Source: a virus
IMG/VR virus record: IMGVR_UViG_3300029945_000001
Span: 62,001 to 126,000 of that record
Length of the DNA stretch: 64,000 nt
Reading direction: 5' to 3' (one strand)
Under the pieces are notes generated by a model. The model had not been told where the DNA came from. It did no database searches and saw only the letters and a program-made list of their open reading frames with translations. Position numbers and translations under genes: made by a program. This document shows positions 1-64,000 of this stretch, piece by piece. Every line of letters begins with the position of its first letter. Positions within the stretch are counted from its first letter, which is position 1.

Positions 1-1
1 A

Positions 2-1639
2 ACTGATAATATTGATATTCTAAAAATGCCAGAAGCCACAACGAAAGCTGGTAATAATAAAGTTAAACAACATGTTGCATTGCGATATAAAACAACAGCT
101 ACTACATTCTTGGGGAATGGTGAAAAGGGTAAAAAGAATAAAGGTCATCCTGTTTATATAGAACTTCCTCCAGAAAGTGTTGTTCCTATTTATGTTCCAG
201 GTTCACCTAAAAACCACATTGGATATCTTGTTCTTTTGGGAGATTATGGTTCTCCTATTAACCTAACTGAATCTGTTAAAGATGTTACTTATTCAACATC
301 TAAACGAGTTAATTATGATACACTCTATAAAACATTCGGTTATAATGGAATTAAAGATCCTACCCAACAGTATTTAATGATGCAGACTCTATATGGACAA
401 CTTATTAATGCTCATGTTTCTGGAAAGTTAGAAAAGGTTGGATATAAAGATGTAGAATTTGGAAATATAGAAAATATTTACAAACACATGTTTACTAGAT
501 TCTTAGCATCAAGAAGATCAAACATATTATTTGTACCGAAAGAATTTATGATTTATCATCATTATGATCTAAATGCAGATGGTACTGGTAGATCTAAATT
601 AGAAGATATTAAATTTATATTGTCTTTAAAAATGACTATTATGATTGCCTCTGCACATTCTGCTATTCGCTCTGCTATTGACAAACGAACAGTTGAGGTT
701 ACATTAAATAATAAGATTACGAATGTTGAAGGACATCTTAAGAAGTTAGAAAAAGCGTTTGTTCAGAAAAACATGGTTAAATTTTCAACAGATCCGTCTC
801 AGGCTGTTAGAACTATATCGGAAAAATCATTATCTTTTAAGGCTAAAGGTATTCCTGGTCTGGGTGATTATGAAGTTACAAGTGAAGCTACACCCGATAA
901 TAGTAGTTCTGAATTTAGAGATATTTTAGAGTATTTTGATAATATTATTCAATATCACTTTGATGTTCCCCCATCTGCTTATAATTCAATGAACGAAAAC
1001 GAATTCTCTAGATCGATTGTTATGTCGAATATTTATTTTAGTAGAATTATTCAAGCTTTACAACAACTTACAATAAAACATTTAAATAATTTTATCAGAA
1101 CATATATTAGTTTTTCACAACCTCTTATTGAAGAAATTAATAAAATTATTAATATCAAAGTAGATGGCGAAGATAAACTATCAGATGGTTCTGGCGTAGA
1201 AGATGAAAATAAAACTGAAAGTACCAAAGAAAGACTTGAAGAGATTATTAATAGTATTAGTGTTCATCTACAGGTTCCGAATGTTGGTCCTAACAAAACA
1301 CAATTTGACGATCTTGATACATTCTCTGAGTCTCTTGATAAAGTACTTGATAAACTTTATAGTGTTCCTAAAGAACTTGAAGACGATCCTCTTACATTTG
1401 TTAAGTTTGTTGTTAAAGAAAAGATACTTAGAAAATATCTATCAGAACAAAATGTCATGGACTCTGATGAATTCCCAACAATCGGTGAGATCGATAAAGT
1501 TGCACTTGACGAAACTATTCATGAATGTATTAATCTTATTAATGCAATTAAAACATCAAAGCGTTTATATAAACAGAAAGCTAATAATAATAATCAAGAT
1601 GATGATAATTCTGGTTTCGAAGATAGTGATAAATACTAA
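2..1639 (+). CDS. Portal vertex protein (5' end cut by window edge)
   Basis: Probable portal, the dodecameric ring at the head-tail vertex through which DNA is packaged. The frame is open back to base 2, so the first in-frame ATG at 26 is probably internal and the N-terminus lies outside the window. The region around codons 300-360 (motifs 'HFDVPPSAYNSMNENEFSRS' and 'IYFSRIIQALQQL') resembles the clip and stem region of myovirus portals, where 'VP..' and 'NEFSR'-like motifs precede a long helix. An acidic tail (NNNNQDDDNSGFEDSDKY) ends the protein. It is convergent with the tube and sheath genes. Assignment is from motif memory and virion context; another head-neck protein is possible. Confidence 0.68.
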   Translation, partial: TDNIDILKMPEATTKAGNNKVKQHVALRYKTTATTFLGNGEKGKKNKGHPVYIELPPESVVPIYVPGSPKNHIGYLVLLGDYGSPINLTESVKDVTYSTSKRVNYDTLYKTFGYNGIKDPTQQYLMMQTLYGQLINAHVSGKLEKVGYKDVEFGNIENIYKHMFTRFLASRRSNILFVPKEFMIYHHYDLNADGTGRSKLEDIKFILSLKMTIMIASAHSAIRSAIDKRTVEVTLNNKITNVEGHLKKLEKAFVQKNMVKFSTDPSQAVRTISEKSLSFKAKGIPGLGDYEVTSEATPDNSSSEFRDILEYFDNIIQYHFDVPPSAYNSMNENEFSRSIVMSNIYFSRIIQALQQLTIKHLNNFIRTYISFSQPLIEEINKIINIKVDGEDKLSDGSGVEDENKTESTKERLEEIINSISVHLQVPNVGPNKTQFDDLDTFSESLDKVLDKLYSVPKELEDDPLTFVKFVVKEKILRKYLSEQNVMDSDEFPTIGEIDKVALDETIHECINLINAIKTSKRLYKQKANNNNQDDDNSGFEDSDKY

Positions 1640-1649
1640 GTATAAAACT

Positions 1650-1679
1650 GATAGGAATGGGCAAGTGCCCATTCCTATC
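1650..1679. terminator. Bidirectional palindromic terminator
   Basis: A 14-bp perfect stem (gataggaatgggca and its complement) with a 2-nt loop, lying between the convergent portal and tail tube genes, so it can serve both strands. Confidence 0.85.
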
Positions 1680-1695
1680 ATATCCGACAATTGTC

Positions 1696-2565
1696 TTAAC
1701 CCATAGCGTAATAATTAGCTTCAGCATCTTCCTGCTGAGCCTGAATACCCATATCAGCAAGTTCATCAGGAATATCGCTAGCAACCGGAGTAGCAAGATT
1801 GTAATTAACACGATGCAAACCAAGACGATCGGCGATGATCTGACCAGCAACTTTTGTATTATAATTATGTTGAATAAGACCAGTATAAGCAATAGATCTT
1901 TCAGGAACTTCACCATGAGAAATAGTACGTTTCCAACCAAAATTACTTGTTTCGGTCGGGAACATACAAGTGGAATAATAGGCATCAATAATGTTCTGAG
2001 GCTGCATTGTAGGATCAAACTGAATCCATAACACATCCATAGTAAATGTAGACAACAACATAGGATCGATAGCAGTATCGCCACCATTAATAGCAGACAA
2101 CAGAGAGAACTGAGTATCAGGATCTCTAATCATCTTAATCCAATTATAGTGGAAATTCCAAACAACATTACCAACAATTTCATTCCATGTAAACTGTGGC
2201 GTAATCGCTGAGCGCTTAGACACGGTAGGAACATGGAGTGTCTGACCATCGTGGCCAGCAGTAACATCAGTTGTTTCTAATGTAACATTAAAATCAATAC
2301 CAGAAACTTCTTTAGGATGTTGTTCGATAAGCGCCTTAAGAATATCAACCATACCATCAAATTGATAAAACATAGTAGGTGCCCGTGTGACAATGCCATA
2401 TGTCGGGAGGAACACCTGCGGTGTCGCAGAATCGATATTGACGAGATTAACGCCAAGACCATTCTGCGCACCAGCAGCAATGTTCACAACCTGATCAGCA
2501 TCCGTCACAGCAGCAACGCCACCAAGATTGCTCAGTAAAGAGCTGGAGAGCGAGGCCAGTGACAT
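1696..2565 (-). CDS. Tail tube protein
   Basis: Likely forms the inner tube of the contractile tail (phiKZ gp30-type). It has 289 residues, close to what I recall for phiKZ-like tube proteins, and lies directly downstream of the sheath gene on the same strand with a 17-bp gap, the usual sheath-tube order. The sequence is rich in beta-type segments and starts 'MSLASLSSSLL'. Codons are more GC-rich than in neighbouring unknown genes, as expected for an abundant virion protein. Assignment rests on context, length and composition, not on a unique motif. Confidence 0.75.
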   Translation of the reverse strand: MSLASLSSSLLSNLGGVAAVTDADQVVNIAAGAQNGLGVNLVNIDSATPQVFLPTYGIVTRAPTMFYQFDGMVDILKALIEQHPKEVSGIDFNVTLETTDVTAGHDGQTLHVPTVSKRSAITPQFTWNEIVGNVVWNFHYNWIKMIRDPDTQFSLLSAINGGDTAIDPMLLSTFTMDVLWIQFDPTMQPQNIIDAYYSTCMFPTETSNFGWKRTISHGEVPERSIAYTGLIQHNYNTKVAGQIIADRLGLHRVNYNLATPVASDIPDELADMGIQAQQEDAEANYYAMG

Positions 2566-2582
2566 TATAGATTATCCCTTTC

Positions 2583-4589
2583 TTAAGAGGCAACATTCAC
2601 TGAGAGAGTAGTATTCCAAACACGATTGCTACGATACCCAGAGAGGGCAACTGTGACGCTAGAAGAGTTTCCGTTCGCCAAGTCAACTGTAGTCTGAGTA
2701 ACCGTTGTAGCACTCGTGATAATGTTATTAAGAGCAGAGCTGATTTCATTATCAATGGACTTTTGTATCTGTTTAAATAACGTTTTTGGCCTAGCATTAC
2801 TTCCCGTAAAACTAGTCCATTTGTCACGAACAATATGTTTAACATAAACAACGTAGTCAACAATACATTCGTCAGAGAGGAGTGAAGAATCTGTTGTATA
2901 AACAGTACGGAGATCAGAGTAAAAAATGACAGAGGGGGTAGCATAGCAAATAATATTAGCGCCACAATCCCAAATCTCCTGAAGAACATCAGGGCTTTCC
3001 GGGATGTAATTGAATGTAGGCCGTTTGAAGACGGTGACTTCGCTTGCGGGGCGAGGTTTAGGCTCAGCCTTAATGGACGTCGTTCCATCGTAAATGCACC
3101 TTTTAATCAATCGGTCAAACGTGGCCGGAACATAGTTAGACCACGAGGCCGTTGTTCCGTCGTTGTTCAACTTAGCGCACTGACCATAGATAGAACCACG
3201 GCACGCCGGAGTTCCCATGATCGAAGATTCAGGATGAAGCAGAATGCGCTGACGCAGAGATGCCATCAGTGCAACATCCGCAGCAGCTGTATTTGGCTTA
3301 AGACTCACGTCCTGAGTAGCCATTGTCAACTGCACATCATCGCGAACATTCATAACACCATCGATAATAGATAATTTATTAGCTAAAGCAAAACCAGAAT
3401 CATAGAAATGAGTAATCGGATAACGATAAACATCCTGAATAGCCGGATATGTAGTACCTTCGAGATAAGCAACAACTAATTCTTCAAACATGTTAACGGA
3501 TGTATCGCCATCAGATCCACCCAATAAATAAAGTGTAACATCTTCATTAATGACTTCGGCCGAATCAGAAGTAATGGTAAAGTGATAATAAGAATTATTG
3601 TTAGAATCCATACCAGTCATGATATTAATCAAATCAGCAGAAGATGTGATTTCAGGAGAAACGTTGAGAATATCAGATGTGATCTTTTTAATATTGTCAT
3701 TATAAGTACAAACATTGTAAGGGAAAGGATTCGCAAAGTTCGTTGTAAGTTCATCACTGATATCAAGATATTGTGTTGTATTGGGATTATAAGCATTATC
3801 AATAAAAGCAAAAGTCTGACTAGGACTACCATACATGTCATAAACAGGAGCAGAAATAGCAGTAGTCGGAGAAACATAAGAAGGAGCAAAGACATAGGTC
3901 ATTGCGCCATTAACAGTTGACAACGAAGCAATGTTACCAGACAGAATAGAATTCGCCTGAGTCTTATCATAAGAAGAATCGTAATATAAGCTAAAACCAT
4001 AATTGTTCATCAGAGATCCAACATCGGCCGCTTCGACGGCCATGATCGGATATGTAGTATATGTAACACCACCATTCGATATTGTGTTCGGAGTTAATTC
4101 ATCAAACTCTTCAGAATCTGTAAGTGCACGAGCAGTCCAATCTAATTCATAACCATCAGCAGTAACCGAAGCACCATTGAGTGTCTGGGGAATAGGGTTA
4201 CTATTTTCATCATAAACTAAAGCACCAGTTGCTGTACGCTGATACTGGACGATTTGCGCCGGAGTCACCGTGCAGAAGATACCAAGAGTGGATTTTGTAG
4301 CGGCCGGATCAACCAGTCGAACAAAACAAATCTGCTGGTACTTGATAGCCTGATTAACAAACAGCGTCTGGTGATTGAAGAACTTCGAGGTGGTATTCAA
4401 GAAGCTCGAACCATAACTAGTCTGAATATCTGTCGTATCGCCGATCAGGGGAAAGTTAGGAACGCCCTTTTCAGTGAACGAGAACATAATAGGCAGATGT
4501 CGAGGCAGGACCGTGAAGGTCTGTCCAGATGCCGCAGAATTATCCTGAACCTGGATATTCAGAGCATTAGGATATGTATATGTCGACAT
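2583..4589 (-). CDS. Contractile tail sheath protein
   Basis: Sheath subunit of the contractile tail, 668 residues (phiKZ gp29 class is about 695). The C-terminal third carries the typical sheath pattern: 'ADVALMASLRQRILLHPE', a conserved core with 'CGANIICYATPSVIFYSDLR', then a long C-terminal helix and strand region ending 'RVWNTTLSVNVAS'. The gene uses ATG at 4589 with a purine-rich site (gggagttttc read on the minus strand) upstream. It is co-directional with the tube gene downstream and divergent from the structural gene at 4665, so a late promoter probably lies in 4590-4664. Confidence 0.85.
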   Translation of the reverse strand: MSTYTYPNALNIQVQDNSAASGQTFTVLPRHLPIMFSFTEKGVPNFPLIGDTTDIQTSYGSSFLNTTSKFFNHQTLFVNQAIKYQQICFVRLVDPAATKSTLGIFCTVTPAQIVQYQRTATGALVYDENSNPIPQTLNGASVTADGYELDWTARALTDSEEFDELTPNTISNGGVTYTTYPIMAVEAADVGSLMNNYGFSLYYDSSYDKTQANSILSGNIASLSTVNGAMTYVFAPSYVSPTTAISAPVYDMYGSPSQTFAFIDNAYNPNTTQYLDISDELTTNFANPFPYNVCTYNDNIKKITSDILNVSPEITSSADLINIMTGMDSNNNSYYHFTITSDSAEVINEDVTLYLLGGSDGDTSVNMFEELVVAYLEGTTYPAIQDVYRYPITHFYDSGFALANKLSIIDGVMNVRDDVQLTMATQDVSLKPNTAAADVALMASLRQRILLHPESSIMGTPACRGSIYGQCAKLNNDGTTASWSNYVPATFDRLIKRCIYDGTTSIKAEPKPRPASEVTVFKRPTFNYIPESPDVLQEIWDCGANIICYATPSVIFYSDLRTVYTTDSSLLSDECIVDYVVYVKHIVRDKWTSFTGSNARPKTLFKQIQKSIDNEISSALNNIITSATTVTQTTVDLANGNSSSVTVALSGYRSNRVWNTTLSVNVAS

Positions 4590-4664
4590 TGAAAACTCCC
4601 ATTAGAAAGGTTTTTTAGAATAAAACCATCGTATAAGGATAATTCTTTTAAAAGGAACAAAAAA

Positions 4665-5696
4665 ATGAAAAACCGTGAATCTATCTTTGACGTATTTAGT
4701 GTTAAACAAACAGTTAATAATCCACAGTTAACCGAACTTATTAATTTCTTAATGGATAATAGAGATGTTAGACTTGACCACGATATTACTAAACAGATTA
4801 CATCTCGTGATCCCTTGATTAAACCAGGAATCAGTCATATTTTCCGTAGAGCTGTTATGAGTGGTAAAGACAATATTTTTTCTTTCTGTAATATTCCTAT
4901 GAATACAAATGCTCCAGAGATTGTCACTTATGACTATGTCAGTTTTGACTTTGCTCAGCTTGCTGGTAAGCATGCCAATTTATACAAAGACACTACCTTC
5001 ATTCCTGGATTTAAAGATACTGTTTTTTATAATGTTTCATCTGTTATTAAGACAAATAATGAACCTAGTGACATCAATCAATTTCAAGCAAAATGTGTGT
5101 TATCTATGTTATCAAGAAGTTACTATAATAGTGGTGTTTTACCTTGGTTAACACCTACAATCATTAGGTTTTTATGCCGAAGCTATAATATGTCCATTGG
5201 TACTGCCATAAGCAGTTCCTATGGACTTACCTATGCCGAAATGCAAATTATCAAGACAATTTTGTCATTTTATTTCTTAAAATGTGTTGCTTCTGTTCAT
5301 GAAGCAGAGGTTCTAATTAAGACCTCAAAACTCGATTTAGGTCCTACAAATGAGATCCAGGATGTTGTTAATAAAATAAAAGAATTACTCGGCGATAAAT
5401 ACGAAAATATATCATTTGATGACATGTGTTATTGTATTCAAAATTGTGGTATTGGTAGATTGTCTGGCGTTAATAGAAAATGGATGGTTCAGAGATTGAA
5501 AAGTCTTGGTCCTGATATGTTTACAACAAGTATTGCTTTGGAATACCCTCCCTACTTCTGCTATTTATTGTTATTGGCCGAGGCTGGTAAAAAGATCGGT
5601 ATGTTTAATATATTAATGAAGACCGATCTCAAAAGAGAAGTTAATGAATTTATTGACAACATTATTAAATCCCCTTCATTTATTTCTACAATCTAA
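4665..5696 (+). CDS. Probable virion structural protein
   Basis: 343 residues with no motif I recognise. The mix of helical and aromatic segments, and its place between the sheath gene and a run of very large co-directional genes, suggests a neck, tail or baseplate component. The start ATG follows a good Shine-Dalgarno (aaaaggaac). Only 15 bp separate it from the next gene, so the four genes to 11649 probably form one late operon. No TATATTAC early-type element is present upstream, consistent with late expression. Confidence 0.55.
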   Translation: MKNRESIFDVFSVKQTVNNPQLTELINFLMDNRDVRLDHDITKQITSRDPLIKPGISHIFRRAVMSGKDNIFSFCNIPMNTNAPEIVTYDYVSFDFAQLAGKHANLYKDTTFIPGFKDTVFYNVSSVIKTNNEPSDINQFQAKCVLSMLSRSYYNSGVLPWLTPTIIRFLCRSYNMSIGTAISSSYGLTYAEMQIIKTILSFYFLKCVASVHEAEVLIKTSKLDLGPTNEIQDVVNKIKELLGDKYENISFDDMCYCIQNCGIGRLSGVNRKWMVQRLKSLGPDMFTTSIALEYPPYFCYLLLLAEAGKKIGMFNILMKTDLKREVNEFIDNIIKSPSFISTI

Positions 5697-5711
5697 GAAT
5701 GGAGTATTTGT

Positions 5712-8318
5712 ATGACAGTTTCTAGTTCTACATTAGTCTCCTATCTTAATCTTAATTTTTTAGAAAAAGTATGGAATAGTCCTAGATTTTATTGTTTTGA
5801 AAATATAAGATTAAATCCGTTTGTTGTCGGCACCTCTAATATACTAATGAACTTAATTTCTGATACATATGAAACTATTGCATTACCGAATAACGAAATC
5901 CAGTATAGCGTTTTTACAACAGATTACTTTAGTATTCAGACGTTATTATTATTGGATACTGATGCTTGGTATCAGGCTAGTTCTTTAATAGATGAATATT
6001 CAGAACTAATTACTGTCTATACTGAAAATGGGTTTATGGTACCTAAGAGTTCTATTTATTTAAGATATTCATCAACGACTGAGAAGCTTTATATTGCTAT
6101 CGATAAGTTGGCATTATATAAAGTTGATGGAGTAAATTATAAATCTTGTTACCTTGATGTATTGCGGTTTGCTCCTAGCATGACAAAATCTAATAAGGTA
6201 TTACTAAATTATTATTCTGACATTATAATAAAATCTACTTTCACAAATCAGTTAGCGACCATAACAACTTTATTAACAAATTTAAACAATAATTATTATG
6301 ATCAAACTACATTCATTATTAATGGTGAAATAATCGACTCTAAGTCTAATTATTCTATTTCAATTGGTGATTATATTGAAATCATCACTGACTTCTCTAT
6401 TGATAAAACGGTGACTATAGATATTTCTTCAAATGCCACAAACTATATAGATACCATCAATAAAGGTAATTATACACTATTACATATTCCTAAAGAAAAT
6501 AATCCAAATAATGCTATTTATACATTTAATGATATGTCGATATATATAAAGAATAATGTATCTTCTAAGTCTATATATTTTAATAGATCTACTACAGGTG
6601 CTATAAATCAAATAACTCACAATGATATCTCGATTAATAATCTAGAATTATCTGCTGCACAAGATACGCTCAATACTACCAATATAAGTGTTATTCTTAA
6701 ATTAAGAAGTCACCAAAATAAATATATTATTCAAGATATTAATTATATAAATTATTTATACGAGCTTCCAGATGATGAAATAGTACAATTCTTATTAGCT
6801 AAAAATAGTGATACCTCATTGTCATTCTGGTCGTTGTTAAATTTACAACAATCTTTACAAACAAGTTTATTCTTTAATGTTACAAATGATACATCATTGT
6901 CGACATTAGCTAAATATACAAATGGTTTAGGATATGACTGTATCGCAAACGTTTTAAGTGGTTATGACGATACAACTATTTTAAATCAGAGTAGTACAGT
7001 AACCATCCCTGTTAAAAAGCCTATTATCCTTAGTGATTCTTCTACAAAAAATATTTTTTATATGAATGGTAAGAAGGTTATGGATACTTTATATAAATAT
7101 TCTGATAATGGACTAAGTATCGGTTATACAACACTCAGTAAAGATTTATATATTCCCCCTAAGTCTAATTGTAGAAATCAATTATTTCAACACAACGATA
7201 GTACACATGAGCTCTTTTCTCCTAAAATTGGGGTTACCCAAGTTACTGTTAATATGACAGATTTTAAAATATACTTAATGAATGATATTGATCCCATACA
7301 AGGATTTAATAGAACATATACAAAATCTTTTACAGAAGTTACTCCAGATAATCATTCATTAGTAACAACAATAGGAACAGATAGTTCTATTCTAGCATTT
7401 GGATATCTTTATTATAATAAAACATTTATAATTGTTAATAATACTTACACTTATAGTACATCTATAAATTTAGATACTGATATGAGTGAAGGGAATGTAT
7501 TATATCACGATCTGGATATCCTGTATTCAGACGATGTAACGACTTTACCCTTATTGAATTCTAGTAACATAGAAGCACATCTAAATGGATATTATTTAAT
7601 ACCCGATATTGATTACAATGTTATTACTTATATAGATACAAATGGATATTTTTGTGGTAGACAATTTATTTTAACAAACAATATATTCTTACAAGAATCA
7701 TCTAATATTTTAGAAATTATGAACCATACAGCAAGAATAGATTATCAGACTATTGATTATGTTTTAAACGGCCAATTAAATCAGAATGGTGAAATAGATT
7801 TTGAATTGGTTAATAGTTCAAAAGTATATATCAATGGATTGTTACAGAATTACAATTCTGATATATTTAGTATGACATTAGATGTCCCTAATGGTTCGCC
7901 ATATATTATCAGAAATATTATTCCTAAACAGACAGATGTTTATTTAAGTACATATAATCAGAATTCAGATAACCCAAATAAACAGGCTATTCAAAAATAC
8001 TTCACAAAAGAATTTACAGTTGCACAAGATCCTATATTTGTAAATAAAATGCATATCGTTTTTAGTCCTTATTTTACATATCTTATTCAACAGATTAATA
8101 ATGGATCGCTAGTTTTAACAAACGATCCTGATAATACCAAATTTATAAATCAGGTTAGTCAATATGACTATATAAAAAATATGGATCAGACTTTAAGTGA
8201 TTCTACAATTATCAATTTCAATTTTGTTTATTGGAATATTACATATTCAGATACTGTCATTAATGATTCAACACAATATGCACTATTTAAGAAACTTGTT
8301 ACGCTAATAAGAGGATAG
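5712..8318 (+). CDS. Large putative virion structural protein
   Basis: 868 residues, rich in Asn, Ser, Thr, Ile and Tyr with many short beta-like segments, as in phage baseplate, tail fibre or spike proteins. No enzymatic motif is visible. The start follows 'atggagtatttgt' and the stop is 6 bp before the next start, so translation is likely coupled. The context of sheath and further large beta-rich proteins supports a tail role. Fibre, baseplate wedge and spike cannot be told apart by eye. Confidence 0.55.
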   Translation: MTVSSSTLVSYLNLNFLEKVWNSPRFYCFENIRLNPFVVGTSNILMNLISDTYETIALPNNEIQYSVFTTDYFSIQTLLLLDTDAWYQASSLIDEYSELITVYTENGFMVPKSSIYLRYSSTTEKLYIAIDKLALYKVDGVNYKSCYLDVLRFAPSMTKSNKVLLNYYSDIIIKSTFTNQLATITTLLTNLNNNYYDQTTFIINGEIIDSKSNYSISIGDYIEIITDFSIDKTVTIDISSNATNYIDTINKGNYTLLHIPKENNPNNAIYTFNDMSIYIKNNVSSKSIYFNRSTTGAINQITHNDISINNLELSAAQDTLNTTNISVILKLRSHQNKYIIQDINYINYLYELPDDEIVQFLLAKNSDTSLSFWSLLNLQQSLQTSLFFNVTNDTSLSTLAKYTNGLGYDCIANVLSGYDDTTILNQSSTVTIPVKKPIILSDSSTKNIFYMNGKKVMDTLYKYSDNGLSIGYTTLSKDLYIPPKSNCRNQLFQHNDSTHELFSPKIGVTQVTVNMTDFKIYLMNDIDPIQGFNRTYTKSFTEVTPDNHSLVTTIGTDSSILAFGYLYYNKTFIIVNNTYTYSTSINLDTDMSEGNVLYHDLDILYSDDVTTLPLLNSSNIEAHLNGYYLIPDIDYNVITYIDTNGYFCGRQFILTNNIFLQESSNILEIMNHTARIDYQTIDYVLNGQLNQNGEIDFELVNSSKVYINGLLQNYNSDIFSMTLDVPNGSPYIIRNIIPKQTDVYLSTYNQNSDNPNKQAIQKYFTKEFTVAQDPIFVNKMHIVFSPYFTYLIQQINNGSLVLTNDPDNTKFINQVSQYDYIKNMDQTLSDSTIINFNFVYWNITYSDTVINDSTQYALFKKLVTLIRG

Positions 8319-8324
8319 AAAGGC

Positions 8325-10049
8325 ATGACAGTCATCACAGTCCTAAAAGAGGATGCATCTAACGTAGCAAGTGGTTATGTTAGAGTTTATCCATTAAGTA
8401 AAATATATAATCCTAATTTAAATCAAACATCTGGATCTTATATTGTTCCGCAGGTAGACTCATTGGTTATCGATGTTGACAATGGTGGATTGTTGTACTA
8501 TGTAGAAAGTGTTAATGAAATCACAAATGTTTCTACATTGGTTCCTGCTAAAATCATTACTGATTCAATAGAAACCGAATTAGATCAGATCTCGGTTATT
8601 TCTTATGGAAATGATTTATTTTATCTTTATTATGATCCTTTGAACACCCCAACAGATATTGATATCGATAGTAAATTACATATTGTCGGTCCTGTCGGAA
8701 TGAAATACCAGATTATAGAAAATGTTGGAACTGCTACAGAAAAAGTTATAAGTCAGTATTACGATATTGATGGAAATTATGTTGGTAATGTTGTTCCTAT
8801 GGTTCCTTGTTTTGAAGACGGAACTAAAGGTGTTCATTATTTAAAGAGTTGTTATACGACACAGCCTATTGTTGATGGAACTTCTTATCAGATTAATGTA
8901 TTTAATTCTGCTGGTAAATTAATTGGTGAAGTTAAGAATGTTATTTCTAAGAAATCATACATTTTAAATAATGGTTTTAATTCTCTTCCTGTTATAAACA
9001 ACTTAAGTATTGTTGGAAATCAAATGAGAAACGATAATGAAATTTATATTTATCAGAATCAGAATATAGACAGTTTGAATATTAGAGGTATATTAACATT
9101 TGAAGATGGAAGAACACAAGAAGTTCTCCCAGATACATCTAAATGTGTTTTATATGGATTTACTAATTTCGTATCTTCTTATCCTGGTTATAAACAACCA
9201 TTATTGTTAAAATATATGCTTGATAGTGATGAACCTATTTCAAGAGAACTTATGTTAACAAATGATATATTTATTACTGGAGAAACTAATCTTATTGTTA
9301 TTCCAAATAATGTGTCTTATGGTATTAAATTACTGGTTGTTCCTCAATGGTCGGCAAATTTAAATCAATATACATTAAAGTTCTTCTTATACTCAACAGA
9401 ACGAAATTCATCTGTCGATGTCACTCAGTATGTTACAACGACAAGTCTTGATACATCCACAGGACTTACTAATTTTAGTGGAAATTATTATACAGGGTAT
9501 CAAACATTACAAGCATCTATCGATTTAAATAATTTTGATAATACAACATTTGGAGTTGGTTCTATTTATTTACAGACAATCGTTATTAAGTTACAACCGT
9601 TCAATGCATATAACAGATACATATTTGGAGATAGTATTACTGGAACAATTTATGGTATCGATAATACTCTTGTTCATAGACCTGTTCTATATAACGATAT
9701 CATAAAGAATGTTTATTTTATTCCGTCTAGTTTATTCTCAACAGTTGATAATTTCTTACAAGCATTTTATTATAATACATTACCTGTTTATGATAGTTCA
9801 AATACATCTTCACCTCCTGTTCCTACACACTTCTGCATAAGAGATATTGTTACTGGTAATATGCTAACAAATGACATTATCCCGATTGCAAACTATCAAC
9901 AAGCATTCAACTTTGTTAATAATACTTCATATTTAAATAATAATGTGTTGATTGAATTTATTCAGCAGATCAATACAACAACAAATAATACTCTTTATGG
10001 TGCCCCCATTGATGTTTATTCAAACACATATATTCCAACATTATCTTAA
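8325..10049 (+). CDS. Putative virion structural protein
   Basis: 574 residues with beta-rich, Asn/Thr/Ser-rich composition like the preceding protein. It contains repeated 'Y.I.G...Y.G' style turns (for example 'QYYDIDGNYVGNVVP') but no recognised domain. The start is preceded by 'gaggatagaaaggc', which contains a Shine-Dalgarno. It closes the tightly packed part of the structural operon and is followed by a perfect palindrome at 10063-10094. Confidence 0.5.
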   Translation: MTVITVLKEDASNVASGYVRVYPLSKIYNPNLNQTSGSYIVPQVDSLVIDVDNGGLLYYVESVNEITNVSTLVPAKIITDSIETELDQISVISYGNDLFYLYYDPLNTPTDIDIDSKLHIVGPVGMKYQIIENVGTATEKVISQYYDIDGNYVGNVVPMVPCFEDGTKGVHYLKSCYTTQPIVDGTSYQINVFNSAGKLIGEVKNVISKKSYILNNGFNSLPVINNLSIVGNQMRNDNEIYIYQNQNIDSLNIRGILTFEDGRTQEVLPDTSKCVLYGFTNFVSSYPGYKQPLLLKYMLDSDEPISRELMLTNDIFITGETNLIVIPNNVSYGIKLLVVPQWSANLNQYTLKFFLYSTERNSSVDVTQYVTTTSLDTSTGLTNFSGNYYTGYQTLQASIDLNNFDNTTFGVGSIYLQTIVIKLQPFNAYNRYIFGDSITGTIYGIDNTLVHRPVLYNDIIKNVYFIPSSLFSTVDNFLQAFYYNTLPVYDSSNTSSPPVPTHFCIRDIVTGNMLTNDIIPIANYQQAFNFVNNTSYLNNNVLIEFIQQINTTTNNTLYGAPIDVYSNTYIPTLS

Positions 10050-10062
10050 GTTATGTCATTAA

Positions 10063-10094
10063 CTGTATAAGGTGCCACGTGGCACCTTATACAG
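10063..10094. terminator. Perfect 32-bp palindrome, likely terminator
   Basis: ctgtataaggtgccac followed by its exact complement, no spacer. It sits between two co-directional structural genes. No strong T-run follows, so partial termination or RNA processing is equally possible. Confidence 0.7.
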
Positions 10095-10122
10095 ATAGAC
10101 AAATCGAAAGGAAAAAACTTCT

Positions 10123-11649
10123 ATGTCGGTATATCAGTATTATCACACATATGTTGTTGAAGACGGACAAATAACAGATACAAACGACGAAACACCATTA
10201 CTTTCTTCTTTCTTACAGAAAAGAGTTTACATCATAGTTTCTAAGTATAATGTCAATACGTTAATCATGTTAAACATAAAGGATTATATATCAAAAGAAT
10301 CTAATATTAATCTAAATCTATCTATAGCTGAATTCTGCGATAATCTTAATGATCTATTGGTTTTAAAATATACATCAAATGATATCCCATTAAAGAATAT
10401 TACAACTGGAGCATTTGATAACAGACTTAATATATATGATGCTAATAGTTTAAAAGATGTAGACATTTCTTATACTTCTATTAGTGATCCTTCAAATAAA
10501 AATAACAAATATAGTTTCTTTCAATCTAATGATTTAGTATTGACATCTGATTCTAATAGAGATTTTACAAATTGTCTTATTACAGTTAATGGTGTATTTC
10601 ATAGTACTGAATATTACAATAATAACTTCTTTGTTAAAAATGGTTTTTCTAATATTAAAAATACAAAACAAAAGAATGTCTGTTTAATAGACACAACTAA
10701 TTTGGGTGGTCATTCTACAATTCCTATTACATTAGAAGATATAGAAATTCCTTCTGGTTCTTCAATTCCTTCTAGCATAACTTTGAATTTTAAAAATGCT
10801 AATTTCTTAAATAAAACTATTATTCCCGTTATCTATGGATATCCACTTTTAAATAAAGACTTTTTTAAAGTCTTAGACAATACAAGAATTAAAATATATA
10901 TTAATAGGATCGATTATATTTACCAATTCTTAAAATCACCCAATACTTTATTTTCAAAATACAATTCTTATTTAATCGATAGGCATAGAGAATTCTACAT
11001 CGATACACCAGAACCAGATATTATTGATTCTATTGTGGATCTCATGACAGTTGAATATACTAAATTTATGACTTATAATGAGCCTCATACTGGTATTGTT
11101 GATTTTGGTAAAAGAGAAGATACTCCAGAAATGGTAAATTCTCTAGATGTATTCTTTTCTGATTTTTATCCTAAGATGGTTTCTGAAGATAGAGACGTTA
11201 ATCTTATTGAATTTGAAAATTCACAATATTACAACCAATTAAAAAATCTATTTAATATTATTAAAAAATCACATTTACAATCTAAAGATTTTATCTTACA
11301 ATTATTAACCATGTTTAATTCATTTATTATAACTATTAATAATCCAGATATATTCATTAAAAATTATAAATGTTATTCATTAAATAATAAAGGATATATG
11401 TATACTTGTAAATCTAAAGATACACCTCGTGGATTATTGGTTTATAATAAGTCATTTGTATTACCATATAACATCTGTACAGATGGTACTCTCAATCATC
11501 ATATTTTAAATATAGATTTCTACGACCACACAAATCTGTTATATGATAAAAATCCATTTACAGATTATTTCCCTAATCCTTTCTATGATCAGAATAATGC
11601 CACAAATTACCCTGTAGAGATTGTAGAGTTCTATTCTAAAGCTATCTAA
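10123..11649 (+). CDS. Putative virion structural protein
   Basis: 508 residues, not recognised. The N-terminal half is beta-rich and the region near residues 330-430 is more helical. The start follows 'cgaaaggaaaaaact'. It is the last gene of the left structural block, followed by terminator 11741-11770 and a long non-coding stretch. A tail or baseplate role is inferred from context only. Confidence 0.5.
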   Translation: MSVYQYYHTYVVEDGQITDTNDETPLLSSFLQKRVYIIVSKYNVNTLIMLNIKDYISKESNINLNLSIAEFCDNLNDLLVLKYTSNDIPLKNITTGAFDNRLNIYDANSLKDVDISYTSISDPSNKNNKYSFFQSNDLVLTSDSNRDFTNCLITVNGVFHSTEYYNNNFFVKNGFSNIKNTKQKNVCLIDTTNLGGHSTIPITLEDIEIPSGSSIPSSITLNFKNANFLNKTIIPVIYGYPLLNKDFFKVLDNTRIKIYINRIDYIYQFLKSPNTLFSKYNSYLIDRHREFYIDTPEPDIIDSIVDLMTVEYTKFMTYNEPHTGIVDFGKREDTPEMVNSLDVFFSDFYPKMVSEDRDVNLIEFENSQYYNQLKNLFNIIKKSHLQSKDFILQLLTMFNSFIITINNPDIFIKNYKCYSLNNKGYMYTCKSKDTPRGLLVYNKSFVLPYNICTDGTLNHHILNIDFYDHTNLLYDKNPFTDYFPNPFYDQNNATNYPVEIVEFYSKAI

Positions 11650-11740
11650 TTTAATTATATGCGCATAGTAGTACATACAACGTTTTAAAAGAAATCTGCG
11701 CACTTATATCTTGTGAAACTAAAATATGTATTTTGTTAAA

Positions 11741-11770
11741 TGATAGAGTGGGCGATAGCCCACTCTATCA
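11741..11770. terminator. Terminator hairpin
   Basis: 13-bp stem tgatagagtgggc with a gata loop, followed by tcattttctt. It ends the structural block. Confidence 0.85.
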
Positions 11771-12325
11771 TCATTTTCTTATATTGATTAACTTTATTGA
11801 CTTGTTCTTATGACTTTAGTTTTTTCAAGTTCAAATGAAACACACAAGATAGATCTGAGGATTAAACGAAGAGTTTTTAAGAAAAACTCTTCGACCGAAG
11901 ATTAATTTATTTATATAAAAAATATTTTATTTATTCATAGTAGTCGTCGTTTATTTACTTTTATTTTCATTAAATCTTTTTATATAAAATTATTAAAATG
12001 TGAAAAAATAAAAGTTTTGACATTATATAGGTTGAAGCCGACGACGACTACTATTCCTTAAGGATTTCTGGATACTAGGATATTTTCGGGAGAAAATAGA
12101 CTAGGAGAAAGAAAGACTTATGGAAGAGAGGAGGAGGAGGCATCAACACACTACAAGATGGTCAGAGAATGTAAAAAATTATAATCATTAAAAACCCTTT
12201 AAAGTAAGAGTATTTTATAAAACCATTAAAATTATATCATTCATCCTCGGAAGAGGGTGGATGGTTTATATTTTTTATTAAAGTCATGATCTTATAGATT
12301 TGTTTTTACCAAAAAAGGAATTGAT
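11771..12325 (+). ncRNA. Non-coding stretch with long stem; possible structured RNA
   Basis: About 550 bases with no convincing gene. It holds a 12-bp hairpin at 11867-11893 (cgaagagttttt, loop aag), then a long stem whose arms are 11937-11949 (atagtagtcgtcg) and 12042-12054, a perfect 13-bp match 92 bases apart. A second nested pairing lies inside (acttttatttt with aaaataaaagt). A purine-rich run with repeated gagg follows near 12126-12141. It could be a small RNA, the leader of the gene at 12326, or a replication-related site; the sequence alone does not decide. Confidence 0.4.
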
Positions 12326-13048
12326 ATGAAGAAAACACCTTATCTTAAGTCTTATGAAAAAACAAAAGATTTAGATCAATTTTTAGAGTATGATGTTGAT
12401 TTAAAAGAATGTAGATTTATTGGTGATAGCATGACTATCTTTATTCCTATGAGATATGAAGCATATGGATTTTTAGAAGTTTCAGATACTTGTAAGTATT
12501 TAGGATTAGTTGATATAATCGTTAATGATAAGTATCAAACTGGATTTAATATTCTAGCCGAAATAGAAAGTGAATTTACAGATCAATCTAAGATCATGGT
12601 GGGTAATACCCAGTATCTTGTTTTAGAATTATCTCACGGTGATAGATTCATGTGTAATACAAAGCTTGTTAAGAACAAAAATATAGCATTCGCAGTTTGG
12701 GTAGAATCTATTACAAGAGGTAAGTTAATTTACAATATGGATTATTTTGCATTAACTCATTTATTAGATTTGAGTGGTCCTAATTGTGCAGCCGATCTTA
12801 AGATCAATCACAGTATTATAGAAATCATTTACAGTCATCTGAGTAGAGATATCAATGATATCAATGTTCAATATAGACATACTGATATGACAAACGATTT
12901 TCAGTTAATTCCATTAAGAAGTGTTGCCGATGCTACTACAAATACCGCCTCTAAGATTACTGGATCTTATTTAGGAGATGCTTTAAATAATGCTATCATT
13001 AATCCATCCCAGGAAAAATATCCATTAGAGACTATTTTACGAAGTTAA
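12326..13048 (+). CDS. Hypothetical protein
   Basis: 240 residues, no recognised family. The start is clear (aaaaaaggaattgat before ATG). It is a mixed alpha/beta protein with no membrane segment or metal motif. It stands alone between the non-coding region and terminator 13052-13085, so it has its own transcription unit. The TATATTAC element is absent upstream, so it may be a middle or late gene. Confidence 0.7.
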   Translation: MKKTPYLKSYEKTKDLDQFLEYDVDLKECRFIGDSMTIFIPMRYEAYGFLEVSDTCKYLGLVDIIVNDKYQTGFNILAEIESEFTDQSKIMVGNTQYLVLELSHGDRFMCNTKLVKNKNIAFAVWVESITRGKLIYNMDYFALTHLLDLSGPNCAADLKINHSIIEIIYSHLSRDINDINVQYRHTDMTNDFQLIPLRSVADATTNTASKITGSYLGDALNNAIINPSQEKYPLETILRS

Positions 13049-13051
13049 GCT

Positions 13052-13085
13052 AGATGTCAGGAACCCTTACGGGTTCCTGACATCT
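13052..13085. terminator. Terminator hairpin
   Basis: 15-bp stem agatgtcaggaaccc with loop ttac, directly after the stop of the gene at 12326. Confidence 0.85.
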
Positions 13086-13138
13086 TAAATTACTATTTAG
13101 ATTTTTGTTTTATTTTATAAGTTCTTCAATGAGGAAAT

Positions 13139-13731
13139 ATGTATGTCAAAATAATTCGATGACTACATGTTGAGTATTTTTGATTATAAAGATTTTATTA
13201 AAGATAAAAGAAAAAGATATTAGAATACATGATATTATTCATGTTGTTAGAAACGGAGATGTTATTCCAGGTATTTCATACTCTTTAGAATTATTATCTC
13301 TTTTTGTTTTATCAAAATAAGAAATACCTTCAAAATGTCCATGTTGTCAATCAACTCTTATTAAAGTAAAAACTTCTCTTATCTGTAACAATGAAGATTG
13401 TGAAGATAAAATTCTATTTAAACTTTATCATTTTGTATCTAAAGCAGGACTTAATATAAAAGGATTAGGATTAGAAAATATTAAATTAATTATGAAAAGA
13501 TACAAAGTGAAAACTTATTATGAATTATTATCTTGCGAAACCTCTATCATACAAAACTATTTAAAAGATCATAAAATCACAATAAATGCATTCATTTTAG
13601 GATTAGGGTTTACAAAGACTCAACTAAAAAATACTTTTAGTAATTATAAAACTTTTGAAGAATTATCAAAATGTAAACAATTAGAGCAGCATCATGATGT
13701 ACTAACTTTTATAAAAGAGGTTCAAAAATGA
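13139..13731 (+). pseudogene. ligA: Remnant of NAD-dependent DNA ligase (OB, Zn finger and HhH part)
   Basis: In one frame 13174-13731 encodes, in LigA order, an OB-fold end ('KDIRIHDIIHVVRNGDVIPG', like the DIRIGD..V.RAGDVIP motif), a four-Cys zinc finger (CPCC then CNNEDC), and a helix-hairpin-helix start ('LYHFVSKAGLNIKGLGLENI', like HFVSR.AMDI.GLG). The nucleotidyltransferase domain is missing. The frame has a TGA at 13171 and a TAA at 13318, which separate the OB part from the zinc finger. A Shine-Dalgarno (gagga) and ATG at 13139 remain but run into a stop after 7 codons. The open part 13321-13731 could still make a short protein (first ATG 13492, no good ribosome site). Confidence 0.8.
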
Positions 13732-13787
13732 AGTTTACAGCTATATGTGTTTTTGTGTATTTTGTTTTCTTATTTTTGTTATTATAA
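13728..13787 (+). CDS. 19-residue hydrophobic micropeptide (tentative)
   Basis: ATG at 13728 overlaps the stop of the ligase remnant (ATGA) and has a Shine-Dalgarno (agagg) 7 bases upstream. The product MKFTAICVFVYFVFLFLLL is almost wholly hydrophobic, one short membrane helix. It resembles small toxin-like or holin-like peptides only in composition. It could also be chance in AT-rich DNA, where TTT and TTA codons are common. Confidence 0.3.
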   Translation: MKFTAICVFVYFVFLFLLL

Positions 13788-13838
13788 AGATAATATTTTT
13801 CATTTTAAATAAATTAAACACAAACAAGGAAAATCTAC

Positions 13839-14288
13839 ATGGAAAGCACTAGAGTGTTCTGTGGTTTTCCCGGCGTTGGAAAATCTACACTAGTTAACAA
13901 TAATCATTTAATATCTCAAAAAGTATTAGATTCTGATAGTAGCAAATTTGATAAACAATATTTTCCAGATAATTATATTTCTCATATCAAAGAAACAATC
14001 GAAAATAATAAATATATTTTAGCATCTACACATAAAACTGTTAGAGATGCTTTAGCCATAAATAAAATACGGTATTTTATTTTTATGCCAGAGTATGGAT
14101 TGAAAGATGAATATATTGAGCGATATATAAAGAGAGGTAGCCCAGAATCATTTGTAAAGCTGATGGATGATAATTGGGATTCTTTTTGGGCTAGCTGTCA
14201 GTCAGATACCGAATGCATCAGTATAGTTTATATGAAACGTGGAGAAGTTTTATCTAAATATATGGAGTTGTTTGGTGTCATTACTTAA
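13839..14288 (+). CDS. P-loop NTPase, putative small-molecule or nucleotide kinase
   Basis: 149 residues. A Walker A motif GFPGVGKST sits at residues 9-17, followed by 'DSDSSKFD', a typical region after the P-loop in phage deoxynucleotide and polynucleotide-type kinases. No clear lid motif is visible and the protein is short. It lies just upstream of the MazG-like and thymidylate synthase genes, so a nucleotide kinase role fits the context. The start follows 'aaggaaaatctac'. Substrate unknown. Confidence 0.65.
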   Translation: MESTRVFCGFPGVGKSTLVNNNHLISQKVLDSDSSKFDKQYFPDNYISHIKETIENNKYILASTHKTVRDALAINKIRYFIFMPEYGLKDEYIERYIKRGSPESFVKLMDDNWDSFWASCQSDTECISIVYMKRGEVLSKYMELFGVIT

Positions 14289-14324
14289 TTATGATCTAAA
14301 CAGACAAAACAAAAAGGATAAAAG

Positions 14325-14525
14325 ATGAAAAAGAATATGCAAGGTATAACTATATGGAGATTAAATAATTTAATTGAACATTCTAAAGAAAATTTCGTTA
14401 ATGTTGATAAAGGATGGATTCCTTGCAGACCACTCGGTTGTTTTGGTTTTAGATATAAATTAAAAGCTATTTTAATGGTTCTTAGAGGCGAAGCTGATGT
14501 TGTTATATGGCCAAAGATATGTTAA
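14325..14525 (+). CDS. Small hypothetical protein
   Basis: 66 residues with a strong ribosome site (aaaaaggataaaag). It is basic and Trp/Arg-rich, with 'RPLGCFGFRYKLKAILMVLRGEADVVIW' -like C-terminal composition that may bind nucleic acid or membrane. It is unrecognised. It sits 15 bp before the MazG-like gene in the nucleotide cluster. Confidence 0.55.
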   Translation: MKKNMQGITIWRLNNLIEHSKENFVNVDKGWIPCRPLGCFGFRYKLKAILMVLRGEADVVIWPKIC

Positions 14526-14540
14526 TGATCTTTATGGAGT

Positions 14541-14804
14541 ATGTCAATGAGAGAAGATCTACTACGAAGTGATCCACAAGGTATTATAATAAAAACTATA
14601 CAAGAATGTAGTGAAGTTATTTTAGCACTTACAAAACTACAAACATTTGGAAATGTTGCTACAGATCCAAAAACAAATATTACATATGACAATATAAAAG
14701 ATGTATTAGACGAAGTTAAAGATATGGAACATGCAGTTTCTAAATTAAGAAAAATATTAGATTACAAAACGAACTGTAAACTTGAAACAGGAGAAACGAC
14801 GTGA
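14541..14804 (+). CDS. MazG-like nucleotide pyrophosphohydrolase (short)
   Basis: 87 residues with the alpha-helical MazG-type pattern: 'IQECSEVILALTK' (E..SE helix) and 'VLDEVKDMEHAVSKLR' (E..D helix), the metal-binding helices of all-alpha NTP pyrophosphatases, which hydrolyse NTPs or dNTPs to the monophosphate. It overlaps the thymidylate synthase start by 4 bases (GTGA), so the two are translationally coupled. This suggests a role in shaping the dNTP pool, for instance supplying dUMP. Family call is from motif spacing. Confidence 0.65.
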   Translation: MSMREDLLRSDPQGIIIKTIQECSEVILALTKLQTFGNVATDPKTNITYDNIKDVLDEVKDMEHAVSKLRKILDYKTNCKLETGETT

Positions 14805-15766
14805 GACAATATAAACAACTTTTACATCATATTAAAGTGAATGGTAGACCTTTTATGGATCGTACTGGTACCGGATGCCTTGGTGTCTTTGGTAGTATGG
14901 TCCAATTTAATGTCGAAGATTCTATTCCTATTTTGACTGCGAAGTATGTTAATATAAAAAATATTATCCATGAACTATTATGGTTCTTATCTGGTGATAC
15001 CAATATTAAATATCTTGTTGAAAATAATGTTCATATTTGGACAGACTGGCCGTTAAAGAAATATAATAATGATTCCGGCTGTGCTATTTTAAATAGAAAA
15101 GAGTTTGAAGATGCTATTATGACAGTTGCTGGATTTTCTGAAAAATGGGGTGATATTGGCCCTTGTTATGGAAAACAGTGGCGTAACTGGAAAGGTAAAA
15201 TAAATAGTGCTACTCCTATTTTTACCAACAGATCAAAAGACAATTTACATGGTATAATTGATATTGAATATGAATATCACGATCAAATTAAAAATATTAT
15301 TGATGCAATTAATAATAATCCTACTGATCGTGGTATTATTTTAAGTGGCTGGAATGTTGCCGATCTCAATGGAATGGCACTTCGTCCATGTCACACGATG
15401 TATCAGTTTAAAGCATATCCGGATACAAAACAGTTATCTATGATTCAATATTGTCGTTCTCAAGATTTATTCTTAGGGACTCCTTACAATTGGGTTTCTG
15501 GTACTCTCTTATTAAAAATGATTGCTCAAGTTACTGGTTATACTCCATATGAATTTATTTGGGATGGTGGTGATGTACATCTTTATAATAACCATATGGA
15601 ACAGGTTGAAAAATATTTAGATCTTCCTACATTTAAATTACCTAATATTGCTATTGATCAATCTGTTATAAATATAGATTATTTTAAGTTTGAACATTTT
15701 GATATTGAAAAGTTTGAACAAAATTATAAACACGGTCCTTTTATTCCTGCCCCTGTTGCTGTTTGA
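14801..15766 (+). CDS. thyA: Thymidylate synthase
   Basis: Converts dUMP to dTMP with methylene-tetrahydrofolate. It uses GTG at 14801, overlapping the stop of the MazG-like gene. Visible motifs: 'MDRTGTG' (residues 19-25, phosphate-binding Arg), 'ILTAKYV..KNIIHELLWFLSGDTN', catalytic Cys197 in 'RPCHTMYQF', 'QYCRSQDLFLGTPYNW' and 'GGDVHLYNNHMEQ'. At 321 residues it is longer than the 264-residue E. coli enzyme because of insertions around residues 86-115 and 133-160. The proline before PCH is replaced by Arg, which is unusual but outside the catalytic residue. All catalytic motifs are intact. Confidence 0.97.
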   Translation: MRQYKQLLHHIKVNGRPFMDRTGTGCLGVFGSMVQFNVEDSIPILTAKYVNIKNIIHELLWFLSGDTNIKYLVENNVHIWTDWPLKKYNNDSGCAILNRKEFEDAIMTVAGFSEKWGDIGPCYGKQWRNWKGKINSATPIFTNRSKDNLHGIIDIEYEYHDQIKNIIDAINNNPTDRGIILSGWNVADLNGMALRPCHTMYQFKAYPDTKQLSMIQYCRSQDLFLGTPYNWVSGTLLLKMIAQVTGYTPYEFIWDGGDVHLYNNHMEQVEKYLDLPTFKLPNIAIDQSVINIDYFKFEHFDIEKFEQNYKHGPFIPAPVAV

Positions 15767-15773
15767 TTCTATC

Positions 15774-15806
15774 AGTAGATGGAGTGCCATTGGCACTCCA
15801 TCTACT
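15774..15806. terminator. Terminator hairpin
   Basis: 16-bp perfect stem agtagatggagtgcca with a 1-nt spacer, right after thyA. Confidence 0.85.
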
Positions 15807-15815
15807 ATTTAGATA

Positions 15816-15823
15816 TATATTAC
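15816..15823 (+). promoter_or_regulatory. TATATTAC promoter element (upstream copy)
   Basis: gatatatattacacg after the thyA terminator. It is the first of two copies 67 bases apart before the gene at 15972. Confidence 0.65.
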
Positions 15824-15882
15824 ACGTTTGTAACGATTTAATTTTGGCGCTTTGAAAAGTGTACTTCCTTTTTAAATAGATA

Positions 15883-15890
15883 TATATTAC
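15883..15890 (+). promoter_or_regulatory. TATATTAC promoter element (downstream copy)
   Basis: tagatatatattactt in the same context (tttaaatagatatatattac) as the copy at 50557. Confidence 0.75.
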
Positions 15891-15900
15891 TTAAATGAAT

Positions 15901-15950
15901 AAGTTCACTTCTTGAGTGAGCTTTGTTGACTTAAAGGTACGTTGTTACCT
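15901..15950 (+). promoter_or_regulatory. Two leader hairpins in the 5' UTR
   Basis: Hairpin 1 (15901-15923): aagttcactt, loop ctt, gagtgagctt. It has a near copy at 31585-31607 that keeps pairing with different bases. Hairpin 2 (15935-15950): aggta...tacct, also found at 50578-50593 after the same ttgactta lead-in. These lie just downstream of the promoter element. Confidence 0.6.
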
Positions 15951-15971
15951 ATAATCTTGGGAGACTGTATC

Positions 15972-16157
15972 ATGGAAAAACTCATCGCGCGTGCTAAAGA
16001 AATCGGTGTGTGGCAAATCACTATCGATATTATCATAAACAACCATATCTACAATGAAGATGAAAAGATCGCTGAGCTTACCAGAGTCATCGATATGTAT
16101 GGTGTCCTCAGTAAGTCTGATGGTCAAATTGGCTCCGAGAATATGACTTGTCACTGA
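15972..16157 (+). CDS. Small hypothetical protein
   Basis: 61 residues from ATG 15972, chosen because 'gggagactgtatc' supplies a ribosome site. An in-frame ATG at 15942 lies inside the conserved leader hairpin and is unlikely. It is a small acidic to neutral helical protein with no known motif. It is a monocistronic unit with two promoter elements, two leader hairpins and its own terminator, so probably strongly expressed early. Confidence 0.7.
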   Translation: MEKLIARAKEIGVWQITIDIIINNHIYNEDEKIAELTRVIDMYGVLSKSDGQIGSENMTCH

Positions 16158-16182
16158 GTGTATATATAATTCAGATCTTACA

Positions 16183-16214
16183 AGATAGACAGGACCGTAC
16201 GGTCCTGTCTATCT
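16183..16214. terminator. Perfect 32-bp palindromic terminator
   Basis: agatagacaggaccgt joined to its exact complement. A T-rich stretch follows downstream. Confidence 0.85.
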
Positions 16215-16269
16215 GTATCTATCATATTTTTTATTTTTTCAAAAAGTGTAGTTGAAGATTATACAAATA

Positions 16270-16277
16270 TATATTGT
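16270..16277 (+). promoter_or_regulatory. TATATTGT promoter element
   Basis: caaatatatattgttat, a one-base variant of TATATTAC. A 7-bp hairpin (gagatat, loop aaaa) follows at 16290-16307 in the leader of the next gene. Confidence 0.6.
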
Positions 16278-16332
16278 TATATTGAAGAAGAGATATAAAA
16301 ATATCTCATAACCCTTTCTTATGGTGAATATC

Positions 16333-16650
16333 ATGACCATCATGACCGACGCCCATGCCGCTAAGCAGTACAATGCTACCTTCATCAATTCGGTTATTGC
16401 CGCCAAGGCCAAGACCGACTCCTCCAAGCAGCTCGTCCGCTTCTTCTTTGACTATCTGGTTGCTGCTGTGAAAAGCAAGACCAACGATAAGTCGTACATC
16501 GAACTCCCGATCAGTATGCTGGTTGCTGATTTCAGCACGGTTTACAATGCCGATATGAAATCTGTGTTTTCGACAGTGTTCGAATCCATCCGTTTGCTGA
16601 AGATCAAGAACATCCGCACCATGGACCAGAACATTCAAATCGTCTTTTAA
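16333..16650 (+). CDS. Hypothetical protein with GC-rich codon use
   Basis: 105 residues (MTIMTDAHAAK...) from ATG 16333, chosen because 'ggtgaatatc' matches the 'ggagtgaNtatc-ATG' pattern of other early genes here; ATGs at 16321 and 16342 lack that spacing. It is alpha-helical with no known motif. Third positions are mostly C or G, unlike its AT-rich neighbours, shared with phuZ and the genes at 46756, 50618 and 59708. This suggests high expression or a different origin. Confidence 0.75.
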   Translation: MTIMTDAHAAKQYNATFINSVIAAKAKTDSSKQLVRFFFDYLVAAVKSKTNDKSYIELPISMLVADFSTVYNADMKSVFSTVFESIRLLKIKNIRTMDQNIQIVF

Positions 16651-16677
16651 GAAGGAGGGAATCTATTCCCTCCTTCT
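16650..16677. terminator. Rho-independent-type terminator
   Basis: 12-bp stem agaaggagggaa with loop tcta, then tattttttg. Confidence 0.9.
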
Positions 16678-16750
16678 TATTTTTTGTTTTTAACCTTAAA
16701 ATACTATAGACTGTAGCTTTCTTTATTTTTTAGAAAGGATCGAAGGTATT

Positions 16751-17572
16751 ATGGCTACATTAGAAGATGTCTCTCGTCTGGTATTTACAGTTGAAACTCT
16801 TTATACCCAGGATAATAAATCTTTAGGCGTTCTTCGTCCTGATGAAAATGGTTATTATGATACGCCTTTGGCAGCTTTGGGGATTCCCTCTCGTAACAAT
16901 ACTTATTACTATGTTAAGAATTTCTTAGACTCTATGACAAATAAAGATTCTCCTATAAACATCATGTTGACTGGTGGTAATTTGTATGGCGAATGGGGAC
17001 ATCCCATGCGTACGGATTATCCTGATGACGATACATTCTTACAGAGACTTCGTATTATTGATGAAAAGAAATATTCTCATCATATTAAATCTGTTTATAC
17101 TGGAGATACTTTAGAGAATGGTGGTAAGTTAGTTAGAGGATTAGTGAAACCTTATGGTCCTTATGGCCATTGTGTTGAGCAGAACTTTGCTGAACGATTC
17201 ATGAATACTTCATTTAGTTTAAGAGCTATCGTTGATCAACAGATTAAAAACAATTTGGCTATGAGAACTATTAAATCTCTTTATACATTCGATGCTGTTG
17301 GTGTTGGTGGTTATGCTGAAGCTTCTAAGCGTTTCAGTGGTGCCACAGAGTCACTTGAACGAATGGATATTAAGTTATCATTAGATACCATTACAACAAC
17401 TGAGTTTGGTCTTGAGTGTTTTACACAATCAGAAATTAATGATTTAATGAAATCTAAGAAGGTTATTGTTGGTAAGACTACTGTTAATCTTATTAAAGTT
17501 AATGACAGTTATAGATCAGAAGATAAAGCTAGGTCTATCTTTACTGAAGCTATGAAATTGACAAGACGTTAA
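16751..17572 (+). CDS. Putative prohead maturation protease (T4 gp21-like)
   Basis: 273 residues, resembling phage capsid maturation serine proteases (T4 gp21 and phiKZ gp175 type) that cleave scaffold and head proteins before packaging. Visible in order: 'NLYGEWGHP' (residues 77-85), 'RLRIIDEKKYSHHI' with candidate catalytic His110/111, a glycine-rich 'VKPYGPYGH' turn (132-140) and 'TSFSLRAI' with candidate nucleophile Ser156. This is the order expected for the family (GE.HP, H.I, P.G, FS.R). It has its own unit ended by terminator 17578. No TATATTAC element is upstream. Confidence 0.72.
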   Translation: MATLEDVSRLVFTVETLYTQDNKSLGVLRPDENGYYDTPLAALGIPSRNNTYYYVKNFLDSMTNKDSPINIMLTGGNLYGEWGHPMRTDYPDDDTFLQRLRIIDEKKYSHHIKSVYTGDTLENGGKLVRGLVKPYGPYGHCVEQNFAERFMNTSFSLRAIVDQQIKNNLAMRTIKSLYTFDAVGVGGYAEASKRFSGATESLERMDIKLSLDTITTTEFGLECFTQSEINDLMKSKKVIVGKTTVNLIKVNDSYRSEDKARSIFTEAMKLTRR

Positions 17573-17577
17573 AGTTG

Positions 17578-17613
17578 ACATAGTGAGGATGGCGTCTGCC
17601 ATCCTCACTATGT
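17578..17613. terminator. Terminator hairpin
   Basis: 16-bp stem acatagtgaggatggc with loop gtct, after the protease gene. Confidence 0.85.
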
Positions 17614-17634
17614 ATTTAAATCTCATTTTAAGTA

Positions 17635-17642
17635 TATATTAC
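17635..17642 (+). promoter_or_regulatory. TATATTAC promoter element
   Basis: aagtatatattacattatt. A short hairpin (gaac, gttc) inside gta...tac follows in the leader before the gene at 17684. Confidence 0.75.
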
Positions 17643-17683
17643 ATTATTGTACACGAACGATTTTGTTCATACGGAGAAACACC

Positions 17684-18211
17684 ATGGCTGTTCTTAAACT
17701 GAGTGAAGTCTTGACTACAGATCAGATTCGTCAGAAATATCGTTATATTGCTATTTTGTTTTCACAAGATCCTAAGAAATACATTTTCAAAAAACAAGCA
17801 CTTTGTGATGATTTGAGATATAGTAATCTTAAAGAATTAGCCGATGAAGAAGAAATTCTCCATAATAGGTTTATGATGGACATTTCAGTTGGTCGTAATT
17901 ACTTGGAATATGAAACTATTCAAAAATTATCGACTGAAACATTTCCTATCATACATGAAAAGATTGAACGTCTTGCTAGTCAGGATGATATTGATATGGT
18001 TGTTATTAACACAACCACCGTTGAAAACAGTGAAGAACTTTTTGAGAAAAACGCCCATATCGTTATTTCATCTGAAGAAGAACATGTTGCAGCATTGGCG
18101 CGCATTGATATTCTTATGAATGCTGAGGAGGGAACTCTTGAAGCTGATGAGTTAGCGACGCTTGCTTCAGCAGTCCAACTATATGAAAAATATAAGTTTC
18201 CATTAGGTTAA
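17684..18211 (+). CDS. Protein ending in a HigA-antitoxin-like N-terminal module
   Basis: 175 residues from ATG 17684 (ribosome site cggagaaacacc). The first 120 residues are helical and unrecognised. The last 45 follow the pattern I know from the front of HigA-type antitoxins: 'EEHVAALARIDILMNAEEGT' then 'ADELATLASAVQLYEKYKFP' (consensus E..aL..id.LM.a..GT...deL..L...ve.yE....Pi). In HigA that segment precedes a helix-turn-helix; here the protein stops right after 'FPLG', so no DNA-binding domain follows. This suggests a mimic of, or partner for, a HigB/HigA-type system, but the function is inference. Confidence 0.7.
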   Translation: MAVLKLSEVLTTDQIRQKYRYIAILFSQDPKKYIFKKQALCDDLRYSNLKELADEEEILHNRFMMDISVGRNYLEYETIQKLSTETFPIIHEKIERLASQDDIDMVVINTTTVENSEELFEKNAHIVISSEEEHVAALARIDILMNAEEGTLEADELATLASAVQLYEKYKFPLG

Positions 18212-18232
18212 TAACTGATTTGAAATATATGT

Positions 18233-18255
18233 AGGGGGTGACATCATCACCCCCT
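18233..18255. terminator. Terminator hairpin
   Basis: 9-bp stem agggggtga with a 5-nt loop (catca). Confidence 0.8.
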
Positions 18256-18347
18256 TAAGATCTATTTATAATTATTGTTTTATTTTTTTAATAAAATAGT
18301 ATTTTTTAATATTTTATAAGAAACCTATTTTTATTAGGAGTATTTAT

Positions 18348-21254
18348 ATGACGGTTCTTTATAAAGAAGATTGGGTAAGGAAAAACGCATTTGTTCATTC
18401 TAATACACAAAATAAGTCATTTATTAGAGCAAGTTTATTATTAGAAAGTATGGGAATTAAGAATTGTCTATTTCCATTAACTATCTATGATAAAGACTTA
18501 ATGAATATAGATCCTCATAAATTAAATGATAATTCAGTAGAATTAAGAATGAGAATAGCTATTGAGTGTAAACGAAATGTTTGGTATTATGTAAGAGAAG
18601 TTGTTAGAGTTGGTGCACAAGGTTCAGATCCTATTCCATTTAATGCAGATCGTGGTAATATAGCCATGATTTGGGTATTTGAAAATAATTTCCATTACAT
18701 GAGTATCCAGCCCAGACAGACTGGAAAAGAACAACCATTAACAGCTAATGTTAAGACTCCAAATGGTTGGATAAAAATGGGTGATATTAAAGTTAGCGAC
18801 GATGTCATTGCCCACGATGGAACAACTGTAAAAGTAAAAGGTGTTTATCCGCAAGGAATTAAACCTGTTTACAAAATAACTTTTGAAGATGGAAGATCTA
18901 CAGAATGCGGTGAAGAACATCTTTGGAAGATCTATAATAAATATGAATTATCACAGAATCCTACAACAGAGGTCGTTTCATTAGATAGAATAAAAGATCT
19001 TATTAATGATTATCCTAATATAAAATCTTTATTAAGTATACCCCTTATTACATCAGAAATAAAAGACGATGTTAATCTTCCAGTAGATCCATATATGTTT
19101 GGTAATTTATGTAGAGGTGAAAATATTCCAGAAGATTATTTAAATGCATCAACTTCTCAGAGGTTATCACTTCTTAGAGGTATTATGACGAATTTATTTA
19201 TATCAAATAAAATAGGAGATATTTCATATTCTGTAGAAAGTTTAAAAGCTGTAAATAATATAAAATATTTAGTCCGTAGTTTAGGCGGAATATGTAGAAG
19301 TGTTGAAAGAGATGATTCTTATGATCTTTATATCAAGTTGAATAACCAACAGAATAAATTAAGTTTAGGTATTTCTAATATAGAATTTGTAGGATATAAA
19401 GAAACACAATGTATTGAAATTGATCATCCTGATCACTTATATGTAACTGATGATTTTGTCGTTACTCATAATACAACATGCGCTGTTGTGTTAACTTCAT
19501 ATGTTATTTATATTAGAGGTAAGAATTTTAACTTTGGATTATATACTAAAGACAGTGATCTTGTTCATGCAAATGTGCAGCGTTTAAAAATGGTTAAAGA
19601 TAATCTTCCTAAATATCTTATTCATAAGTCTACTAGGGATGCTGATAATAAAGAAGGATTGTCTTATAATGTATTAAATAATAACTATATTACGTTTATT
19701 GGATCTAAAGATAAACAGGCCGCCGATAACCTTGGTCGCGGTATGACCGGACCGGCATATCATTTCGATGAGCCAGCTTATACCAATAATATCAATATTA
19801 CATATCCGGTTATGATGTCTTCTACAAATGCTGCTGTCGAATCTGCTCGTAAAAATGGTATGCCGCATTCAAATATATTGACAACAACAGCCGGTCGTAC
19901 TGATACTGATCGTGGTAAATATGCATTTGAATTATTAACAGGATCATTATCATTCAGTGAAAGATTCTACGACTTAAAGAATAGAAAAGAATTGGAAACT
20001 ATTGTTAAAAATAATTCTGGTAATAATATCATCTCTGGTGTATTCTCGCATCTTATGCTTGGATTTAGTAATGAATGGTTAAATGAAAAGATCCGTAACT
20101 CTAATTCAACACAAGACGAAATTAATAAAGATTATTATAACATCTGGAGTACTGGTTCAGAACTCAGTATCTTGAAACAAGAAATATTGAAAAAGATCAA
20201 TGAAAGTATTAGAGAACCAGATCATGTCGAATTTATTCATGGTTATGTCATTAGTTGGTATATAAGTGAAGAAGAAAGAACGTCAGATCACTTTAAGAAT
20301 AAACAATTTGTTTTGGGTATGGATAGTTCAGAAAATATTGGTAGAGATTTTACAGCATTGGTCATGGTCGATATATCAACACTAGAAGTTGTAGCAACAT
20401 TTAAATGTAATGAATCCAGTACAACTAAAATTGCTATTTTTATTAGCGACTTCTTAGTCAAATATAAAAACGTCTTATTTATTCCTGAAAGAAAAAGTAC
20501 TGGTGGTTCTATTACTGATCAGGTTCTTGAAATCTTTGAGAAATATAGGATCAATCCATTTAAACGTATTTATAATAAAGTGGTACAGGAGAGACAGGCT
20601 AATGAATATAAAGATGTTAAAATAGACGATATTGATCTTTTATTAAAATATCCTGCTATTAGAAGGTTCTTAGGATTCACAACTCAAGAAAAGACTCGTG
20701 AATTCTTATATAAGAATGTTCTTAATAAAGCAGCAGAACTCAATGCAGATAAAATCATTGATAAAACATTAGCAAGTGAACTAAGTTGTTTGGCTATTGT
20801 TAATGGTAGAATAGATCACCAGAATGGTAAACACGACGATATGGTTATTGCATATTTATTGTGCTGTTTTGTTATATTCTTTGGTAAGAATTTAGATTAT
20901 TATGGAATTGACATTTCTGCACTGACTGATAATTACGATGTTAATGGTAATAAGATCGATAAAAGATATAGAGATAAACAGATTGCTTTCAGAAAAGAGA
21001 TTTTAAAATTAGAAGATTTAATGGCAAATACAGCAAGTCTCGTACTAAAAGAATATTATAGAAAACAGATAGAAAATCTCAGAACTATTATTGATGAGGA
21101 TCTTGTATTAGAACCTATTAGTGTTGCTGTTGTTAATAGTGTCGTTGAATCTTATGGTAAGCTTTATTCAGCAAATGAAATCAAGTCTAATGATAATTCT
21201 CCCGTTATGTCAGAAACACAAATGTTAAATCTTGTAAAATTACTTCCATTATAA
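18348..21254 (+). CDS. terL: Terminase large subunit interrupted by an intein
   Basis: ATP-driven DNA packaging motor and headful nuclease. The 968-residue precursor contains a 248-residue intein (codons 128-375) exactly inside the Walker A loop: 'RQTGK' before and 'TTC' after, which rejoin to RQTGKTT. Downstream are 'AYHFDEPAY' (Walker B-like), nuclease motif 'LGMDSSENIGRDFTALVMVD', 'FIPERKSTGGSI' and the C-terminal acidic pair 'KHDDMVIAYLL'. The mature protein would be 720 residues, usual for phiKZ-like terminases. The start follows 'aggagtatttat'. Function requires protein splicing, since the ATP-binding loop is broken in the precursor. Confidence 0.93.
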   Translation: MTVLYKEDWVRKNAFVHSNTQNKSFIRASLLLESMGIKNCLFPLTIYDKDLMNIDPHKLNDNSVELRMRIAIECKRNVWYYVREVVRVGAQGSDPIPFNADRGNIAMIWVFENNFHYMSIQPRQTGKEQPLTANVKTPNGWIKMGDIKVSDDVIAHDGTTVKVKGVYPQGIKPVYKITFEDGRSTECGEEHLWKIYNKYELSQNPTTEVVSLDRIKDLINDYPNIKSLLSIPLITSEIKDDVNLPVDPYMFGNLCRGENIPEDYLNASTSQRLSLLRGIMTNLFISNKIGDISYSVESLKAVNNIKYLVRSLGGICRSVERDDSYDLYIKLNNQQNKLSLGISNIEFVGYKETQCIEIDHPDHLYVTDDFVVTHNTTCAVVLTSYVIYIRGKNFNFGLYTKDSDLVHANVQRLKMVKDNLPKYLIHKSTRDADNKEGLSYNVLNNNYITFIGSKDKQAADNLGRGMTGPAYHFDEPAYTNNINITYPVMMSSTNAAVESARKNGMPHSNILTTTAGRTDTDRGKYAFELLTGSLSFSERFYDLKNRKELETIVKNNSGNNIISGVFSHLMLGFSNEWLNEKIRNSNSTQDEINKDYYNIWSTGSELSILKQEILKKINESIREPDHVEFIHGYVISWYISEEERTSDHFKNKQFVLGMDSSENIGRDFTALVMVDISTLEVVATFKCNESSTTKIAIFISDFLVKYKNVLFIPERKSTGGSITDQVLEIFEKYRINPFKRIYNKVVQERQANEYKDVKIDDIDLLLKYPAIRRFLGFTTQEKTREFLYKNVLNKAAELNADKIIDKTLASELSCLAIVNGRIDHQNGKHDDMVIAYLLCCFVIFFGKNLDYYGIDISALTDNYDVNGNKIDKRYRDKQIAFRKEILKLEDLMANTASLVLKEYYRKQIENLRTIIDEDLVLEPISVAVVNSVVESYGKLYSANEIKSNDNSPVMSETQMLNLVKLLPL
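18729..19472 (+). other. Class 3-type intein with degenerate LAGLIDADG domain
   Basis: Protein intron within terL. The first residue is not Cys or Ser (sequence EQPLTANVKTPNGW), so class 1 splicing is excluded. The class 3 W-C-T set is present: Trp193 in 'EEHLW' (block B, His191), Cys355 in 'QCIEID' (block F, the expected first nucleophile) and Thr373 in 'VVTHN' (block G). Asn375 is terminal and the +1 extein residue is Thr376. The middle holds a LAGLIDADG-like homing nuclease: 'PYMFGNLCRG' and 'LSLLRGIMTNLF'. The acidic residues expected at both motif ends are missing, so cleavage activity is probably lost while splicing is kept. Confidence 0.85.
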
Positions 21255-21265
21255 ATTCATCTTAA

Positions 21266-21291
21266 AGATAGGGGAGATATCTCCCCTATCT
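21266..21291. terminator. Perfect palindromic terminator
   Basis: agataggggagat joined to its complement, 26 bp without spacer, after terL. Confidence 0.8.
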
Positions 21292-21334
21292 AAGCCATCA
21301 TATAGCTTTTCATATTGGCGACTGGGGGTCGTAT

Positions 21335-21544
21335 ATGGCCATAATGACTGCATGTTATTTTGCATATCTGTTATTAGGCTTCAGACTTTCTTTTATCCGT
21401 TTCATGGGAATCGATTATACAAATATTGATATTGATAAAATAGGTGTCATTCGTATCGGAGTGACATTTACAATCCTTGCACTACTATTCCCACTGTATG
21501 CTATTTTAAATAAATCTGATCTTGAAAAGATCCTATCTGCATAG
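21335..21544 (+). CDS. Small membrane protein
   Basis: 69 residues with two hydrophobic segments (about 1-20 and 45-62) and a short hydrophilic loop (DYTNIDIDKIGVIRIG). The start follows 'tgggggtcgtat'. It lies between terL and the structural gene at 21560. It could be a holin-like or inner membrane protein; no family is recognised. Confidence 0.6.
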   Translation: MAIMTACYFAYLLLGFRLSFIRFMGIDYTNIDIDKIGVIRIGVTFTILALLFPLYAILNKSDLEKILSA

Positions 21545-21559
21545 GAGGAATATGGTACT

Positions 21560-22801
21560 ATGGATCATATTTATCAAGAATTCAATAAATTAAACGTCGT
21601 TATAGATTCTAAGAAAATAGATGCAGTGAACGATATGTTAGTTTGTTTCGAAGTAAGAGGACAACATCCTCTCGTTTTTAATTCTCAGTATTTAGGTATT
21701 CATAAATGCGCATTTCTAGAAAATGACAGTAATGCACTATTTGAAATATTTGGTGTTACGGCAGATCAGATTATAAATCATTTACAATCTATTCCAGCTA
21801 TTAGAGAAATATCTGGTAAAGTAACATCAGATCCATTCAATATGTTTTGTATCTGGTTACTTCATCTATCTTTTATTTTTATTCCAGATCAAAAAGCTAG
21901 ACATGCTTTTATGCTTAACATTTCAAAATATCTCCATTATAGATTCTTTACATCTATTGTTAATTATAATTTTGGTCTAGGTGTTGATGAGAAAACAATG
22001 GTTGCTACTGTCAATAACTTGTCTAAGAAATACGATATTGTTGTTTATGGTACATGGAAGAAAGTGATCGAAGAAAGATGTAAGGATCTTATTTCTGATC
22101 AGAGTATTCATATTCATTATTTGAAAGATGGAAAACCTGATAATAAAATTATTTATGTTTTGACTGATATCAATACAAGAATTAGAGCTAGACTTTACAA
22201 TGTTATTGGTGAGTTTTATATGAATAGAGATAGAGGAACTGCTATTTCAAATAGATCCTCTACTACAGAATATGAAGGTGAAAAAGTATTAGTCCATACA
22301 TCTTCTATTCAAGATGCTATGATCAGTAATTTAACTATGGAAGTTATTAACGAAAGAACCTTTGTTCATAAAGAAACAGTAAAATATATCATTAGATCTT
22401 TTCCAAGTGTATCCGAAAGCATGTTAACAGACGCTTTAGTTAAAATAGCCATGATAGCAGATGCTCAGAGTCATTCTAAAGAACAGAATTTAATAAAAAT
22501 ACAAGACGGGAAACCTTTGTATATTGGTATCAAAGTTCTTATTACAAATCTAATCAAGAATTCATATGCATATTGTAAAAGAAATAAAATAGATATTTCT
22601 AACAGAAAAGAAATATTTGTTAAATGTCTTAATATCTATTCGGCATCTAGAATCTCAGATGACGATATTGCAGCAGTTAAAGATAGCATTGTTCATCTTG
22701 TGGAAATTATGGGTGAAACTAAAAGAGAGGCTACTAAATCTTCTCTCAGATTGGCTATTATCATGTATATTCTTGTTAGAAGTTTTAGATTTATTAAATA
22801 A
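21560..22801 (+). CDS. Putative virion-associated protein
   Basis: 413 residues, mostly helical, unrecognised. Start follows 'aggaggaatatggtact', a strong site. In phiKZ-like genomes, as I recall, structural genes follow the terminase gene, which is the only basis for the call. It is convergent with the gene at 22847 and shares a bidirectional terminator with it. Confidence 0.5.
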   Translation: MDHIYQEFNKLNVVIDSKKIDAVNDMLVCFEVRGQHPLVFNSQYLGIHKCAFLENDSNALFEIFGVTADQIINHLQSIPAIREISGKVTSDPFNMFCIWLLHLSFIFIPDQKARHAFMLNISKYLHYRFFTSIVNYNFGLGVDEKTMVATVNNLSKKYDIVVYGTWKKVIEERCKDLISDQSIHIHYLKDGKPDNKIIYVLTDINTRIRARLYNVIGEFYMNRDRGTAISNRSSTTEYEGEKVLVHTSSIQDAMISNLTMEVINERTFVHKETVKYIIRSFPSVSESMLTDALVKIAMIADAQSHSKEQNLIKIQDGKPLYIGIKVLITNLIKNSYAYCKRNKIDISNRKEIFVKCLNIYSASRISDDDIAAVKDSIVHLVEIMGETKREATKSSLRLAIIMYILVRSFRFIK

Positions 22802-22803
22802 TA

Positions 22804-22837
22804 TACAAGAGGATGGCCCGATGGCCATCCTCTTGTA
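22804..22837. terminator. Bidirectional terminator
   Basis: 14-bp stem acaagaggatggcc with a 4-nt loop between two convergent genes. Confidence 0.85.
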
Positions 22838-22846
22838 AGTGTCTAT

Positions 22847-23653
22847 TTAGATACTCATAAGCATAATACGTTCGATCGTATCGGGGTCTAAGAAAGCTCC
22901 GCCTCTAAATTCATCTATTAAATCTTTATATCTATCAAATTCTTGTTTATAATCTTCAATGATATCTTTAAACTTTCCTAATTCTTGACCGCCGCTTAAT
23001 TCAGCTTCATTTATTTTTAAAATAAGTTTTGTATAAATATAACATTTCGTCATGCATAAACCAAGATCTGCTAAAGGAGCAACTGCATCATGGTGTAAAT
23101 TTGTAAATTCTTTATCATATTCTAATCTACACGTCATAACCCAATCAACACTAAAGTTAGTCATAGGTGTCAGTTTAATAACATTACCTGTTTGTAAGAC
23201 AGGAGTTGGTGTAATAACTTCATTGGCAAGTGTTCTGCTGTCAATGGCGGCTTGTGCAAGATTATAAAGATTATTTCCTCTATCATTAAAATCGGTAGGA
23301 TCTGACATTCTACTATAAGCAAAAGGATATGATAGGTCAGTAACAGCCGTAATATTCCTATGTTCTCTAACAGCAGGAGGGATTCTATAAACAGCGGACA
23401 TATTAGAAGTTATAACACCAGAAATTCCAGGAACGGGACTTGTTGGTTCCATAATACATTGACTTAGATAAATACGTTTTGTAGCACCAGCATAAATATT
23501 ACAATCAGGAAGAACATATGCTTCAATAACAGTATCCATAATTCTTTGATCTAGTGTAACTTTCCATTTATTTGGCTCAAAAGCCACATCAAGAATTCCT
23601 TCAGGAATATGTAAATATATTTTTCTAAGTATTTGTTCAAAACCATTTATCAT
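22847..23653 (-). CDS. Putative structural protein (head-tail region)
   Basis: 268 residues on the minus strand, the same strand as tube and sheath. The first 190 residues look beta-rich ('NITAVTDLSYPF', 'NVIKLTPMTNFSVDW') and the C-terminal 60 residues are a charged helix. No specific family is recognised. Its minus-strand placement near terminase suggests a neck, tail terminator or similar component. ATG at 23653 follows a minus-strand ribosome site (aaaaggagtactg). Confidence 0.5.
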   Translation of the reverse strand: MINGFEQILRKIYLHIPEGILDVAFEPNKWKVTLDQRIMDTVIEAYVLPDCNIYAGATKRIYLSQCIMEPTSPVPGISGVITSNMSAVYRIPPAVREHRNITAVTDLSYPFAYSRMSDPTDFNDRGNNLYNLAQAAIDSRTLANEVITPTPVLQTGNVIKLTPMTNFSVDWVMTCRLEYDKEFTNLHHDAVAPLADLGLCMTKCYIYTKLILKINEAELSGGQELGKFKDIIEDYKQEFDRYKDLIDEFRGGAFLDPDTIERIMLMSI

Positions 23654-23703
23654 AAACAGTACTCCTTTTAGATGAAAAAATTAATTCATAAAATGTTAAG
23701 ATA

Positions 23704-23711
23704 TATATTAT
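23704..23711 (+). promoter_or_regulatory. TATATTAT promoter element
   Basis: agatatatattattaaa in the divergent gap before the plus-strand unit 23748-25073. Confidence 0.65.
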
Positions 23712-23747
23712 TAAAATAGCTTATGGATAATTCCTCGGAGAATTTGT

Positions 23748-24164
23748 ATGTATAATCATAAACTCGATGTCTATGACATAAGTAAAGATTATAGCGTCTT
23801 AAAAGTTAATATAAAATTTGATGTTTATAAATTTGTAATTAAATCTGTAAAGATGAATGCTATGGTTATAGAAAATATTATTGATGAGATTGCTTTTTCT
23901 GATAGAGAACCTATTAAAATTAAAACCATTTATGGTACTTATAATCTTAATATCGATACTATTTATAAATGTGAAATTTCAGATATTAATGGGGATGTTA
24001 AAACAAAGGTAAGAGAAGACGAACCATGCTTATTAAATATTTATATTATTGGTGATCCTGTCAAACCCGATATTAATAAGAAAGAACATGTTAGTTGTGG
24101 TAAAACTATAAAAGAAATTATTGATGCGGTAAATCATAAATTAACTGATAGGCGTGAAGGATAA
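23748..24164 (+). CDS. Hypothetical protein
   Basis: 138 residues, beta-rich N-terminus, helical C-terminus. The start follows 'ctcggagaatttgt'. First gene of a four-gene unit (23748-25073) driven by the element at 23704. No family is recognised. Confidence 0.65.
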   Translation: MYNHKLDVYDISKDYSVLKVNIKFDVYKFVIKSVKMNAMVIENIIDEIAFSDREPIKIKTIYGTYNLNIDTIYKCEISDINGDVKTKVREDEPCLLNIYIIGDPVKPDINKKEHVSCGKTIKEIIDAVNHKLTDRREG

Positions 24165-24170
24165 TCAATC

Positions 24171-24530
24171 GTGGATTTCTCTGAATATAGTACTTTAAAA
24201 AAAACCATGTTACGACACGAACGGGTACATTATTATCTTAAAAAGAGAATGGATAGAAAATTAAGTAAGCTTAAAGAACTAACCGGTCCTACAAATTTAA
24301 ATGAACTTATTAATTATTTCAGAACTAGATTAAGTTTAGCAAGTACTGTGTTGATTGCAGGTTATACAGTCAATATTAGTCAACAAACAGTTATATTTAG
24401 TATCGTTAGCGATGATAAAAAACTAGAAAAAATGTTGTATGATGAGATTGTTAATATAACTGGCTTTAATTATAATTTTGAAATTGTTGATTTTGGTTTA
24501 TATAAGCTCTCAATTAGAACAAGGGTGTAG
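24171..24530 (+). CDS. Hypothetical protein
   Basis: 119 residues starting with GTG at 24171 (upstream gaaggataatc gives a ribosome site). The N-terminal half is basic and helical ('YLKKRMDRKLSKLKEL'). It lies 6 bp after the previous stop and 2 bp before the next gene, so it is coupled with both. Function unknown. Confidence 0.6.
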   Translation: MDFSEYSTLKKTMLRHERVHYYLKKRMDRKLSKLKELTGPTNLNELINYFRTRLSLASTVLIAGYTVNISQQTVIFSIVSDDKKLEKMLYDEIVNITGFNYNFEIVDFGLYKLSIRTRV

Positions 24531-24532
24531 AA

Positions 24533-24856
24533 ATGTATCTAAATTGTAAAGTAAGAGATGATAAAATTATTATTTCTAAAAATGATATTGAACAATATCA
24601 TACTAATATCATCAGAGCTAAAGATATCGGTCCTTGTTACATAATTGTGAATGATGATGAACAATATAGTAGCATCATCAATAATATTAGAATATTTATC
24701 TGCGATGGTGAATTTATTCATATGAAAGATAATGACGTTGAAGACATCACTGTTGATAATTTTAAAGATGGTACAAATATAGTAATTAATTGGAAAAATA
24801 ATAAGAATGCATTAAAACAATATAATAGTTTTATTATGAAATTAGCTGCATTATAA
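24533..24856 (+). CDS. Hypothetical protein
   Basis: 107 residues, acidic, beta-rich ('GPCYIIVNDDEQYSSI'). The start overlaps the end of the previous gene's context (agggtgtagaaatg). Function unknown. Confidence 0.6.
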   Translation: MYLNCKVRDDKIIISKNDIEQYHTNIIRAKDIGPCYIIVNDDEQYSSIINNIRIFICDGEFIHMKDNDVEDITVDNFKDGTNIVINWKNNKNALKQYNSFIMKLAAL

Positions 24857-24899
24857 AAAGTCGTAGTATATTTATTTAAATATTTAGAGGAGAACGACG

Positions 24900-25073
24900 A
24901 TGTATGGATCTATCTTTGAGCAAGCGACTAATTCCTGTAGACTTGCTTTATCTGCGGCTAAAACAGAATACCTCTCATTGAAGGATAAAAATATTCCTAC
25001 TAAAAATAAAATTATTGTTAATAAATATATCTCTGTTTATAAAGAAAATATGAATATTAAAACTATTGGTTAA
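24900..25073 (+). CDS. Small hypothetical protein
   Basis: 57 residues (MYGSIFEQATNSCRLAL...) with a strong ribosome site (agaggagaacgacg). Basic, probably helical. It closes the unit before terminator 25100-25130. Confidence 0.65.
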   Translation: MYGSIFEQATNSCRLALSAAKTEYLSLKDKNIPTKNKIIVNKYISVYKENMNIKTIG

Positions 25074-25099
25074 ATAGTGTGATATTGTTAATTAAAATC

Positions 25100-25130
25100 A
25101 TAAGGATGTGGCAAAATGCCACATCCTTAT
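25100..25130. terminator. Terminator hairpin
   Basis: 14-bp stem ataaggatgtggca with loop aaa. Confidence 0.85.
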
Positions 25131-25184
25131 ATTCCTTAATAATTGTATACTTTTTAATATACGCATTTCAAATTTTTTTGATTA

Positions 25185-25192
25185 TATATTAT
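25185..25192 (+). promoter_or_regulatory. TATATTAT promoter element
   Basis: gattatatattattaat, 31 bases before the start codon at 25223. Confidence 0.65.
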
Positions 25193-25222
25193 TAATGCGA
25201 TGACTTAAATAAGGAGCGGATC

Positions 25223-25816
25223 ATGAAATATGCTACAAAAGAATCGATGACATATGGATTATGTCTATTTTATATTTTCAATGCTATAGCAGCACCAGTA
25301 ATGTTTGTCGACGTGTTTGCTAAGGGAGGAAAGCAATTATTCAGTATAACTGAGTTTTGTGGAGCTGTATTAGCATTATCGGCAACAATAATACTAAAGA
25401 AGTATAAAAATAAAATAATAAATATATTTCCTATACTCTCTATTTTGGTTGGTATGGGAAATATAATTGTCATACTCGCGACATTACCAATGATATACAA
25501 AATATGGATAGATACAACTATAACCGTATTCTTCCTAGGGTTTACAACAAGCGTACAGGAGGTTATTGTTGCTAGAAAATTTAAAAGTGTTATGGAGAAG
25601 TATATCGTTGAAAAGACAGTTATGAATAACTGCTCTAAATTGTTAGCACTGTCTGGGGGTATATTAGTAACAACATGTATTTCTCTGACATTGTATCAGG
25701 TGTTGTGGATAGAGGCCCTGGCTGATATATCTTGGACATCTTTGGCCATATGGTCTTGGATACAACTAAGAAGAATTGAGAGTGGGGCTTTACGCCACAC
25801 TCCTTTTATTTTTTAA
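25223..25816 (+). CDS. Multi-pass membrane protein
   Basis: 197 residues with about five hydrophobic segments (roughly 8-28, 42-57, 65-88, 96-110, 135-175). The start follows 'aaggagcggatc'. Not recognised; an inner-membrane protein, possibly for exclusion or transport. The last codons (GALRHTPFIF) fall inside the terminator stem. Confidence 0.65.
   Translation: MKYATKESMTYGLCLFYIFNAIAAPVMFVDVFAKGGKQLFSITEFCGAVLALSATIILKKYKNKIINIFPILSILVGMGNIIVILATLPMIYKIWIDTTITVFFLGFTTSVQEVIVARKFKSVMEKYIVEKTVMNNCSKLLALSGGILVTTCISLTLYQVLWIEALADISWTSLAIWSWIQLRRIESGALRHTPFIF
25779..25810 (+). terminator. Imperfect terminator overlapping the gene end
   Basis: gagtgggg...ccacactc with one mismatch, followed by cttttattttttt. 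It lies within the last codons of the gene at 25223. Confidence 0.6.
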
Positions 25817-25830
25817 CAATATCTTAAACA

Positions 25831-25838
25831 TATATTAC
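25831..25838 (+). promoter_or_regulatory. TATATTAC promoter element
   Basis: acatatattacttatat, 39 bases before the start at 25877. Confidence 0.75.
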
Positions 25839-25876
25839 TTATATAGGTACATCTCGAATTAGTGGAGAAAATAAAA

Positions 25877-26542
25877 ATGTCTATGTTAAAGAGTTTTCTA
25901 GAAAGCATTAAAATCATAGAAACAGACGATGACTATTATAAATATATTATTCGTATTGATGAACTTAGAATTTGTAGTAATAGAACTGCATTAGAATCAC
26001 ATCAGTTAAAGATATTAGAATTGATGGTTAACCAATATAGGGCGAATAGTTATTATAAATCAGATATTAATCCCAAATCAAGAAGTGTTGTTCAAGATTG
26101 GGTTAAAGAAAATATGACTCTTCGTCAACAAGCTACTTTGTTATCAGCACTTCGTGGTTGTGATGGTGTATCAAAACACGATCCTGCAAAGAAGTTGACA
26201 AGAGCACTTCGTAAAGTTATGCTTAATCCTGCCGATCCTGATTTTATGAATGACCCCAATAATACATTCATGAAGGGATCTATATCTATCGAAATCATTA
26301 ATGAATTTTTAGGTGATATTGATCATTATCCCACACATTGGTTAATTCATTTTACTCATGCTGCTATGCTTGTGGGATTCTTTCATCCAGACAACGAGGT
26401 TGGTATTATCTGGTTATCTCTTTATCATGCTATTGTTACTAATTTACATATGCATCCTGAAACTAAAGATGAAGTTAATATAAGACTTCGTGATGGCCGT
26501 AGAACTGTTGATGAAGAAATTGGAGCACGCGCTCGCATATGA
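25877..26542 (+). CDS. Hypothetical protein
   Basis: 221 residues from ATG 25877 (ribosome site ggagaaaataaaa; a GTG at 25862 overlaps that site). Helical, with a His-rich region near residues 150-200 ('HYPTHWLIHFTHAAMLVGFFHPD', 'LYHAIVTNLHMHPE') that might bind metal. No family recognised. Monocistronic. Confidence 0.65.
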   Translation: MSMLKSFLESIKIIETDDDYYKYIIRIDELRICSNRTALESHQLKILELMVNQYRANSYYKSDINPKSRSVVQDWVKENMTLRQQATLLSALRGCDGVSKHDPAKKLTRALRKVMLNPADPDFMNDPNNTFMKGSISIEIINEFLGDIDHYPTHWLIHFTHAAMLVGFFHPDNEVGIIWLSLYHAIVTNLHMHPETKDEVNIRLRDGRRTVDEEIGARARI

Positions 26543-26552
26543 GTTAAGTTGA

Positions 26553-26582
26553 TATATAAGGAGGATAAATCCTCCTTATATA
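26553..26582. terminator. Terminator hairpin
   Basis: 13-bp stem tatataaggagga with loop taaa, then ttttttat. Confidence 0.85.
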
Positions 26583-26626
26583 TCTAATATTTTTTATAAA
26601 ATCTGTAACCAAATTAATTTTGAATA

Positions 26627-26634
26627 TATATTAC
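26627..26634 (+). promoter_or_regulatory. TATATTAC promoter element of the long small-gene operon
   Basis: tgaatatatattacttata. No other clear element or terminator with T-run is seen until 30823, so it may drive 12 small genes. Confidence 0.75.
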
Positions 26635-26668
26635 TTATAGGAAGCATGTCAAATACGGAGTGATTATC

Positions 26669-26926
26669 ATGGCTGTATATGTCGATATTAACGGGCTTAA
26701 ACTTGCACCTATTTATTGTGGTGATGGTCCTATTGTCCGCACTGTTGACAATGTTACCATATATGCCACAGAAGAAGACGATGTCGCTATTTTGGCAGAT
26801 GGCAACGAATTGAAAAGAATCATTCTTCTCTGTACCAACATCAGAACAATTGAGCCAGGTATTGTTCACACAATGCGTTGGGGTGGTGAAGATGCTAGAT
26901 TTATCTTTAACAATTTAATCATGTAG
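26669..26926 (+). CDS. Small hypothetical protein
   Basis: 85 residues from ATG 26669, matching the 'ggagtgattatc-ATG' start pattern. Beta-rich and acidic; no family recognised. First gene of the long accessory operon. Confidence 0.7.
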   Translation: MAVYVDINGLKLAPIYCGDGPIVRTVDNVTIYATEEDDVAILADGNELKRIILLCTNIRTIEPGIVHTMRWGGEDARFIFNNLIM

Positions 26927-26936
26927 GAGTGATGAC

Positions 26937-27215
26937 ATGAACATGCGTGAAGCTTCTAAAGAAGAGAAATTGGAGATTCTCGGTTCTATGGCTGAGTTCT
27001 CCTGGTGCTGGGATGAACACTTCCTCGTTAGGATCGAGAATAAATTGTTTTTGTGGTCTGATCCCGATCACTGCGGAAACAATCGGTTTCTCGAACTCAA
27101 TATTCCATTTACGCAGGCTGTTGCCAAATATAGCGGTGCTACTGTTCGAGATAAAGGGTGTCAGATAGTTCGTGACTATTGTGGCGATAACATCACTATT
27201 CAACTACGAAATTAG
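26937..27215 (+). CDS. Small hypothetical protein
   Basis: 92 residues, Trp- and Cys-containing ('WCWDEHFLVRIENKLFLW'). The start follows 'aggagtgatgac'. Not recognised. Confidence 0.65.
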   Translation: MNMREASKEEKLEILGSMAEFSWCWDEHFLVRIENKLFLWSDPDHCGNNRFLELNIPFTQAVAKYSGATVRDKGCQIVRDYCGDNITIQLRN

Positions 27216-27226
27216 GAGTAGTAACC

Positions 27227-27619
27227 GTGTCTCTGTTTGTATTTGCTAAAAATTTGTTCAGATATATAACGATGATTCTATCAAAATCATCGTTATATAT
27301 TGTAAATATTAGTAAAAAGAGTAAAACAAAAATAATTACTAATAATAATGATTCATCTGTTACAATTAAAGAAATTATAACAACATATGAACATAGTAAT
27401 GTTCTTAATTATATCGGAATAGACGGTTATATACGTTCACTAGTTTATACTGGAATATGTTCTAATTCTCCTATTGTTAAACGAATTACTTATAATATTA
27501 AAAACGATGTAGAAAAAGAATGCGCTAATAAACTACTACAGTATTTGAAGTGTTATTATAAATGTTCTGAAGAAATAGATCTAATTAATCAGATCGGTAT
27601 AATTATAATTGATTGGTAA
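27227..27619 (+). CDS. Hypothetical protein
   Basis: 130 residues starting with GTG at 27227 (ribosome site taggagtagtaacc). An amphipathic or hydrophobic N-terminus (LFVFAKNLFRYITMIL) precedes a basic region. Not recognised. Confidence 0.6.
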   Translation: MSLFVFAKNLFRYITMILSKSSLYIVNISKKSKTKIITNNNDSSVTIKEIITTYEHSNVLNYIGIDGYIRSLVYTGICSNSPIVKRITYNIKNDVEKECANKLLQYLKCYYKCSEEIDLINQIGIIIIDW

Positions 27620-27666
27620 TATCACATGCATGAAAACATAAAAAACTACGAACGGAGAAGGAAACT

Positions 27667-27918
27667 ATGTCTACAGACTATTACCCGAAACAACCAATAC
27701 CAATAGATACTTTTGTAAAATTGGCTATAGTAAATGGAGTTAATATTAATTATTGTTTGGAATATCAGAAAGATGAAATAACATATTTTCATGCTATAAA
27801 AACTGTTAATAATAATCCAGGACTCATTGTTGTCGAGATTGATCATAAAGCTGGTGTTATCGAAGGATTTGGCAGATATGGATGTAATCATACAGACTGG
27901 CTAGAGAAATTTCTATGA
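27667..27918 (+). CDS. Small hypothetical protein
   Basis: 83 residues; start follows 'cggagaaggaaact'. Contains 'QPIPIDTFVKLAIVNGVNIN'-type N-terminus and ends 'HTDWLEKFL'. No family recognised. Confidence 0.65.
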   Translation: MSTDYYPKQPIPIDTFVKLAIVNGVNINYCLEYQKDEITYFHAIKTVNNNPGLIVVEIDHKAGVIEGFGRYGCNHTDWLEKFL

Positions 27919-27997
27919 AAACATTACAATATTAAATTAAATGAATTAATAGGTTAAATTCAATTCAGTATATACAGAAAGAAAAGGAGAATACTAC

Positions 27998-28414
27998 ATG
28001 GCATATGATACAATTGATAATTTGATGCTTAATGGTACTTATGTGCTGGGAGTTTTTGGTAATAGATATGGTGGTGGTTATATTGCTGCTATGTGTTGGC
28101 ATATGGATTTGTTGTTAGTAATTGAAGATGATTATACTGGCGGTGATGATCGAGGGTGTTCCGTAAGTGAATTCTTCTCTACAAATGATGTATACCCCGC
28201 AGCATGGGGAGAAACACCATCGGCGGCATTAGCGGAATTAGAAACTAAATTAAAGAATATTGTTAGTTCATCGAATTATGATTATGATAAATGGAATACA
28301 TTAGTTATAGGTACAGTAACAGAATATCACAATGCTCGCCAATTGGCACAATACTTAGAATTTCCAAATACACTACAAGTAGCTATAGATGAATGGAAGA
28401 AACAATTACTGTAA
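27998..28414 (+). CDS. Hypothetical protein
   Basis: 138 residues; start follows 'aaaggagaatactac'. Glycine-rich N-terminal half with 'GNRYGGGYIAAMCWHMDLLL', C-terminal helices. No family recognised. Confidence 0.65.
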   Translation: MAYDTIDNLMLNGTYVLGVFGNRYGGGYIAAMCWHMDLLLVIEDDYTGGDDRGCSVSEFFSTNDVYPAAWGETPSAALAELETKLKNIVSSSNYDYDKWNTLVIGTVTEYHNARQLAQYLEFPNTLQVAIDEWKKQLL

Positions 28415-28454
28415 GTTATTTAAACTATATAATAAAAAATTTTAAATGGTAATA

Positions 28455-28511
28455 AAAAAGAGTTAAGTATAGTGGCAGAGAGTAATATCTCTGTACGATA
28501 GTTAACTTTTT
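28455..28511 (+). promoter_or_regulatory. Two-tier leader hairpin before 28533
   Basis: Outer arms aaaagagttaa and ttaactttt, inner stem cagaga (28476) with tctctg (28488). The 3' arm ends in a T-run. It could be an attenuator or partial terminator within the operon. Confidence 0.55.
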
Positions 28512-28532
28512 ATTTTATCAGGAGAAATTATC

Positions 28533-29366
28533 ATGCTTGAAGAAGCAACTATCCGTCAGAAAATTGGTGAAGATATCACCAACGTTACAAATGGTAATTT
28601 CGATGGACCACTCTGGGTCTGGAGAGATAAAAACGAAACAACAGGTGTCTTGGGGTTAATCTCTAAATTGAACCACCATATTCCCGAAGGGCTTGAGTAT
28701 GCATGGTTTCACAATAGTGTTGAGAGATTTATTCAGGACCTTCTCTCAGCAAGTGATTGTAGTAATGAGTCATATGAGACGATTACCAGGTTTATCAACT
28801 CTGTTATTAAGGTCGGTACTGGTGGAGCCGAGTATACGATTTTCTACCATACCCCATTCGATCGTATAACTGGTGCAGATTCATATCGCCCAGCTATTTT
28901 TACTGTAACCCCGGGTGTTTCCAATATCATATTGCATCACAACGTTCCGACATATGACTGCCGGGCACGTGATGAATACATTAAAAATGGTTATGGAGAT
29001 CGTGAGTTCTTCCGAACATATCGTCTCAGTGAGAAGCAGTTGAGTGATGGCAAATTCTGGTTTTTAAATGGAGAAGTCTTCGACTCTTCTGGAGAACCTG
29101 AGTTATTCACTCTTAAGATCGTCACGAATAATGAGGCCGATGTGACATCTGTCACGTTTCCCATTGATGATTATGTGACTGGAGAAATGAATGACGGGCA
29201 TCTCATTATAACGCTCATCAATCCCGATAGAGTCAAGAACATTGATATCAATACCGACGACTTCTCATTTGCTGAACTCGGAGATGCTATTTTCAAACGT
29301 AAACGAGAGCTTGTCATCAACACCGGATACAAATATCCTGATCAAGCGGAGGTTATAGATGTCTGA
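28533..29366 (+). CDS. Hypothetical protein
   Basis: 277 residues; start follows 'caggagaaattatc'. Largest protein of the operon, mixed alpha/beta and acidic. Codons are more GC-rich than in neighbours. The stop overlaps the next start (ATGTCTGA). No motif recognised. Confidence 0.7.
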   Translation: MLEEATIRQKIGEDITNVTNGNFDGPLWVWRDKNETTGVLGLISKLNHHIPEGLEYAWFHNSVERFIQDLLSASDCSNESYETITRFINSVIKVGTGGAEYTIFYHTPFDRITGADSYRPAIFTVTPGVSNIILHHNVPTYDCRARDEYIKNGYGDREFFRTYRLSEKQLSDGKFWFLNGEVFDSSGEPELFTLKIVTNNEADVTSVTFPIDDYVTGEMNDGHLIITLINPDRVKNIDINTDDFSFAELGDAIFKRKRELVINTGYKYPDQAEVIDV

Positions 29367-29535
29367 GAAAAAACCGATCCGTACTACAGAAGAGCTACTC
29401 GAAGCATGGAAACATCTTCGTAATGCAACTCCGAGAGAGCTTGCGGTTGTCGATCCTTACTTTCTTCCAGAAGTAATGTATCGCCTCAAGGAGATAAATG
29501 ATGAACTTACAGATCCACATCTGTGGCCAACATGA
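29359..29535 (+). CDS. Small hypothetical protein
   Basis: 58 residues, overlapping the previous gene by 8 bases; ribosome site 'gcggaggttatag'. Helical and charged (TTEELLEAWKHLRNA). Function unknown. Confidence 0.65.
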   Translation: MSEKKPIRTTEELLEAWKHLRNATPRELAVVDPYFLPEVMYRLKEINDELTDPHLWPT

Positions 29536-29541
29536 AAGATA

Positions 29542-29573
29542 CTGATGCGAGACGAGATCTCGTCTCGCATCAG
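29542..29573. repeat. Perfect 32-bp palindrome without T-run
   Basis: ctgatgcgagacgaga is one arm, joined directly to its complement. Unlike the terminators, no T-tract follows. It lies inside an operon. Confidence 0.6.
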
Positions 29574-29604
29574 CTACAAAAAAACACAATACTGGGGTAG
29601 GAGC

Positions 29605-29925
29605 ATGATCATGATTTCGCCTATATATCCACTAAGTCTAGTCTCTGTTATTTTGATTTTTATTATTGTCTATAGAATTCTAATAGAATTGAAAGCGATT
29701 AGTGCCATTAATATGGGATTTTATCAAGGATTGCCGAGCACACATTTACGCCAAGTAGAGCATGCTTGTATTGTTATCAGAACACCAATCTTTGAGAATG
29801 AACTCAAGTCCGTAGTTAGATGTATAAAGAACGATCTGTGGATACAGGCTATCTATCAAAATAAGAAATCAGATTATCCCAATATAGCAAGGTTTGCTAA
29901 ATATCACAACATTGAACTAGAATAA
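29605..29925 (+). CDS. Membrane-anchored hypothetical protein
   Basis: 106 residues from ATG 29605 (ribosome site ggtaggagc; the longer frame from 29545 would run through the palindrome). One N-terminal membrane helix (ISPIYPLSLVSVILIFIIVY), then a soluble region with two Cys. Unrecognised. Confidence 0.6.
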   Translation: MIMISPIYPLSLVSVILIFIIVYRILIELKAISAINMGFYQGLPSTHLRQVEHACIVIRTPIFENELKSVVRCIKNDLWIQAIYQNKKSDYPNIARFAKYHNIELE

Positions 29926-29939
29926 AGGAGTTTAAGCTT

Positions 29940-30218
29940 ATGACTCTTGACGAAGAAGAACTTGAGCTAAGTAAACAGCTCGATAATATTTACATTGCTA
30001 TTGTGAATGAATATCATTTAAGATCTCAGTATATAGTTAAACGATTATTTGAAATTAAGCAACAGAAGATTTTATTACAACCGCTATCTATATCGTTTGA
30101 TGAAGTACAACCCTGTTATAATAAACAAGAATTTCTGGATCGGATGGCACAGCTTCCAAAATTAGATGACTCCGAGAGTCTCTCTGCTATCTTTAAAGAA
30201 GAAGGAACATCATCATGA
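29940..30218 (+). CDS. Hypothetical helical protein
   Basis: 92 residues, acidic and probably coiled-coil at the N-terminus (LDEEELELSKQLDNIY). Start after 'aaaggagtttaagctt'. Stop overlaps the next start (ATGA). Confidence 0.65.
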   Translation: MTLDEEELELSKQLDNIYIAIVNEYHLRSQYIVKRLFEIKQQKILLQPLSISFDEVQPCYNKQEFLDRMAQLPKLDDSESLSAIFKEEGTSS

Positions 30219-30421
30219 AACAACTCACTATCTCGACGACATTCGATGATGCACAGCATGAACTCGCACTAAAGGATGTGCTGGATAAGTCAATGCGGTG
30301 TGTAATCAATAAGCAGATGAAAGTGTTATTTGCAGACCCACATCTTGATGTTTCTGATTGCCGGTGGTTTAAAGGACCCCCCGATCTATCTGCTGACACT
30401 AAGCTTATTCAAGGTGGTTAA
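30215..30421 (+). CDS. Small hypothetical protein
   Basis: 68 residues; start overlaps the previous stop and has ribosome site 'gaaggaacatc'. No family recognised. The end overlaps a possible GTG-initiated frame (GTGGTTAA). Confidence 0.6.
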   Translation: MKQLTISTTFDDAQHELALKDVLDKSMRCVINKQMKVLFADPHLDVSDCRWFKGPPDLSADTKLIQGG

Positions 30422-30539
30422 TATTACCAAAGACGGCATAATGTGCTATGACGGTATCCCTGACGATAATATCCTCGTCAAATCTCGCTTGGCGGCCGAT
30501 GCCGAGATCCTTAAGGATCTCTTGAAAGAAAAAACATGA
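30414..30539 (+). CDS. Small hypothetical protein (tentative)
   Basis: 41 residues if started at GTG 30414, overlapping the previous stop; an ATG at 30447 would give 30 residues. The product is acidic, with a coherent helical end (RLAADAEILKDLLKEK). The Shine-Dalgarno is weak, so expression would depend on coupling. Alternatively it is the shifted 3' end of the previous gene. Confidence 0.45.
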   Translation: MVNITKDGIMCYDGIPDDNILVKSRLAADAEILKDLLKEKT

Positions 30540-30609
30540 TCAAATATATACAAGATAAGTCCACTCTTTGAATTGTGTAATCAAACACAGTTCATTGGAG
30601 TATGACTAG

Positions 30610-30816
30610 GTGACTAAAGAACAAGAACTGAAGTTTTGGGATGCTTTGGGCGATGGCTCTGGCTGGCCTAAAATGACGGACGACCCAGAAGTCAACTTTG
30701 TGGTAGACTGGTTCGTGGCCGACAAAGACGATTGGGATTTCTCCTATACCACATGGGACGAACTCCCTGAGGAGGACAAAATCGTCTACCGTTACGAAGC
30801 AGAGCATATGAAGTAA
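30610..30816 (+). CDS. Strongly acidic small protein
   Basis: 68 residues from GTG 30610 (ribosome site ttggagtatgac). About 20 Asp/Glu against about 7 Lys/Arg, with several Trp. That charge pattern is common in DNA-mimic inhibitors such as anti-restriction proteins. The composition is visible, the function is inference. Last gene of the operon. Confidence 0.6.
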   Translation: MTKEQELKFWDALGDGSGWPKMTDDPEVNFVVDWFVADKDDWDFSYTTWDELPEEDKIVYRYEAEHMK

Positions 30817-30822
30817 AACTAC

Positions 30823-30852
30823 ATAGAGGATGTGCCGATGCACATCCTCTAT
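30823..30852. terminator. Rho-independent-type terminator
   Basis: 13-bp stem atagaggatgtgc with loop cgat, then a T-run (ttttttt). Confidence 0.9.
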
Positions 30853-30884
30853 TTTTTTATTTGTAGTCAATTATATTTCAAATA

Positions 30885-30892
30885 TATATTAT
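30885..30892 (+). promoter_or_regulatory. TATATTAT promoter element
   Basis: caaatatatattattatt, 40 bases before the start at 30932. Confidence 0.65.
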
Positions 30893-30931
30893 TATTATGT
30901 AATGTTATAACAGAAGGTAAGGTGTACTAAA

Positions 30932-31489
30932 ATGTCTAACGTTGACAATGATCTTGTCGCGCCACTCAATGCCAAATATATTGAACTTTATAAGGAGCTT
31001 GATAGCATACTTAAAGAGATCTCCGATGCTCAACTACGAATAACCAATCTCGATAGTGAGCGATTGGAACTTGTAGAACGAATCGCACATATTCGTAATA
31101 CAGCGACCATGTTTAACATAACTTTGACAGAGGTGCTGGTAGAACAGGATATCCCACCAACCGATACGCCAATCGATATCAGTCGGTGTGAGCATGATCT
31201 CGATATTGATAAGACTGGCTTTAATTGGTATAATAAAGTAGCTAATGAGGCAGTTTATCTCAAAAATGGTACTAAACTTACGTTTCTATATAAAGCTAAA
31301 TCGTATTATGCAACAATAATTGATGGTATGCCTGTGACAGATATTGGTGGAATTAAATACTCATCTGTACCATTGTGGTACAAATCGGTAACTTCTGCTA
31401 TCGGGAGTTCGATAGATAAAATATCCGTTAGACTCCCAGGCGATCCGGAATGGATATGTGCTCGACGTCTGTTTCGACCTATATCCTAG
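30932..31489 (+). CDS. Hypothetical protein with N-terminal coiled coil
   Basis: 185 residues. Residues 10-50 form a likely coiled coil ('LYKELDSILKEISDAQLRI'), and the C-terminal half is beta-rich. Monocistronic, between a promoter element and a palindromic terminator. Not recognised. Confidence 0.65.
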   Translation: MSNVDNDLVAPLNAKYIELYKELDSILKEISDAQLRITNLDSERLELVERIAHIRNTATMFNITLTEVLVEQDIPPTDTPIDISRCEHDLDIDKTGFNWYNKVANEAVYLKNGTKLTFLYKAKSYYATIIDGMPVTDIGGIKYSSVPLWYKSVTSAIGSSIDKISVRLPGDPEWICARRLFRPIS

Positions 31490-31504
31490 AAAGGTTAATG
31501 CCAG

Positions 31505-31530
31505 TGGAGTAGTCTATATAGACTACTCCA
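31505..31530. terminator. Perfect palindromic terminator
   Basis: tggagtagtctat joined to its complement, then ttatttttta. Confidence 0.85.
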
Positions 31531-31565
31531 TTATTTTTTATTTGTGATTAAGCATATTTCAGATA

Positions 31566-31573
31566 TATATTAC
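31566..31573 (+). promoter_or_regulatory. TATATTAC promoter element
   Basis: cagatatatattacttaag. The hairpin at 31585-31607 follows 12 bases downstream. Confidence 0.75.
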
Positions 31574-31584
31574 TTAAGTGAAAC

Positions 31585-31607
31585 AAGTTTACTTCTTAAG
31601 TGAACTT
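31585..31607 (+). promoter_or_regulatory. 5' leader hairpin, relative of 15901-15923
   Basis: aagtttactt, loop ctt, aagtgaactt. Base changes against the 15901 copy keep the stem paired. Confidence 0.6.
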
Positions 31608-31643
31608 TACTGGAATTACAACATACATCCTTGGAGTAACATC

Positions 31644-32405
31644 ATGGAAACAGATACAAATACCACCATTTACACGACTATTATTTCTGGGGGTATCACT
31701 CCGTTGGTTAATTGGCCGATTTCTGGATTCGATAATGCTCGACGTATCAATTTCGATCACGATCGTTATGAATTCGAAGTAGTGACAACCAATCCGAAAG
31801 ATAAAGATCGGCGTATTTTTAAACCATCTGGTATAGATTGGGAATTCGCTGAAGAATACGTTGGTAAAATCGATGAATCTCCGCATGATACGTATGTGTC
31901 ATTGTGGATGAGGCCCCGCCGTGAACTGAAAGACCTTAAGTTCGATAATGATTATCGTCACTATATCTACCACCACGGAGTGGAGAATGTGCGATTTATC
32001 ATTCCAGTTAAGCGACTTCAACAGATTCTGATGATCGCATTTACGACAAGCGATCAGCCTGAGACTGCTGCGGTTTGCAAAATCGTTGAGGGTTTCAATC
32101 GGACTGTTCTCGACAACTACAAGTATCAACTTCAGCCCATTGCACATGAGAATGCATCAGAAACGTTCTATGTTAGCGATCTTGTATCGCTGATGCGGGA
32201 ACTTCCTGATCAGTTCATGATGGTCGACCATTTCAAGGCTGGCGATAAGGTCGTGATTTCTGAAACCAGACACGCCGTTCATGAAGTATTCAAGGTCGTT
32301 GATATCACGGATCTTACTGGGCGTAAGCACCATCAGGATGTATTTTTGAAAGAGATCCCTGATTGTGTGTTTTCTGGCGATAGTCTGATAAGAGCTTATA
32401 AATAA
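31644..32405 (+). CDS. Hypothetical protein
   Basis: 253 residues from ATG 31644 (ribosome site ttggagtaacatc). The longer GTG frame from 31578 would run through the leader hairpin and is rejected. Mixed alpha/beta; no motif recognised. Confidence 0.7.
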   Translation: METDTNTTIYTTIISGGITPLVNWPISGFDNARRINFDHDRYEFEVVTTNPKDKDRRIFKPSGIDWEFAEEYVGKIDESPHDTYVSLWMRPRRELKDLKFDNDYRHYIYHHGVENVRFIIPVKRLQQILMIAFTTSDQPETAAVCKIVEGFNRTVLDNYKYQLQPIAHENASETFYVSDLVSLMRELPDQFMMVDHFKAGDKVVISETRHAVHEVFKVVDITDLTGRKHHQDVFLKEIPDCVFSGDSLIRAYK

Positions 32406-32414
32406 TGAGATCTG

Positions 32415-32436
32415 GGAGGGTGTAATTACACCCTCC
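32415..32436. terminator. Perfect palindromic terminator
   Basis: ggagggtgtaa joined to its complement, then aattttt. Confidence 0.85.
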
Positions 32437-32489
32437 AATTTTTCAATAAAACAGAATATACGATCATATCAAACATCCTGGAGGTAATC

Positions 32490-33158
32490 ATGTTTACACA
32501 ATCTGACTTCAAGCACTGGTTTCCTATCGAACAGACCCGTCATTACATCGCCGACATTATTCCCGATGGGGCGAAGGTTTTGGAAATTGGCGCCTGCCAT
32601 ATTCCATTTCCGAAAGCTACGACATATGTCGATTATGTCTATGATCCCAAGATCGACAATGTCGTTTGTGATGTTACCAAAGAACGACTTCCTTTTGAAG
32701 ACAAGTCATTCGACTTCGTCTATTGTCGGCACGTCATTGAAGACCTGTGGAATCCCTTCCTGGTTCTCAGTGAAATGCAGCGGGTGGCCAAAGCCGGTTA
32801 CATTGAAACCCCATCTATCGCACAAGAACTTGCTCGGGGTGTCGGCGCCGGCTCATTTAACTTCCGAGGCCATTGTCATCACCATTGGTTCGTTTATAAC
32901 GACAGTGGTGTGCTGAAGTTTATCAGCAAGCTTCCTTGGATCGAACACGTCGAGTTCGACGAAGAACAAATCGAACATATGCTTAAGACATACCCCATAT
33001 ACTGGAATACATACTTTCAGTGGACGGACAAGTTTGACTTTGAGCATGTCCAGGGTCAATATCCGATGTTGCAGAATGACATCATTTCTGGCTTACATGT
33101 CGGATACCAGAATGCAAATGCTTTTACAGAGACAATCATCGATCACTATAAAGAATAA
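32490..33158 (+). CDS. Class I SAM-dependent methyltransferase
   Basis: 222 residues with a Rossmann methyltransferase domain: SAM-binding motif I 'AKVLEIGACHIPF' (about residues 27-39), acidic motif II region 'DVTKERLPFEDKSFDFVYC' and motif IV-V 'RHVIEDLWNPFLVLSEMQRV' (methyltransferase type 11 pattern). After that comes a His-rich region ('GHCHHHWFVYNDSG'). The acceptor is unknown; glycan, lipid or small-molecule methylation are all possible. Start after 'cctggaggtaatc'. GC-rich codons compared with neighbours. Confidence 0.85.
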   Translation: MFTQSDFKHWFPIEQTRHYIADIIPDGAKVLEIGACHIPFPKATTYVDYVYDPKIDNVVCDVTKERLPFEDKSFDFVYCRHVIEDLWNPFLVLSEMQRVAKAGYIETPSIAQELARGVGAGSFNFRGHCHHHWFVYNDSGVLKFISKLPWIEHVEFDEEQIEHMLKTYPIYWNTYFQWTDKFDFEHVQGQYPMLQNDIISGLHVGYQNANAFTETIIDHYKE

Positions 33159-33187
33159 TAAAAATATGTGATTGATAAAGAATACGT

Positions 33188-33195
33188 TATATTGT
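33188..33195 (+). promoter_or_regulatory. TATATTGT promoter element (weak)
   Basis: cgttatattgttgaaa, same core variant as 16270. A hairpin follows before the small gene at 33275. Confidence 0.4.
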
Positions 33196-33225
33196 TGAAA
33201 CTATTTGATCTCTTACTATAGATCA

Positions 33226-33252
33226 CTGGAGTGAGTTTTGTATTCACTCCAG
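33226..33252. terminator. Terminator hairpin
   Basis: 9-bp stem ctggagtga...tcactccag with a 9-nt loop. It follows the methyltransferase unit. Confidence 0.65.
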
Positions 33253-33274
33253 AATTATGTAGTAACTGAAAACT

Positions 33275-33400
33275 ATGGGAAGAATCCTCAATAACCGTGA
33301 AGCACTCGGTTATATCTACAACAAGGAATCTGGAGAGTTTTACTCCCTAGATGACAAAGCTACAGTCAATGAACTCTATGACACCTATAATTGGTGTTAA
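33275..33400 (+). CDS. Small hypothetical protein
   Basis: 41 residues (MGRILNNREALGYIYNKESG...). Non-random composition with one charged and one aromatic face. The Shine-Dalgarno is weak. It ends 19 bases before the next gene. Confidence 0.45.
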   Translation: MGRILNNREALGYIYNKESGEFYSLDDKATVNELYDTYNWC

Positions 33401-33419
33401 ATGAACTTAGGAGATCGAG

Positions 33420-34325
33420 ATGTCACTAGATAGAAAAATTACCCGCAATGCTGATGGTTCTGTTTCATCTCTGAGTGATAAATTGGACGAGGCTATCGAT
33501 TATGGTCTCAGTCGGCTCATGGATGTCACGTATCATAATGCATATAGTGATAGTGGGGAGCTATTATCATTAAAGTCGTTCGGTGCAATATGGCCGCTTG
33601 GGTGGATTCCAAATGATCTTGCTGATGATATCCTGATATTTGGTCCTGACAGCGAACAGATGAATCCGAGTGTACTCTGGCCGATAGATATATCATTGGC
33701 TATTCCACAAGACGATGGTACTATCCAACTGATGCATGTACAAACTATATCCCCAAGAGAACTGCGGGGAAAGGTTTCTAATTTTGCACAGCACATCGTA
33801 AAGGTCTCCACTGCATTCATCCTGAGGAATGGGACTTATACTACAGAAGTTAACTACTTTGGTTATCTCAATAAGAAATGGAGTGCGCTTAAACCAATAA
33901 TACGCATGGTTACATACAATCAGAATGGAGGTCTCACAGCTGGTAAGAACTATGCTAATTTTAATATCAATGTAAATGTGACGATGGCTATGTCTGTTGC
34001 ATTAACTAGGCGGTATATGTGGGAAGTTACCTTTCAAATAAAAGATAGCCCAACTCTCTTATTTCTAACAAACCCATCAGGTATTAGAGAACTCTTTCAG
34101 AATCGTGATGTTCCTGTTGGAGAAAATAGAAAAAAGGCTCTTCGTAACTGGGTTCGTGCACATACACGAGAACTAAAGAATTCTCAGAACGAAGAAGATA
34201 TCGTCTTCGTACGTCGACATTTCAGAGGTAAAACATCTTTTGATTGGCAGGGGTACTCCTGCACTATAACACCTAGTGAATATGATCTTGAAAAGTACTT
34301 CTCTAGTAAAGAAACTAAACAATAG
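33420..34325 (+). CDS. Hypothetical protein
   Basis: 301 residues; start follows 'taggagatcgag'. Mixed alpha/beta, basic C-terminal third ('RKKALRNWVRAHTRELKNS'). No family recognised. Confidence 0.7.
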   Translation: MSLDRKITRNADGSVSSLSDKLDEAIDYGLSRLMDVTYHNAYSDSGELLSLKSFGAIWPLGWIPNDLADDILIFGPDSEQMNPSVLWPIDISLAIPQDDGTIQLMHVQTISPRELRGKVSNFAQHIVKVSTAFILRNGTYTTEVNYFGYLNKKWSALKPIIRMVTYNQNGGLTAGKNYANFNINVNVTMAMSVALTRRYMWEVTFQIKDSPTLLFLTNPSGIRELFQNRDVPVGENRKKALRNWVRAHTRELKNSQNEEDIVFVRRHFRGKTSFDWQGYSCTITPSEYDLEKYFSSKETKQ

Positions 34326-34339
34326 TCATAAACTATGTG

Positions 34340-34371
34340 CAAGGAGATGTGGTATATACCACATCTCCTTG
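34340..34371. terminator. Perfect 32-bp palindromic terminator
   Basis: caaggagatgtggtat joined to its complement, then tattattttttt. Confidence 0.9.
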
Positions 34372-34406
34372 GATCGCTTATTATTTTTTTAACAATATCT
34401 TACGCA

Positions 34407-34414
34407 TATATTAT
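34407..34414 (+). promoter_or_regulatory. TATATTAT promoter element
   Basis: gcatatattatttgta. A small hairpin tagtt...aacta follows in the leader. Confidence 0.65.
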
Positions 34415-34461
34415 TTGTATGTAGTTCAATGTCATAACTATAACTTAAAAGGATATGGGTC

Positions 34462-34812
34462 ATGCTAGAAGTATCTCAGAGAAAAGTAACCGATACCATA
34501 TCGGTATTGATCAATCTTCCCAATGACGATTCACCAAAACATAATTTTATTTTAGATATTTTCTTTGAACCGTATTTAAAAGATATAGGTCCACATCGAT
34601 ATATTGTATTATCACAACACAATGATAATATTCGCGTACAATTAAACATGGTTAATACAATTTCAATAGATAGTAATAGTGTTTTTCTTATATATGAATT
34701 CTACAAGTATTATGTAAGAATAACTAATCATTCCGATAATAATGATATTAAACTTATACACGATAAGTTACTTAATTTATGGATAGGTGGACATATGGTA
34801 TCGTTAAAATAG
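34462..34812 (+). CDS. Hypothetical protein
   Basis: 116 residues; start follows 'aaaaggatatgggtc'. Beta-rich, neutral. Monocistronic. Not recognised. Confidence 0.65.
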   Translation: MLEVSQRKVTDTISVLINLPNDDSPKHNFILDIFFEPYLKDIGPHRYIVLSQHNDNIRVQLNMVNTISIDSNSVFLIYEFYKYYVRITNHSDNNDIKLIHDKLLNLWIGGHMVSLK

Positions 34813-34878
34813 TAGTGATCAAATTATATATTTATTAAATGTATGTTTAGATATGAAATATCCAGAATGACAAAACAC

Positions 34879-34910
34879 GATAGTAGATGAGAGTACTCTC
34901 ATCTACTATC
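34879..34910. terminator. Perfect 32-bp palindromic terminator
   Basis: gatagtagatgagagt joined to its complement, then agtattttattt. Confidence 0.85.
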
Positions 34911-34954
34911 AGTATTTTATTTAAAAATAAACGATAATGAAATTTATTCAAATA

Positions 34955-34962
34955 TATATTAT
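34955..34962 (+). promoter_or_regulatory. TATATTAT promoter element
   Basis: caaatatatattatttatt, 38 bases before the start at 35000. Confidence 0.7.
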
Positions 34963-34999
34963 TTATTTGACATATCTAGCATAAAAAAAGGACATCGCT

Positions 35000-35569
35000 A
35001 TGCTTGACTACACACCAGACAAAGTCATATTTCGTCATTATGACACTATTGATCATGACGTATATGATCGGAAGTTCATAACTGGGACTATCCATAATGG
35101 TTCCAAAGCAAACCTCAAACGTTGGGCAATGCTCAATGGTTTGTTGAACATCATGGAAGATGAAGACGGACTTCAGGGAGGGAGGTCTCTCCACGTATCA
35201 TATGGATCGACAAAGCCGGGATGTAACAAACGCATTGCACAAATGCAATATCATCCATGGCTCATTGTCCCTCCAGAAGAATTAAGTGTGTTCATTATGC
35301 CAGTCAGAGGAAATCTATTCCGACACAGAGTAGGATTTATCATAGATTCTGAGTGGCTGAAGAATCGCATCCGCTCAATCAAGAAGTCTTATGGTCTTCT
35401 CGATGAGAATATATACAATCCTCACATCACTGTGAGCGTTGGTACGAAAATACCGGCCAAGTTGTCGAAGCCAAACTTCGCCATCGTGATTATTGGTGAA
35501 CAAACGTTGCCATATGTAACCAAACACGTACAAGAAGAAATATCGAATAGAACATCGGCATATGCATAA
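35000..35569 (+). CDS. 2H phosphoesterase-like protein (Acb1-like candidate)
   Basis: 189 residues with two H-x-S/T motifs in the order and context of the 2H phosphoesterase fold: His65-Val-Ser67 in 'GRSLHVSYG' and His142-Ile-Thr144 in 'IYNPHITVSVG', 77 residues apart. Between them is an alpha/beta region ('VGFIIDSEWLKNRIRSI') as in the family. Phage proteins of this type include T4 Acb1, which cleaves cyclic nucleotide signals of CBASS immunity. RNA-end processing enzymes share the same fold. It stands alone between a promoter element and a terminator, as expected for an early counter-defence gene. The target is inference. Confidence 0.65.
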   Translation: MLDYTPDKVIFRHYDTIDHDVYDRKFITGTIHNGSKANLKRWAMLNGLLNIMEDEDGLQGGRSLHVSYGSTKPGCNKRIAQMQYHPWLIVPPEELSVFIMPVRGNLFRHRVGFIIDSEWLKNRIRSIKKSYGLLDENIYNPHITVSVGTKIPAKLSKPNFAIVIIGEQTLPYVTKHVQEEISNRTSAYA

Positions 35570-35576
35570 TAAAAGA

Positions 35577-35604
35577 AGTCTGGTGGACAAATGTCCACCA
35601 GACT
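35577..35604. terminator. Rho-independent-type terminator
   Basis: 13-bp stem agtctggtggaca with loop aa, then ctttattttttt. Confidence 0.9.
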
Positions 35605-35633
35605 CTTTATTTTTTTCATAAAGTTATAAAATA

Positions 35634-35641
35634 TATATTAC
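35634..35641 (+). promoter_or_regulatory. TATATTAC promoter element
   Basis: aaaatatatattactaata, 46 bases before the start at 35687. It probably drives 35687-39788. Confidence 0.75.
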
Positions 35642-35686
35642 TAATAAGGAATAGAATATAGATAGATAAATAAATAGGAGTATCGC

Positions 35687-36430
35687 ATGTCTTCTATACT
35701 TGGTAAGGATATTACTTATATTACTGTTACTAAAAATTATACAAATAATTATGTTATTTGTGAAAATGGTAATACCATCATTGATGTTGATACAGAATTT
35801 TTATCATGGTGTGATAACAAAGTATTAGAAGAATTTATTATCCGGAGAACTGAAATTTTTAATCGAAAAGATATTTTTACTAAATATGGATATATACTAC
35901 CCGATATAAATAACATTGCTTGTTATAAAGTTGAGATGGTAGTAGAATCAACTTCATTAAAATATTTTATTAAAACTGGCGAGATTGATAAAATGCGAGT
36001 GATACGTTTTGATATTAAAAATATGCCTAATGTAATTGATATTTCTGATATTAATAAATTTATTTTACAAAAATATAAAATTACTACCGATGATGTCGAG
36101 AATATTTATTGTATATATAATACGAAAACTTATCCGTATAAAACTATGATGGTTAAAAAAGAAATAGCAGATGAAATAAATAAACTTAAAAAGTTTAAAA
36201 GATTTGAATGTGGAATAGTAGCACATCCTTATAGTAGAGAAGAGGTCATTCCTTTGTTTATTAATGAAGATTATAAAAATAATGAAGAGTATATTTCATT
36301 ATCTAAATATATTGAAGATTTTAAGAAAACTAATAAGAAATACAGATTTTATACATGGGTATATTCTTGGTGTGTTTCTTGTTCTAAGTTTTTAAAACTG
36401 TTAAACCCTAAGAATCTTTTTAGAAAATAG
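35687..36430 (+). CDS. Hypothetical protein with C-terminal hydrophobic segment
   Basis: 247 residues; start follows 'ataggagtatcgc'. The C-terminus has a short aromatic, hydrophobic stretch (FYTWVYSWCVSCSKFLKLL), possibly a membrane helix. It is 6 bp before the BCS1-like gene, which also has a membrane segment, so the two may act together at a membrane. No known domain. Confidence 0.6.
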   Translation: MSSILGKDITYITVTKNYTNNYVICENGNTIIDVDTEFLSWCDNKVLEEFIIRRTEIFNRKDIFTKYGYILPDINNIACYKVEMVVESTSLKYFIKTGEIDKMRVIRFDIKNMPNVIDISDINKFILQKYKITTDDVENIYCIYNTKTYPYKTMMVKKEIADEINKLKKFKRFECGIVAHPYSREEVIPLFINEDYKNNEEYISLSKYIEDFKKTNKKYRFYTWVYSWCVSCSKFLKLLNPKNLFRK

Positions 36431-36436
36431 ATTATT

Positions 36437-37615
36437 ATGCTTGAATTAATAGTAGATTACTTAAAATCAAATATAGTTGCTAGTGGTCTTATTGTAGGTT
36501 CAGTGTCCGGTTTTCTACTATATATAATAAAAGGTATTCCAAAAGCTACATTTGATACTTTTTTAAAATATTTTTCTGTATCATTGACTGTAAGAAATGA
36601 TGATCCTATATTTAGTGATATAGCAAATTATGTAACAAAACTAAGAAATAATGTAAAACATTTTCATTATTCTAATGATAAATATGAATTTAATGAAATA
36701 ATTTATTCTGTAGATAGTAATAGAATTGTTACTATAAATAGAATTACTGAAAATAATCAAATAAGTTGGGGTAGTGGTAAGAATAAGGTAGAGACGATTA
36801 TCATAAAGTGGTATCTCACAAGAAATACAAAGCTAATAACAAAGTTTGTAGAACAGTTAAAATTATCTAATGAAGATAGTAAAATGATAGATGTTTATAG
36901 TAGAAGTAATGATTATTTCGAAATCATTAAAAAGAATAAGAGAAGTATAAATTCTATTTATCTTAATGGTGATATATTAGATAATCTTTTGAGTGATATA
37001 AAATTATTTATATCTAGTGAACAAAAAGAATGGTATGTAAAGAGAGGTATTCCATATCACAGAGGATACTTGTTTTGGGGTCCTCCTGGAACTGGAAAAT
37101 CATCTTCTATATTAGCTATCGCTTCTCATTTTAACTTACCTATATTTTATTGTAATTTTAGTAACATACGTAGTGTTTCTGCATATAACAATAAAATGAA
37201 AATTGTAGTTTTAGAAGATGTTGATACTTTGAATATTGGCAATAAGCGCGATAGTACAGACGATGTTGACAAACGCATATGCGATGATAAATCCAATGTT
37301 CCTCCTGAGCATAAAGATAACAATAATGTTACACTTGTCTCTTTTCTGTCTTTAAGTGATGTGTTAAATGTTTTAGATGGTATCATTGCTCCAGAAAATT
37401 GTATTGTGATTATGACATCTAATCATCCTGAAGTTCTTGATAGTGCACTTATTAGACCTGGTCGTTGTGATGAAGCTATTAAGTTTGATTTATTAGATCA
37501 AAATACCGCAGATAGAATGAAGAAAGATTTTGATATGGATGACCTTGATGTGATAACTCCTATTTCGGCAGCTGCTTTACAAAATGAACTTCTTAAAGCA
37601 AGAAAAGTTCTATAA
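36437..37615 (+). CDS. BCS1-like AAA ATPase
   Basis: 392 residues: N-terminal membrane helix (about residues 14-32), a BCS1-type middle region, and an AAA domain with Walker A GPPGTGKS (215-222), Walker B 'KIVVLEDVDTL', and the signature 'LDGIIAPENCIVIMTSNHPE' followed by 'RPGRCDEAI' (arginine finger area). BCS1 proteins move folded proteins across a membrane in mitochondria; bacterial and phage versions are poorly studied. No clear Shine-Dalgarno, so translation is likely coupled to the upstream gene. Confidence 0.85.
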   Translation: MLELIVDYLKSNIVASGLIVGSVSGFLLYIIKGIPKATFDTFLKYFSVSLTVRNDDPIFSDIANYVTKLRNNVKHFHYSNDKYEFNEIIYSVDSNRIVTINRITENNQISWGSGKNKVETIIIKWYLTRNTKLITKFVEQLKLSNEDSKMIDVYSRSNDYFEIIKKNKRSINSIYLNGDILDNLLSDIKLFISSEQKEWYVKRGIPYHRGYLFWGPPGTGKSSSILAIASHFNLPIFYCNFSNIRSVSAYNNKMKIVVLEDVDTLNIGNKRDSTDDVDKRICDDKSNVPPEHKDNNNVTLVSFLSLSDVLNVLDGIIAPENCIVIMTSNHPEVLDSALIRPGRCDEAIKFDLLDQNTADRMKKDFDMDDLDVITPISAAALQNELLKARKVL

Positions 37616-37642
37616 TAAATGGCATGCAGAGGAGAATAACTC

Positions 37643-37960
37643 ATGATACCTACAAAATTTTATAAAAAATATTACGATTAATAATATAGAAATATAGAAG
37701 GACATGATAAACAAGCAGTTAAAATGACATTATACTGTTTTACTTGTACTAAAATTCTTTATTCTTATTCTGTTCAGTGTGCACTTGTTAGAAACAAAAT
37801 GTATAATACAGAAGATTTACATTGGGTAGATTCTATTATTGGTATATCTAAATGCCTTAGTATAAAAAGAATAGCTAGGTTTAATGAAAAATATAGAGTA
37901 AGTAGATTTCTAAGAAAGTATGTTAATAATAGACTCAGGATGATACAACGACACGAATAA
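37643..37960 (+). pseudogene. Small gene interrupted by two in-frame TAA codons
   Basis: ATG 37643 has a strong ribosome site (gaggagaataactc) and starts MIPTKFYKKYYD, then TAATAA at 37679-37684. The same frame continues open to 37960 (YRNIEGHDKQAVKMTLYCFT...). The only later ATG, 37724, has no ribosome site. So either a broken 105-codon gene or a 12-residue peptide followed by a weakly started 78-residue protein with several Cys. Confidence 0.5.
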
Positions 37961-37982
37961 TCACTTTCCCAAAAGGACTACC

Positions 37983-39788
37983 ATGTCAACGAAAGATGAA
38001 AAGTTACATGTACTAACGTGCTGTTTTAACCCAGAGAATTATAAAGTTCGATATAAGTTGGATCATGACTTTACTGAATATCTTAAAGATTTCCCTAATG
38101 TTATTCATTATAAAATCGAACTGGCATTTGGCGATCAGGAGTTTGTAACAACATCTATTGATAATCCTAACCATATGCAATTACGTACAAATACTATTCT
38201 CTGGTATAAAGAAAACTTGTTAGAAATTCTACGTAAATCAAAATTACCTAAGGATTGTAAGTTTGCATGGATGGATGCTGATATTACTTTTAGTAATGTC
38301 AATATCATTAATGATACATTATCAGCACTTAATGAAAATAGCATTGTTCATATGTTTGATAAGAAGATTAATCTCGGTCCTGATGAAGAAGAACTTAATA
38401 GTAGTACTGGTAGTATTGCTAAGTATATTAACACTAGTAATTTCGGCGGCGCGTCTGGCTTAGCATGGGCAGCAAATAATGAATTTATTAATGCAATTGG
38501 TGGACTTATCGATTGGTGTATTATTGGTTCTGCCGACTGGTGTATGTCAGCAGCTATGCTAGATTGTTTATCTGAATTGGAGTATGATAAATATAATGAA
38601 TACACCAAACCACTACTTGATGCATGGCATGCTAAATTACAGGAAAATGATATTGGTGTAGGATATGTGCATGGTATATGTTATCATCATTTTCATGGTC
38701 ATAAGAAGGACCGTGGGTATGATTGGCGACATAATATTCTTATGAAACATGAGTTTGACCCTAGTAATGATTTACTTTATTTAGATAATGGACTATTGGA
38801 TATTAGTGTAAAGAAAATGGAATTACGTAATGAATTGCGCGAATACTTCCATAGTCGCCAAGAAGATAACGATGTCGAAAATATACTACATGTAGTAACT
38901 ACGGTATTCAATCCATCTGGTTATAATAGTCGATATTTTCTATATAATCAGTTTAAACGATATATGGCTAAATTTAAGAATGTTGTTCTTTATACAGTTG
39001 AATTAACTATTGGTGATCAGCATCATGTTGTAACAGATAACTATAATCCGCGTCATTTACAACTACATACTAACAATGTGTTATGGTATAAAGAAAATCT
39101 TATTAATGAAGGTATTAAGAAACTAATTCCTGCTTCAGCTAAAAATATCGCATACTTTGATGCAGATATGGCGTATTATGATGATAATTGGCCTATGTAC
39201 ATTGTTGATAAACTGAAAGAGTGTGATGTTGTACAATGCTGGTCGTCTTTGGATTTCTTAGATGAAAATTATAATGTATATAAAACACGTAATAGTTTTA
39301 TGTCAGATTATATGTCTGGTCTGCGTCCATCTTTGGATAATCCATTGGGTCCTCCTGGTCTAGCATGGGCAATGACACGCGAAGCTTATGACAAGATTGG
39401 GAGAATTTATGATAAAAATATTGTTGGTGCTAATGATAGGGATTTCTGCCATATTCTTGTTAATGAACATTACCGAATGCCAGAAACATTGAATGGATAT
39501 GATGAACTTATGAGATATAACAATATTGTACGTGCTGCTAATCTATCATACGGATATGTCGACTTGGTCGCAATGCATTATTTTCACGGACATACAAAAG
39601 ACCGTGGATATGGTGTACGAGATTCCATCTTAAATGACATTGATATATCACAAGATCTTAGTTATGATGAGAATGGGCTTCTTCAGATAGTTAACAATAA
39701 AGACCATATCTACTTAAAACTAAAGAAATACTTCGATTCTCGTAATGAAGATGTAGGACATGTGGTAAAAGACGCTGCTGCTGAATAA
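37983..39788 (+). CDS. Tandem-domain GT-A type glycosyltransferase
   Basis: 601 residues made of two similar halves (about 1-290 and 295-595). Each has 'LHV.T..FNP..Y..RY' at its start, 'NTILWYKENL' or 'NNVLWYKENL', a metal-binding DxD ('AWMDADITF' and 'AYFDADMAY') and a C-terminal 'FHGHKKDRGYDWR' or 'FHGHTKDRGYGVR'. That is an internal duplication of a phage glycosyltransferase family. It may modify phage DNA, virion or host surface glycans; the acceptor is unknown. Both DxD motifs are intact. Start after 'aaaaggactacc'. Confidence 0.82.
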   Translation: MSTKDEKLHVLTCCFNPENYKVRYKLDHDFTEYLKDFPNVIHYKIELAFGDQEFVTTSIDNPNHMQLRTNTILWYKENLLEILRKSKLPKDCKFAWMDADITFSNVNIINDTLSALNENSIVHMFDKKINLGPDEEELNSSTGSIAKYINTSNFGGASGLAWAANNEFINAIGGLIDWCIIGSADWCMSAAMLDCLSELEYDKYNEYTKPLLDAWHAKLQENDIGVGYVHGICYHHFHGHKKDRGYDWRHNILMKHEFDPSNDLLYLDNGLLDISVKKMELRNELREYFHSRQEDNDVENILHVVTTVFNPSGYNSRYFLYNQFKRYMAKFKNVVLYTVELTIGDQHHVVTDNYNPRHLQLHTNNVLWYKENLINEGIKKLIPASAKNIAYFDADMAYYDDNWPMYIVDKLKECDVVQCWSSLDFLDENYNVYKTRNSFMSDYMSGLRPSLDNPLGPPGLAWAMTREAYDKIGRIYDKNIVGANDRDFCHILVNEHYRMPETLNGYDELMRYNNIVRAANLSYGYVDLVAMHYFHGHTKDRGYGVRDSILNDIDISQDLSYDENGLLQIVNNKDHIYLKLKKYFDSRNEDVGHVVKDAAAE

Positions 39789-39823
39789 ACTCATAGAGAA
39801 TCAGAAGTTATCGCACGAAGTGT

Positions 39824-39853
39824 AAGAGACTGGTGCGTGCGCACCAGTCTCTT
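39824..39853. terminator. Terminator hairpin
   Basis: 13-bp stem aagagactggtgc with loop gtgc, then attacattttatt. Confidence 0.85.
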
Positions 39854-39929
39854 ATTACATTTTATTTAAACATAAGATCATATAAATATGAATAATAGAC
39901 TCTATTATAAAATTATTCTAAGATAGAAG

Positions 39930-40090
39930 TGTTCGATTGCACGTGCCTGGAAAACACGCGTCTCAGCAGTGATGTGGCAATTGGCCTACAACAAGCACAT
40001 CATCTAACGTACCAGGCAATCGAGTAGGTGCTCACCATAATGTTGAGATTTTGAGCACTCAACTTTTTGAAGAATTAAACCAGAAGGATC
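39930..40090 (+). ncRNA. Structured leader or small RNA before the M29 gene
   Basis: About 160 bases, non-coding and less AT-rich than neighbours. Outer stem: cgatt (39934) with aatcg, and gcctgg (39945) with ccaggc (40012). Inside it, gatgtg (39971) pairs with cacatc (39996). A second hairpin near the start codon pairs gtgctc (40028) with gagcac (40053). No TATATTAC element was seen. It could be a riboregulator of the operon 40096-44514 or an independent RNA. Confidence 0.5.
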
Positions 40091-40095
40091 AAAAA

Positions 40096-41223
40096 ATGCA
40101 GATCAAAGAAGCAATACATAATCTATTTTTCAATGTGTTGAAATTAAAAGAGAATGATACTTTATGGTTAGAATTTGATAATCCTTCTGTTGGTAGTCTT
40201 ATGGTTAATACTATTAAAAATTTTAAACAGAACACAAATTTTAAAGTAAATTATGTTGATGTACAAGCTGATATTCTTAGATTATCTATATCTAAAAGTA
40301 ATATTGAAGAAAGAGAATTTGTCGATGAGATGATGCGTAAGATGAAATTGTGTAATAAATATATAAGATTTGTTGACGATGGTGCTATTAGTCATTTTTG
40401 TTCTTTATATGAACAGTTCGGTATTAAAGAACTTGTTGGTAAAAGAAGAATGTTAATGTCTGAAGTTACTCGATATAGAGTTAATAATCTCAAGTGGGTA
40501 GTCTCTGTAATTCCCTCTATACCATTAGCAAATTTTTATAAATGTGATTTTGATGAATTTTCAAAGATGATTATTGATGGTATTAATTTGAATTATGCAG
40601 AACTTGAAAAGTATGCAACTCCACTTATAGATATCTTAAATCAAAAAGGTAAAACTGTTCGTATATATAGCGATGCTCGATTTACTGATCTTACATTCAA
40701 GCTATCTGGAGCTGGCACTGAACTTTGTGCTGGTAAGATCAATATCCCAGACGGTGAAGTATTTACATCTCCTGAATTAAATAGTGTCAATGGTACAATT
40801 ATGTTTGGCCCTAGTTACTATAATGGAGAATTCTTTAAATATATTTATTGTGAATTTAAAGATGGTGTTTGTTATAAATCTCTTGCAGAAAGTGAAGAGC
40901 GTACAAATGCTTTAAATAAGATTCTAGATGTTGATCCTGGAGCAAGAAAAGTTGGTGAATTTGCACTTGGGTTAAATACTAAAATCACTAAGTCGACAGG
41001 ATTTGTTTTGACTGATGAAAAAGTATTTGGATCTATACATCTTGCTTTAGGTAAAGCTTATGAAACTATGTCGGATAATGGGAATAGATTGGCCAATCAT
41101 TGGGACCTTGTTCACAATCAACAATTAAGATATGGTGGCGGTGCCCTTTATATCGATGGTGTTCTTATAAGAAAAGATGGATTATTTGTTCCAGAAGAAC
41201 TTACACCTCTAAATACTTTATAA
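40096..41223 (+). CDS. M29 family metallo-aminopeptidase
   Basis: 375 residues from ATG 40096 (ribosome site agaaggatcaaaaa; the longer TTG frame from 40051 runs through a hairpin). The C-terminal domain carries the M29 (AmpS, AmpT) pattern: Glu221 in 'IPDGEVFTSP', Glu288 in 'ARKVGEFALG', His315 in 'GSIHLALG', and His335/Asp337 in 'NHWDL'. Spacing is close to what I recall for AmpT ligands (250, 316, 345, 376, 378). It would remove N-terminal residues from peptides using two metal ions. It is unusual in a phage. Next gene starts 3 bases after the stop. Confidence 0.88.
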   Translation: MQIKEAIHNLFFNVLKLKENDTLWLEFDNPSVGSLMVNTIKNFKQNTNFKVNYVDVQADILRLSISKSNIEEREFVDEMMRKMKLCNKYIRFVDDGAISHFCSLYEQFGIKELVGKRRMLMSEVTRYRVNNLKWVVSVIPSIPLANFYKCDFDEFSKMIIDGINLNYAELEKYATPLIDILNQKGKTVRIYSDARFTDLTFKLSGAGTELCAGKINIPDGEVFTSPELNSVNGTIMFGPSYYNGEFFKYIYCEFKDGVCYKSLAESEERTNALNKILDVDPGARKVGEFALGLNTKITKSTGFVLTDEKVFGSIHLALGKAYETMSDNGNRLANHWDLVHNQQLRYGGGALYIDGVLIRKDGLFVPEELTPLNTL

Positions 41224-41226
41224 TGA

Positions 41227-42150
41227 ATGGCTATTGTAGAGGTACCAACTAAAGATTTAATGGAACTTAGATTACATACACAAGTTATGATACATCCTGG
41301 CAATGCACTTGGTATTAAGAGTGGCGGAATAGCAGATGCTTTTGAAAAAGAATATCCTAATTCTTTTGATATGTATAAAACAGGTGGATTTGTAGAAGGT
41401 ACTTTTAGAGTAGGAACCGTTCTTGAAACTATAGAGAAAAATCATGTTATTCTTCATCTCATTACGAAAAATCATTATGGCGATGTTATGTCATATGACG
41501 ATCTTAGAGTGTGTCTTAATAACTTAAAAGACTATTTGTTAGATAATTCATTTATAGATAGATCAAAATATGTTTGTTGTATTCCTATTCTCGGGTGTTA
41601 TAATAATCAATTAGATACAGATACTGTTGTTAAAATGTATTATGATATTTTAGATGATATACCAAATATAATTCAATTATGTAGACAACCAGAAAGTTAT
41701 AATAGATTTCCTCAATATCTTGGTCTTTGTGGTCATATACGATTTAATAATAAGAAACTATTAAAAGTTGAATTATCTACTTTTATAAATAATGTATTTC
41801 CTACAGCACTTAAAGCCATAGTGATAACAGATACGAATAATGATTTTAATAGAACAGTCGAAGACGTTGTTGATGAACTTAATATAAAACTTATTAAAGT
41901 ACCAACAGATTTTAAACAATTTAAAAAGAATGGTTTTTATATTAGAAATTCTATTATGTTTAATATTTGTACAGCATTCTTATCTATTAATAAAAACAAA
42001 TTCTATTCGTCTTTATCTTACTTTTTAGAAGAGAAGGTTGTTAAGTATAATAGAAACTGTGATGATCTCAGAGTTATTAAAAAATATAATGAACCAGATC
42101 TTTTTGTTCCAGATAGAAAAGTCTTTATTAATTCAAACATATATTACTAA
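41227..42150 (+). CDS. Macro-domain protein
   Basis: 307 residues. Residues 15-150 look like a macro domain (ADP-ribose binding or hydrolysis): 'MIHPGNALGIKSGGIADAFE' (21-40), equivalent to the AVN...GGGGVAGAI region, and a late loop 'CCIPILGCYNNQLD' (117-130). The C-terminal 150 residues are unrecognised. It is translationally coupled to the peptidase gene. It could remove ADP-ribose from proteins or nucleic acids, or bind NAD-derived signals. Confidence 0.75.
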   Translation: MAIVEVPTKDLMELRLHTQVMIHPGNALGIKSGGIADAFEKEYPNSFDMYKTGGFVEGTFRVGTVLETIEKNHVILHLITKNHYGDVMSYDDLRVCLNNLKDYLLDNSFIDRSKYVCCIPILGCYNNQLDTDTVVKMYYDILDDIPNIIQLCRQPESYNRFPQYLGLCGHIRFNNKKLLKVELSTFINNVFPTALKAIVITDTNNDFNRTVEDVVDELNIKLIKVPTDFKQFKKNGFYIRNSIMFNICTAFLSINKNKFYSSLSYFLEEKVVKYNRNCDDLRVIKKYNEPDLFVPDRKVFINSNIYY

Positions 42151-42176
42151 TCTGAACAAACAAAAGGAAAGATTGT

Positions 42177-43304
42177 ATGGATTTCGGAGAAGATTCTAAT
42201 TTCGATTTTAAATTATCTTCGGATGTAGCAAAAGGTGTTGTTATAAATAACAATAATTCCATTGGTCAATCCCATACTTTTGAATTAACATCATCTAAAG
42301 ACAGTAAAGAACTTATATTACGACCCATTAAAGATTTTACAACTCCTAAACGTATCTATGGTAGAGATCTTATTGTAAAGAGAGATCGTGTTTTAAATAA
42401 ATATAAGTCTACAACGACGACTCTTGGTGTATTGGCGGTTGGTGAAAAAGGAAGTGGTAAGTCACTTCTCCTCCAGATGATTAGTATTCTGGCGTGGGAA
42501 AGATACCAACTCAATACAGTTGTTATTGCAGACGATAGTTTAACGTATAATAAGGCTGGTGAATTATTGCTTGATTATATTTCTAAGTTACCCCCATGTG
42601 TTATCATTATCGACGAATTTGAAAAGATATTTAACATTTATGATCAGAAACGACTTCTTACACTCATGTCTGGTTTGTATGCTACTCGAAAGATTTTCTT
42701 ATTATCTGCTAATGATAAAAATCGTATTGATCAACATATGCTCAATAGGCCTGAAAGAATTCGATATTATTATCAGTTTAGTGGTGTTGGTGAAGATTAC
42801 ATTCGTGAATTTTGCGAAGAACGACTTAATGATAATATCTCTGATAGAATTAATAAGAATGAAGAAATTAATGATATTGTTTCTATTGCAAAAACATTTA
42901 GTGCATTTAATCACGACATGTTGCAGGCGCTTGTTGAAGAGATTAATGAGTTTAAAGAACCTGCATATACAGCAGTTAAGTATCTGAATATTAATCCTGA
43001 AAATGCTAATAAAATGAAATGGTCTATTGGTATATTCGATAAAGACAATAAACCATTCCAAGCTGTTAATCCTAATGTTCATACAAAACATCCTCTTGAT
43101 ATTGAAAATTTAATGGTTAGTTATTCTGATGGTAATAGTCCTTGGAATAGTATTGTTTTGACATCTGCTGATTATGTTGATGCTCAGAATGAAAATACTA
43201 TTTATGTATACAAACAAGGTGATGTGACTGTTAAGTTTATTAAAGTTGAAGATAAAATTGTTGATTATTTAACCGGGACAATTCAAACAGGAGAAAAGAA
43301 ATGA
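42177..43304 (+). CDS. AAA+ ATPase
   Basis: 375 residues. Walker A 'GEKGSGKSLL' (89-98), Walker B 'VIIIDEFEKIF', sensor 1 'FLLSANDKNR' and an Arg-rich region 'RPERIRYYYQFSG'. The C-terminal third is a separate beta-rich domain. Ribosome site 'aaaggaaagattgt'. Similar in outline to phage AAA+ remodelling or clamp-loader-like ATPases; exact role unknown. It overlaps the next gene by 4 bases (ATGA). Confidence 0.8.
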   Translation: MDFGEDSNFDFKLSSDVAKGVVINNNNSIGQSHTFELTSSKDSKELILRPIKDFTTPKRIYGRDLIVKRDRVLNKYKSTTTTLGVLAVGEKGSGKSLLLQMISILAWERYQLNTVVIADDSLTYNKAGELLLDYISKLPPCVIIIDEFEKIFNIYDQKRLLTLMSGLYATRKIFLLSANDKNRIDQHMLNRPERIRYYYQFSGVGEDYIREFCEERLNDNISDRINKNEEINDIVSIAKTFSAFNHDMLQALVEEINEFKEPAYTAVKYLNINPENANKMKWSIGIFDKDNKPFQAVNPNVHTKHPLDIENLMVSYSDGNSPWNSIVLTSADYVDAQNENTIYVYKQGDVTVKFIKVEDKIVDYLTGTIQTGEKK

Positions 43305-44071
43305 TAGCTTTAAAATCGACAGTTGGAAATGTTTATATATTAGAAAGTATTGGTATTATTAAACAGCTTAGTACTTTTAAAAATGGTAATGAAATACGTA
43401 TTCAGGTCGTATTAGATAATAAGCATATTCCTATTAATGATAATCCGTGTACTATTGATATTGATTGTGAAGATAGTAATGAAGTGAGATCTACTCTTGA
43501 TATATTATTTGCTCATGCTGATAATAGTAACGATATTACGGATATTATCTATAAGTGTTCAGGAGATTTACAAGTTACTACTAATAACGTGGTTACTGGC
43601 GGAACTGGCCTCACTGGATGTGATATCGGTAGTGGTAGTAGTACTACATTTATCGATATGGGTAATTCTGGTATTAAAGAAAGCGATAGCGAAGGACCTA
43701 CGTTTCTCAAAGGACTGGATAATTATCACTTTAATTTCTCTATCGTATTAGATGAAAATATTATTAGTAGTATTACAACAACTCCTAATTTTAGACAAGA
43801 ATTTATAAATGGCGATGATGATATTATTTGGAACATGTCTGCGGATAACGATAAAGTTAATATGAGTATTTCTGGGACAGAATTTGAAATACAACTCAGT
43901 TCTATCAATATAGGTGTACATAAACTCATTAGAACTATTAGAAATGAATTGATAAAGATGTTTACTGAGTTTAATAATGCTGAAGTAATTATTTTATCAA
44001 ATGATAGTGGAAATAATCGTATTATTGATCTTTCACCATATTCTACTAAAGCATGCTTAGTACTGAAGTAA
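43301..44071 (+). CDS. Hypothetical protein
   Basis: 256 residues starting inside the AAA gene's end (ATGA overlap; site caggagaaaagaa). Contains a Gly/Ser/Thr-rich linker near residues 95-125 that separates two mixed alpha/beta halves. Likely a partner of the AAA protein by coupling. No family recognised. Confidence 0.65.
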   Translation: MIALKSTVGNVYILESIGIIKQLSTFKNGNEIRIQVVLDNKHIPINDNPCTIDIDCEDSNEVRSTLDILFAHADNSNDITDIIYKCSGDLQVTTNNVVTGGTGLTGCDIGSGSSTTFIDMGNSGIKESDSEGPTFLKGLDNYHFNFSIVLDENIISSITTTPNFRQEFINGDDDIIWNMSADNDKVNMSISGTEFEIQLSSINIGVHKLIRTIRNELIKMFTEFNNAEVIILSNDSGNNRIIDLSPYSTKACLVLK

Positions 44072-44514
44072 TTATTTTATCAAATAAAGAAGATATTGAA
44101 AAAGTCATAGAAGATGTCAAACCACTTATTATAGAAAGTATAAATAGTATTAAATCAAGAGAATATGGTGAAATGTTTGTTTTGAGTGAAGACAGAATTA
44201 TAACTATAATTAAAATGAATACATTGGTTATCCTAAAGAACAAGGACAATAATGATATTATCGGTTATGCTTCTATTATTAAACTTGAAGCATTCAAAGA
44301 TGCTATTTTTATTAATGATATTTTTGTTAGATATGAATATAGAGGACGACGTTATGGTCACTTATTAATGGATGAAATAATTGATGAATTCAGAGATAGT
44401 TGTTCAAATATTATCCTTAATTCTGATATTGATAATTATATCGCAAACAGATTCTATAAAAAGTTAGGATTTGAAATAACAAATTATACACAACGTTTAA
44501 AACTTTTGCCATGA
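44053..44514 (+). CDS. GNAT-family N-acetyltransferase
   Basis: 153 residues, overlapping the previous gene by 19 bases. The GNAT core is visible: 'AIFINDIFVRYEYRGRRYGH' (motif A, acetyl-CoA loop R-G-x-x-Y-G-x) and 'NRFYKKLGFEI' (motif B). Substrate unknown. Last gene of the operon, followed by a terminator. Confidence 0.85.
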   Translation: MLSTEVIILSNKEDIEKVIEDVKPLIIESINSIKSREYGEMFVLSEDRIITIIKMNTLVILKNKDNNDIIGYASIIKLEAFKDAIFINDIFVRYEYRGRRYGHLLMDEIIDEFRDSCSNIILNSDIDNYIANRFYKKLGFEITNYTQRLKLLP

Positions 44515-44519
44515 ATATG

Positions 44520-44549
44520 GGTACTACCTGGGTAATTCCAGGTAGTACC
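44520..44549. terminator. Rho-independent-type terminator
   Basis: 12-bp stem ggtactacctgg with a 6-nt loop, then atttttaatt. Confidence 0.9.
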
Positions 44550-44576
44550 ATTTTTAATTCAATATCATTTTAAGTA

Positions 44577-44584
44577 TATATTAC
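44577..44584 (+). promoter_or_regulatory. TATATTAC promoter element of phuZ
   Basis: aagtatatattactttatt. A hairpin ttggtcaa, loop atc, ttgactaa follows at 44589-44607. Confidence 0.8.
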
Positions 44585-44636
44585 TTTATTGGTCAAATCT
44601 TGACTAATTTTGTTTCTCCTTTTGAAAGGACATCAC

Positions 44637-45689
44637 ATGTCTCTGAACGATTCTAAAGTTGCCCCCGGTATTCCGTCTTTTATTGTTTCTACCCAGCGGC
44701 GGGCACCTGAAGTCCAGACGATCATTGCTGCCAAAAATGCTCCTACGATTTCGTTTTATTTCTGTGGTGGTACTGGCATCAATACTTACAATCGTGTTTC
44801 GATGTTGCTTCCCGAATCTGCCCATATTCAGATCTTCGATACTGCCGATAAATCGAATCGCATCGACACCAATATCGATGTTACGATTCTGACGCCGGCC
44901 GCCGTCGGTTCTGGCGGCGATCGCAATGAAAACAGCCGTACTATCGCCGCTGCCTTGTCTGAAGTCGACCACGTGAATGAAGACATTGCATTTGTCGTTT
45001 TCGGCAAGTCTGGCGGTTCTGGCTCTGTGATCGGTCCGTTGTGGGCCAAAGAACTGCATCGTCGCGATCAGAGCATTCGTATTATCGGCATTGCCATCGC
45101 CGACCACGAATCCTCGCAGCAGCATTCCGACAACATGAAGGGTGCCACTAAGTCGCTGATTAGCATCTGCGAAAAGAATGGCATTTCTATTCCGCTCATC
45201 ATCTACGACAACAAGTATGGGCGGAATATCGTCGACAAGGAAGTCACCAATCTGTTCAAGATGTTTCTTCAGATTTTCACGACGCAAATCAACGAGATCG
45301 ATCCGTCTGATTTCCTGAATTTCATCGCGCACAAGTCGACGACGCCCGGCATCAAGTGCCTGAATGTGCGATGCACCAATTCAAACGAGATCGTCAGCTC
45401 TGCGATCCAGGAAGATTCTGATGTCTATGAATCCATTCTGACTATCATCGGTTCTACCGATGCAGAGTCCGAGTTCAAGCAGGTGTCGGCGACCAGGTCG
45501 TTCAGTGGCATCTTCGAATCTCCTGATTTCCCGTCTATTCGTCTGGCCATTTCCGAATTTTCTTCAAAGTTCGAAGAGCTGGCCAAGGAGACCGAAGATC
45601 ATCTGAATTCGCTTAAGCAGGCCAAAGCCGCTCAGAACAAAGCTTCGGTCTGGAAAGTTTCCGGCGACGAAGATGACCTGATCTCATAA
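44637..45689 (+). CDS. phuZ: PhuZ-like phage tubulin
   Basis: 350 residues from ATG 44637 (ribosome site gaaaggacatcac). GTP-binding cytomotive filament that centres the phage nucleus and carries capsids in nucleus-forming phages. Seen: first glycine loop 'YFCGGTGIN' (41-49), 'IQIFDTADK' (65-72), 'GSGGDRNEN' (91-99) and the tubulin signature 'VFGKSGGSGSVIGPL' (121-135), with an overall pattern matching PhuZ of 201phi2-1 as I remember it. About 35 extra residues precede the core. The C-terminus is acidic (GDEDDLIS), as in PhuZ tails that contact neighbouring subunits. GC-rich codons suggest strong expression. Confidence 0.9.
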   Translation: MSLNDSKVAPGIPSFIVSTQRRAPEVQTIIAAKNAPTISFYFCGGTGINTYNRVSMLLPESAHIQIFDTADKSNRIDTNIDVTILTPAAVGSGGDRNENSRTIAAALSEVDHVNEDIAFVVFGKSGGSGSVIGPLWAKELHRRDQSIRIIGIAIADHESSQQHSDNMKGATKSLISICEKNGISIPLIIYDNKYGRNIVDKEVTNLFKMFLQIFTTQINEIDPSDFLNFIAHKSTTPGIKCLNVRCTNSNEIVSSAIQEDSDVYESILTIIGSTDAESEFKQVSATRSFSGIFESPDFPSIRLAISEFSSKFEELAKETEDHLNSLKQAKAAQNKASVWKVSGDEDDLIS

Positions 45690-45707
45690 GTATCAGTGTC
45701 TTCGCTT

Positions 45708-45735
45708 AGGGGGAGGTTTAATCAGACCCTCCCCC
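45708..45735. terminator. Terminator hairpin
   Basis: 10-bp stem agggggaggt...accctccccct with an 8-nt loop. Confidence 0.8.
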
Positions 45736-45872
45736 TTGTGTGTTGGTTATTATTAGTATTATTTTACCATAATGGGACTATCTTATGAAAGATATTAGAA
45801 TTCCTTAATAAGGAACTTTAGTGTCTTATATCCATATCTTTATTATCAAAACCAAAACTCAACGAGGTGATT

Positions 45873-45891
45873 AGCTCTTTGCCAGAGAGCT
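45873..45891 (+). promoter_or_regulatory. Leader hairpin before the wall hydrolase
   Basis: agctct paired with agagct around ttgccag, 26 bases before the start at 45917. No TATATTAC element is present here. Confidence 0.45.
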
Positions 45892-45916
45892 TACAGAGTA
45901 AGGAAGGAATGTACGG

Positions 45917-46630
45917 ATGAAGAATTTTTGGATCAAGCATCCTAATCCTATTGGTCTTGTTATAGGTATTATTATTGGTATTGTTATTAATGTCTTTTTC
46001 TATTCCGACATTTTATTTATTAAACTTATTAATGCCCAAATTGTTGATCCTTCTTTTAGAATTGTAAAAGAAACACATCCAATCGAACCATTTAGTTATA
46101 ATGATAAATTCAAGACAAAAAGTAACTTGACTTTCTTAACAGTTGGTGGTATAAATGAGAATATTCTTAATGATCGAGAATATACTTTGGCCGATGTACC
46201 AGCTAGTCAGAGAAAAGATATTAAAGCTTTAGCAAATACCGTTTATTACGAAGCTCGTGGTGAAGAACGAACTGGTAGAATTGCTATTCAATATGTTGTG
46301 AAAAATAGAGCTGCTCAACTTAATAAATCCTATTATGATATTATTCATCAATCAGCGGTTATCAAGAAAAATAATGGAAAAAGTGTACGTATTTTTCAAT
46401 TTTCATATCTCGGCAACAAACACACAGGAGGGATCAAAGAACCAGAAGTGATGAAACAGATTATCTCTGATATCATACATGTTGAAAAAAATCCTACAGG
46501 TATATTTAAAAATCCAATCGGAAAAGCAACGATGTACAACGATACAATTCCACAATCGTGGAAAGGACATGTTGTCGTTGTAGCAACACTAGGCGCTCAC
46601 AAGTTTTGTTATCCTAAAAGAGAAGCTTGA
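45917..46630 (+). CDS. Membrane-anchored SleB-type cell wall hydrolase (lysis enzyme)
   Basis: 237 residues. N-terminal hydrophobic helix (residues 11-29), then a SleB/CwlJ hydrolase domain: 'LANTVYYEARGEERTG' (105-120) with catalytic Glu112 and 'AIQYVVKNRAAQ', then 'QFSYLGN'. It should cleave peptidoglycan glycan strands. The uncleaved signal anchor resembles signal-arrest-release endolysins, so it may need no separate export. Ribosome site 'aaggaaggaatgtacgg'. phiKZ endolysin gp144 is a different fold, so this one is distinct. Confidence 0.82.
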   Translation: MKNFWIKHPNPIGLVIGIIIGIVINVFFYSDILFIKLINAQIVDPSFRIVKETHPIEPFSYNDKFKTKSNLTFLTVGGINENILNDREYTLADVPASQRKDIKALANTVYYEARGEERTGRIAIQYVVKNRAAQLNKSYYDIIHQSAVIKKNNGKSVRIFQFSYLGNKHTGGIKEPEVMKQIISDIIHVEKNPTGIFKNPIGKATMYNDTIPQSWKGHVVVVATLGAHKFCYPKREA

Positions 46631-46643
46631 TTATGAACATAGC

Positions 46644-46674
46644 GATGAGATCAGCCGTAATGGCTGATCTCATC
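46644..46674. terminator. Rho-independent-type terminator
   Basis: 13-bp stem gatgagatcagcc with a 5-nt loop, followed by ttcttattttttc. Confidence 0.9.
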
Positions 46675-46706
46675 ATATTCTTATTTTTTCATTGTTAATA
46701 CAAAAA

Positions 46707-46714
46707 TATATTAC
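46707..46714 (+). promoter_or_regulatory. TATATTAC promoter element
   Basis: caaaaatatattacttaat, 42 bases before the start at 46756. Confidence 0.75.
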
Positions 46715-46755
46715 TTAATTGTATAGTTAGTAACCCATCACACAAAGAGGATACG

Positions 46756-47037
46756 ATGGATAAGACCAACATTCAGATCACCGTTGCTGGAGGGTCTATT
46801 ACCAATGTCAATGCGGATAATCCTGCGCTGATCGGCGAAGTCGTTATCACCGATGTTTCGAAGGAGCTTCCCGTTCATTGTATCTTCGAGAACGACGTCG
46901 AGAAAACCGATGTCGCTGCACTGATCACCAGTCTCAGTGCAGCTTCTGATGAAGAAGTCATTGCCGAAGCTGCTCCGCAGACTGAAGTGATTTCTGCCGA
47001 AGTCGATGTCGAAGAAGAAGAGGAAGTCGCCGAGTAA
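46756..47037 (+). CDS. Acidic-tailed hypothetical protein
   Basis: 93 residues. Residues 1-60 are beta-like ('NIQITVAGGSITNVN'), and the last 30 are almost all Glu, Ala, Val and Asp (EVDVEEEEEVAE). GC-rich codons and a strong ribosome site (agaggatacg) suggest abundance. The acidic tail could interact with nucleic-acid-binding proteins or act as a spacer. No family recognised. Confidence 0.7.
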   Translation: MDKTNIQITVAGGSITNVNADNPALIGEVVITDVSKELPVHCIFENDVEKTDVAALITSLSAASDEEVIAEAAPQTEVISAEVDVEEEEEVAE

Positions 47038-47048
47038 TACGGATTCGA

Positions 47049-47082
47049 TATACAGGAGAAAGGATGTCCTTTCTCCTGTATA
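47049..47082. terminator. Rho-independent-type terminator
   Basis: 16-bp perfect stem tatacaggagaaagga with loop tg, then ttatcttatttttt. Confidence 0.9.
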
Positions 47083-47326
47083 TTTATCTTATTTTTTATA
47101 ATTTTAGATACTCTCATTACTGTTGTGACTGTTCATATTTTAAATAACTGAAGTATAAATACATCAATGACACTAGCTTATATTTACTTGTTTTTCAATG
47201 AAATTTGATATCATCGGATATCTATATTCTTGTATTTATGAATAAACTATATTTTGAAATTTAAATATTTCTGAGTCGGATTATACTATGAATTTTTACT
47301 TGTTTTTTAAAGGAACGGTCAGGAAA

Positions 47327-49978
47327 ATGACTTCAAAAACTATCTTTACAGACCCGCTTTCAGTCGATGTGTGGAATCGCACATATCGATATGGTGACGA
47401 ACCAACTGTGGATGATACTTTCAATAGAGCTGCTATTCATTGTGCTAATATAGAAAAGAATCAACAATTAAGAACAAAGTGGACTAAGAAATTTAATTCT
47501 ATTATGACTAATTTTGGCTTTGTTCCAGGTGGTCGTATCTTAGCAAATATTGGAACTAAATTTACAGGTACATCCTTACATAACTGCTTTATTAGCCCTC
47601 TTATAAAATTCGATGTTGATTCTATTGAAGGTATTTATACGACACTTATGCATCAAGCAATGACTCTTAAATCAGAAGGTGGTTGGGGATTTAATTTTGG
47701 CGTTTTTGGCCCTCGCGGTCGTCATATTCGTGGTTCTGGCGCCGAATCTCCTGGTATTGTTTCTTGGATGGAATTATTTGATAAATCTTCAGATGTTCTC
47801 ACTCGTGGTTCTGGAAATGATTATAAAAATTCAGATGTTAAGAAGAAGATCCGTAAGGGCGCTCAGATGGCTATTTGTCCTGATTGGCATCCTGATGTTA
47901 TTGAATTTATTGTTGCTAAACAGACTCCTAATTATCTAACTAAGTTCAATATGTCGGTTGCACTATCGAATGAATTTATGGAACGATATACTACTATAGA
48001 AATTAAGAAAGAAGTTATCAATAGTTATAACGATCTAATCAAATCTGTTCCTCAAGATGAAGTTCATGACGAAGTTGTTTCCTTATATATCGATAGAATT
48101 GAACAGTTAGAACGTGATATTAATACATCAAATATTTGGTTATTGGAATATCCTGATACAAAATTTGATAAGTATAAAACTGAATGGGATGGTAATCTTA
48201 ACAAGTGGAAAGCTGCTGGATATCCTGTTATAGTCTATAATGAAACTACAGTTATTGAACTTTTTGATATCATTACAGAAAATACATATAAGCGTAATGA
48301 GCCTGGTATCCTATTCTTAGACCGTGCTCAACAGTTAAATACATTCTGGTATGGTGATAATATCTTTGCTTCCAACCCTTGCGGTGAACAGTTGATGTCT
48401 GATGGTAATGTTTGTAATGTGGGAAATACCAATGTTGCTGCTTTTTGTGAATTCGATGGTACTAAGTTTGTATTTAATAGAGATAAATTCATCGAGGCTG
48501 TTAAGACAAGTGTTAGATATCTTGATAACATTATTGATGTTGCTAAATATCCTCTCCCTGAATATGAAAAGAATTCCAAAGAAAAGCGCCGTATTGGAAC
48601 TGGTCTGTTCGGTATTGGTTCTGCTTTATATCTATTAAAACTTAAATATGGTTCTAAAGAAGCTATTGCTTTTTGTAATAGTTTCTGTAGTGATTATGCA
48701 GTTGCTGCTTATGAAGCATCTATTGATCTTGCTGTAGAAAAAGGTATGTTCCCTCTTTGTAATCCGTTGGAACATGCAAGTGGTATTTTTATAAATAGAC
48801 TTAATCTCAGTAAAGAATATATGGAAAAATTACTTAAGCGTGGTATTCGCAATAGTGCAGTTCTTTCATTCCAGCCTACTGGAAATGGATCTTCTTTTGC
48901 TAATGTTGTAAGTAGTGGTATGGAACCAGTTTTCAGTAAAGAGTATGATCGTTGGGTTATTATGGATGTTATTCCTGAAGATATTAAAGATGTTACTCCA
49001 AACTTCTTTAAGAATGAATTCTTTGAAACTTCTATGTTTAAATTTGAAAAACGTGGCGATGACGATGTGTTGGTCGGTACTTCTAAAAACGGTAATAGTT
49101 ATATGATTGATAAAAATCGTGGATTGACTATGAAGTATGCTTGTAAAGATTTTGCTATTCGCTTATTGGACGACTATGGTATTCGTGATCAATACGAAGA
49201 TGTTTTAGTTACTGCTGAGGATCTTACAGTTCAAGAACATATTGATATGCTTTCTGTATTTGCATATTGGGTTGATAGTTCTATCTCTAAGACTATTAAC
49301 GTTCCTAATGATTATCCTTATTCTGATTTTAAGAAAGTTTATCTTGAAGCATTTAAAGGTGGTAATATCAAAGGATTGACAACATATCGTTCTGGTACTA
49401 TGATGGCTGTTCTTGAGACTTCTAGTAATAAAGAAATTATTGTTGAAGATGAAATCGTTGAAGAAATGAAACTAGCCGATACGCTCCCTGCCGCTCGACA
49501 TGTTGTAAATTCTGAAGGTAAGAAGTGGTATATTCATATTACTCTTGATGAAGATAATAATCGCCCAGTAGAAATATTCGTCGATACAAATGCCCGTGAG
49601 AAAAATATTAAGCATTCAACAACTACTGTTATTAGTCAATTATTAGCATTTGCACAAGAAAAAGGTGTTCATGCCTCTCAGATAGAATCTATTCAACAGA
49701 AGATAGATAATACTACAGCTTACGTACATAAATTATGTAAAGTTCTTTCACTTATTCTTAGACATGGTATTCATATTAAAAATCTTGTTAAAGAGCTTGA
49801 TAAAATCGATTGTGATCTAGGGTCGACCATTTTCCATATTAGAAAAATCCTTAGTTCTTATATTAAGGATGGTGAAAAAGTTGATGGTGAGTCGTGTCAG
49901 AATTGCGGCTCTACTATGATTGTTTATGAAGATGGTTGTAAAACATGTAAGAACTGTGGTTCGAGTAAGTGCGGCTGA
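47327..49978 (+). CDS. nrdJ: Class II (B12-dependent) ribonucleotide reductase
   Basis: 883 residues from ATG 47327 (site gtcaggaaa; an in-frame ATG at 47288 also exists). Reduces ribonucleotides to deoxyribonucleotides with adenosylcobalamin, no NrdB partner needed. Seen: Cys87 in 'LHNCFISP', Cys352 in 'NPCGEQL', 'SFQPTGNGSSFANVVSSG' near residues 515-533, and a C-terminal Cys-rich tail 'CQNCGS' then 'GCKTCKNCGSSKCG', which carries the re-reducing cysteines typical of class II enzymes. An internal insertion near residues 225-275 looks helical. It likely feeds thyA. No radical-cofactor subunit is seen in this window. Confidence 0.9.
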   Translation: MTSKTIFTDPLSVDVWNRTYRYGDEPTVDDTFNRAAIHCANIEKNQQLRTKWTKKFNSIMTNFGFVPGGRILANIGTKFTGTSLHNCFISPLIKFDVDSIEGIYTTLMHQAMTLKSEGGWGFNFGVFGPRGRHIRGSGAESPGIVSWMELFDKSSDVLTRGSGNDYKNSDVKKKIRKGAQMAICPDWHPDVIEFIVAKQTPNYLTKFNMSVALSNEFMERYTTIEIKKEVINSYNDLIKSVPQDEVHDEVVSLYIDRIEQLERDINTSNIWLLEYPDTKFDKYKTEWDGNLNKWKAAGYPVIVYNETTVIELFDIITENTYKRNEPGILFLDRAQQLNTFWYGDNIFASNPCGEQLMSDGNVCNVGNTNVAAFCEFDGTKFVFNRDKFIEAVKTSVRYLDNIIDVAKYPLPEYEKNSKEKRRIGTGLFGIGSALYLLKLKYGSKEAIAFCNSFCSDYAVAAYEASIDLAVEKGMFPLCNPLEHASGIFINRLNLSKEYMEKLLKRGIRNSAVLSFQPTGNGSSFANVVSSGMEPVFSKEYDRWVIMDVIPEDIKDVTPNFFKNEFFETSMFKFEKRGDDDVLVGTSKNGNSYMIDKNRGLTMKYACKDFAIRLLDDYGIRDQYEDVLVTAEDLTVQEHIDMLSVFAYWVDSSISKTINVPNDYPYSDFKKVYLEAFKGGNIKGLTTYRSGTMMAVLETSSNKEIIVEDEIVEEMKLADTLPAARHVVNSEGKKWYIHITLDEDNNRPVEIFVDTNAREKNIKHSTTTVISQLLAFAQEKGVHASQIESIQQKIDNTTAYVHKLCKVLSLILRHGIHIKNLVKELDKIDCDLGSTIFHIRKILSSYIKDGEKVDGESCQNCGSTMIVYEDGCKTCKNCGSSKCG

Positions 49979-49988
49979 TCTGATGATC

Positions 49989-50020
49989 GGTATAGGATGG
50001 GCAATTGCCCATCCTATACC
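49989..50020. terminator. Perfect 32-bp palindromic terminator
   Basis: ggtataggatgggcaa joined to its complement. Confidence 0.9.
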
Positions 50021-50040
50021 ATATAAAAAATTTATAGATA

Positions 50041-50048
50041 TATATTAC
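50041..50048 (+). promoter_or_regulatory. TATATTAC promoter element
   Basis: tagatatatattacatgttt. A hairpin atgttt, g, aaacat (50049-50061) overlaps its downstream edge. Confidence 0.75.
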
Positions 50049-50124
50049 ATGTTTGAAACATCTAAAAAATATCTTAAAAACAATAACTACTATTGAGACA
50101 ATACCATCATGGAGGATTAAAATA

Positions 50125-50469
50125 ATGGAAGATCTAGATATCGTAAATGAAGCTACACTCAGGATAAAAATATCTATATTTAAAGCTAATATTGTAATAT
50201 TAGAAAATAGTAATATACCTGATGATGTATATTGTTTTCTAACGGATGATGAACATCCTGTCAACCAAACATCTTATTTGAAATATATAATTAGACAAAT
50301 AGTTGATATAGCTGATATGATTCTTATAACACACGACGGGAAAGTTAATTATGAACTCTTACGTGAGTTAAGAAAAGATAATATTAAAATAGGACCTGGA
50401 GAGAAAGATAGTTTTGGTTGGTTAACTGGAGTTATTTATACCAAAAAAGGAAAAATAGTATACGGTTAA
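50125..50469 (+). CDS. Hypothetical protein
   Basis: 114 residues from ATG 50125 (ribosome site atggaggattaaaata; the longer frame from 50053 overlaps the promoter hairpin). Helical N-terminus, beta C-terminus. No family recognised. Confidence 0.65.
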   Translation: MEDLDIVNEATLRIKISIFKANIVILENSNIPDDVYCFLTDDEHPVNQTSYLKYIIRQIVDIADMILITHDGKVNYELLRELRKDNIKIGPGEKDSFGWLTGVIYTKKGKIVYG

Positions 50470-50483
50470 TGATTAAACAATAG

Positions 50484-50517
50484 ATGAGGGTATGGAGCAT
50501 GTGCTCCATACCCTCAT
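50484..50517. terminator. Rho-independent-type terminator
   Basis: 16-bp stem atgagggtatggagca with loop tg, then atctttttt. Confidence 0.9.
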
Positions 50518-50556
50518 ATCTTTTTTATAAAAGTGCATTTCCGTTTTAAATAGATA

Positions 50557-50564
50557 TATATTAC
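50557..50564 (+). promoter_or_regulatory. TATATTAC promoter element
   Basis: tagatatatattactttat within tttaaatagatatatattac, the same 20-base context as 15883. The aggta...tacct hairpin follows at 50578-50593. Confidence 0.8.
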
Positions 50565-50617
50565 TTTATTGACTTAAAGGTATTAATTTACCTATATCCT
50601 TTCTAGGAGATCGGATC

Positions 50618-51346
50618 ATGTTGAAGATTATCATGAGCGTGATGGTCGCCATTACGTTAAGTGCTTGCGCTGCTCAGCAAGAGTCGCCCAAGACTGTCAA
50701 GCAGGAAAAGTCTGAGGAAGTCATTCAGGCTATGCCTGATTGGGTTAAGAACCCTCCGACGGGTGAAGGTTATGTGTTCGGTATCGGAAGTGGCGTCTCT
50801 GCTATTTCCAGCTATGCTCGGGAACGAGCTATTCACGATGCCATCTTGGATCTTGCTCGTCAGCAGGATTCTGAGATGACCTCGAAACAGCGTGAGTATA
50901 TTTCCGAAACCGGAGACGAAACACACCGCAAAGCAAACTCGACATCCGATCGTGCATCGACAATGACCATCAAGCGGATGGTCGGAGCTTTCTCAGTCAT
51001 TAAGACTGAGTTCTATTCGATGCCGAATGGAAACTTCAAGGTATATGCTCTTGTCAAGTGCGAACTTGGCAACGGCGATACCGTCGATACCAACAAAGCT
51101 GCTACTGATACAGTGACTGAACAGAAGGCCAAGGAGGCACATCAAAATGAAGATCCTGACGCGTCGAAACAACCGGAAAATGATCCGCCTGCTGCGCAGC
51201 CTCAAGTATCTAGTGACGATAGTCCCGATACTGGTCATCTTGTTCCTCATAAAAATAAGTACCAGGTCATCTCTGGTCCTGTGAACAACGAACCGCCACC
51301 TCCTGTGGCAGATCCACTTCCTCCCGTGAAGCGATTGGCCCTTTAG
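50618..51346 (+). CDS. LPP20-family outer membrane lipoprotein
   Basis: 242 residues. A lipoprotein signal peptide ends at lipobox 'LSAC' (Cys17). The mature part has an LPP20-like domain ('PDWVKNPPTGEGYVFGIGSG', then Ala-rich helix 'RERAIHDAILDLARQQ') and a long disordered, Pro/Gln/Asp-rich tail. Lipoproteins of this type sit in the Gram-negative envelope. In a phage it may alter the host surface, for example against superinfection. It is 32 bp before a second exported protein. GC-rich codons suggest host origin or high expression. Confidence 0.8.
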   Translation: MLKIIMSVMVAITLSACAAQQESPKTVKQEKSEEVIQAMPDWVKNPPTGEGYVFGIGSGVSAISSYARERAIHDAILDLARQQDSEMTSKQREYISETGDETHRKANSTSDRASTMTIKRMVGAFSVIKTEFYSMPNGNFKVYALVKCELGNGDTVDTNKAATDTVTEQKAKEAHQNEDPDASKQPENDPPAAQPQVSSDDSPDTGHLVPHKNKYQVISGPVNNEPPPPVADPLPPVKRLAL

Positions 51347-51378
51347 ATCTGATCAGATGGTCAGAGAAGGAGTAAATC

Positions 51379-52170
51379 ATGCGTGTATTACTATCTCTGA
51401 TCCTTATGATCGCCTGTGGTTCTGCAATGGCCGAGACACAGTATACCACCGAGAATGGTACTTATACTCTCGGTGACAATGACACCAAAGCGCAGGCCCA
51501 AAAAGCCTGCATCGAAAATGCCAAACAGTCGGCTATAGAAAAGGCCGGTGTATTCGTGAATTCGAATTTTCAAGATCGGAAACACGAAGGAGAAGAAGGA
51601 TACAAAGAATCATCTTCTGTGTCTCTGAGCTCTATTTCTGCTGGTATTGTTTTGGCAGAAGTTCAAAGCCAGTCTATGATGATCGAACCATCGGGTCATC
51701 AGGTTACGAACTGTGTAGTTCGTGTCGGAATTGATCCCGAAGAGATCAAAAAAGCATCTACTACTGCTTCTGTTAATACAGATCAGTTGAAGAAGCTGAA
51801 TGAAGAAGTTGCTGCTCTGAAGATGCAAATCGCAGAGCAGCAAAAGAAACAAGCTGACAATCAGGTACCTTCCAATGTTTCTCAGAACACTCAGACTACG
51901 GCCGTTAGTGTTCCTCGGATCGTTGACGAGGATAAGGTTGTTTACACATATAGTCCCGCACCGCCTCAGGTTGTGTATGCGCCCCCTCCAGGATATGTGG
52001 AACGACAGACTTATACCTTACAGCCCCCTCCTCCCGTTCGTCATCAGGAGAGAGTCTTCTATATTCATCCTCAGACGGTACCGTATGGCTATTATCAGAC
52101 GGTACCGTATGGCTATTACCAGCGGAGTGTTTCTTATGGTGGATGGGGTGGAGCTAGGAGGTTTCATTAA
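51379..52170 (+). CDS. Exported periplasmic protein with coiled coil and Pro-rich tail
   Basis: 263 residues: Sec signal peptide (cleavage likely after 'GSAMA', residue 18), an N-terminal domain like LPP20/FlgT N-termini ('AQKACIENAKQSAIEKAGVF'), a coiled coil (about 130-155, 'TDQLKKLNEEVAALKMQIAE') and a Pro/Tyr-rich tail with an 8-residue tandem repeat 'QTVPYGYY' twice. Start after 'agaaggagtaaatc'. Same unit as the lipoprotein, so the pair may form an envelope complex. Confidence 0.75.
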   Translation: MRVLLSLILMIACGSAMAETQYTTENGTYTLGDNDTKAQAQKACIENAKQSAIEKAGVFVNSNFQDRKHEGEEGYKESSSVSLSSISAGIVLAEVQSQSMMIEPSGHQVTNCVVRVGIDPEEIKKASTTASVNTDQLKKLNEEVAALKMQIAEQQKKQADNQVPSNVSQNTQTTAVSVPRIVDEDKVVYTYSPAPPQVVYAPPPGYVERQTYTLQPPPPVRHQERVFYIHPQTVPYGYYQTVPYGYYQRSVSYGGWGGARRFH

Positions 52171-52174
52171 GGGT

Positions 52175-52206
52175 AGGGACTGTGGTGCATGTGCACTACA
52201 GTCCCT
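52175..52206. terminator. Rho-independent-type terminator
   Basis: 15-bp stem agggactgtggtgca with loop tg and one wobble pair, then ctcttttatttttt. Confidence 0.85.
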
Positions 52207-52285
52207 CTCTTTTATTTTTTTCTATTAAATTTGAAATATTTAATATTTAAAGAGATGATATAGAAATACTGAAAGGTGATTTCTA

Positions 52286-52807
52286 ATGTCAATTATCATT
52301 TCTGACTATGATATTGTTTTAGGATGTCATATTAATCAACCTGTTATTTATTTTACACCCATACAAATAAAAACAATGAGAGAAAGAATATTTAAATTAG
52401 ATCAGACTGATTTTTCTAAGTTGTTAGGAATGAGTAGAACTTCTATTTGCCAATGGGAAAACGATAGACGATATTGTTGTTATAATACTTTAATATTATT
52501 AAATATGATTTATAGACTTTATTATAATGACATCGACAAGGTTAAAAATGCTATAAAAGTCATTAATAATTATAAGAATAAAAAGAAATATGCTAAAGAT
52601 CTTATTAATAAAATATTAAATGATAATAGTTTATCTCATATACAATTAAATAAGTACATGTATAATTTTGATATTAATAATAGTGCTGTTAGAACATGGT
52701 CTAATTCAAAACACGAACCTCGTGGTAGTGCATTGATATTATTAACTATGTTGGATATTTATGGTATTGATTTTATCAACAACACTCTCAATATAAGGAA
52801 AAATTGA
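52286..52807 (+). CDS. Double helix-turn-helix (XRE-type) protein
   Basis: 173 residues with two HTH units. First: 'IKTMRERIFKLDQTDFSKLL' then 'GMSRTSICQWENDRRYCCYN' (about 32-75), the Q..F...LG.S...I..WE pattern of XRE regulators. Second, weaker: 'SHIQLNKYMYNFDINNSAVR' then 'TWSNSKHEPRGSALILLTML' (about 118-160). The WEN.R.. and W.N..H.P endings are like the MqsA/HigA HTH. Likely a DNA-binding repressor. Ribosome site 'gaaaggtgatttcta'. Confidence 0.78.
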   Translation: MSIIISDYDIVLGCHINQPVIYFTPIQIKTMRERIFKLDQTDFSKLLGMSRTSICQWENDRRYCCYNTLILLNMIYRLYYNDIDKVKNAIKVINNYKNKKKYAKDLINKILNDNSLSHIQLNKYMYNFDINNSAVRTWSNSKHEPRGSALILLTMLDIYGIDFINNTLNIRKN

Positions 52808-52811
52808 GGAT

Positions 52812-53666
52812 ATGTCAGAGATGTATGAATCTACTAAAATTTCTCAAAACAAAATTGTAGAAATTATTAGAGAACTTTTTACTTATGGAGAATTGTGTGT
52901 CGATAGAGACGATAATATTCATAATCTTAGAACTCACAAAGTCTATAAATCTTTTGGATCTTCGTCGGCATATATGACATTTTCTTATAGTAAAGATGGT
53001 ATTGGAAAAATAAAGTTTCCTAAAAGATTGGTTGTCTGGATGCATTATAACGATATGAATCCTCCACCGGACAATAAAGTTATTTTAACACACAGTACTG
53101 AAAAGAATGATTTTAGATATAGATATATGTTTTTAGATAATGATTCTGGTGTAACGAAGAAAAGAGCTTTGACAGAAGAACAAGTTCTTAGATATAGAAA
53201 GGCATATAGTGAAGGAACTATGTCTCTTGGTGAAATTACTCTAGTTTTAAGTGATGTATTAAAGAAATCTGGTGTTGAATCTATGTTACGTGGTAAAACA
53301 TATAAAGATTATCAAATATTCCCTACTCCGGTTAAAGAAACAAAAATAACTCTTAATAGACTTGTTAGAGAAAGAAAAGCTACTAAGAAAATAGTACATT
53401 ATGTATCTGATGATCTTGTATGTGTTACAGATATACCATATGAAACACCATCACCAAATTCTCTTAGACAGATCATTATTTATCATATGCATTTTGTTAA
53501 GAAAGTACCACTTGTATATGTTGCAGAAGTTTTTCATTATGAATTAGATTTTACAAAAGAACAATACGAAGCATATCAAACTGAACATTATGCAAATGAT
53601 ATTAGAAAAGTTAGAGTAAAATATGGTAGAAGAAAAGATGTCTGTGAAAGATATAAATTACTTTAG
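52812..53666 (+). CDS. HNH-like / HTH-containing protein, probably degenerate homing nuclease
   Basis: 284 residues, 4 bp after the double-HTH gene. Residues 65-105 resemble a phage HNH region ('KFPKRLVVWMHYNDMNPPPD', then 'VILTHSTEKNDFRYRYMFL'), with single His and Asn in place of the full HNH set. Residues 117-165 look like a DNA-binding HTH ('EEQVLRYRKAYSEGTMSLGE', 'MLRGKTYKDY'). It could be a decayed homing endonuclease or a DNA-binding regulator. Confidence is in the HTH, less in the nuclease. Confidence 0.5.
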   Translation: MSEMYESTKISQNKIVEIIRELFTYGELCVDRDDNIHNLRTHKVYKSFGSSSAYMTFSYSKDGIGKIKFPKRLVVWMHYNDMNPPPDNKVILTHSTEKNDFRYRYMFLDNDSGVTKKRALTEEQVLRYRKAYSEGTMSLGEITLVLSDVLKKSGVESMLRGKTYKDYQIFPTPVKETKITLNRLVRERKATKKIVHYVSDDLVCVTDIPYETPSPNSLRQIIIYHMHFVKKVPLVYVAEVFHYELDFTKEQYEAYQTEHYANDIRKVRVKYGRRKDVCERYKLL

Positions 53667-53673
53667 GCGTGGA

Positions 53674-53711
53674 TATAACAAGAGACGCCGTATGGGGCGT
53701 CTCTTGTTATA
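53674..53711. terminator. Rho-independent-type terminator
   Basis: 16-bp stem tataacaagagacgcc with a 6-nt loop, then ttttttatcatttt. Confidence 0.9.
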
Positions 53712-53753
53712 TTTTTTATCATTTTATAGTTTTAGTCGTATGAGGAAACTGTC

Positions 53754-54515
53754 ATGTTTAATAGGTCTCTTATATATCACACATGTGAGTTAGAAAAGAC
53801 AAATATAAATTACATACAACCTAGTGACATTGATGTATTTGGTACTGAATCTTATATAGAAACAACAAACACACATTTATCTGGACATATTGAAAGATCA
53901 AATCATATCCTAAAACACATTGATAATTTTATTGAAGAAATAGAATCAAATATGTCGAAAAAACAATTTAGTGAAGAAAAATTCAAGTTATTGAAAACAA
54001 AGAAAAATACATTAAAATGTAATGATCTATTATCTGGATTACAAGAATCATTTAAGTTAGTAAATATTACAAAAAGTATTTTAAATATGCCTATTTCTAA
54101 AAGTGAAGAAGATTTGAAAAAGTTAATTGATAAAATAAAGAATATAAATCTTAAGATGTTTACTTCTGTTGAAAAAGATCATGGACGATATTACATCATT
54201 GTTCCTAATGATAAAATCAATAAAGTATCTTCTGGTAAAGATGTTACCTATACCTCTTTAGGATATTCAAAATTATTTATTTCTAAAATTACTGATGGAA
54301 ATTATAAAAATATATTGACATCTCTTATTAATTTAAAATCTGATTTTGAAAATGTTACTAAGAAATATGAATCTTCAGATAAATCTAAATATGCTAGAGC
54401 GCATCATTTTGCAGTATATGAACTCTACAGATGTAATCTTGAAAGAAGTTGGTATTATTATTTTGATAATGCTTTGGCCATTGCTAAGACGATAGTAAAA
54501 GGAAGTTATATTTAA
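53754..54515 (+). CDS. Hypothetical protein
   Basis: 253 residues, Lys- and Ser-rich, helical with a probable coiled coil at residues 40-110 ('ILKHIDNFIEEIESNMSKKQ'). Ends with aromatic-rich helices (WYYYFDNALAIAKTIV). Start after 'gaggaaactgtc'. No family recognised. Confidence 0.65.
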   Translation: MFNRSLIYHTCELEKTNINYIQPSDIDVFGTESYIETTNTHLSGHIERSNHILKHIDNFIEEIESNMSKKQFSEEKFKLLKTKKNTLKCNDLLSGLQESFKLVNITKSILNMPISKSEEDLKKLIDKIKNINLKMFTSVEKDHGRYYIIVPNDKINKVSSGKDVTYTSLGYSKLFISKITDGNYKNILTSLINLKSDFENVTKKYESSDKSKYARAHHFAVYELYRCNLERSWYYYFDNALAIAKTIVKGSYI

Positions 54516-54575
54516 ATTACATATTAAATAATTTAAACATTATACGAAATGTAGTAGAAGAAAAGGTATAGATAT

Positions 54576-54956
54576 ATGACAACACATAAAGAATTTGTTG
54601 ATATTATTAATGATCTATCAAGTTTTATAACAACATTATTAGAAACAAAAGACACTAGCACTAAGAATGATATTAATTATGTTTATATTACTAGTTTGTT
54701 TTATGATACAATATTAACTCATTTTAAAACACATCTAGGTAATTTTTATAAGATTGAATTTAAAGAATTTAATGATGGCTTAGATAATCATAGACAATCA
54801 GATAATATAAATATTAGAGATAGTATTATATATTTCATCAATTTCTATAAAGAACTAAAAGCAAGTAATGAATTTATTACTACTTTAACACATATGGATA
54901 ATAAACTTATTATATTAATAAGGATTAAAGAATTGGATTATTTGTCTATTTTATAA
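54576..54956 (+). CDS. Hypothetical protein
   Basis: 126 residues, all-helical. Start after 'gaaaaggtatagatat'. First of a close group running to 56426. Not recognised. It shares a helical pattern and length with the next gene's product ('SSFITTLLETKDTSTKNDIN'; 'IYFINFYKELK'), which suggests a possible paralogue pair. Confidence 0.6.
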   Translation: MTTHKEFVDIINDLSSFITTLLETKDTSTKNDINYVYITSLFYDTILTHFKTHLGNFYKIEFKEFNDGLDNHRQSDNINIRDSIIYFINFYKELKASNEFITTLTHMDNKLIILIRIKELDYLSIL

Positions 54957-54982
54957 ACTCCAGGAAACACGGAAGAGAAAAC

Positions 54983-55435
54983 ATGAGCAATATAGTAGCC
55001 AACAACAACAACGTCTTGTCTTTTGACGGAATGTCGAATGTTATTAAGAACGCATTTGATAATTTTAATAATATGATTTCTGATGAGAATGATACTAATT
55101 TTAAGATCATTAGTCCTGCAATTATTGATTTTATTAAACGGACTGTTTCTCGTGAAATCGTAAACGGTGTTTTAAATTCATTATCTAATAGAACTATTAT
55201 TCCGTATGTTATGTTTACCAATATGATTCAGCAAGAATTATCCAAAAATCAGTTACTTAATATTGATAAGACTTTTGTAAATGCGCCTATGACATATTTT
55301 ATTAAGTTGTACCACGAACTTAATAAAGAATTTAGTAGAGATCCTGATAAAACAAAGGTGGTTGTTGGTTATGGTCCTGATGGTATGTTATGTATTGTTA
55401 TTACAATAAACTATGCTAATCTGACTGGTATGTAA
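54983..55435 (+). CDS. Hypothetical protein
   Basis: 150 residues. Start follows 'cggaagagaaaac'. Helical, with 'MTYFIKLYHELNKEFSRDPD' comparable to 'SIIYFINFYKELKASNEF' of the gene before it. Function unknown. The stop is 3 bp before the deoxyribosyltransferase-like gene. Confidence 0.6.
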   Translation: MSNIVANNNNVLSFDGMSNVIKNAFDNFNNMISDENDTNFKIISPAIIDFIKRTVSREIVNGVLNSLSNRTIIPYVMFTNMIQQELSKNQLLNIDKTFVNAPMTYFIKLYHELNKEFSRDPDKTKVVVGYGPDGMLCIVITINYANLTGM

Positions 55436-55438
55436 TCT

Positions 55439-55861
55439 ATGAAAGTTTTTCTTGGAGGAACATCTTGTTCAAATTGGCGTAATAAAATTATTCCACTCTT
55501 GAAGATAGATTATTTTCATCCTATCGTTAATGACTGGACAAATGAAGCATATCGAAAAGAATTAGAAGCTAAAGAAGAATGTGATTACTTATTGTTTGTT
55601 ATTACTCCAGAAATGCAAGGTTGTTATTCAATAGCAGAAGCTGTTGATTTCAGCAATAAGAATCCAGATAGACTTATGTTTTGCGTATTAGATAATTACA
55701 ATGATAAGAAATTTGATGAATTTAATGTACGTTCTTTACGTGCTACTATTAACCTTATTAAAGGAAATGGTGGTAGGATTTTTAATACTCTAAAAGCAGC
55801 AGCTGTTTTCTTAAATGATAAAGCAGGAATGCATATACAGGAAGATAGTGATGCCGAATAG
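55439..55861 (+). CDS. Nucleoside 2-deoxyribosyltransferase-like protein
   Basis: 140 residues with the Nuc_deoxyri_tr2 pattern: N-terminal 'VFLGGTSCSNWRNKIIPLL', central 'HPIVNDWTNEAYRKELEAKE' and 'CDYLLFVITPEMQGCYSIAE' (candidate catalytic Glu at its end). Such enzymes move or hydrolyse the deoxyribose-base bond and recycle nucleosides or make base-modified nucleotides. In this context it fits nucleotide salvage. The stop overlaps the next start. Confidence 0.8.
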   Translation: MKVFLGGTSCSNWRNKIIPLLKIDYFHPIVNDWTNEAYRKELEAKEECDYLLFVITPEMQGCYSIAEAVDFSNKNPDRLMFCVLDNYNDKKFDEFNVRSLRATINLIKGNGGRIFNTLKAAAVFLNDKAGMHIQEDSDAE

Positions 55862-56426
55862 ATACAATATTGCTATAGATACTGAGTTTTATGAAGATGG
55901 GAAAGGTACTGTAAAATTATTATCCATTGGGATGCAAAGACAAGAAGATAGAAAAACACTTTATCTTGTTGTTCCTAATTATGAAGATATCTTGAATAAT
56001 ATTCCTGAAGGTCATTTTGTTCATGAGCAAGTAGCTCCATATTTGTTTGAAGAAGCTCCTACTATTAATTTTAGACATATGACCATTGACATGGAAAATA
56101 AACAAAAAATATTTAGAGAAACTATTAAAGAATTTATTGGTGTAAAACAACAGTTTATTGGATATTGTACGGCGTATGACATTGTTGCTTTTAAATCTAT
56201 TTTTGGAGACTTTGATAATATTCCTTCTACTCTTCCTTATACATTTAAAGATCTAGCATTCTTTATACCGCTTGTTGGTAAAGTTAAAAAAGACTTTGCT
56301 CCTGTAAGTAATTATGGAAATCTTCATAATGCTCTTACTGATGCTAAATGGGCACTTGGTGTATATGAAGAAATTTATAGAAACAATTTCAATATTAGAA
56401 GCATTATGGATATTGACTGGCGTTAA
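55851..56426 (+). CDS. DEDDh 3'-5' exonuclease
   Basis: 191 residues from ATG 55851, overlapping the previous stop (ribosome site aggaagatagtg). Motif I 'IAIDTEFYEDG' (residues 7-17) holds D-x-E; the C-terminal motif 'NLHNALTDAKWAL' supplies the His and Asp of the DEDDh fold, with a middle Asp in 'GYCTAYDIVAFK'. The combination resembles the phage Rv2179c-like exoribonuclease family. It probably degrades RNA or single-stranded DNA ends. Confidence 0.8.
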   Translation: MPNRYNIAIDTEFYEDGKGTVKLLSIGMQRQEDRKTLYLVVPNYEDILNNIPEGHFVHEQVAPYLFEEAPTINFRHMTIDMENKQKIFRETIKEFIGVKQQFIGYCTAYDIVAFKSIFGDFDNIPSTLPYTFKDLAFFIPLVGKVKKDFAPVSNYGNLHNALTDAKWALGVYEEIYRNNFNIRSIMDIDWR

Positions 56427-56430
56427 TTGG

Positions 56431-56462
56431 ATGGAGGTGTGGGCAATAGCCCACACCTCCAT
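56431..56462. terminator. Terminator hairpin
   Basis: 14-bp stem atggaggtgtgggc with loop aata, then atttcatt. Confidence 0.9.
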
Positions 56463-56483
56463 ATTTCATTATTGTATTACCGA

Positions 56484-56491
56484 TATATTAC
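56484..56491 (+). promoter_or_regulatory. TATATTAC promoter element
   Basis: accgatatattacttaaa, 30 bases before the start of the frameshifted gene. Confidence 0.7.
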
Positions 56492-56521
56492 TTAAACAAA
56501 GTAAATACATGAGGATGAAAA

Positions 56522-57034
56522 ATGTCTGATATTCAATTTGATCGTGAAAAAGTCACTGCTTTCTTAAAAAAAGTATGGTAAGTTTAATAGAATAAGTCCC
56601 ATTACAAGAAAGATAGTTGAACGAGGAAAACGAAAAGCGTGTTTCTCGAACTCACTAACATATGCTATTTTAAATTTTGAAGATGTCGGTTACATCGAAG
56701 GATTAGTAGGTAGTAATTTTGTTGAAAATCCTTTAGAGAAAGCAAGACTTCATGGTTGGAATGTATTTAAAAATATGGATGTTTTTGAGCATTGTTTTGA
56801 TAAAACTCCTATTTATTTTGATAAAACATGGACTATCGTGGGCAGTGTAGTGGACTGTTTTACTATGGTGTTGAAATATGTCCTCATTTTGCTCACATGG
56901 TTATTGGTTTACAATTCGATAAAGATAGAAGCAAACCTGGTGGTTATTCTGTTTTAACATACGAACCTTTTCTCAATGGAGAATTTAAAGAATCGGAATG
57001 GCGACCGTATGGCTATGAAATAATAGAATCATAA
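56522..57034 (+). pseudogene. Frameshifted gene of the C-x-N / H-G-W phage family
   Basis: Three frame segments together give one coherent protein of about 170 residues. Segment 1 (56522-56580) ends in 'FLKKVW' then a stop. Adding one A to the seven-A run near 56567 continues into 'YGKFNRISPITRKIVERGKR' and '..ACFSNSLTYAILNFEDVGYIEG'. Segment 2 breaks near 56826; one A added to gataaaacatgg continues into 'GQCSGLFYYGVEICPHFAHM'. The joined protein has Cys (ACFSN), His (LHGWN) and Asp (FDKTP) in the order I recall for a common phage family with C.N...Y.EG...H(A/G)W...D.T. Both repairs need one A, so sequence error and true decay are both possible. Confidence 0.65.
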
Positions 57035-57040
57035 GAATAT

Positions 57041-57063
57041 AAGGGGGAATAATATTCCCCCTT
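57041..57063. terminator. Terminator hairpin
   Basis: 10-bp stem aagggggaat...attccccctt with a 3-nt loop. Confidence 0.8.
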
Positions 57064-57099
57064 AAAACATTGTATAGATTCTTTTTATTAGGAGGATAC

Positions 57100-59214
57100 A
57101 TGTTTTCTATCCTAAATATTTTTTCTATAAAAGTAGAAGAAACTCCAGGTTCTAAATTTGTTACTCTTTCGAATATACAATCAAATAATTTAAGACGAGA
57201 TTTTGTTAAGACATTAGGGTCTCCACTTATTGAAAAATATATGTTACATAAAGCAACATATAATAAATTTGTTATTCATAAGTTTTTTATACCAGATCTC
57301 TACTATATATTAACTAAGATCTTGCTGACAAAAGGGCATATATATACAACTAGATCACACATTAAGGATCTCTTAAAACAAATAGAATTACATACTTGGT
57401 ATAAGTCTGCTTTTGAGCCACCAAAATCAGTACCTTTAAATCTAAGTAGATTGTCTGAATTGTCTAGGCCATTACTTCCTATTCAATTGGAAGCATTAAA
57501 AGAATATAATTTAAAGATTCCTAAGTTAAAATTAAGAGGTTTCTTACTGGATGCAGCGACTGGTAGTGGTAAATCTGGTATGTTACTTGCTATGGGTTTA
57601 TGTTCAGAAGCTAAATTCAAAGTTATTATTTGTCCAAAACATACGATTTCAAAAGTATGGGTCGATGAAGAACTTCCAAAGTCTTTTGGTAAGAAGAATA
57701 AGTTGAAAGTATTTAGGTCAGATGAACAAGATGAAATCGTTCCTGGTTATGATTGGTATTTTATTCATTATGAAGCTATTGGTAAACTATTACAATTCTT
57801 TCATAAACATAAATATCCTTCAGTGTTTATTGGTATAGATGAGTGTCATAATCTTAATGAATTAGGTTCTATGAGAACCAATATTTATATTGAATGTTGT
57901 GAAGCATCAAATGCACAAAACATCGTTCCGGCATCTGGTACTCCACTGAAAGCACTTGGTAGAGAAGTTGTGCCATTGTTACAAGTTACAGATCCGTTAT
58001 TTGATGATTATGCTAAAGATAGGTTCTTAAAAATCTATAGTAGATCGGCAGGATCTGCTGCCCATATCTTACAGAATAGAATATCATTAGTTTCACATAC
58101 AATTCCTAAGTCTGCTATTATGGGATCTGAAAAACCCATTGAAAAAACTATTTCTATTACATTACCAGATAGTGACAAATATACTTTACCGTTTTTAAAA
58201 ATAGAGTGTAAGAAATTCTTTATAGATAAAATGACAAAATATGATAAAGAGATGGATGTACATGAAAAACTATTTATATCGGTTATAAGAGATCACGAAA
58301 GAACATTAAAATCGAAAGAAGATCTTCATGAGTTTAATGTATATCTCGATTATATTAATAAGATAAAGAAAGGATACGATCCTATTACCATGGGTTTCAT
58401 GTCTATTTATTGTAATACTTATGAAAAGACTAAGATTATACCCAATCTACCTAAGGATATAAAAGATAAGTTTATTAAATCTAAATCAGTTGTTAAATAT
58501 GTTAAGATGGTTGTTATGGGAGAATGGTTAGCAGAAATAGGTAGGAAAAGAGTAGAGCTACACAAAGAACTTATTAGACATGCAGGCCTTGATGAAATTG
58601 TTAAAAATGCTGAAAAGAAAACTATATGTTTTAGTAATTATGTTGATGCTATTAAAGAAGGTGAAAGATATTTTAAAGAAGCCGGGTTTAATCCTCTTTG
58701 TGTTTATGGTGATACGAATGCAGATCTTGGTAATATCATAGATAAATTTAAATCAGACAAAACAGTAAATCCATTATTAGCAACAATACAATCTATGTCT
58801 ACTGGCATAACTCTCATTGTTGCAAATATTATTATTTTCTTTAATCTTCCATTTAGAGATTATGAAATGGAACAAGCTATTGCGCGAGCATTTAGACTTG
58901 GACAAGATACTCAAGTTTATGTTTATAAACTATTACTCAATACTAAAGAAGCCAATCTAGCTACAAGACTTGAAGAAATTCTCGAATGGAGTAGATCTTC
59001 TGTTTATGATCTCATGGGACATACTAATAATGAAATGACTAAAGATGAAGATATATTCATTACAGCTATTAATGATAATAATAATATTTCAAGTGATGAA
59101 ATCAAGAAATTGGCTCATAAAGTTGCAGCGAATGAAAATTATGAATTCAATACAAATGCTCACTATTATCAAAATAAATCTTTTTATAATCTTATGTTGA
59201 AATTAAGGGCTTAG
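57100..59214 (+). CDS. SNF2-type superfamily 2 helicase
   Basis: 704 residues from ATG 57100 (ribosome site ttaggaggatac; upstream TTG rejected). Motif Q region 'LPIQLEALKEYN', Walker A 'AATGSGKSG' (152-160), motif II 'GIDECHNL', motif III 'ASGTPLKALG', then in the second RecA domain 'KTICFSNYVDAI', 'IQSMSTGITLIVAN' and motif VI 'EQAIARAFRLGQDTQ'. DECH replaces DEAH. It likely translocates on duplex DNA using ATP, in replication, repair or transcription. phiKZ-type phages carry comparable helicases. No TATATTAC element upstream. Confidence 0.88.
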   Translation: MFSILNIFSIKVEETPGSKFVTLSNIQSNNLRRDFVKTLGSPLIEKYMLHKATYNKFVIHKFFIPDLYYILTKILLTKGHIYTTRSHIKDLLKQIELHTWYKSAFEPPKSVPLNLSRLSELSRPLLPIQLEALKEYNLKIPKLKLRGFLLDAATGSGKSGMLLAMGLCSEAKFKVIICPKHTISKVWVDEELPKSFGKKNKLKVFRSDEQDEIVPGYDWYFIHYEAIGKLLQFFHKHKYPSVFIGIDECHNLNELGSMRTNIYIECCEASNAQNIVPASGTPLKALGREVVPLLQVTDPLFDDYAKDRFLKIYSRSAGSAAHILQNRISLVSHTIPKSAIMGSEKPIEKTISITLPDSDKYTLPFLKIECKKFFIDKMTKYDKEMDVHEKLFISVIRDHERTLKSKEDLHEFNVYLDYINKIKKGYDPITMGFMSIYCNTYEKTKIIPNLPKDIKDKFIKSKSVVKYVKMVVMGEWLAEIGRKRVELHKELIRHAGLDEIVKNAEKKTICFSNYVDAIKEGERYFKEAGFNPLCVYGDTNADLGNIIDKFKSDKTVNPLLATIQSMSTGITLIVANIIIFFNLPFRDYEMEQAIARAFRLGQDTQVYVYKLLLNTKEANLATRLEEILEWSRSSVYDLMGHTNNEMTKDEDIFITAINDNNNISSDEIKKLAHKVAANENYEFNTNAHYYQNKSFYNLMLKLRA

Positions 59215-59230
59215 AAAAAGGAGCATCTTT

Positions 59231-59668
59231 ATGGATAAAGATTTTGAATATACTTTTGATACTCTTCCATTTACAGCACCATCCGATGAAGGATTTAGAG
59301 CTGGTGAAACTGATAATTTAAAATGGTATATTAATTGTGAATTACATGAAGTTGTTTCTTACATGGATAATGCTCTTAAAAAAGGATTCGCATTAAAGAC
59401 CGGTAGAGCATATGGTTCTGATGGTAAATTAACTGATCCTAAATATACTGGTCTTTATTATACAAATGAAGATCTTAATAGATATATTGAAAATACAAAT
59501 CAATATCTTAAAGAACATCCAGAACTCAAAGATATAACTGATTCATCTGCTATGATGCCTACTGTTGATACTATTATTAGATCTATGGCAAAGCTTCCAG
59601 ATGATAATATTATTAATATCGAAAGATATAAAAGGCCTCGTCGTGCTATGAGAAATAAAAAAATATAG
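59231..59668 (+). CDS. Hypothetical protein
   Basis: 145 residues; start after 'aaaaaggagcatcttt', 16 bp after the helicase stop, so probably co-transcribed. Acidic N-terminal half, basic C-terminus ('RYKRPRRAMRNKK'). No family recognised. Confidence 0.65.
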   Translation: MDKDFEYTFDTLPFTAPSDEGFRAGETDNLKWYINCELHEVVSYMDNALKKGFALKTGRAYGSDGKLTDPKYTGLYYTNEDLNRYIENTNQYLKEHPELKDITDSSAMMPTVDTIIRSMAKLPDDNIINIERYKRPRRAMRNKKI

Positions 59669-59707
59669 ATAGTATTTATTATATGTTTGTGAAAATGGAG
59701 TCGAAAA

Positions 59708-60031
59708 ATGATTGAAAAAAATATGGACGTCACCGATATCAATGGTGCTAAAAAGAACATCAGCGATCTGAAGGTCTTTGGTAATGGCGATACCTTCCAA
59801 CTTATCTGCAAAGCTAGTTCCCAGGAACAGGGTTGGATGAAGTCGACCAAAGCTATGGAAATCGTTGGTGTTGGCTGTGTTGTCCAGGTGACAACGCAAC
59901 AGCGCAGTCCTGACGGATCGTATGCTGTGGCAGAAGCCGTGACTTTTGTTCCAGGAACAAAGATCATCGGTGATGCTATCAATGGTCGTCGGATCGTTAT
60001 TTTCAATTACAATGATACCGATATCGAATAA
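59708..60031 (+). CDS. Hypothetical beta-rich protein with GC-rich codon use
   Basis: 107 residues; start after 'atggagtcgaaaa'. Beta-rich with 'DVTDINGAKKNISDLKVFGN' and a Gly/Val core. Codons resemble phuZ and 16333, suggesting strong expression. It is the last protein gene before the tRNA and structured RNA block. No family recognised. Confidence 0.7.
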   Translation: MIEKNMDVTDINGAKKNISDLKVFGNGDTFQLICKASSQEQGWMKSTKAMEIVGVGCVVQVTTQQRSPDGSYAVAEAVTFVPGTKIIGDAINGRRIVIFNYNDTDIE

Positions 60032-60057
60032 TATTTGACTCAGTTGATATGGAAAAA

Positions 60058-60147
60058 GGATGGGTGGCCGAGTGGTTTAAGGCAACGGTCTTGAAAACCG
60101 TCGTAGGTGTGAGCTTACCGTGGGTTCGAATCCCACCCCATCCGCCA
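60058..60147 (+). tRNA. tRNA-Ser (UGA)
   Basis: 90 nt with encoded CCA. Acceptor ggatggg/cccatcc, anticodon stem acggt/accgt with loop cttgaaa (anticodon TGA), long variable arm, T-arm tggg-ttcgaat-ccca. Reads UCA and other UCN codons, suited to AT-rich codon use. Confidence 0.95.
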
Positions 60148-60178
60148 TGTTAAATAAGTTTCAAAATATTTATACATA

Positions 60179-60186
60179 TATATTAA
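60179..60186 (+). promoter_or_regulatory. TATATTAA promoter element of the RNA block
   Basis: acatatatattaatttatt, 33 bases before the first long-range stem at 60219. Confidence 0.6.
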
Positions 60187-60199
60187 TTTATTGGAACCT

Positions 60200-61640
60200 G
60201 ATCATAAAAAGTTAAACTACAGTTGAATTTCACAGTGTAGCAACCTTCTGCTCTGATCCGCACCGCCCCGCTGTGATCCGTTCTCCAGGAAAATGAGTGT
60301 CCTTTCTCATTTTAGTGTATTAGTCAACTGTGGGCTCTCGACCAAGGTGATGAAAATCATCTAAACCTGGGTATATGTTGAGAGTATAATTAAGATAGTG
60401 TTGTGACGAAGGTAACATCCGCGCCCTTCGCGTCAGGACGGCTAACCACATGCAGGTCAGTGTGCTAGCACAACACCGTAACATCTGCCACTAACATGCA
60501 ATCCGGCGACTATCAGTTTTCGAAGCATGTTTTAAAAGTCCTGATAATGCAGATGTATAGCAAATATCAAGTCGACTTGTAGAAATACAACATTCTGGTC
60601 AAGGTGCATGGAATTAACGGACCTAAACACCTTGTTGCGTCGGTTGACTTGAGAGTTCTCGTGTGGAGTTGTTGTCAATGCCGTGTCCTGGTCCTTGGAG
60701 GGGATGACGCCGTAGAAGATACCAATATGGAATACCGGAATATTCCCACATGAGCACGCTTTGTTTTCATGAGTTTTCTTTCTTTGTCCAAGTTACTGAA
60801 GATGATCTATAGCCATAGATCGAAACCTAGTTACGACGATGGTCTAACAGGCAGGACAAAGTACTGACCAGGTGTGCTGGCGCTGATATTATGCGACGTT
60901 TTATCGTTGCTGTAGATGCTGGCATATCGAAGATGTTTGTTGTGGTAAACACGCCGTTGAGATCAGCTATAGATGATCGATGATGTGGCGGTGTGCAATG
61001 AGATGATCATACGATTCCCAAGAAGGGAACTGTGATTATCTATGACTTATACACGACAGTGATCCATATGTGATCCATTGTGTGTTTGTTCTTTACATTG
61101 TTAATACCACGACGAACGTAATAACTGTGTGTTGTCTGGATAAGGGTCATGTATCCCGCAATCTGGTATCGCACTAACTCTGGTAGATATACAGTTGAGA
61201 CCGTGTCTCTAAATCTACAAGTGAGCATGTGTCTGGTGGGTTTGGGCTGAAAAAATGCCATCTGATCCACCAGACACATCTCGCGAAACCTCTTAAGTGG
61301 CGATACCGTTAGACTGAGACCCAGCTTGCTGACTAGCATTTTGTGCAGTTGGCTATGCGCGATTTATTTCGGGCATCTTCTGGCAGATATGTCGTTCTCC
61401 ACGAACCCTCCAGATCAGAGGACTTGCTCAAGATTGGTATCGTAGAGCAGGTAACTAATTTGTCCTGTAAACTATGTGATGTCGGAAAAGTCAGATCCGA
61501 TGATCTGATCAACATCATACTATCGGATGTAATGCCCCCATGGATGTTAATAGCATTTGCATTATGAGATCGGCAGATATACACATCTGATAGGAGTCGT
61601 ACCCCACACGATGAGCTCTGTGGAATCCAGAGCATCTGCA
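60200..61640 (+). ncRNA. Candidate large structured non-coding RNA region 1
   Basis: About 1.4 kb without a plausible gene and clearly less AT-rich than coding DNA. Closing stems, one after another: 60219-60226 with 60324-60331 (acagttga), 60335-60342 with 60377-60384, 60398-60405 with 60469-60476 (gtgttgtg), 60481-60488 with 60549-60556, 60567-60576 with 60643-60652 (one G-T), 60658-60666 with 60746-60754 (one G-T), 60782-60789 with 60854-60861, and a 12-bp stem 61228-61239 with 61267-61278. Several enclose further hairpins, one with a GAAA tetraloop near 60582. Placement beside tRNAs is like GOLLD or ROOL RNAs of phages, but identity cannot be claimed. Confidence 0.65.
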
Positions 61641-61641
61641 A

Positions 61642-61730
61642 GCGCGTATGGCGAAGCTGGCTGAAACGCATCAGACTTAAAATCTGACACATAAGAAACA
61701 CCGTGGGTTCGATCCCCACTACGCGCACCA
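61642..61730 (+). tRNA. tRNA-Leu (UAA)
   Basis: 89 nt with encoded CCA. Acceptor gcgcgta/tacgcgc, anticodon stem tcaga/tctga with loop cttaaaa (anticodon TAA), long variable arm, T-arm with ttcgatc loop. Reads UUA, a dominant Leu codon here. Confidence 0.95.
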
Positions 61731-61734
61731 TGAG

Positions 61735-61760
61735 GGGGTGTAAGTTATAACTTACACCCC
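61735..61760. terminator. Perfect palindrome between tRNAs
   Basis: ggggtgtaagtta joined to its complement, 5 bases after tRNA-Leu. Terminator or processing site. Confidence 0.7.
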
Positions 61761-61789
61761 TCCACCAACAATTTTCGATGACATACAAT

Positions 61790-61865
61790 GAGCACGTAAC
61801 TCAGTTGGTAGAGTACTCGACTTTTAATCGAGATGTCATGGGTTCGAGCCCCATCATGCTCACCA
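61790..61865 (+). tRNA. tRNA-Lys (UUU)
   Basis: 76 nt with CCA. Acceptor gagcacg/catgctc with one C-A mismatch, D-arm actc...gagt, anticodon stem ctcga/tcgag with loop cttttaa (TTT), T-arm atggg-ttcgagc-cccat. Confidence 0.93.
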
Positions 61866-61938
61866 TTTTTTTAAAACAAGAGACGAGCTTATCTATGTCT
61901 TCTTTTAGATATTGATAAACTCATGTTATAAAGGAAAT

Positions 61939-62014
61939 GGACGCGTAGCACAGCGGTTAGTGCCGACCGCTCATAACGGTCTGGTCGTAGGTTCGAATCC
62001 TACCGCGTCCACCA
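61939..62014 (+). tRNA. tRNA with CAU anticodon (Met, or Ile2 if modified)
   Basis: 76 nt with CCA. Acceptor ggacgcg/cgcgtcc, anticodon stem gaccg/cggtc with loop ctcataa (CAT), T-arm gtagg-ttcgaat-cctac. An elongator Met or a lysidine-type Ile tRNA cannot be told apart by sequence alone. Confidence 0.93.
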
Positions 62015-63180
62015 ACCTTTTTCCATAACGGTCTAGTTGGAAGTTCAGATCTCTCCGTACTGTAATAGGTAACCTCAGGAGATATAAGCATGACCAGATC
62101 ATGCAGGTTCGTTCTTCATAGATTGAACTTCTAAGACCACATCTGAGGTGCAATGCCTCGGCAGAGATAGCTATGTCATGTAGCATAAGTAAAAAAAACA
62201 CCAACGATGAAGTTGTACTCTCTAAAGAGTTAATGAACATGTTCAGACATCTTAGGTGAACATTTACACCTTCAAAAAGATGGTAGCAACAGTATGGGTG
62301 AGAACAAAGCCATCATGCTGGATATCTGGTAACAGTGTCCAGACCCATGTGCCCCCAAGAAACCATTGCGCTACGAGGATCTAGTGGAATTGATGCCATG
62401 CTTCGCATGCGCACAGGTTATAATAACCACATTGTCCTTATCTGAACATTTTTATTGACTCTCTCGGAGAAAACCCTCGTTTGTTGAAATGTTTATCACA
62501 AAGCTGTTATGACTCAATGACATAACAGTTTACCGCTTAAGGTTAACCATCTATCCCTCATCACCGTAGTACGCCTAGGAGTTGTCCTATGTGGTCCAAA
62601 ATGATGAATGATGAGCGGTGGCGAACAGCCGGGTTTGGAGACTGTGTGATATGGCCTCCTAACTGGGCTCTGTTGTTCTTTCATGCATTGACACCCAGTG
62701 TATCGAGAGAATATCGGTCCGTCTCGAACGGACAACTTTCCTGCTTTAGATCGTATGTTTTGGCATATGTCTTAATCCGCACCGGTCCGGCCGATGTATG
62801 GATATGGGCGTAACTCGTCAACGATCTGCTAACAGGCTGAAGAACATGGAAGGTATACCAGGACTACGATCGCCGGCTCTAACTTAAGTCATCTGGAGTC
62901 ACTCAGGGACTATCCTGCGGTGAACATACGATGAGAGTTATCTTGGGATCATTTCCGTATACACACAACTGCTGTGTCCATAAGTGTTCTGTGTCTGAAA
63001 GCAAGGCATGAAGTGATTTTGTCACCGCCAACCCGCTATGTGGGAGATCCGTGAAAAGGTCTCCCACTACGGTTTCTTTAGTGTAGATTAAGGTGAACAC
63101 CGAACACGGAATGGGCCTCCGCGCAACACAATCCCCCGATGTTGCTATGTTCGGTGTTCTCCTTAGTTTATACATATTAA
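62015..63180 (+). ncRNA. Candidate large structured non-coding RNA region 2
   Basis: About 1.1 kb without genes. It opens with a partial echo of the preceding tRNA (cataacggtct at 62026). An outer pairing ggtct...gaagttca with tgaacttc...agacc closes about 62031-62140. Further hairpins: ctgttatg with cataacag (62500 region), gtccgt with acggac (62720 region), gtgggaga with tctcccac (63040-63070). It ends with a 12-bp stem 63095-63106 with 63148-63159 (gaacaccgaaca), extendable by taagg/cctta. Dense local pairing and balanced base composition in an AT-rich genome support RNA function. Confidence 0.6.
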
Positions 63181-63222
63181 ATTCTTCAGGCAGCTGCTTA
63201 TTTTTTATTTCAAAGATAAATA

Positions 63223-63230
63223 TATATTAA
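63223..63230 (+). promoter_or_regulatory. TATATTAA promoter element
   Basis: gataaatatatattaatac, 13 bases before the tRNA-like gene at 63243. Confidence 0.6.
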
Positions 63231-63242
63231 TACATTGAATTC

Positions 63243-63322
63243 GCCGCAGTATCTCCTTGGCCTTCTAAGCTATTGAAAGAGTAACTGGACACATGGGGGT
63301 TCGAATCCCTCCTGCGGCGCCA
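63243..63322 (+). tRNA. Aberrant tRNA-like gene, probably Arg (UCU)
   Basis: 80 nt with CCA. Acceptor gccgcag/ctgcggc is perfect and the T-arm ggggg-ttcgaat-ccctc is good. An anticodon-like loop cttctaa (TCT) sits on a 4-bp stem (tggc/gcta). Only 7 bases remain where the D-arm should be and about 21 lie between anticodon and T-arms. Either a D-armless tRNA or a rearranged pseudogene. Confidence 0.5.
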
Positions 63323-63389
63323 ATCATTTAAAATATTCTAATCCGGGATCGTCGGTCTGAGTCTGACCTGGAGACCACTAAGATACCAT

Positions 63390-63438
63390 ATATCTTCTAA
63401 GCGGCAGGTCGTAGGTTCGAGTCCTACTGGGATCGCTA
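63390..63438 (+). pseudogene. 3' half of a tRNA-Arg (UCU)-like gene
   Basis: Has anticodon loop cttctaa, variable bases, T-arm gtagg-ttcgagt-cctac and 3' acceptor tgggatcg, but ends cta instead of cca and no complementary 5' acceptor is seen upstream. A direct repeat gggatcg at 63345 and 63429 flanks it. Confidence 0.6.
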
Positions 63439-63872
63439 AGCTGCCATACATCTTCTTCAGTTTCGGGTCCTTCTGAGTAAGGCATTTGAGTATGCACACC
63501 GATCCATGAAAGTGGGGACAGTGTATCGGTTCTTTTAAAAGTTTTGGCTCCGTTAACTGAGTCTGGACTGCTCACCGGCATGTATGTGTCAGTGTTGTCG
63601 GAAAAGCATACAAATGCATTAATGGTTAGAGGGTGTCCATCTTCGGATCGGCATTTTGGCCATAGTCGCTAGAAATCAGTGAAACGGGCTGGTCTCGGGA
63701 TAAATTGTAAGTCTGACGACCGAGATAAGATTAATGACTTACCAAAGTCCTGGTGTGTTAAAAAACTTATGGTGATGTAACCAGGGATGCGAACTATGTT
63801 TGCCATCGGACGCCAAGCGATCGATGAAACCATTCTAAATTCCACTTAACTTTTAGGTCGATGTTATCGGGC
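63439..63872 (+). ncRNA. Candidate structured non-coding region 3
   Basis: About 430 bases with no plausible gene, base composition like regions 1 and 2. It includes short inverted pairs such as ctcggga/tctcggt-type matches around 63695-63725 but I could not build a full fold by eye. It ends at terminator 63873-63909. Confidence 0.4.
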
Positions 63873-63909
63873 TGTCACATGCATGGACGTAATGTCCATG
63901 TATGTGACA
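63873..63909. terminator. Rho-independent-type terminator
   Basis: 16-bp stem tgtcacatgcatggac (one wobble) with a 5-nt loop, then gttcatttattttttaa. It ends the RNA block. Confidence 0.85.
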
Positions 63910-63958
63910 AGTTCATTTATTTTTTAATACATTTTGAGTTTTATACAAAAAATAAATA

Positions 63959-63966
63959 TATATTAC
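63959..63966 (+). promoter_or_regulatory. TATATTAC promoter element
   Basis: aataaatatatattacttat, 26 bases before the start codon at 63993. Confidence 0.75.
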
Positions 63967-63992
63967 TTATTTAGAAATATGGAGTGACTATC

Positions 63993-64000
63993 ATGAATTA
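63993..64000 (+). CDS. Start of a gene running off the window
   Basis: ATG at 63993 with site 'tggagtgactatc', the same pattern as the starts at 26669 and 31644. Only MN and part of a codon are visible. Confidence 0.6.

Follow-up and report, generated by a model that had tools for sequence, protein, structure and literature searches.

Which genes of this giant phage are read first, and by which polymerase? The question is raised by the word TATATTAC, which recurs ahead of genes in the window, i.e., the whole stretch of 64,000 nucleotides that was analysed, part of a 208-kb phage record. The bare word is present there in 21 copies (18 on the + strand and 3 on the - strand), a number that 0 of 100 shuffles of the window reach. 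Single bare matches mean little, because 8.4 copies are expected in the window anyway. In the whole record, 44 forward and 9 reverse copies are found, to be compared with 9 and 10 for the reversed-pattern control.

We rely on an extended motif, TTTYARATATATATTAY-N6-G, obtained by an EM search of the 120 nt upstream of the 210 called genes. When seeded with TATATTAC, this search of upstream regions, which the original prediction had called for, recovered TTTtAAATATATATTACTTAATTGAA in about 37 genes. The seeds TATAAT and TTATATATTA led to the identical motif with an offset of 1-2 nt and the seeds TTGACA and AAATAA to looser versions of it, while GGAGGTTTA gave a different, weak motif. With a strict score (above 16), 39 sites are found in the whole record, all of them on the + strand and none on the other, against a mean of 0.77 and a maximum of 3 in 30 shuffles with both strands pooled. 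The early-promoter motif is real, and every strong copy lies on one strand. The last base of its core is C in 27 of the 39 sites and T in 9 (36 of 39 together), and the predicted start position, as read from the letters, is a G in 36 of 39. When trained without the window sequence the motif loosened; the held-out window then gave 14 forward and 0 reverse sites above 14, and 25 and 2 above 12, 7 of these 25 being inside genes.

Twenty of the 39 strong sites fall inside the window, where at least 19 copies had been predicted, and no site scores above 16 in its first 15.8 kb. They are given here with phuZ; each line on a motif ends with the position of the first T of its core and its PWM score.

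15811..15830, + strand, motif, first copy in a tandem pair ahead of the 61-aa gene 15972, exact AR9-type consensus; 15816; 21.2
15878..15897, + strand, motif, second of the tandem pair, AR9-type consensus match; 15883; 27.9
16265..16284, + strand, motif before gene 16333, with the deviating core TATATTGT; 16270; 23.3
17630..17649, + strand, motif before gene 17684; 17635; 23.3
23699..23718, + strand, motif before gene 23748; 23704; 19.7
25826..25845, + strand, motif before gene 25877; 25831; 19.3
26622..26641, + strand, motif before gene 26669; 26627; 23.7
30880..30899, + strand, motif before gene 30932, AR9-type consensus match; 30885; 25.1
31561..31580, + strand, motif before gene 31644, top-scoring site, AR9-type consensus match; 31566; 29.7
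34402..34421, + strand, motif before gene 34462; 34407; 16.5
34950..34969, + strand, motif before gene 35000, AR9-type consensus match; 34955; 28.2
35629..35648, + strand, motif before gene 35687, AR9-type consensus match; 35634; 24.1
42135..42154, + strand, motif before the AAA ATPase gene 42177 (Pfam AAA, 8.6e-08); 42140; 26.3
44572..44591, + strand, motif 60 nt before the phuZ ATG; 44577; 25.0
44637..45689, + strand, phuZ (phage tubulin), 350 aa (PHROG 4733 tubulin PhuZ, 1.3e-29; phiKZ gp39, 2e-10)
46702..46721, + strand, motif before the 93-aa gene 46756; 46707; 24.4
50036..50055, + strand, motif before gene 50125, AR9-type consensus match; 50041; 26.0
50552..50571, + strand, motif before gene 50618, AR9-type consensus match; 50557; 27.4
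60174..60193, + strand, motif where the non-coding RNA block starts, its core TATATTAA having a deviant last base; 60179; 23.7
63218..63237, + strand, motif near a borderline tRNA, core TATATTAA with a deviant last base; 63223; 17.0
63954..63973, + strand, motif before gene 63993, on the downstream edge of the RNA block; 63959; 24.4

Genome-wide, a called gene follows directly, at a distance of 32-89 nt, after 31 of the 39 sites; the position ahead of start codons is thus as had been proposed, and the range is somewhat wider than the 25-65 bases given then. Five of the 39 fall within genes as called, and two of these genes, with 60 and 37 aa, are doubtful frames. A terminator hairpin precedes 15 of the 20 window sites; over the whole genome the figure is 27 of 39, compared with 37 of 136 motif-less + genes, 20 of 41 motif-less + genes that follow a gap of at least 80 nt and 45 of 300 random places. 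A stricter hairpin finder gave 21 of 39 sites, versus 14/136, 11/35 and 16/400 for these three controls in the same order. The statement that the motif stands nearly always after a terminator was too strong, the fraction in the window being not far above the gap-matched controls.

The polymerase genes, both sets of which sit outside the window, give the motif its context. The phage encodes homologues of four virion RNA polymerase (RNAP) proteins, i.e., phiKZ gp180, gp149, gp80 and gp178, the last truncated by the end of the contig, so that the test for virion subunits elsewhere in the genome, proposed with the original prediction, is positive; this search covered the virion subunits other than the small fifth one (SPN3US gp244). 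Five homologues of the non-virion RNAP are also encoded (phiKZ gp55, gp68, gp71, gp74 and gp123). Operons led by the motif hold 5 of the 5 non-virion RNAP genes and 0 of the 4 virion RNAP genes, an assignment made by motif and not by expression. A bare TATATTAC with a score of at most 9 is found at record position 51005, about 106 nt before the gp149 homologue and inside the preceding gene.

The same partition is seen for other genes. The motif stands directly upstream of 0 of 19 virion-type and 5 of 26 other phiKZ homologues (p = 0.06), and by operon it leads 1 of 19 and 11 of 26, respectively (p = 0.007). The gap rule, which takes no account of terminators, puts the baseplate gp164 homologue into a motif-led operon. 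No motif stands immediately upstream of terminase or of RNR, and a hairpin separates each of them from the preceding motif-led gene (the 93-aa gene 46756 in the case of RNR); a hairpin also precedes the virion-type helicase. The TATATTAC at 56484 ahead of this helicase scores at most 9 and precedes a short, broken-looking frame. The virion-polymerase genes and nearly all virion-type genes are not motif-led, in keeping with the earlier view that structural genes, terminase, RNR and helicase lack the motif.

We consider it very probable that this phiKZ-like phage uses the sites as its early promoters and that they are read by a multisubunit virion RNAP, injected with the DNA. The placement of the motif ahead of the non-virion RNAP genes and of phuZ, which had been assigned to the early class and has the motif directly upstream, supports this reading and fits the early class that would be expected. 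The start of transcription would be the G that follows the core's first T by 14 nt. This agrees with the layout in RNAP-encoding jumbo phages, where an AT-rich conserved element of about 10 nt, centred near -10, precedes many presumed early operons and the start base comes 6 nt after it. About 39 sites would be fired at once by the injected enzyme, and the early products would include the second polymerase, which would then read the remaining genes, those of the next virion polymerase among them. Transcription from the motif sites would be early and rifampicin-resistant and, as expected of such a regulon, independent of new protein. Since the motif is nearly identical to signals that better-known giant phages use with an injected RNAP, the early gene set can be predicted from sequence, as had been proposed.

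A host enzyme could also be early, simply because it is already present. If the sites were host sigma-70 promoters, the AT-rich core would act as the -10 box that it resembles. In PMC5468394, phiRSL2 and phiRSF1, relatives of phiKZ that have the same RNAP sets, are described as sensitive to rifampicin and in need of the host RNAP, which speaks for this explanation and against the virion-RNAP one. A -35-like hexamer (5 or 6 of 6 matches to TTGACA) at the right spacing is found in 4 of the 39 sites versus 5.2% in shuffles, and the mean best -35 match, 3.77 versus 3.50 in shuffles, is in slight excess. However, the conserved flank (TTTYARATA) abuts the core instead of lying 17 nt upstream, no -35 element came out of the EM search, even with the TTGACA seed, and the layout is that of AR9 and phiKZ, whose early transcription is described in the literature as host-independent. 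We hold this explanation to be improbable.

Even less credit can be given to the idea that the motif marks RNA processing at 5' ends, or that some other phage factor binds it, for instance as an operator. A conserved element located 32-89 nt before start codons, and often following a hairpin, could serve such jobs, but the same sequence, with the same spacing to the start G, has been mapped as a promoter in AR9 (PMC5312081), and according to a review the predicted motifs proved to be early promoters wherever transcripts were profiled. That such words merely arise by chance in a genome with 70% A+T, as the expected number of bare TATATTAC might suggest, has hardly any probability left: the strand asymmetry of 39 to 0, the shuffles and the full consensus (22 to 0) refute chance for the extended motif as a class, although individual bare matches may be due to it.

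The reading as early promoters of the virion RNAP extends less readily to the RNA block, which had been counted in the early class. Three motif sites are associated with it; two of them, at 60179 and 63223, are weaker in that they read TATATTAA, whereas 36 of the 39 sites genome-wide end in C or T. The one canonical site is 63959, which leads into a gene at the downstream edge. In AR9, a site that departs from the consensus at one position is reported to be inactive (PMC5312081). The predicted start of the 63223 site lies 6 nt before a borderline tRNA (63243-63319; 29.2 bits in Rfam for a cut-off of 29), and the Rfam search of the block found nothing above cut-off except tRNAs. A search for distant DNA matches to the block gave, among the 20 phage records listed out of 50, matches at tRNAs. 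Among 18 folded segments of 150 nt, two have z below -2.5 (60793-60942, -2.66; 60943-61092, -3.37), the remaining ones ranging from +0.41 to -1.84. The 107-aa protein encoded at 59708-60031 has 292 relatives, of which 80 were kept; by blastn, nothing in the block beyond that gene and 70 bases covering tRNA-Met is shared with their loci. It is a possibility that the virion enzyme also uses 60179 and 63223 to produce non-coding and tRNA-like RNAs early.

Where does this phage belong? Two multisubunit RNAPs and PhuZ, which are Chimalliviridae features (PhuZ being accessory and not in all members), are both present. Among the 210 proteins of this cut contig, no match to chimallin was obtained by phmmer against phiKZ frames, with an 11-sequence profile or by hhalign; phiKZ chimallin itself finds no match in 2 of 12 records, Aphrodite1 being one of them. 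Immediately ahead of the gp55 homologue lies a gene of 528 aa (record 182189-183775), for which neither PHROG nor the PDB sequences gave a match; the single-sequence model of its protein has a mean pLDDT of 36. The gp180 homologue is 32-37% identical to those of 11 phiKZ-type records and 24-25% to those of AR9 and phiR1-37, and on this account we rejected a placement, by virion RNAP clade, in the uracil-DNA group of AR9 and phiR1-37. A thymidylate-synthase-family gene is present, which by itself is no proof of either thymine or uracil in the DNA. Scans of viral contigs with PhuZ, gp55 and the 528-aa protein returned other contigs carrying a 100% identical protein and, for gp55, also one relative at 25%; gp74 returned 2 identical loci and 12 distant ones (21-27%). 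When four of the same-phage contigs were compared by DNA, they proved 99.99-100% identical and so carry no footprint. One scan of genome contigs with gp55 found no relative. With same-phage contigs excluded, the best identities are 21-37% (terminase, gp74, gp180 and PhuZ). For this deep lineage, the motif provides a sequence-based list of early genes: the window holds 17 motif-led genes, of which 16 were scanned with Pfam and 12 had no match at 0.01, so that the list consists mostly of unknown candidate takeover proteins.

The closest likeness is with AR9, whose DNA contains uracil (PMC7598289) and whose early consensus, AAATATATATTAT-(6N)-G, goes with 41 mapped starts in PMC5312081. The 13-base element, the 6-base gap and the G are identical, position for position. 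Relaxed at two positions, this consensus has 22 forward and 0 reverse matches in our phage (controls 0 and 0), versus 23 in AR9 (16 + 7). The two phages differ in that the last core base is here more often C than T (27 versus 9 of 39) and that AR9 has sites on both strands, whereas our strong sites are only on the + strand; moreover, the gp180-type subunit of AR9 is merely 24% identical over the matched part.

With phiKZ, the shared parts are the core, an AT-rich upstream part with a TTTRAR-like stretch and the TG after the core; TATATTAC, given in the original prediction as the phiKZ early core, agrees with Table 2 of PMC7058600. A matrix from phiKZ sites alone gives 34 forward and 2 reverse sites above 12 and recovers 24 of our 39, and conversely our matrix finds 8 forward and 0 reverse sites above 16 in phiKZ, including upstream of gp54 and gp68. 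With the core blanked, the phiKZ flank matrix scores our sites at a mean of +2.6 (n = 38) versus -9.4 for 148 other TATATTA words (p = 9e-18), a test of likeness and not an independent discovery, since the 38 sites were chosen with our own matrix. Most phiKZ sites differ in the bases directly before the core, the strict ARATA form occurring 3 times.

The early promoters predicted for 201phi2-1, OBP, EL and N1M2 in Table 2 of PMC7058600 have an AT tract, TTTYARR or TTTRARR, and a TATATTAC- or ATATTAT-type core, followed by TG where they are listed beyond it, and this layout is common to our phage. It is also seen in record G001, taken as 201phi2-1. In G001 and G007 the motif closes with GTG, and a G or C lies between flank and core; our phage has mostly TTG and ARATA at these places, and the Eowyn contexts fit the TTTRAR part poorly. 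The AR9-type pattern occurs 10 times in a 233-kb record, which is the neighbour of our phage in the gp180 tree with weak support (0.63), 3 times in phiKZ, 2 in phiR1-37 and 0 in nine other records. One may tentatively ask if the virion-RNAP promoter ancestral to RNAP-encoding jumbo phages was ARATATATATTAY-N6-G, a reading that we find possible and rather doubtful. It would mean that AR9, our phage and the 233-kb record have kept the promoter almost letter for letter, two near-basal lineages preserving a recognition code that did not change even as polymerase identity sank to about 24%, and that phiKZ, phiR1-37 and the nine other records drifted or diverged. Our phage shares nearly one promoter with AR9 and phiKZ, although the enzymes have diverged widely, so that residues conserved in the virion polymerases could mark the surface with which an RNAP without sigma factor reads its promoters. 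The phage is a new, distant example of a known control system.

The window, bases 62001-126000 of a virus record of 208,374 bases, contains 21 copies of the core TATATTAC where 8.4 would be expected; in the whole record the core stands 44 times on the forward and 9 times on the reverse strand, the reversed-pattern controls giving 9 and 10. We called 210 genes (168 on the plus strand, 42 on the minus strand) by applying a home-made hexamer model to stretches of the record that overlap one another; the 120 nt upstream of each gene then went into an EM motif search, of the kind proposed with the original prediction. Seeded with TATATTAC, this search returned TTTtAAATATATATTACTTAATTGAA; four of five other seeds gave a shifted or looser form. 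Above a score of 16 with the trained matrix, the record contains 39 sites on the plus strand and none on the minus strand (mean of 30 shuffles, 0.77). The window holds 20 of these, bearing out the predicted count of at least 19. They had been expected 25-65 bases before start codons; the position ahead of genes holds, the range becoming 32-89 nt for the 31 of 39 sites that run directly into a gene. The other eight comprise tandem or upstream copies, in-gene sites, the two sites in the RNA block and a single site 18 nt away from a frame. Tandem motifs precede one gene or operon at 15811-15897 (67 nt apart) and at record positions 53236-53551 (296 nt apart). A decaying early gene and its promoter may be present at 56484-57034, where a hairpin-preceded TATATTAC of low score is followed by a short frame and by vestiges of a longer frame.

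Of the 39 sites, 27 have a hairpin with a T-run in the 120 nt ahead of them, as compared with 37 of 136 plus-strand genes without the motif and 45 of 300 random positions. In a gap-matched control, motif-less plus-strand genes whose upstream gap is 80 nt or longer, the hairpin is present at 20 of 41, and the enrichment over these is modest. Hairpins do precede the sites, as claimed, at a frequency of about three in four (15 of 20 in the window) rather than nearly always. This arrangement fits transcription units that begin where the previous one stops.

Because the matrix was trained on this phage's own genome, and is to that extent circular, outside models were used. The AR9 early consensus, from a study that mapped 41 transcription starts by dRNA-seq (PMC5312081), is AAATATATATTAT-(6N)-G. 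With two of its positions loosened to R and Y, a choice made when this phage's matrix was already known, it gives 22 forward and 0 reverse matches here and 0 in both controls. A matrix built from 33 phiKZ TATATTAC contexts scores above 12 at 34 forward and 2 reverse positions and recovers 24 of the 39 sites. With the core blanked, the phiKZ flanks score +2.6 at this phage's sites (n = 38), whereas 148 TATATTA words other than these sites score -9.4 (p = 9e-18). Conversely, this phage's matrix exceeds 16 at 8 forward and 0 reverse positions of phiKZ; its phiKZ matches at 45568 and 57984 stand 80 nt ahead of the nuclear-shell gene gp54 and 41 nt ahead of gp68, respectively. The within-genome split is less clean than these outside models: training outside the window loosened the motif, to about 62 sites expected in 132 sequences, and in the held-out window the forward/reverse counts were 9/0 above 16, 14/0 above 14 and 25/2 above 12, with 7 of these last 25 in genes, which cover 79% of the window.

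By phmmer, 45 of the 210 proteins match phiKZ reading frames, including homologues of the virion RNA polymerase (RNAP) proteins gp180, gp149 and gp80 and of the non-virion RNAP proteins gp55, gp68, gp71, gp74 and gp123; virion gp178 is matched (1.8e-64) by a 1,198-aa open frame running off the contig start. Both RNAPs are therefore encoded, outside the window, and the virion RNAP subunits sought elsewhere in the genome are found, four in number. The gp180 homologue contains DADYDGD, and DxDGD is described in PMC7598289 as the signature of the catalytic subunit. Between virion RNAP genes lies a radical-SAM enzyme (PF04055, 1.8e-13; L009:5377-7216, minus strand, in the stretch L009, record 5377-7216, outside the window), adjoined by a 175-aa protein whose tail is rich in Cys and Asn (NCNCNC repeats); the two resemble a modifying enzyme and the peptide it acts on, a pairing unusual for a phage.

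Genes were assigned to operons by walking back along plus-strand genes, with gaps under 100 nt, until a gene with a site. By this rule all five non-virion RNAP genes, which are partly clustered and thus not fully independent, are motif-led: the gp55, gp68 and gp71 homologues have a site directly before them, and those of gp74 and gp123 are second genes of motif-led operons. None of the four virion RNAP genes is. The gp178 and gp180 homologues lie on the minus strand, devoid of any site above 16, and those of gp80 and gp149 have no site under this rule, a bare low-scoring TATATTAC standing about 106 nt upstream of the gp149 homologue, within the preceding gene. Among the phiKZ homologues, the virion-type class (structural, protease, terminase and virion RNAP) has a site directly upstream in 0 of 19 cases versus 5 of 26 for the others (p = 0.06), and is motif-led by operon in 1 of 19 versus 11 of 26 (p = 0.007). 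None of the structural homologues has the motif directly upstream, in line with the prediction; neither do terminase and RNR, and a hairpin parts each of these two from the preceding motif-led gene. A hairpin also stands ahead of the virion-type helicase. Likewise phuZ (PHROG 4733, 1.3e-29) falls in the motif class as proposed, with a site 60 nt ahead of its ATG; a GyrB-like gene (Toprim, 1.8e-10) has a weaker one (17.1). The position of chimallin gp54 in phiKZ, immediately ahead of gp55, is taken here by a motif-led 528-aa protein (L024:2189-3772, in the stretch L024, record 182189-183775, outside the window); no sequence method ties it to chimallin, and its single-sequence model is poor.

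Three further genes were noticed. The terminase large subunit (18348-21254), without a Pfam match at 0.001, has 968 aa, similar to the roughly 980 of the Eowyn protein and unlike the roughly 717 of phiKZ; read by eye, its ATP-binding loop carries an insert resembling an intein. An M29 metallopeptidase family protein (PF02073, 3.4e-27) lies at 40096-41223. The 601-aa protein at 37983-39788, also without a Pfam match at 0.001, has GLAWA and HFHGH stretches twice each and, judged by eye, resembles a tandem pair of glycosyltransferase-like halves.

The RNA block spans 3.8 kb at about 43% G+C in a genome of 30% G+C:

60058-60147, tRNA-Ser, upstream of the site at 60179
60148-63950, the block itself, with tRNA-Leu, tRNA-Lys and tRNA-Met within
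63243-63319, borderline tRNA-like hit
63382-63435, borderline tRNA-like hit

Apart from these, neither long frames nor Rfam matches occur in the block. In two adjacent segments (60793-61092) the predicted fold is more stable than in shuffles (z -2.7 and -3.4). It had been placed in the motif class, and sites are indeed present, but those at 60179 and 63223 deviate, reading TATATTAA where 36 of the 39 sites read TATATTAC or TATATTAT, and the canonical site at 63959 leads into the gene at 63993. RNA from site 63223 would begin 6 nt ahead of the first borderline tRNA. We put at about even the chance that the virion RNAP reads the non-coding part of the block.

In a gp180 tree with phiR1-37 as outgroup, this phage branches close to the base of the phiKZ-like group, next to the comparison record G009 (weak support, 0.63); by gp180 identity its best match is another record, G006, at 37%. 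A TATATTAC strand skew of at least 3.5 to 1 is seen in 9 of 13 phiKZ-type records, namely phiKZ, Eowyn, Aphrodite1 (9 copies only) and six IMG/VR records; one of the nine differs so little from phiKZ (99% identity in chimallin) that it is not independent. The other four have no skew or too few copies. In phiKZ, G001 and G007, the anchored contexts comprise an AT-rich part, a TTTRAR-like stretch, the core and TG or GTG, a layout that Eowyn matches less well. To what was known the analysis adds a list of genes, a new and deep member, and a promoter nearly identical to that of AR9. The stricter AR9-type form, absent from each of nine other records examined, occurs (forward + reverse) 3 + 0 times in phiKZ, 2 + 0 in phiR1-37, 10 + 0 in G009, 16 + 7 in AR9 and 22 + 0 in this phage.

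Follow-up and report, generated by a model that had tools for sequence, protein, structure and literature searches.

Why phages carry arrays of tRNA genes, and what role is played by the non-coding RNAs adjoining them (GOLLD, ROOL, and rnaC and rnaD of T4), is a long-standing open question. It is raised again by a gene-free tract of about 3.3 kb, interspersed with tRNA genes, in a 64,000-nucleotide stretch (the window) from a jumbo phage that is phiKZ-like and has early promoters of the phiKZ type. A sequence-only reading of the tract had proposed over 3 kb of structured RNA, as a divergent GOLLD or ROOL, a new class, or possibly an array of small modules.

The gene-free tract and its transcription units

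The tract is real: long stretches without convincing ORFs separate and follow four intact tRNAs identified by ARAGORN (Ser, Leu, Lys and Met), as the sequence-only reading had stated. The tract is also less AT-rich than the rest of the DNA, with a G+C content of 0.42-0.47 vs ~0.31 genome-wide, but as the same genome has G+C-rich coding islands, this property is not special to RNA. The features are as follows.

60058..60147, + strand: tRNA-Ser (TGA); ARAGORN, Rfam 63.3 bits
60178..60186, + strand: early-promoter-like element ATATATTAA of unit 1; motif count, phiKZ/OBP consensus (PMC7058600)
60187..61641, + strand: segment 1 (S1), non-coding; folding z -1.1 in the 5' half, -6.2 in the 3' half
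61642..61730, + strand: tRNA-Leu (TAA); ARAGORN
61790..61865, + strand: tRNA-Lys (TTT); ARAGORN
61939..62014, + strand: tRNA-Met (CAT); ARAGORN
62015..63175, + strand: segment 2 (S2), non-coding; folding z -8.1 to -8.7, long terminal hairpin 63081-63172
63222..63230, + strand: early-promoter-like element ATATATTAA of unit 2; motif count
63243..63319, + strand: degenerate tRNA-like element; Rfam tRNA 29.2 bits (cut-off 29 bits), no ARAGORN call
63344..63437, + strand: second degenerate tRNA-like element; Rfam tRNA 24.7 bits at 63382-63435, below cut-off
63693..63833, + strand: twin-pseudoknot RNA core; R1 covariance model match 63702-63785, 95.2 bits
63873..63909, + strand: intrinsic-terminator-like hairpin (17 bp, T-rich tail) at the end of segment 3 (S3); from sequence
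63958..63966, + strand: early-promoter-like element ATATATTAC of the next (protein) gene; motif count

In the window, the + strand has 31 copies of the promoter-like motif and the - strand two; 20 of the 31 lie outside ORFs. AT-rich TATATTAC-like elements, in which the final C can be replaced by A or T, lie upstream of the units, with TATATTAA at 60179 and 63223 and TATATTAC itself at 63959. The published phiKZ promoter is TATATTAC, and the OBP/N1M2 promoter is likewise matched by elements of the window (PMC7058600). Unit 1 consists of S1, tRNA-Leu, tRNA-Lys, tRNA-Met and S2, which is closed by the strong hairpin at 63081-63172, while unit 2 has a promoter-like element and a terminator-like hairpin of its own. 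Thus, the claim that each segment lies between such an element and a hairpin applies to the elements at 60179 and 63223 and to the hairpins of S2 and S3; no promoter element was found for S2 itself, and S1 leads directly into tRNA-Leu with no terminator between them. S1 and S2 (2.6 kb of gene-free DNA) are probably transcribed together with the tRNAs.

The two degenerate tRNA-like elements (63243-63319 and ~63344-63437) are additional to the four tRNAs counted previously; the first has a GCCGCAG...CTGCGGC acceptor and a good T arm, with no ordinary anticodon arm visible by eye. The nearest relatives by the helicase gene, G001 and G002, have no good tRNA (one sub-threshold match in G001) and no comparable G+C-rich tract. 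Long gene-free tracts near tRNAs, structured-looking in places, are found in the other relatives L090, L097, L099 and FLC9.

Folding and covariation

Folding energies of whole segments on the + strand give z-scores against shuffles of -5.9 (S1), -8.7 (S2) and -3.4 (S3). Coding sequences of this genome, taken as controls, score between +1.1 and -7.3, and the argument that strong folding energy proves a structured RNA was therefore dropped. Better-than-chance folding is restricted to S2 and the 3' half of S1, and is only moderate, because the controls reach so low and the 5' half of S1 scores only -1.1. The S3 core exceeds chance through covariation and not through energy. The earlier claim of stems beyond chance therefore survives in these three places, and fails in the 5' half of S1 and in the 250 nt on the 5' side of the core (z -1.0).

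No homologues of S1 or S2 were found at any useful E-value in 50,697 phage records, and their folding scores are barely beyond those of G+C-rich coding controls, so that a single RNA of over 3 kb is not established. It is plausible, if not the favoured view, that S1 and S2 are non-functional spacer or decayed tRNA-array DNA, folding by virtue of composition and hairpin remnants. The lack of homologues, the depth of the coding controls and the decayed tRNA-like elements in the same array all point this way. However, S2 keeps a z-score of -8.1 when its terminal hairpin is removed, beyond every control tested, and phages seldom retain 2.6 kb of useless DNA. Identical copies in three other records, the close helicase-gene relatives L002-L004, probably come from the same phage; they are neutral on this point and provide no covariation.

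The S3 core contains four helices supported by covariation, all on the + strand.

63693-63698/63720-63725, + strand: helix SA
63707-63713/63736-63742, + strand: helix P1
63749-63754/63780-63785, + strand: helix P2
63769-63773/63829-63833, + strand: helix P3

Their order, SA-P1-SA'-P1'-P2-P3-P2'-P3', makes two consecutive H-type pseudoknots (SA x P1 and P2 x P3), with 43 nt between P2' and P3' in the window core and a conserved unit of ~94-160 nt across members. The helices are connected by single-stranded motifs that hardly vary (AATT; GTC-TGAC; TTAATGAC; AAAG; TGTGTTAnAAACYTT; GRTGnAA). For P1 and P2 in an alignment of seven sequences, 94% of cells are paired and both partners have changed in 9 of 13 pairs (0/500 shuffles); this support is lost when the partner strand is slid. 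With all four helices and 12 sequences, 93.9% of cells are paired, double-changed cells number 63 vs 18.1 +/- 3.6 in shuffles, and the covariation score is 0.62 vs 0.20; compensatory changes go beyond the controls by all three of these measures (0/500 shuffles for each). The shape of the core is kept in unrelated phages despite sequence change. The proposed new class of structured RNA, and the covariation expected of it in homologous regions, thus come down to one module at 63693-63833 with covariation in its four helices and wide homologues, leaving out S1 and S2, which have no homologues to compare. The R1 model finds only one copy of the core in the window, and S1, S2 and S3 have no mutual resemblance, so that an array of repeated modules is not supported.

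Homologues and genomic context

Leaving aside the window and its identical copies, the R1 model picks out full-length members in 16 loci of clearly different phages. Two of the loci belong to the Pseudomonas phages phiHQ and Psa21 and 14 are IMG/VR contigs, most of which are tRNA arrays. Well-conserved members have E-values of ~7e-15 to 3e-10 (82.6 bits for Psa21), the most divergent score 31-47 bits, and 93 decoy loci collected with a loose DNA pattern give no match. L216 and the pattern matches in GTDB were rejected as chance occurrences in coding DNA or near-noise scores; GTDB has no genuine match to the RNA and plasmids have none. The family is sparse. Among 50 records (helicase relatives plus L289) it is present only in G027, in another window-phage sample and in L289; among the tracts of L090, L097, L099 and FLC9 only that of L099/G027 carries it, and phiKZ, 201phi2-1 and FLC9 have no R1 match.

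In every tRNA-array locus the RNA and the tRNAs share a strand, and each locus has a single RNA copy rather than a copy for each tRNA. The RNA can directly follow or precede a tRNA. In L362 it fills a 114-nt gap, 2 nt after tRNA-Ile and 8 nt before tRNA-Lys; elsewhere it lies 4 nt before tRNA-Leu (L348), 5 nt after tRNA-Met (L289), 8 nt after tRNA-Asn (L352) and 8 nt before tRNA-Gln (L246). Other members are 100-1300 nt from any tRNA. The window core lies 1.7 kb downstream of the closest full tRNA, and only the degenerate tRNA-like elements are near it. The tRNA link is not universal, as the phiHQ and Psa21 copies instead closely precede a gene for an RNA polymerase subunit (PHROG 2987, products 72% identical). 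Homing endonucleases apart, no recurrent partner gene was found near the RNA. The 107-aa protein encoded 5' of tRNA-Ser was considered as a partner and rejected, since it is widespread in phages and shows no evident link to the RNA.

Possible roles and comparison with known RNAs

The core is best read, with a probability of about 0.6, as a member of an uncatalogued family of small stable phage RNAs that are made together with tRNAs, probably released by tRNA processing, and act in trans. It would be transcribed early with the tRNA-like elements by the phiKZ-type virion RNA polymerase, freed from the precursor by tRNA end-processing enzymes, and could persist as a compact and stable molecule. 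Any action in trans would most likely involve presentation of the invariant loops to a conserved partner, for example the translation machinery, the tRNA machinery or an RNA-binding protein. As no known RNA family is matched, the RNA is probably an unrecognised tool of large phages. More tentatively, and with the odds slightly against it, this may be an undescribed class of ~100-nt twin-pseudoknot RNAs that has spread with tRNA arrays among clearly different lineages and has a general job in phage translation unlike that of known RNAs; it might, for instance, protect phage tRNAs, help to process or charge them, or target the host ribosome. Because the RNA is small, with invariant loops and a covariation-supported fold, and is present in cultivated phages (phiHQ and Psa21), it is open to direct synthesis, probing, pull-down and deletion.

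It is unlikely that the RNA is instead a cis element of polycistronic tRNA transcripts, either a self-cleaving ribozyme or a processing or antitermination element for cutting or extending the precursor. Theta ribozymes are a precedent (PMC10879173). The RNA is always on the tRNA strand, in several arrays only 2-8 nt separate it from a tRNA end, and its conserved unpaired bases are typical of ribozymes, and equally of binding sites. However, its position relative to tRNAs varies (directly before, directly after or 100-1300 nt away) and there is thus no fixed cleavage geometry; in phiHQ and Psa21 there are no tRNAs nearby, and a single copy serves each locus rather than each tRNA. The HDV topology is a nested double pseudoknot (P1, P1.1, P2, P3, P4), to which consecutive H-type pseudoknots are dissimilar. 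A cis-regulatory leader of the downstream gene, riboswitch- or attenuator-like, is improbable. It would explain the same polymerase subunit gene downstream in phiHQ and Psa21, and the G+C-rich, terminator-like hairpin with a T run that follows the RNA in phiHQ. In arrays, however, what follows is usually a further tRNA, whose identity varies, and in the window an early-promoter-like ATATATTAC past the terminator serves the following gene, which suggests that the RNA is not the leader of this gene.

Equally improbable is a GOLLD- or ROOL-like giant ornate RNA, perhaps cage-forming, spanning S3 or S1-S3 with the twin pseudoknot as its conserved domain. The long gene-free tract adjoins tRNAs, folding is better than in shuffles for S2 and for the 3' half of S1, and GOLLD and ROOL occur near tRNA islands (PMC12286853). 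Yet the complete unit of L362 is confined to 114 nt between two tRNAs, homologues have the core only, with neither the rest of S3 nor S1 or S2, and the 250 nt 5' of the core fold no better than shuffles. No GOLLD, ROOL or OLE was found by Rfam at gathering score in the window or seven member loci, or at permissive thresholds (E<=5-10) in the tract and the members searched in this way (three, L289 and L362 among them), contrary to the suggested divergent GOLLD or ROOL. At both settings only tRNAs and sub-threshold noise were seen, and plastid-ycf2 and similar sub-threshold matches are tRNA antisense artefacts. The giant-RNA reading of the 3 kb is thus only weakly supported.

GOLLD is non-coding, encoded by phages and prophages, often near tRNA islands and sometimes with tRNAs inside, and many examples exceed 800 nt (PMC12286853). 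The new RNA shares the location beside phage tRNAs, a trait common to many RNAs, but its core of ~94-160 nt differs from the large size and conserved 3' domain of GOLLD. ROOL, ~660 nt in the solved example (PMC12286853), is alike in phage origin, frequent vicinity to tRNA islands and pseudoknots, and differs in size and architecture. Theta ribozymes are small, pseudoknotted and HDV-like, with a minimal fold of 56 nt, and abut the 3' ends of phage tRNA genes (PMC10879173); the new RNA is also small, pseudoknotted and near tRNAs, but only some members lie within 2-8 nt of tRNA ends, and its topology, single copy and variable position set it apart. The ncRNAs detected in phiKZ by Grad-seq (~100 and 180 nt; PMC8545117) are likewise small RNAs of a related jumbo phage, but are two-stemmed and originate from a 3' UTR and a 5' UTR, and phiKZ has no model match. 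Identity with T4 rnaC and rnaD was rejected, as the T4 record, and with filters off the T4 tRNA region, have no model match and the rnaC and rnaD sequences lack the conserved motifs. The likeness to these species 1 and 2 RNAs (139 and 119 nt) is that they too are small stable RNAs within a phage tRNA cluster.

The tRNA tract and its gene-free segments

The IMG/VR virus record that contains the window (as its bases 62001-126000) is 208 kb long, and the phage has no close relative among GenBank phages. Relatives of its SNF2-type helicase number about 200, in phiKZ-like jumbo phages and others (identity up to ~35%), and the nearest metagenomic one is at 45% identity; the phage therefore falls in the phiKZ-like group, yet in a lineage of its own.

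Four tRNAs (tRNA-Ser, tRNA-Leu, tRNA-Lys and tRNA-Met) were found in the tract by ARAGORN. The TATATTA elements of the tract are the early-promoter-like motif of this phage: ATATATTA is present at 31 places on the + strand of the window, 20 of them outside ORFs, and at only two on the - strand. The motif agrees with both the published phiKZ promoter TATATTAC and the OBP/N1M2 promoter KATATTATY (PMC7058600), and such AT-rich motifs are used as early promoters by the virion RNA polymerase of phiKZ-like phages (PMC7598289). With matching elements at 60179 and 63223, the tract thus appears to comprise a pair of early units.

Predicted features of the tract (window coordinates)
60179: promoter-like element of unit 1 (S1, tRNA-Leu, tRNA-Lys, tRNA-Met, S2)
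60187-61641: segment S1, between tRNAs
62015-63175: segment S2
63223: promoter-like element of unit 2 (two tRNA-like elements, S3, terminator)
63243-63319: tRNA-like element (Rfam 29.2 bits, at the cut-off)
63344-63437: second tRNA-like element (Rfam match 63382-63435, 24.7 bits, below the cut-off)
63438-63912: segment S3
63873-63909: terminator of unit 2
63959: promoter serving the next protein gene

The two degenerate tRNA-like elements that open unit 2 have good T arms and are reminiscent of T4 rnaC, which itself ends in T-arm-like GGGTTCGAATCCC. In the gap separating tRNA-Leu from tRNA-Lys, GGGGTGTAAGTTATAACTTACACCCC (61734-61763) forms a near-perfect inverted repeat, perhaps a processing hairpin. 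Just 5' of tRNA-Ser lies the gene of a 107-aa protein (59708-60031), GC-richer than its surroundings and probably a recent import; hundreds of other viral contigs encode relatives of the protein (57-72% identity), and it matches nothing in Pfam or PHROG. A HigA/XRE-like antidote protein (Pfam dnstrm_HI1420; window 63994 to L005:289) is encoded immediately downstream of the RNA unit and has its own early-promoter-like element.

S1, S2 and S3 are without convincing ORFs and less AT-rich, as the sequence-only reading had it (GC 0.42-0.47 vs ~0.31 for the genome). Its gene-free tract among four tRNAs stands, but its over 3 kb of structured RNA is not established, as folding energy alone is no proof. 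Whole segments fold on the + strand with z of -5.9 (S1), -8.7 (S2) and -3.4 (S3), and more weakly on the - strand, while the controls, nine coding stretches of 1.2 kb from this genome, had z of +1.1, -0.1, -1.1, -1.1, -1.7, -2.2, -3.5, -3.8 and -7.3. A moderate excess of folding over chance is seen in S2 (-8.1 without its last hairpin) and the 3' half of S1 (-6.2), which lie past the extreme of the control range or close to it, but not in the 5' half of S1 (-1.1) or the first 250 nt of S3 (-1.0), where folding is ordinary. Coding DNA at 50600-51800 (weak LPP20-like match) folds unusually strongly for its kind (z -7.3). Rfam searches of the tract, even at E<=5-10, returned tRNAs and sub-threshold noise only; hence by this test neither the suggested GOLLD or ROOL nor OLE is present.

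Homologues and predicted fold of the S3 core

Each segment was searched singly in a set of 50,697 phage records. Nothing beyond noise came up for S1 or S2, and S3 matched an intergenic stretch of phiHQ, a cultivated Pseudomonas phage (E 4e-9, 83% over 65 nt), with compensatory changes already in this alignment (window CCTGG...CCAGG, phiHQ CCCAG...CTGGG). More members came from IMG/VR pattern scans on letters common to the two, and that of Pseudomonas phage Psa21 from BLAST with members. A covariance model from 7 sequences, R1, recovers all found members: full-length matches of 70-95 bits are seen in 11 loci including the window, Psa21 scores 82.6 bits, and divergent members (L363/G027, L246, L361, L356/L357/L359, L358) score 31-47 bits, with no match in 93 decoy loci. 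Only one copy is present in the searched pieces of the window phage. Under stricter filters, which may lose weak members, R1 found none in phiKZ, 201phi2-1, Noxifer, LucasX, Eowyn, FLC9, T4, KVP40, phage G, XacN1, S-SM2, Aswh_1 or Kikimora. Plasmids gave no match, and GTDB genomes only pattern matches of <=24 bits, the best inspected one of which sits in apparent coding DNA.

In Burkholderia phage FLC9 (L012 3620-4140 and 4400-5410, -), tRNA-Phe is followed by ~500 nt of non-coding DNA that folds well (z -6.4), rejected as a member for want of an R1 match; several unusual tRNA-like elements, apparently interrupted, also sit among its true tRNAs. Candidates for further RNAs are other stretches in relatives that fold well and lack genes (L071 17783-18180, +; L097 4073-4470, -; L115 16296-16695; L090 8808-9600, -; z down to -8.7), though single strong hairpins may explain some.

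Helices of the family core, 63693-63833 (+)
63693-63698/63720-63725: SA
63707-63713/63736-63742: P1
63749-63754/63780-63785: P2
63769-63773/63829-63833: P3

As SA crosses P1 and P2 crosses P3, the unit is predicted to be two consecutive H-type pseudoknots. On untouched cores, P1 and P2 have 94.4% of cells paired, changes on both sides at 9 of 13 pairs and a covariation score of 0.63 (0.17 in shuffles); sliding the partner one column lowers pairing to ~40%. For the alignment of all four helices (12 members), inserted letters that separate SA from P1, or the 3' strand P2' from P3', were cut (phiHQ, Psa21, L257, L352, window). The window row also lost two unpaired letters and the L244 row one letter before P3, which tilts the count towards structure there. 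The outcome is 93.9% paired, 63 double-changed cells vs 18.1 +/- 3.6 in shuffles, score 0.62 vs 0.20. P3 by itself has 95% of cells paired, with both sides changed at three pairs. Extra pair types in this alignment do not exceed shuffles (92/500). A second count, biased by choosing strands by eye, gave the same picture. Covariation is thus found for the S3 core of the proposed structured RNA.

Genomic context and possible roles

Near tRNAs, members always have all tRNAs (<=18 per locus) on their own strand, and the adjoining tRNA is different every time. Distances to a tRNA are 4-8 nt in L348, L289, L352 and L246. In L362 the member is separated by 2 nt from tRNA-Ile upstream and by 8 nt from tRNA-Lys downstream, which limits the complete RNA there to <=114 nt; that the family is a domain of a giant RNA is judged improbable. 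The exceptions are phiHQ and Psa21, whose members precede an RNA polymerase subunit gene; a leader function, into which this position might fit, is given equally little credence. The Psa21 gene PSA21_57 (L374 3908-4150), annotated as encoding a hypothetical protein, overlaps the RNA on the other strand and is probably a mis-annotation. The related phage G027 has a tmRNA gene (L363 5658-6027, -) near its tRNAs and divergent member.

Besides phiHQ-Psa21 synteny and one helicase-domain match, the only protein genes common to member arrays are homing endonucleases, related GIY-YIG/NUMOD3 forms being found in three arrays (L360 171-896, L361 12355-13038, L358 6586-7305). A recognisable piece of the window-lineage helicase is present in only 1 of 15 other member contigs, some of these being fragments; the family thus seems to occur across clearly distinct phages.

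The new RNA has a conserved fold, a strand bias and a co-location with tRNAs, and we put the probability that the structured family is real at about 0.95. Conservation is higher in single-stranded letters (GTCTGAC, AATGAC, AAAG, TGT.TTA.AAAC.TT, GRTG.AA) than in the helices, as is usual for a surface that binds or catalyses; a ribozyme or processing element is considered unlikely, and a stable RNA acting in trans is somewhat favoured. RNAs embedded between tRNAs are freed by RNase P and the 3' enzymes that cut tRNA ends, and pseudoknotted RNA resists exonucleases. Such a trans-acting RNA would be expressed early by the virion RNA polymerase, would be stable, and would act on a partner that many hosts share.

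As a loose kind, structured RNAs of phage tRNA clusters are already known (GOLLD, ROOL, T4 rnaC/rnaD, theta ribozymes). Within the open-access literature and Rfam 15 the new family matches none of these, from which it differs in sequence, size and topology.
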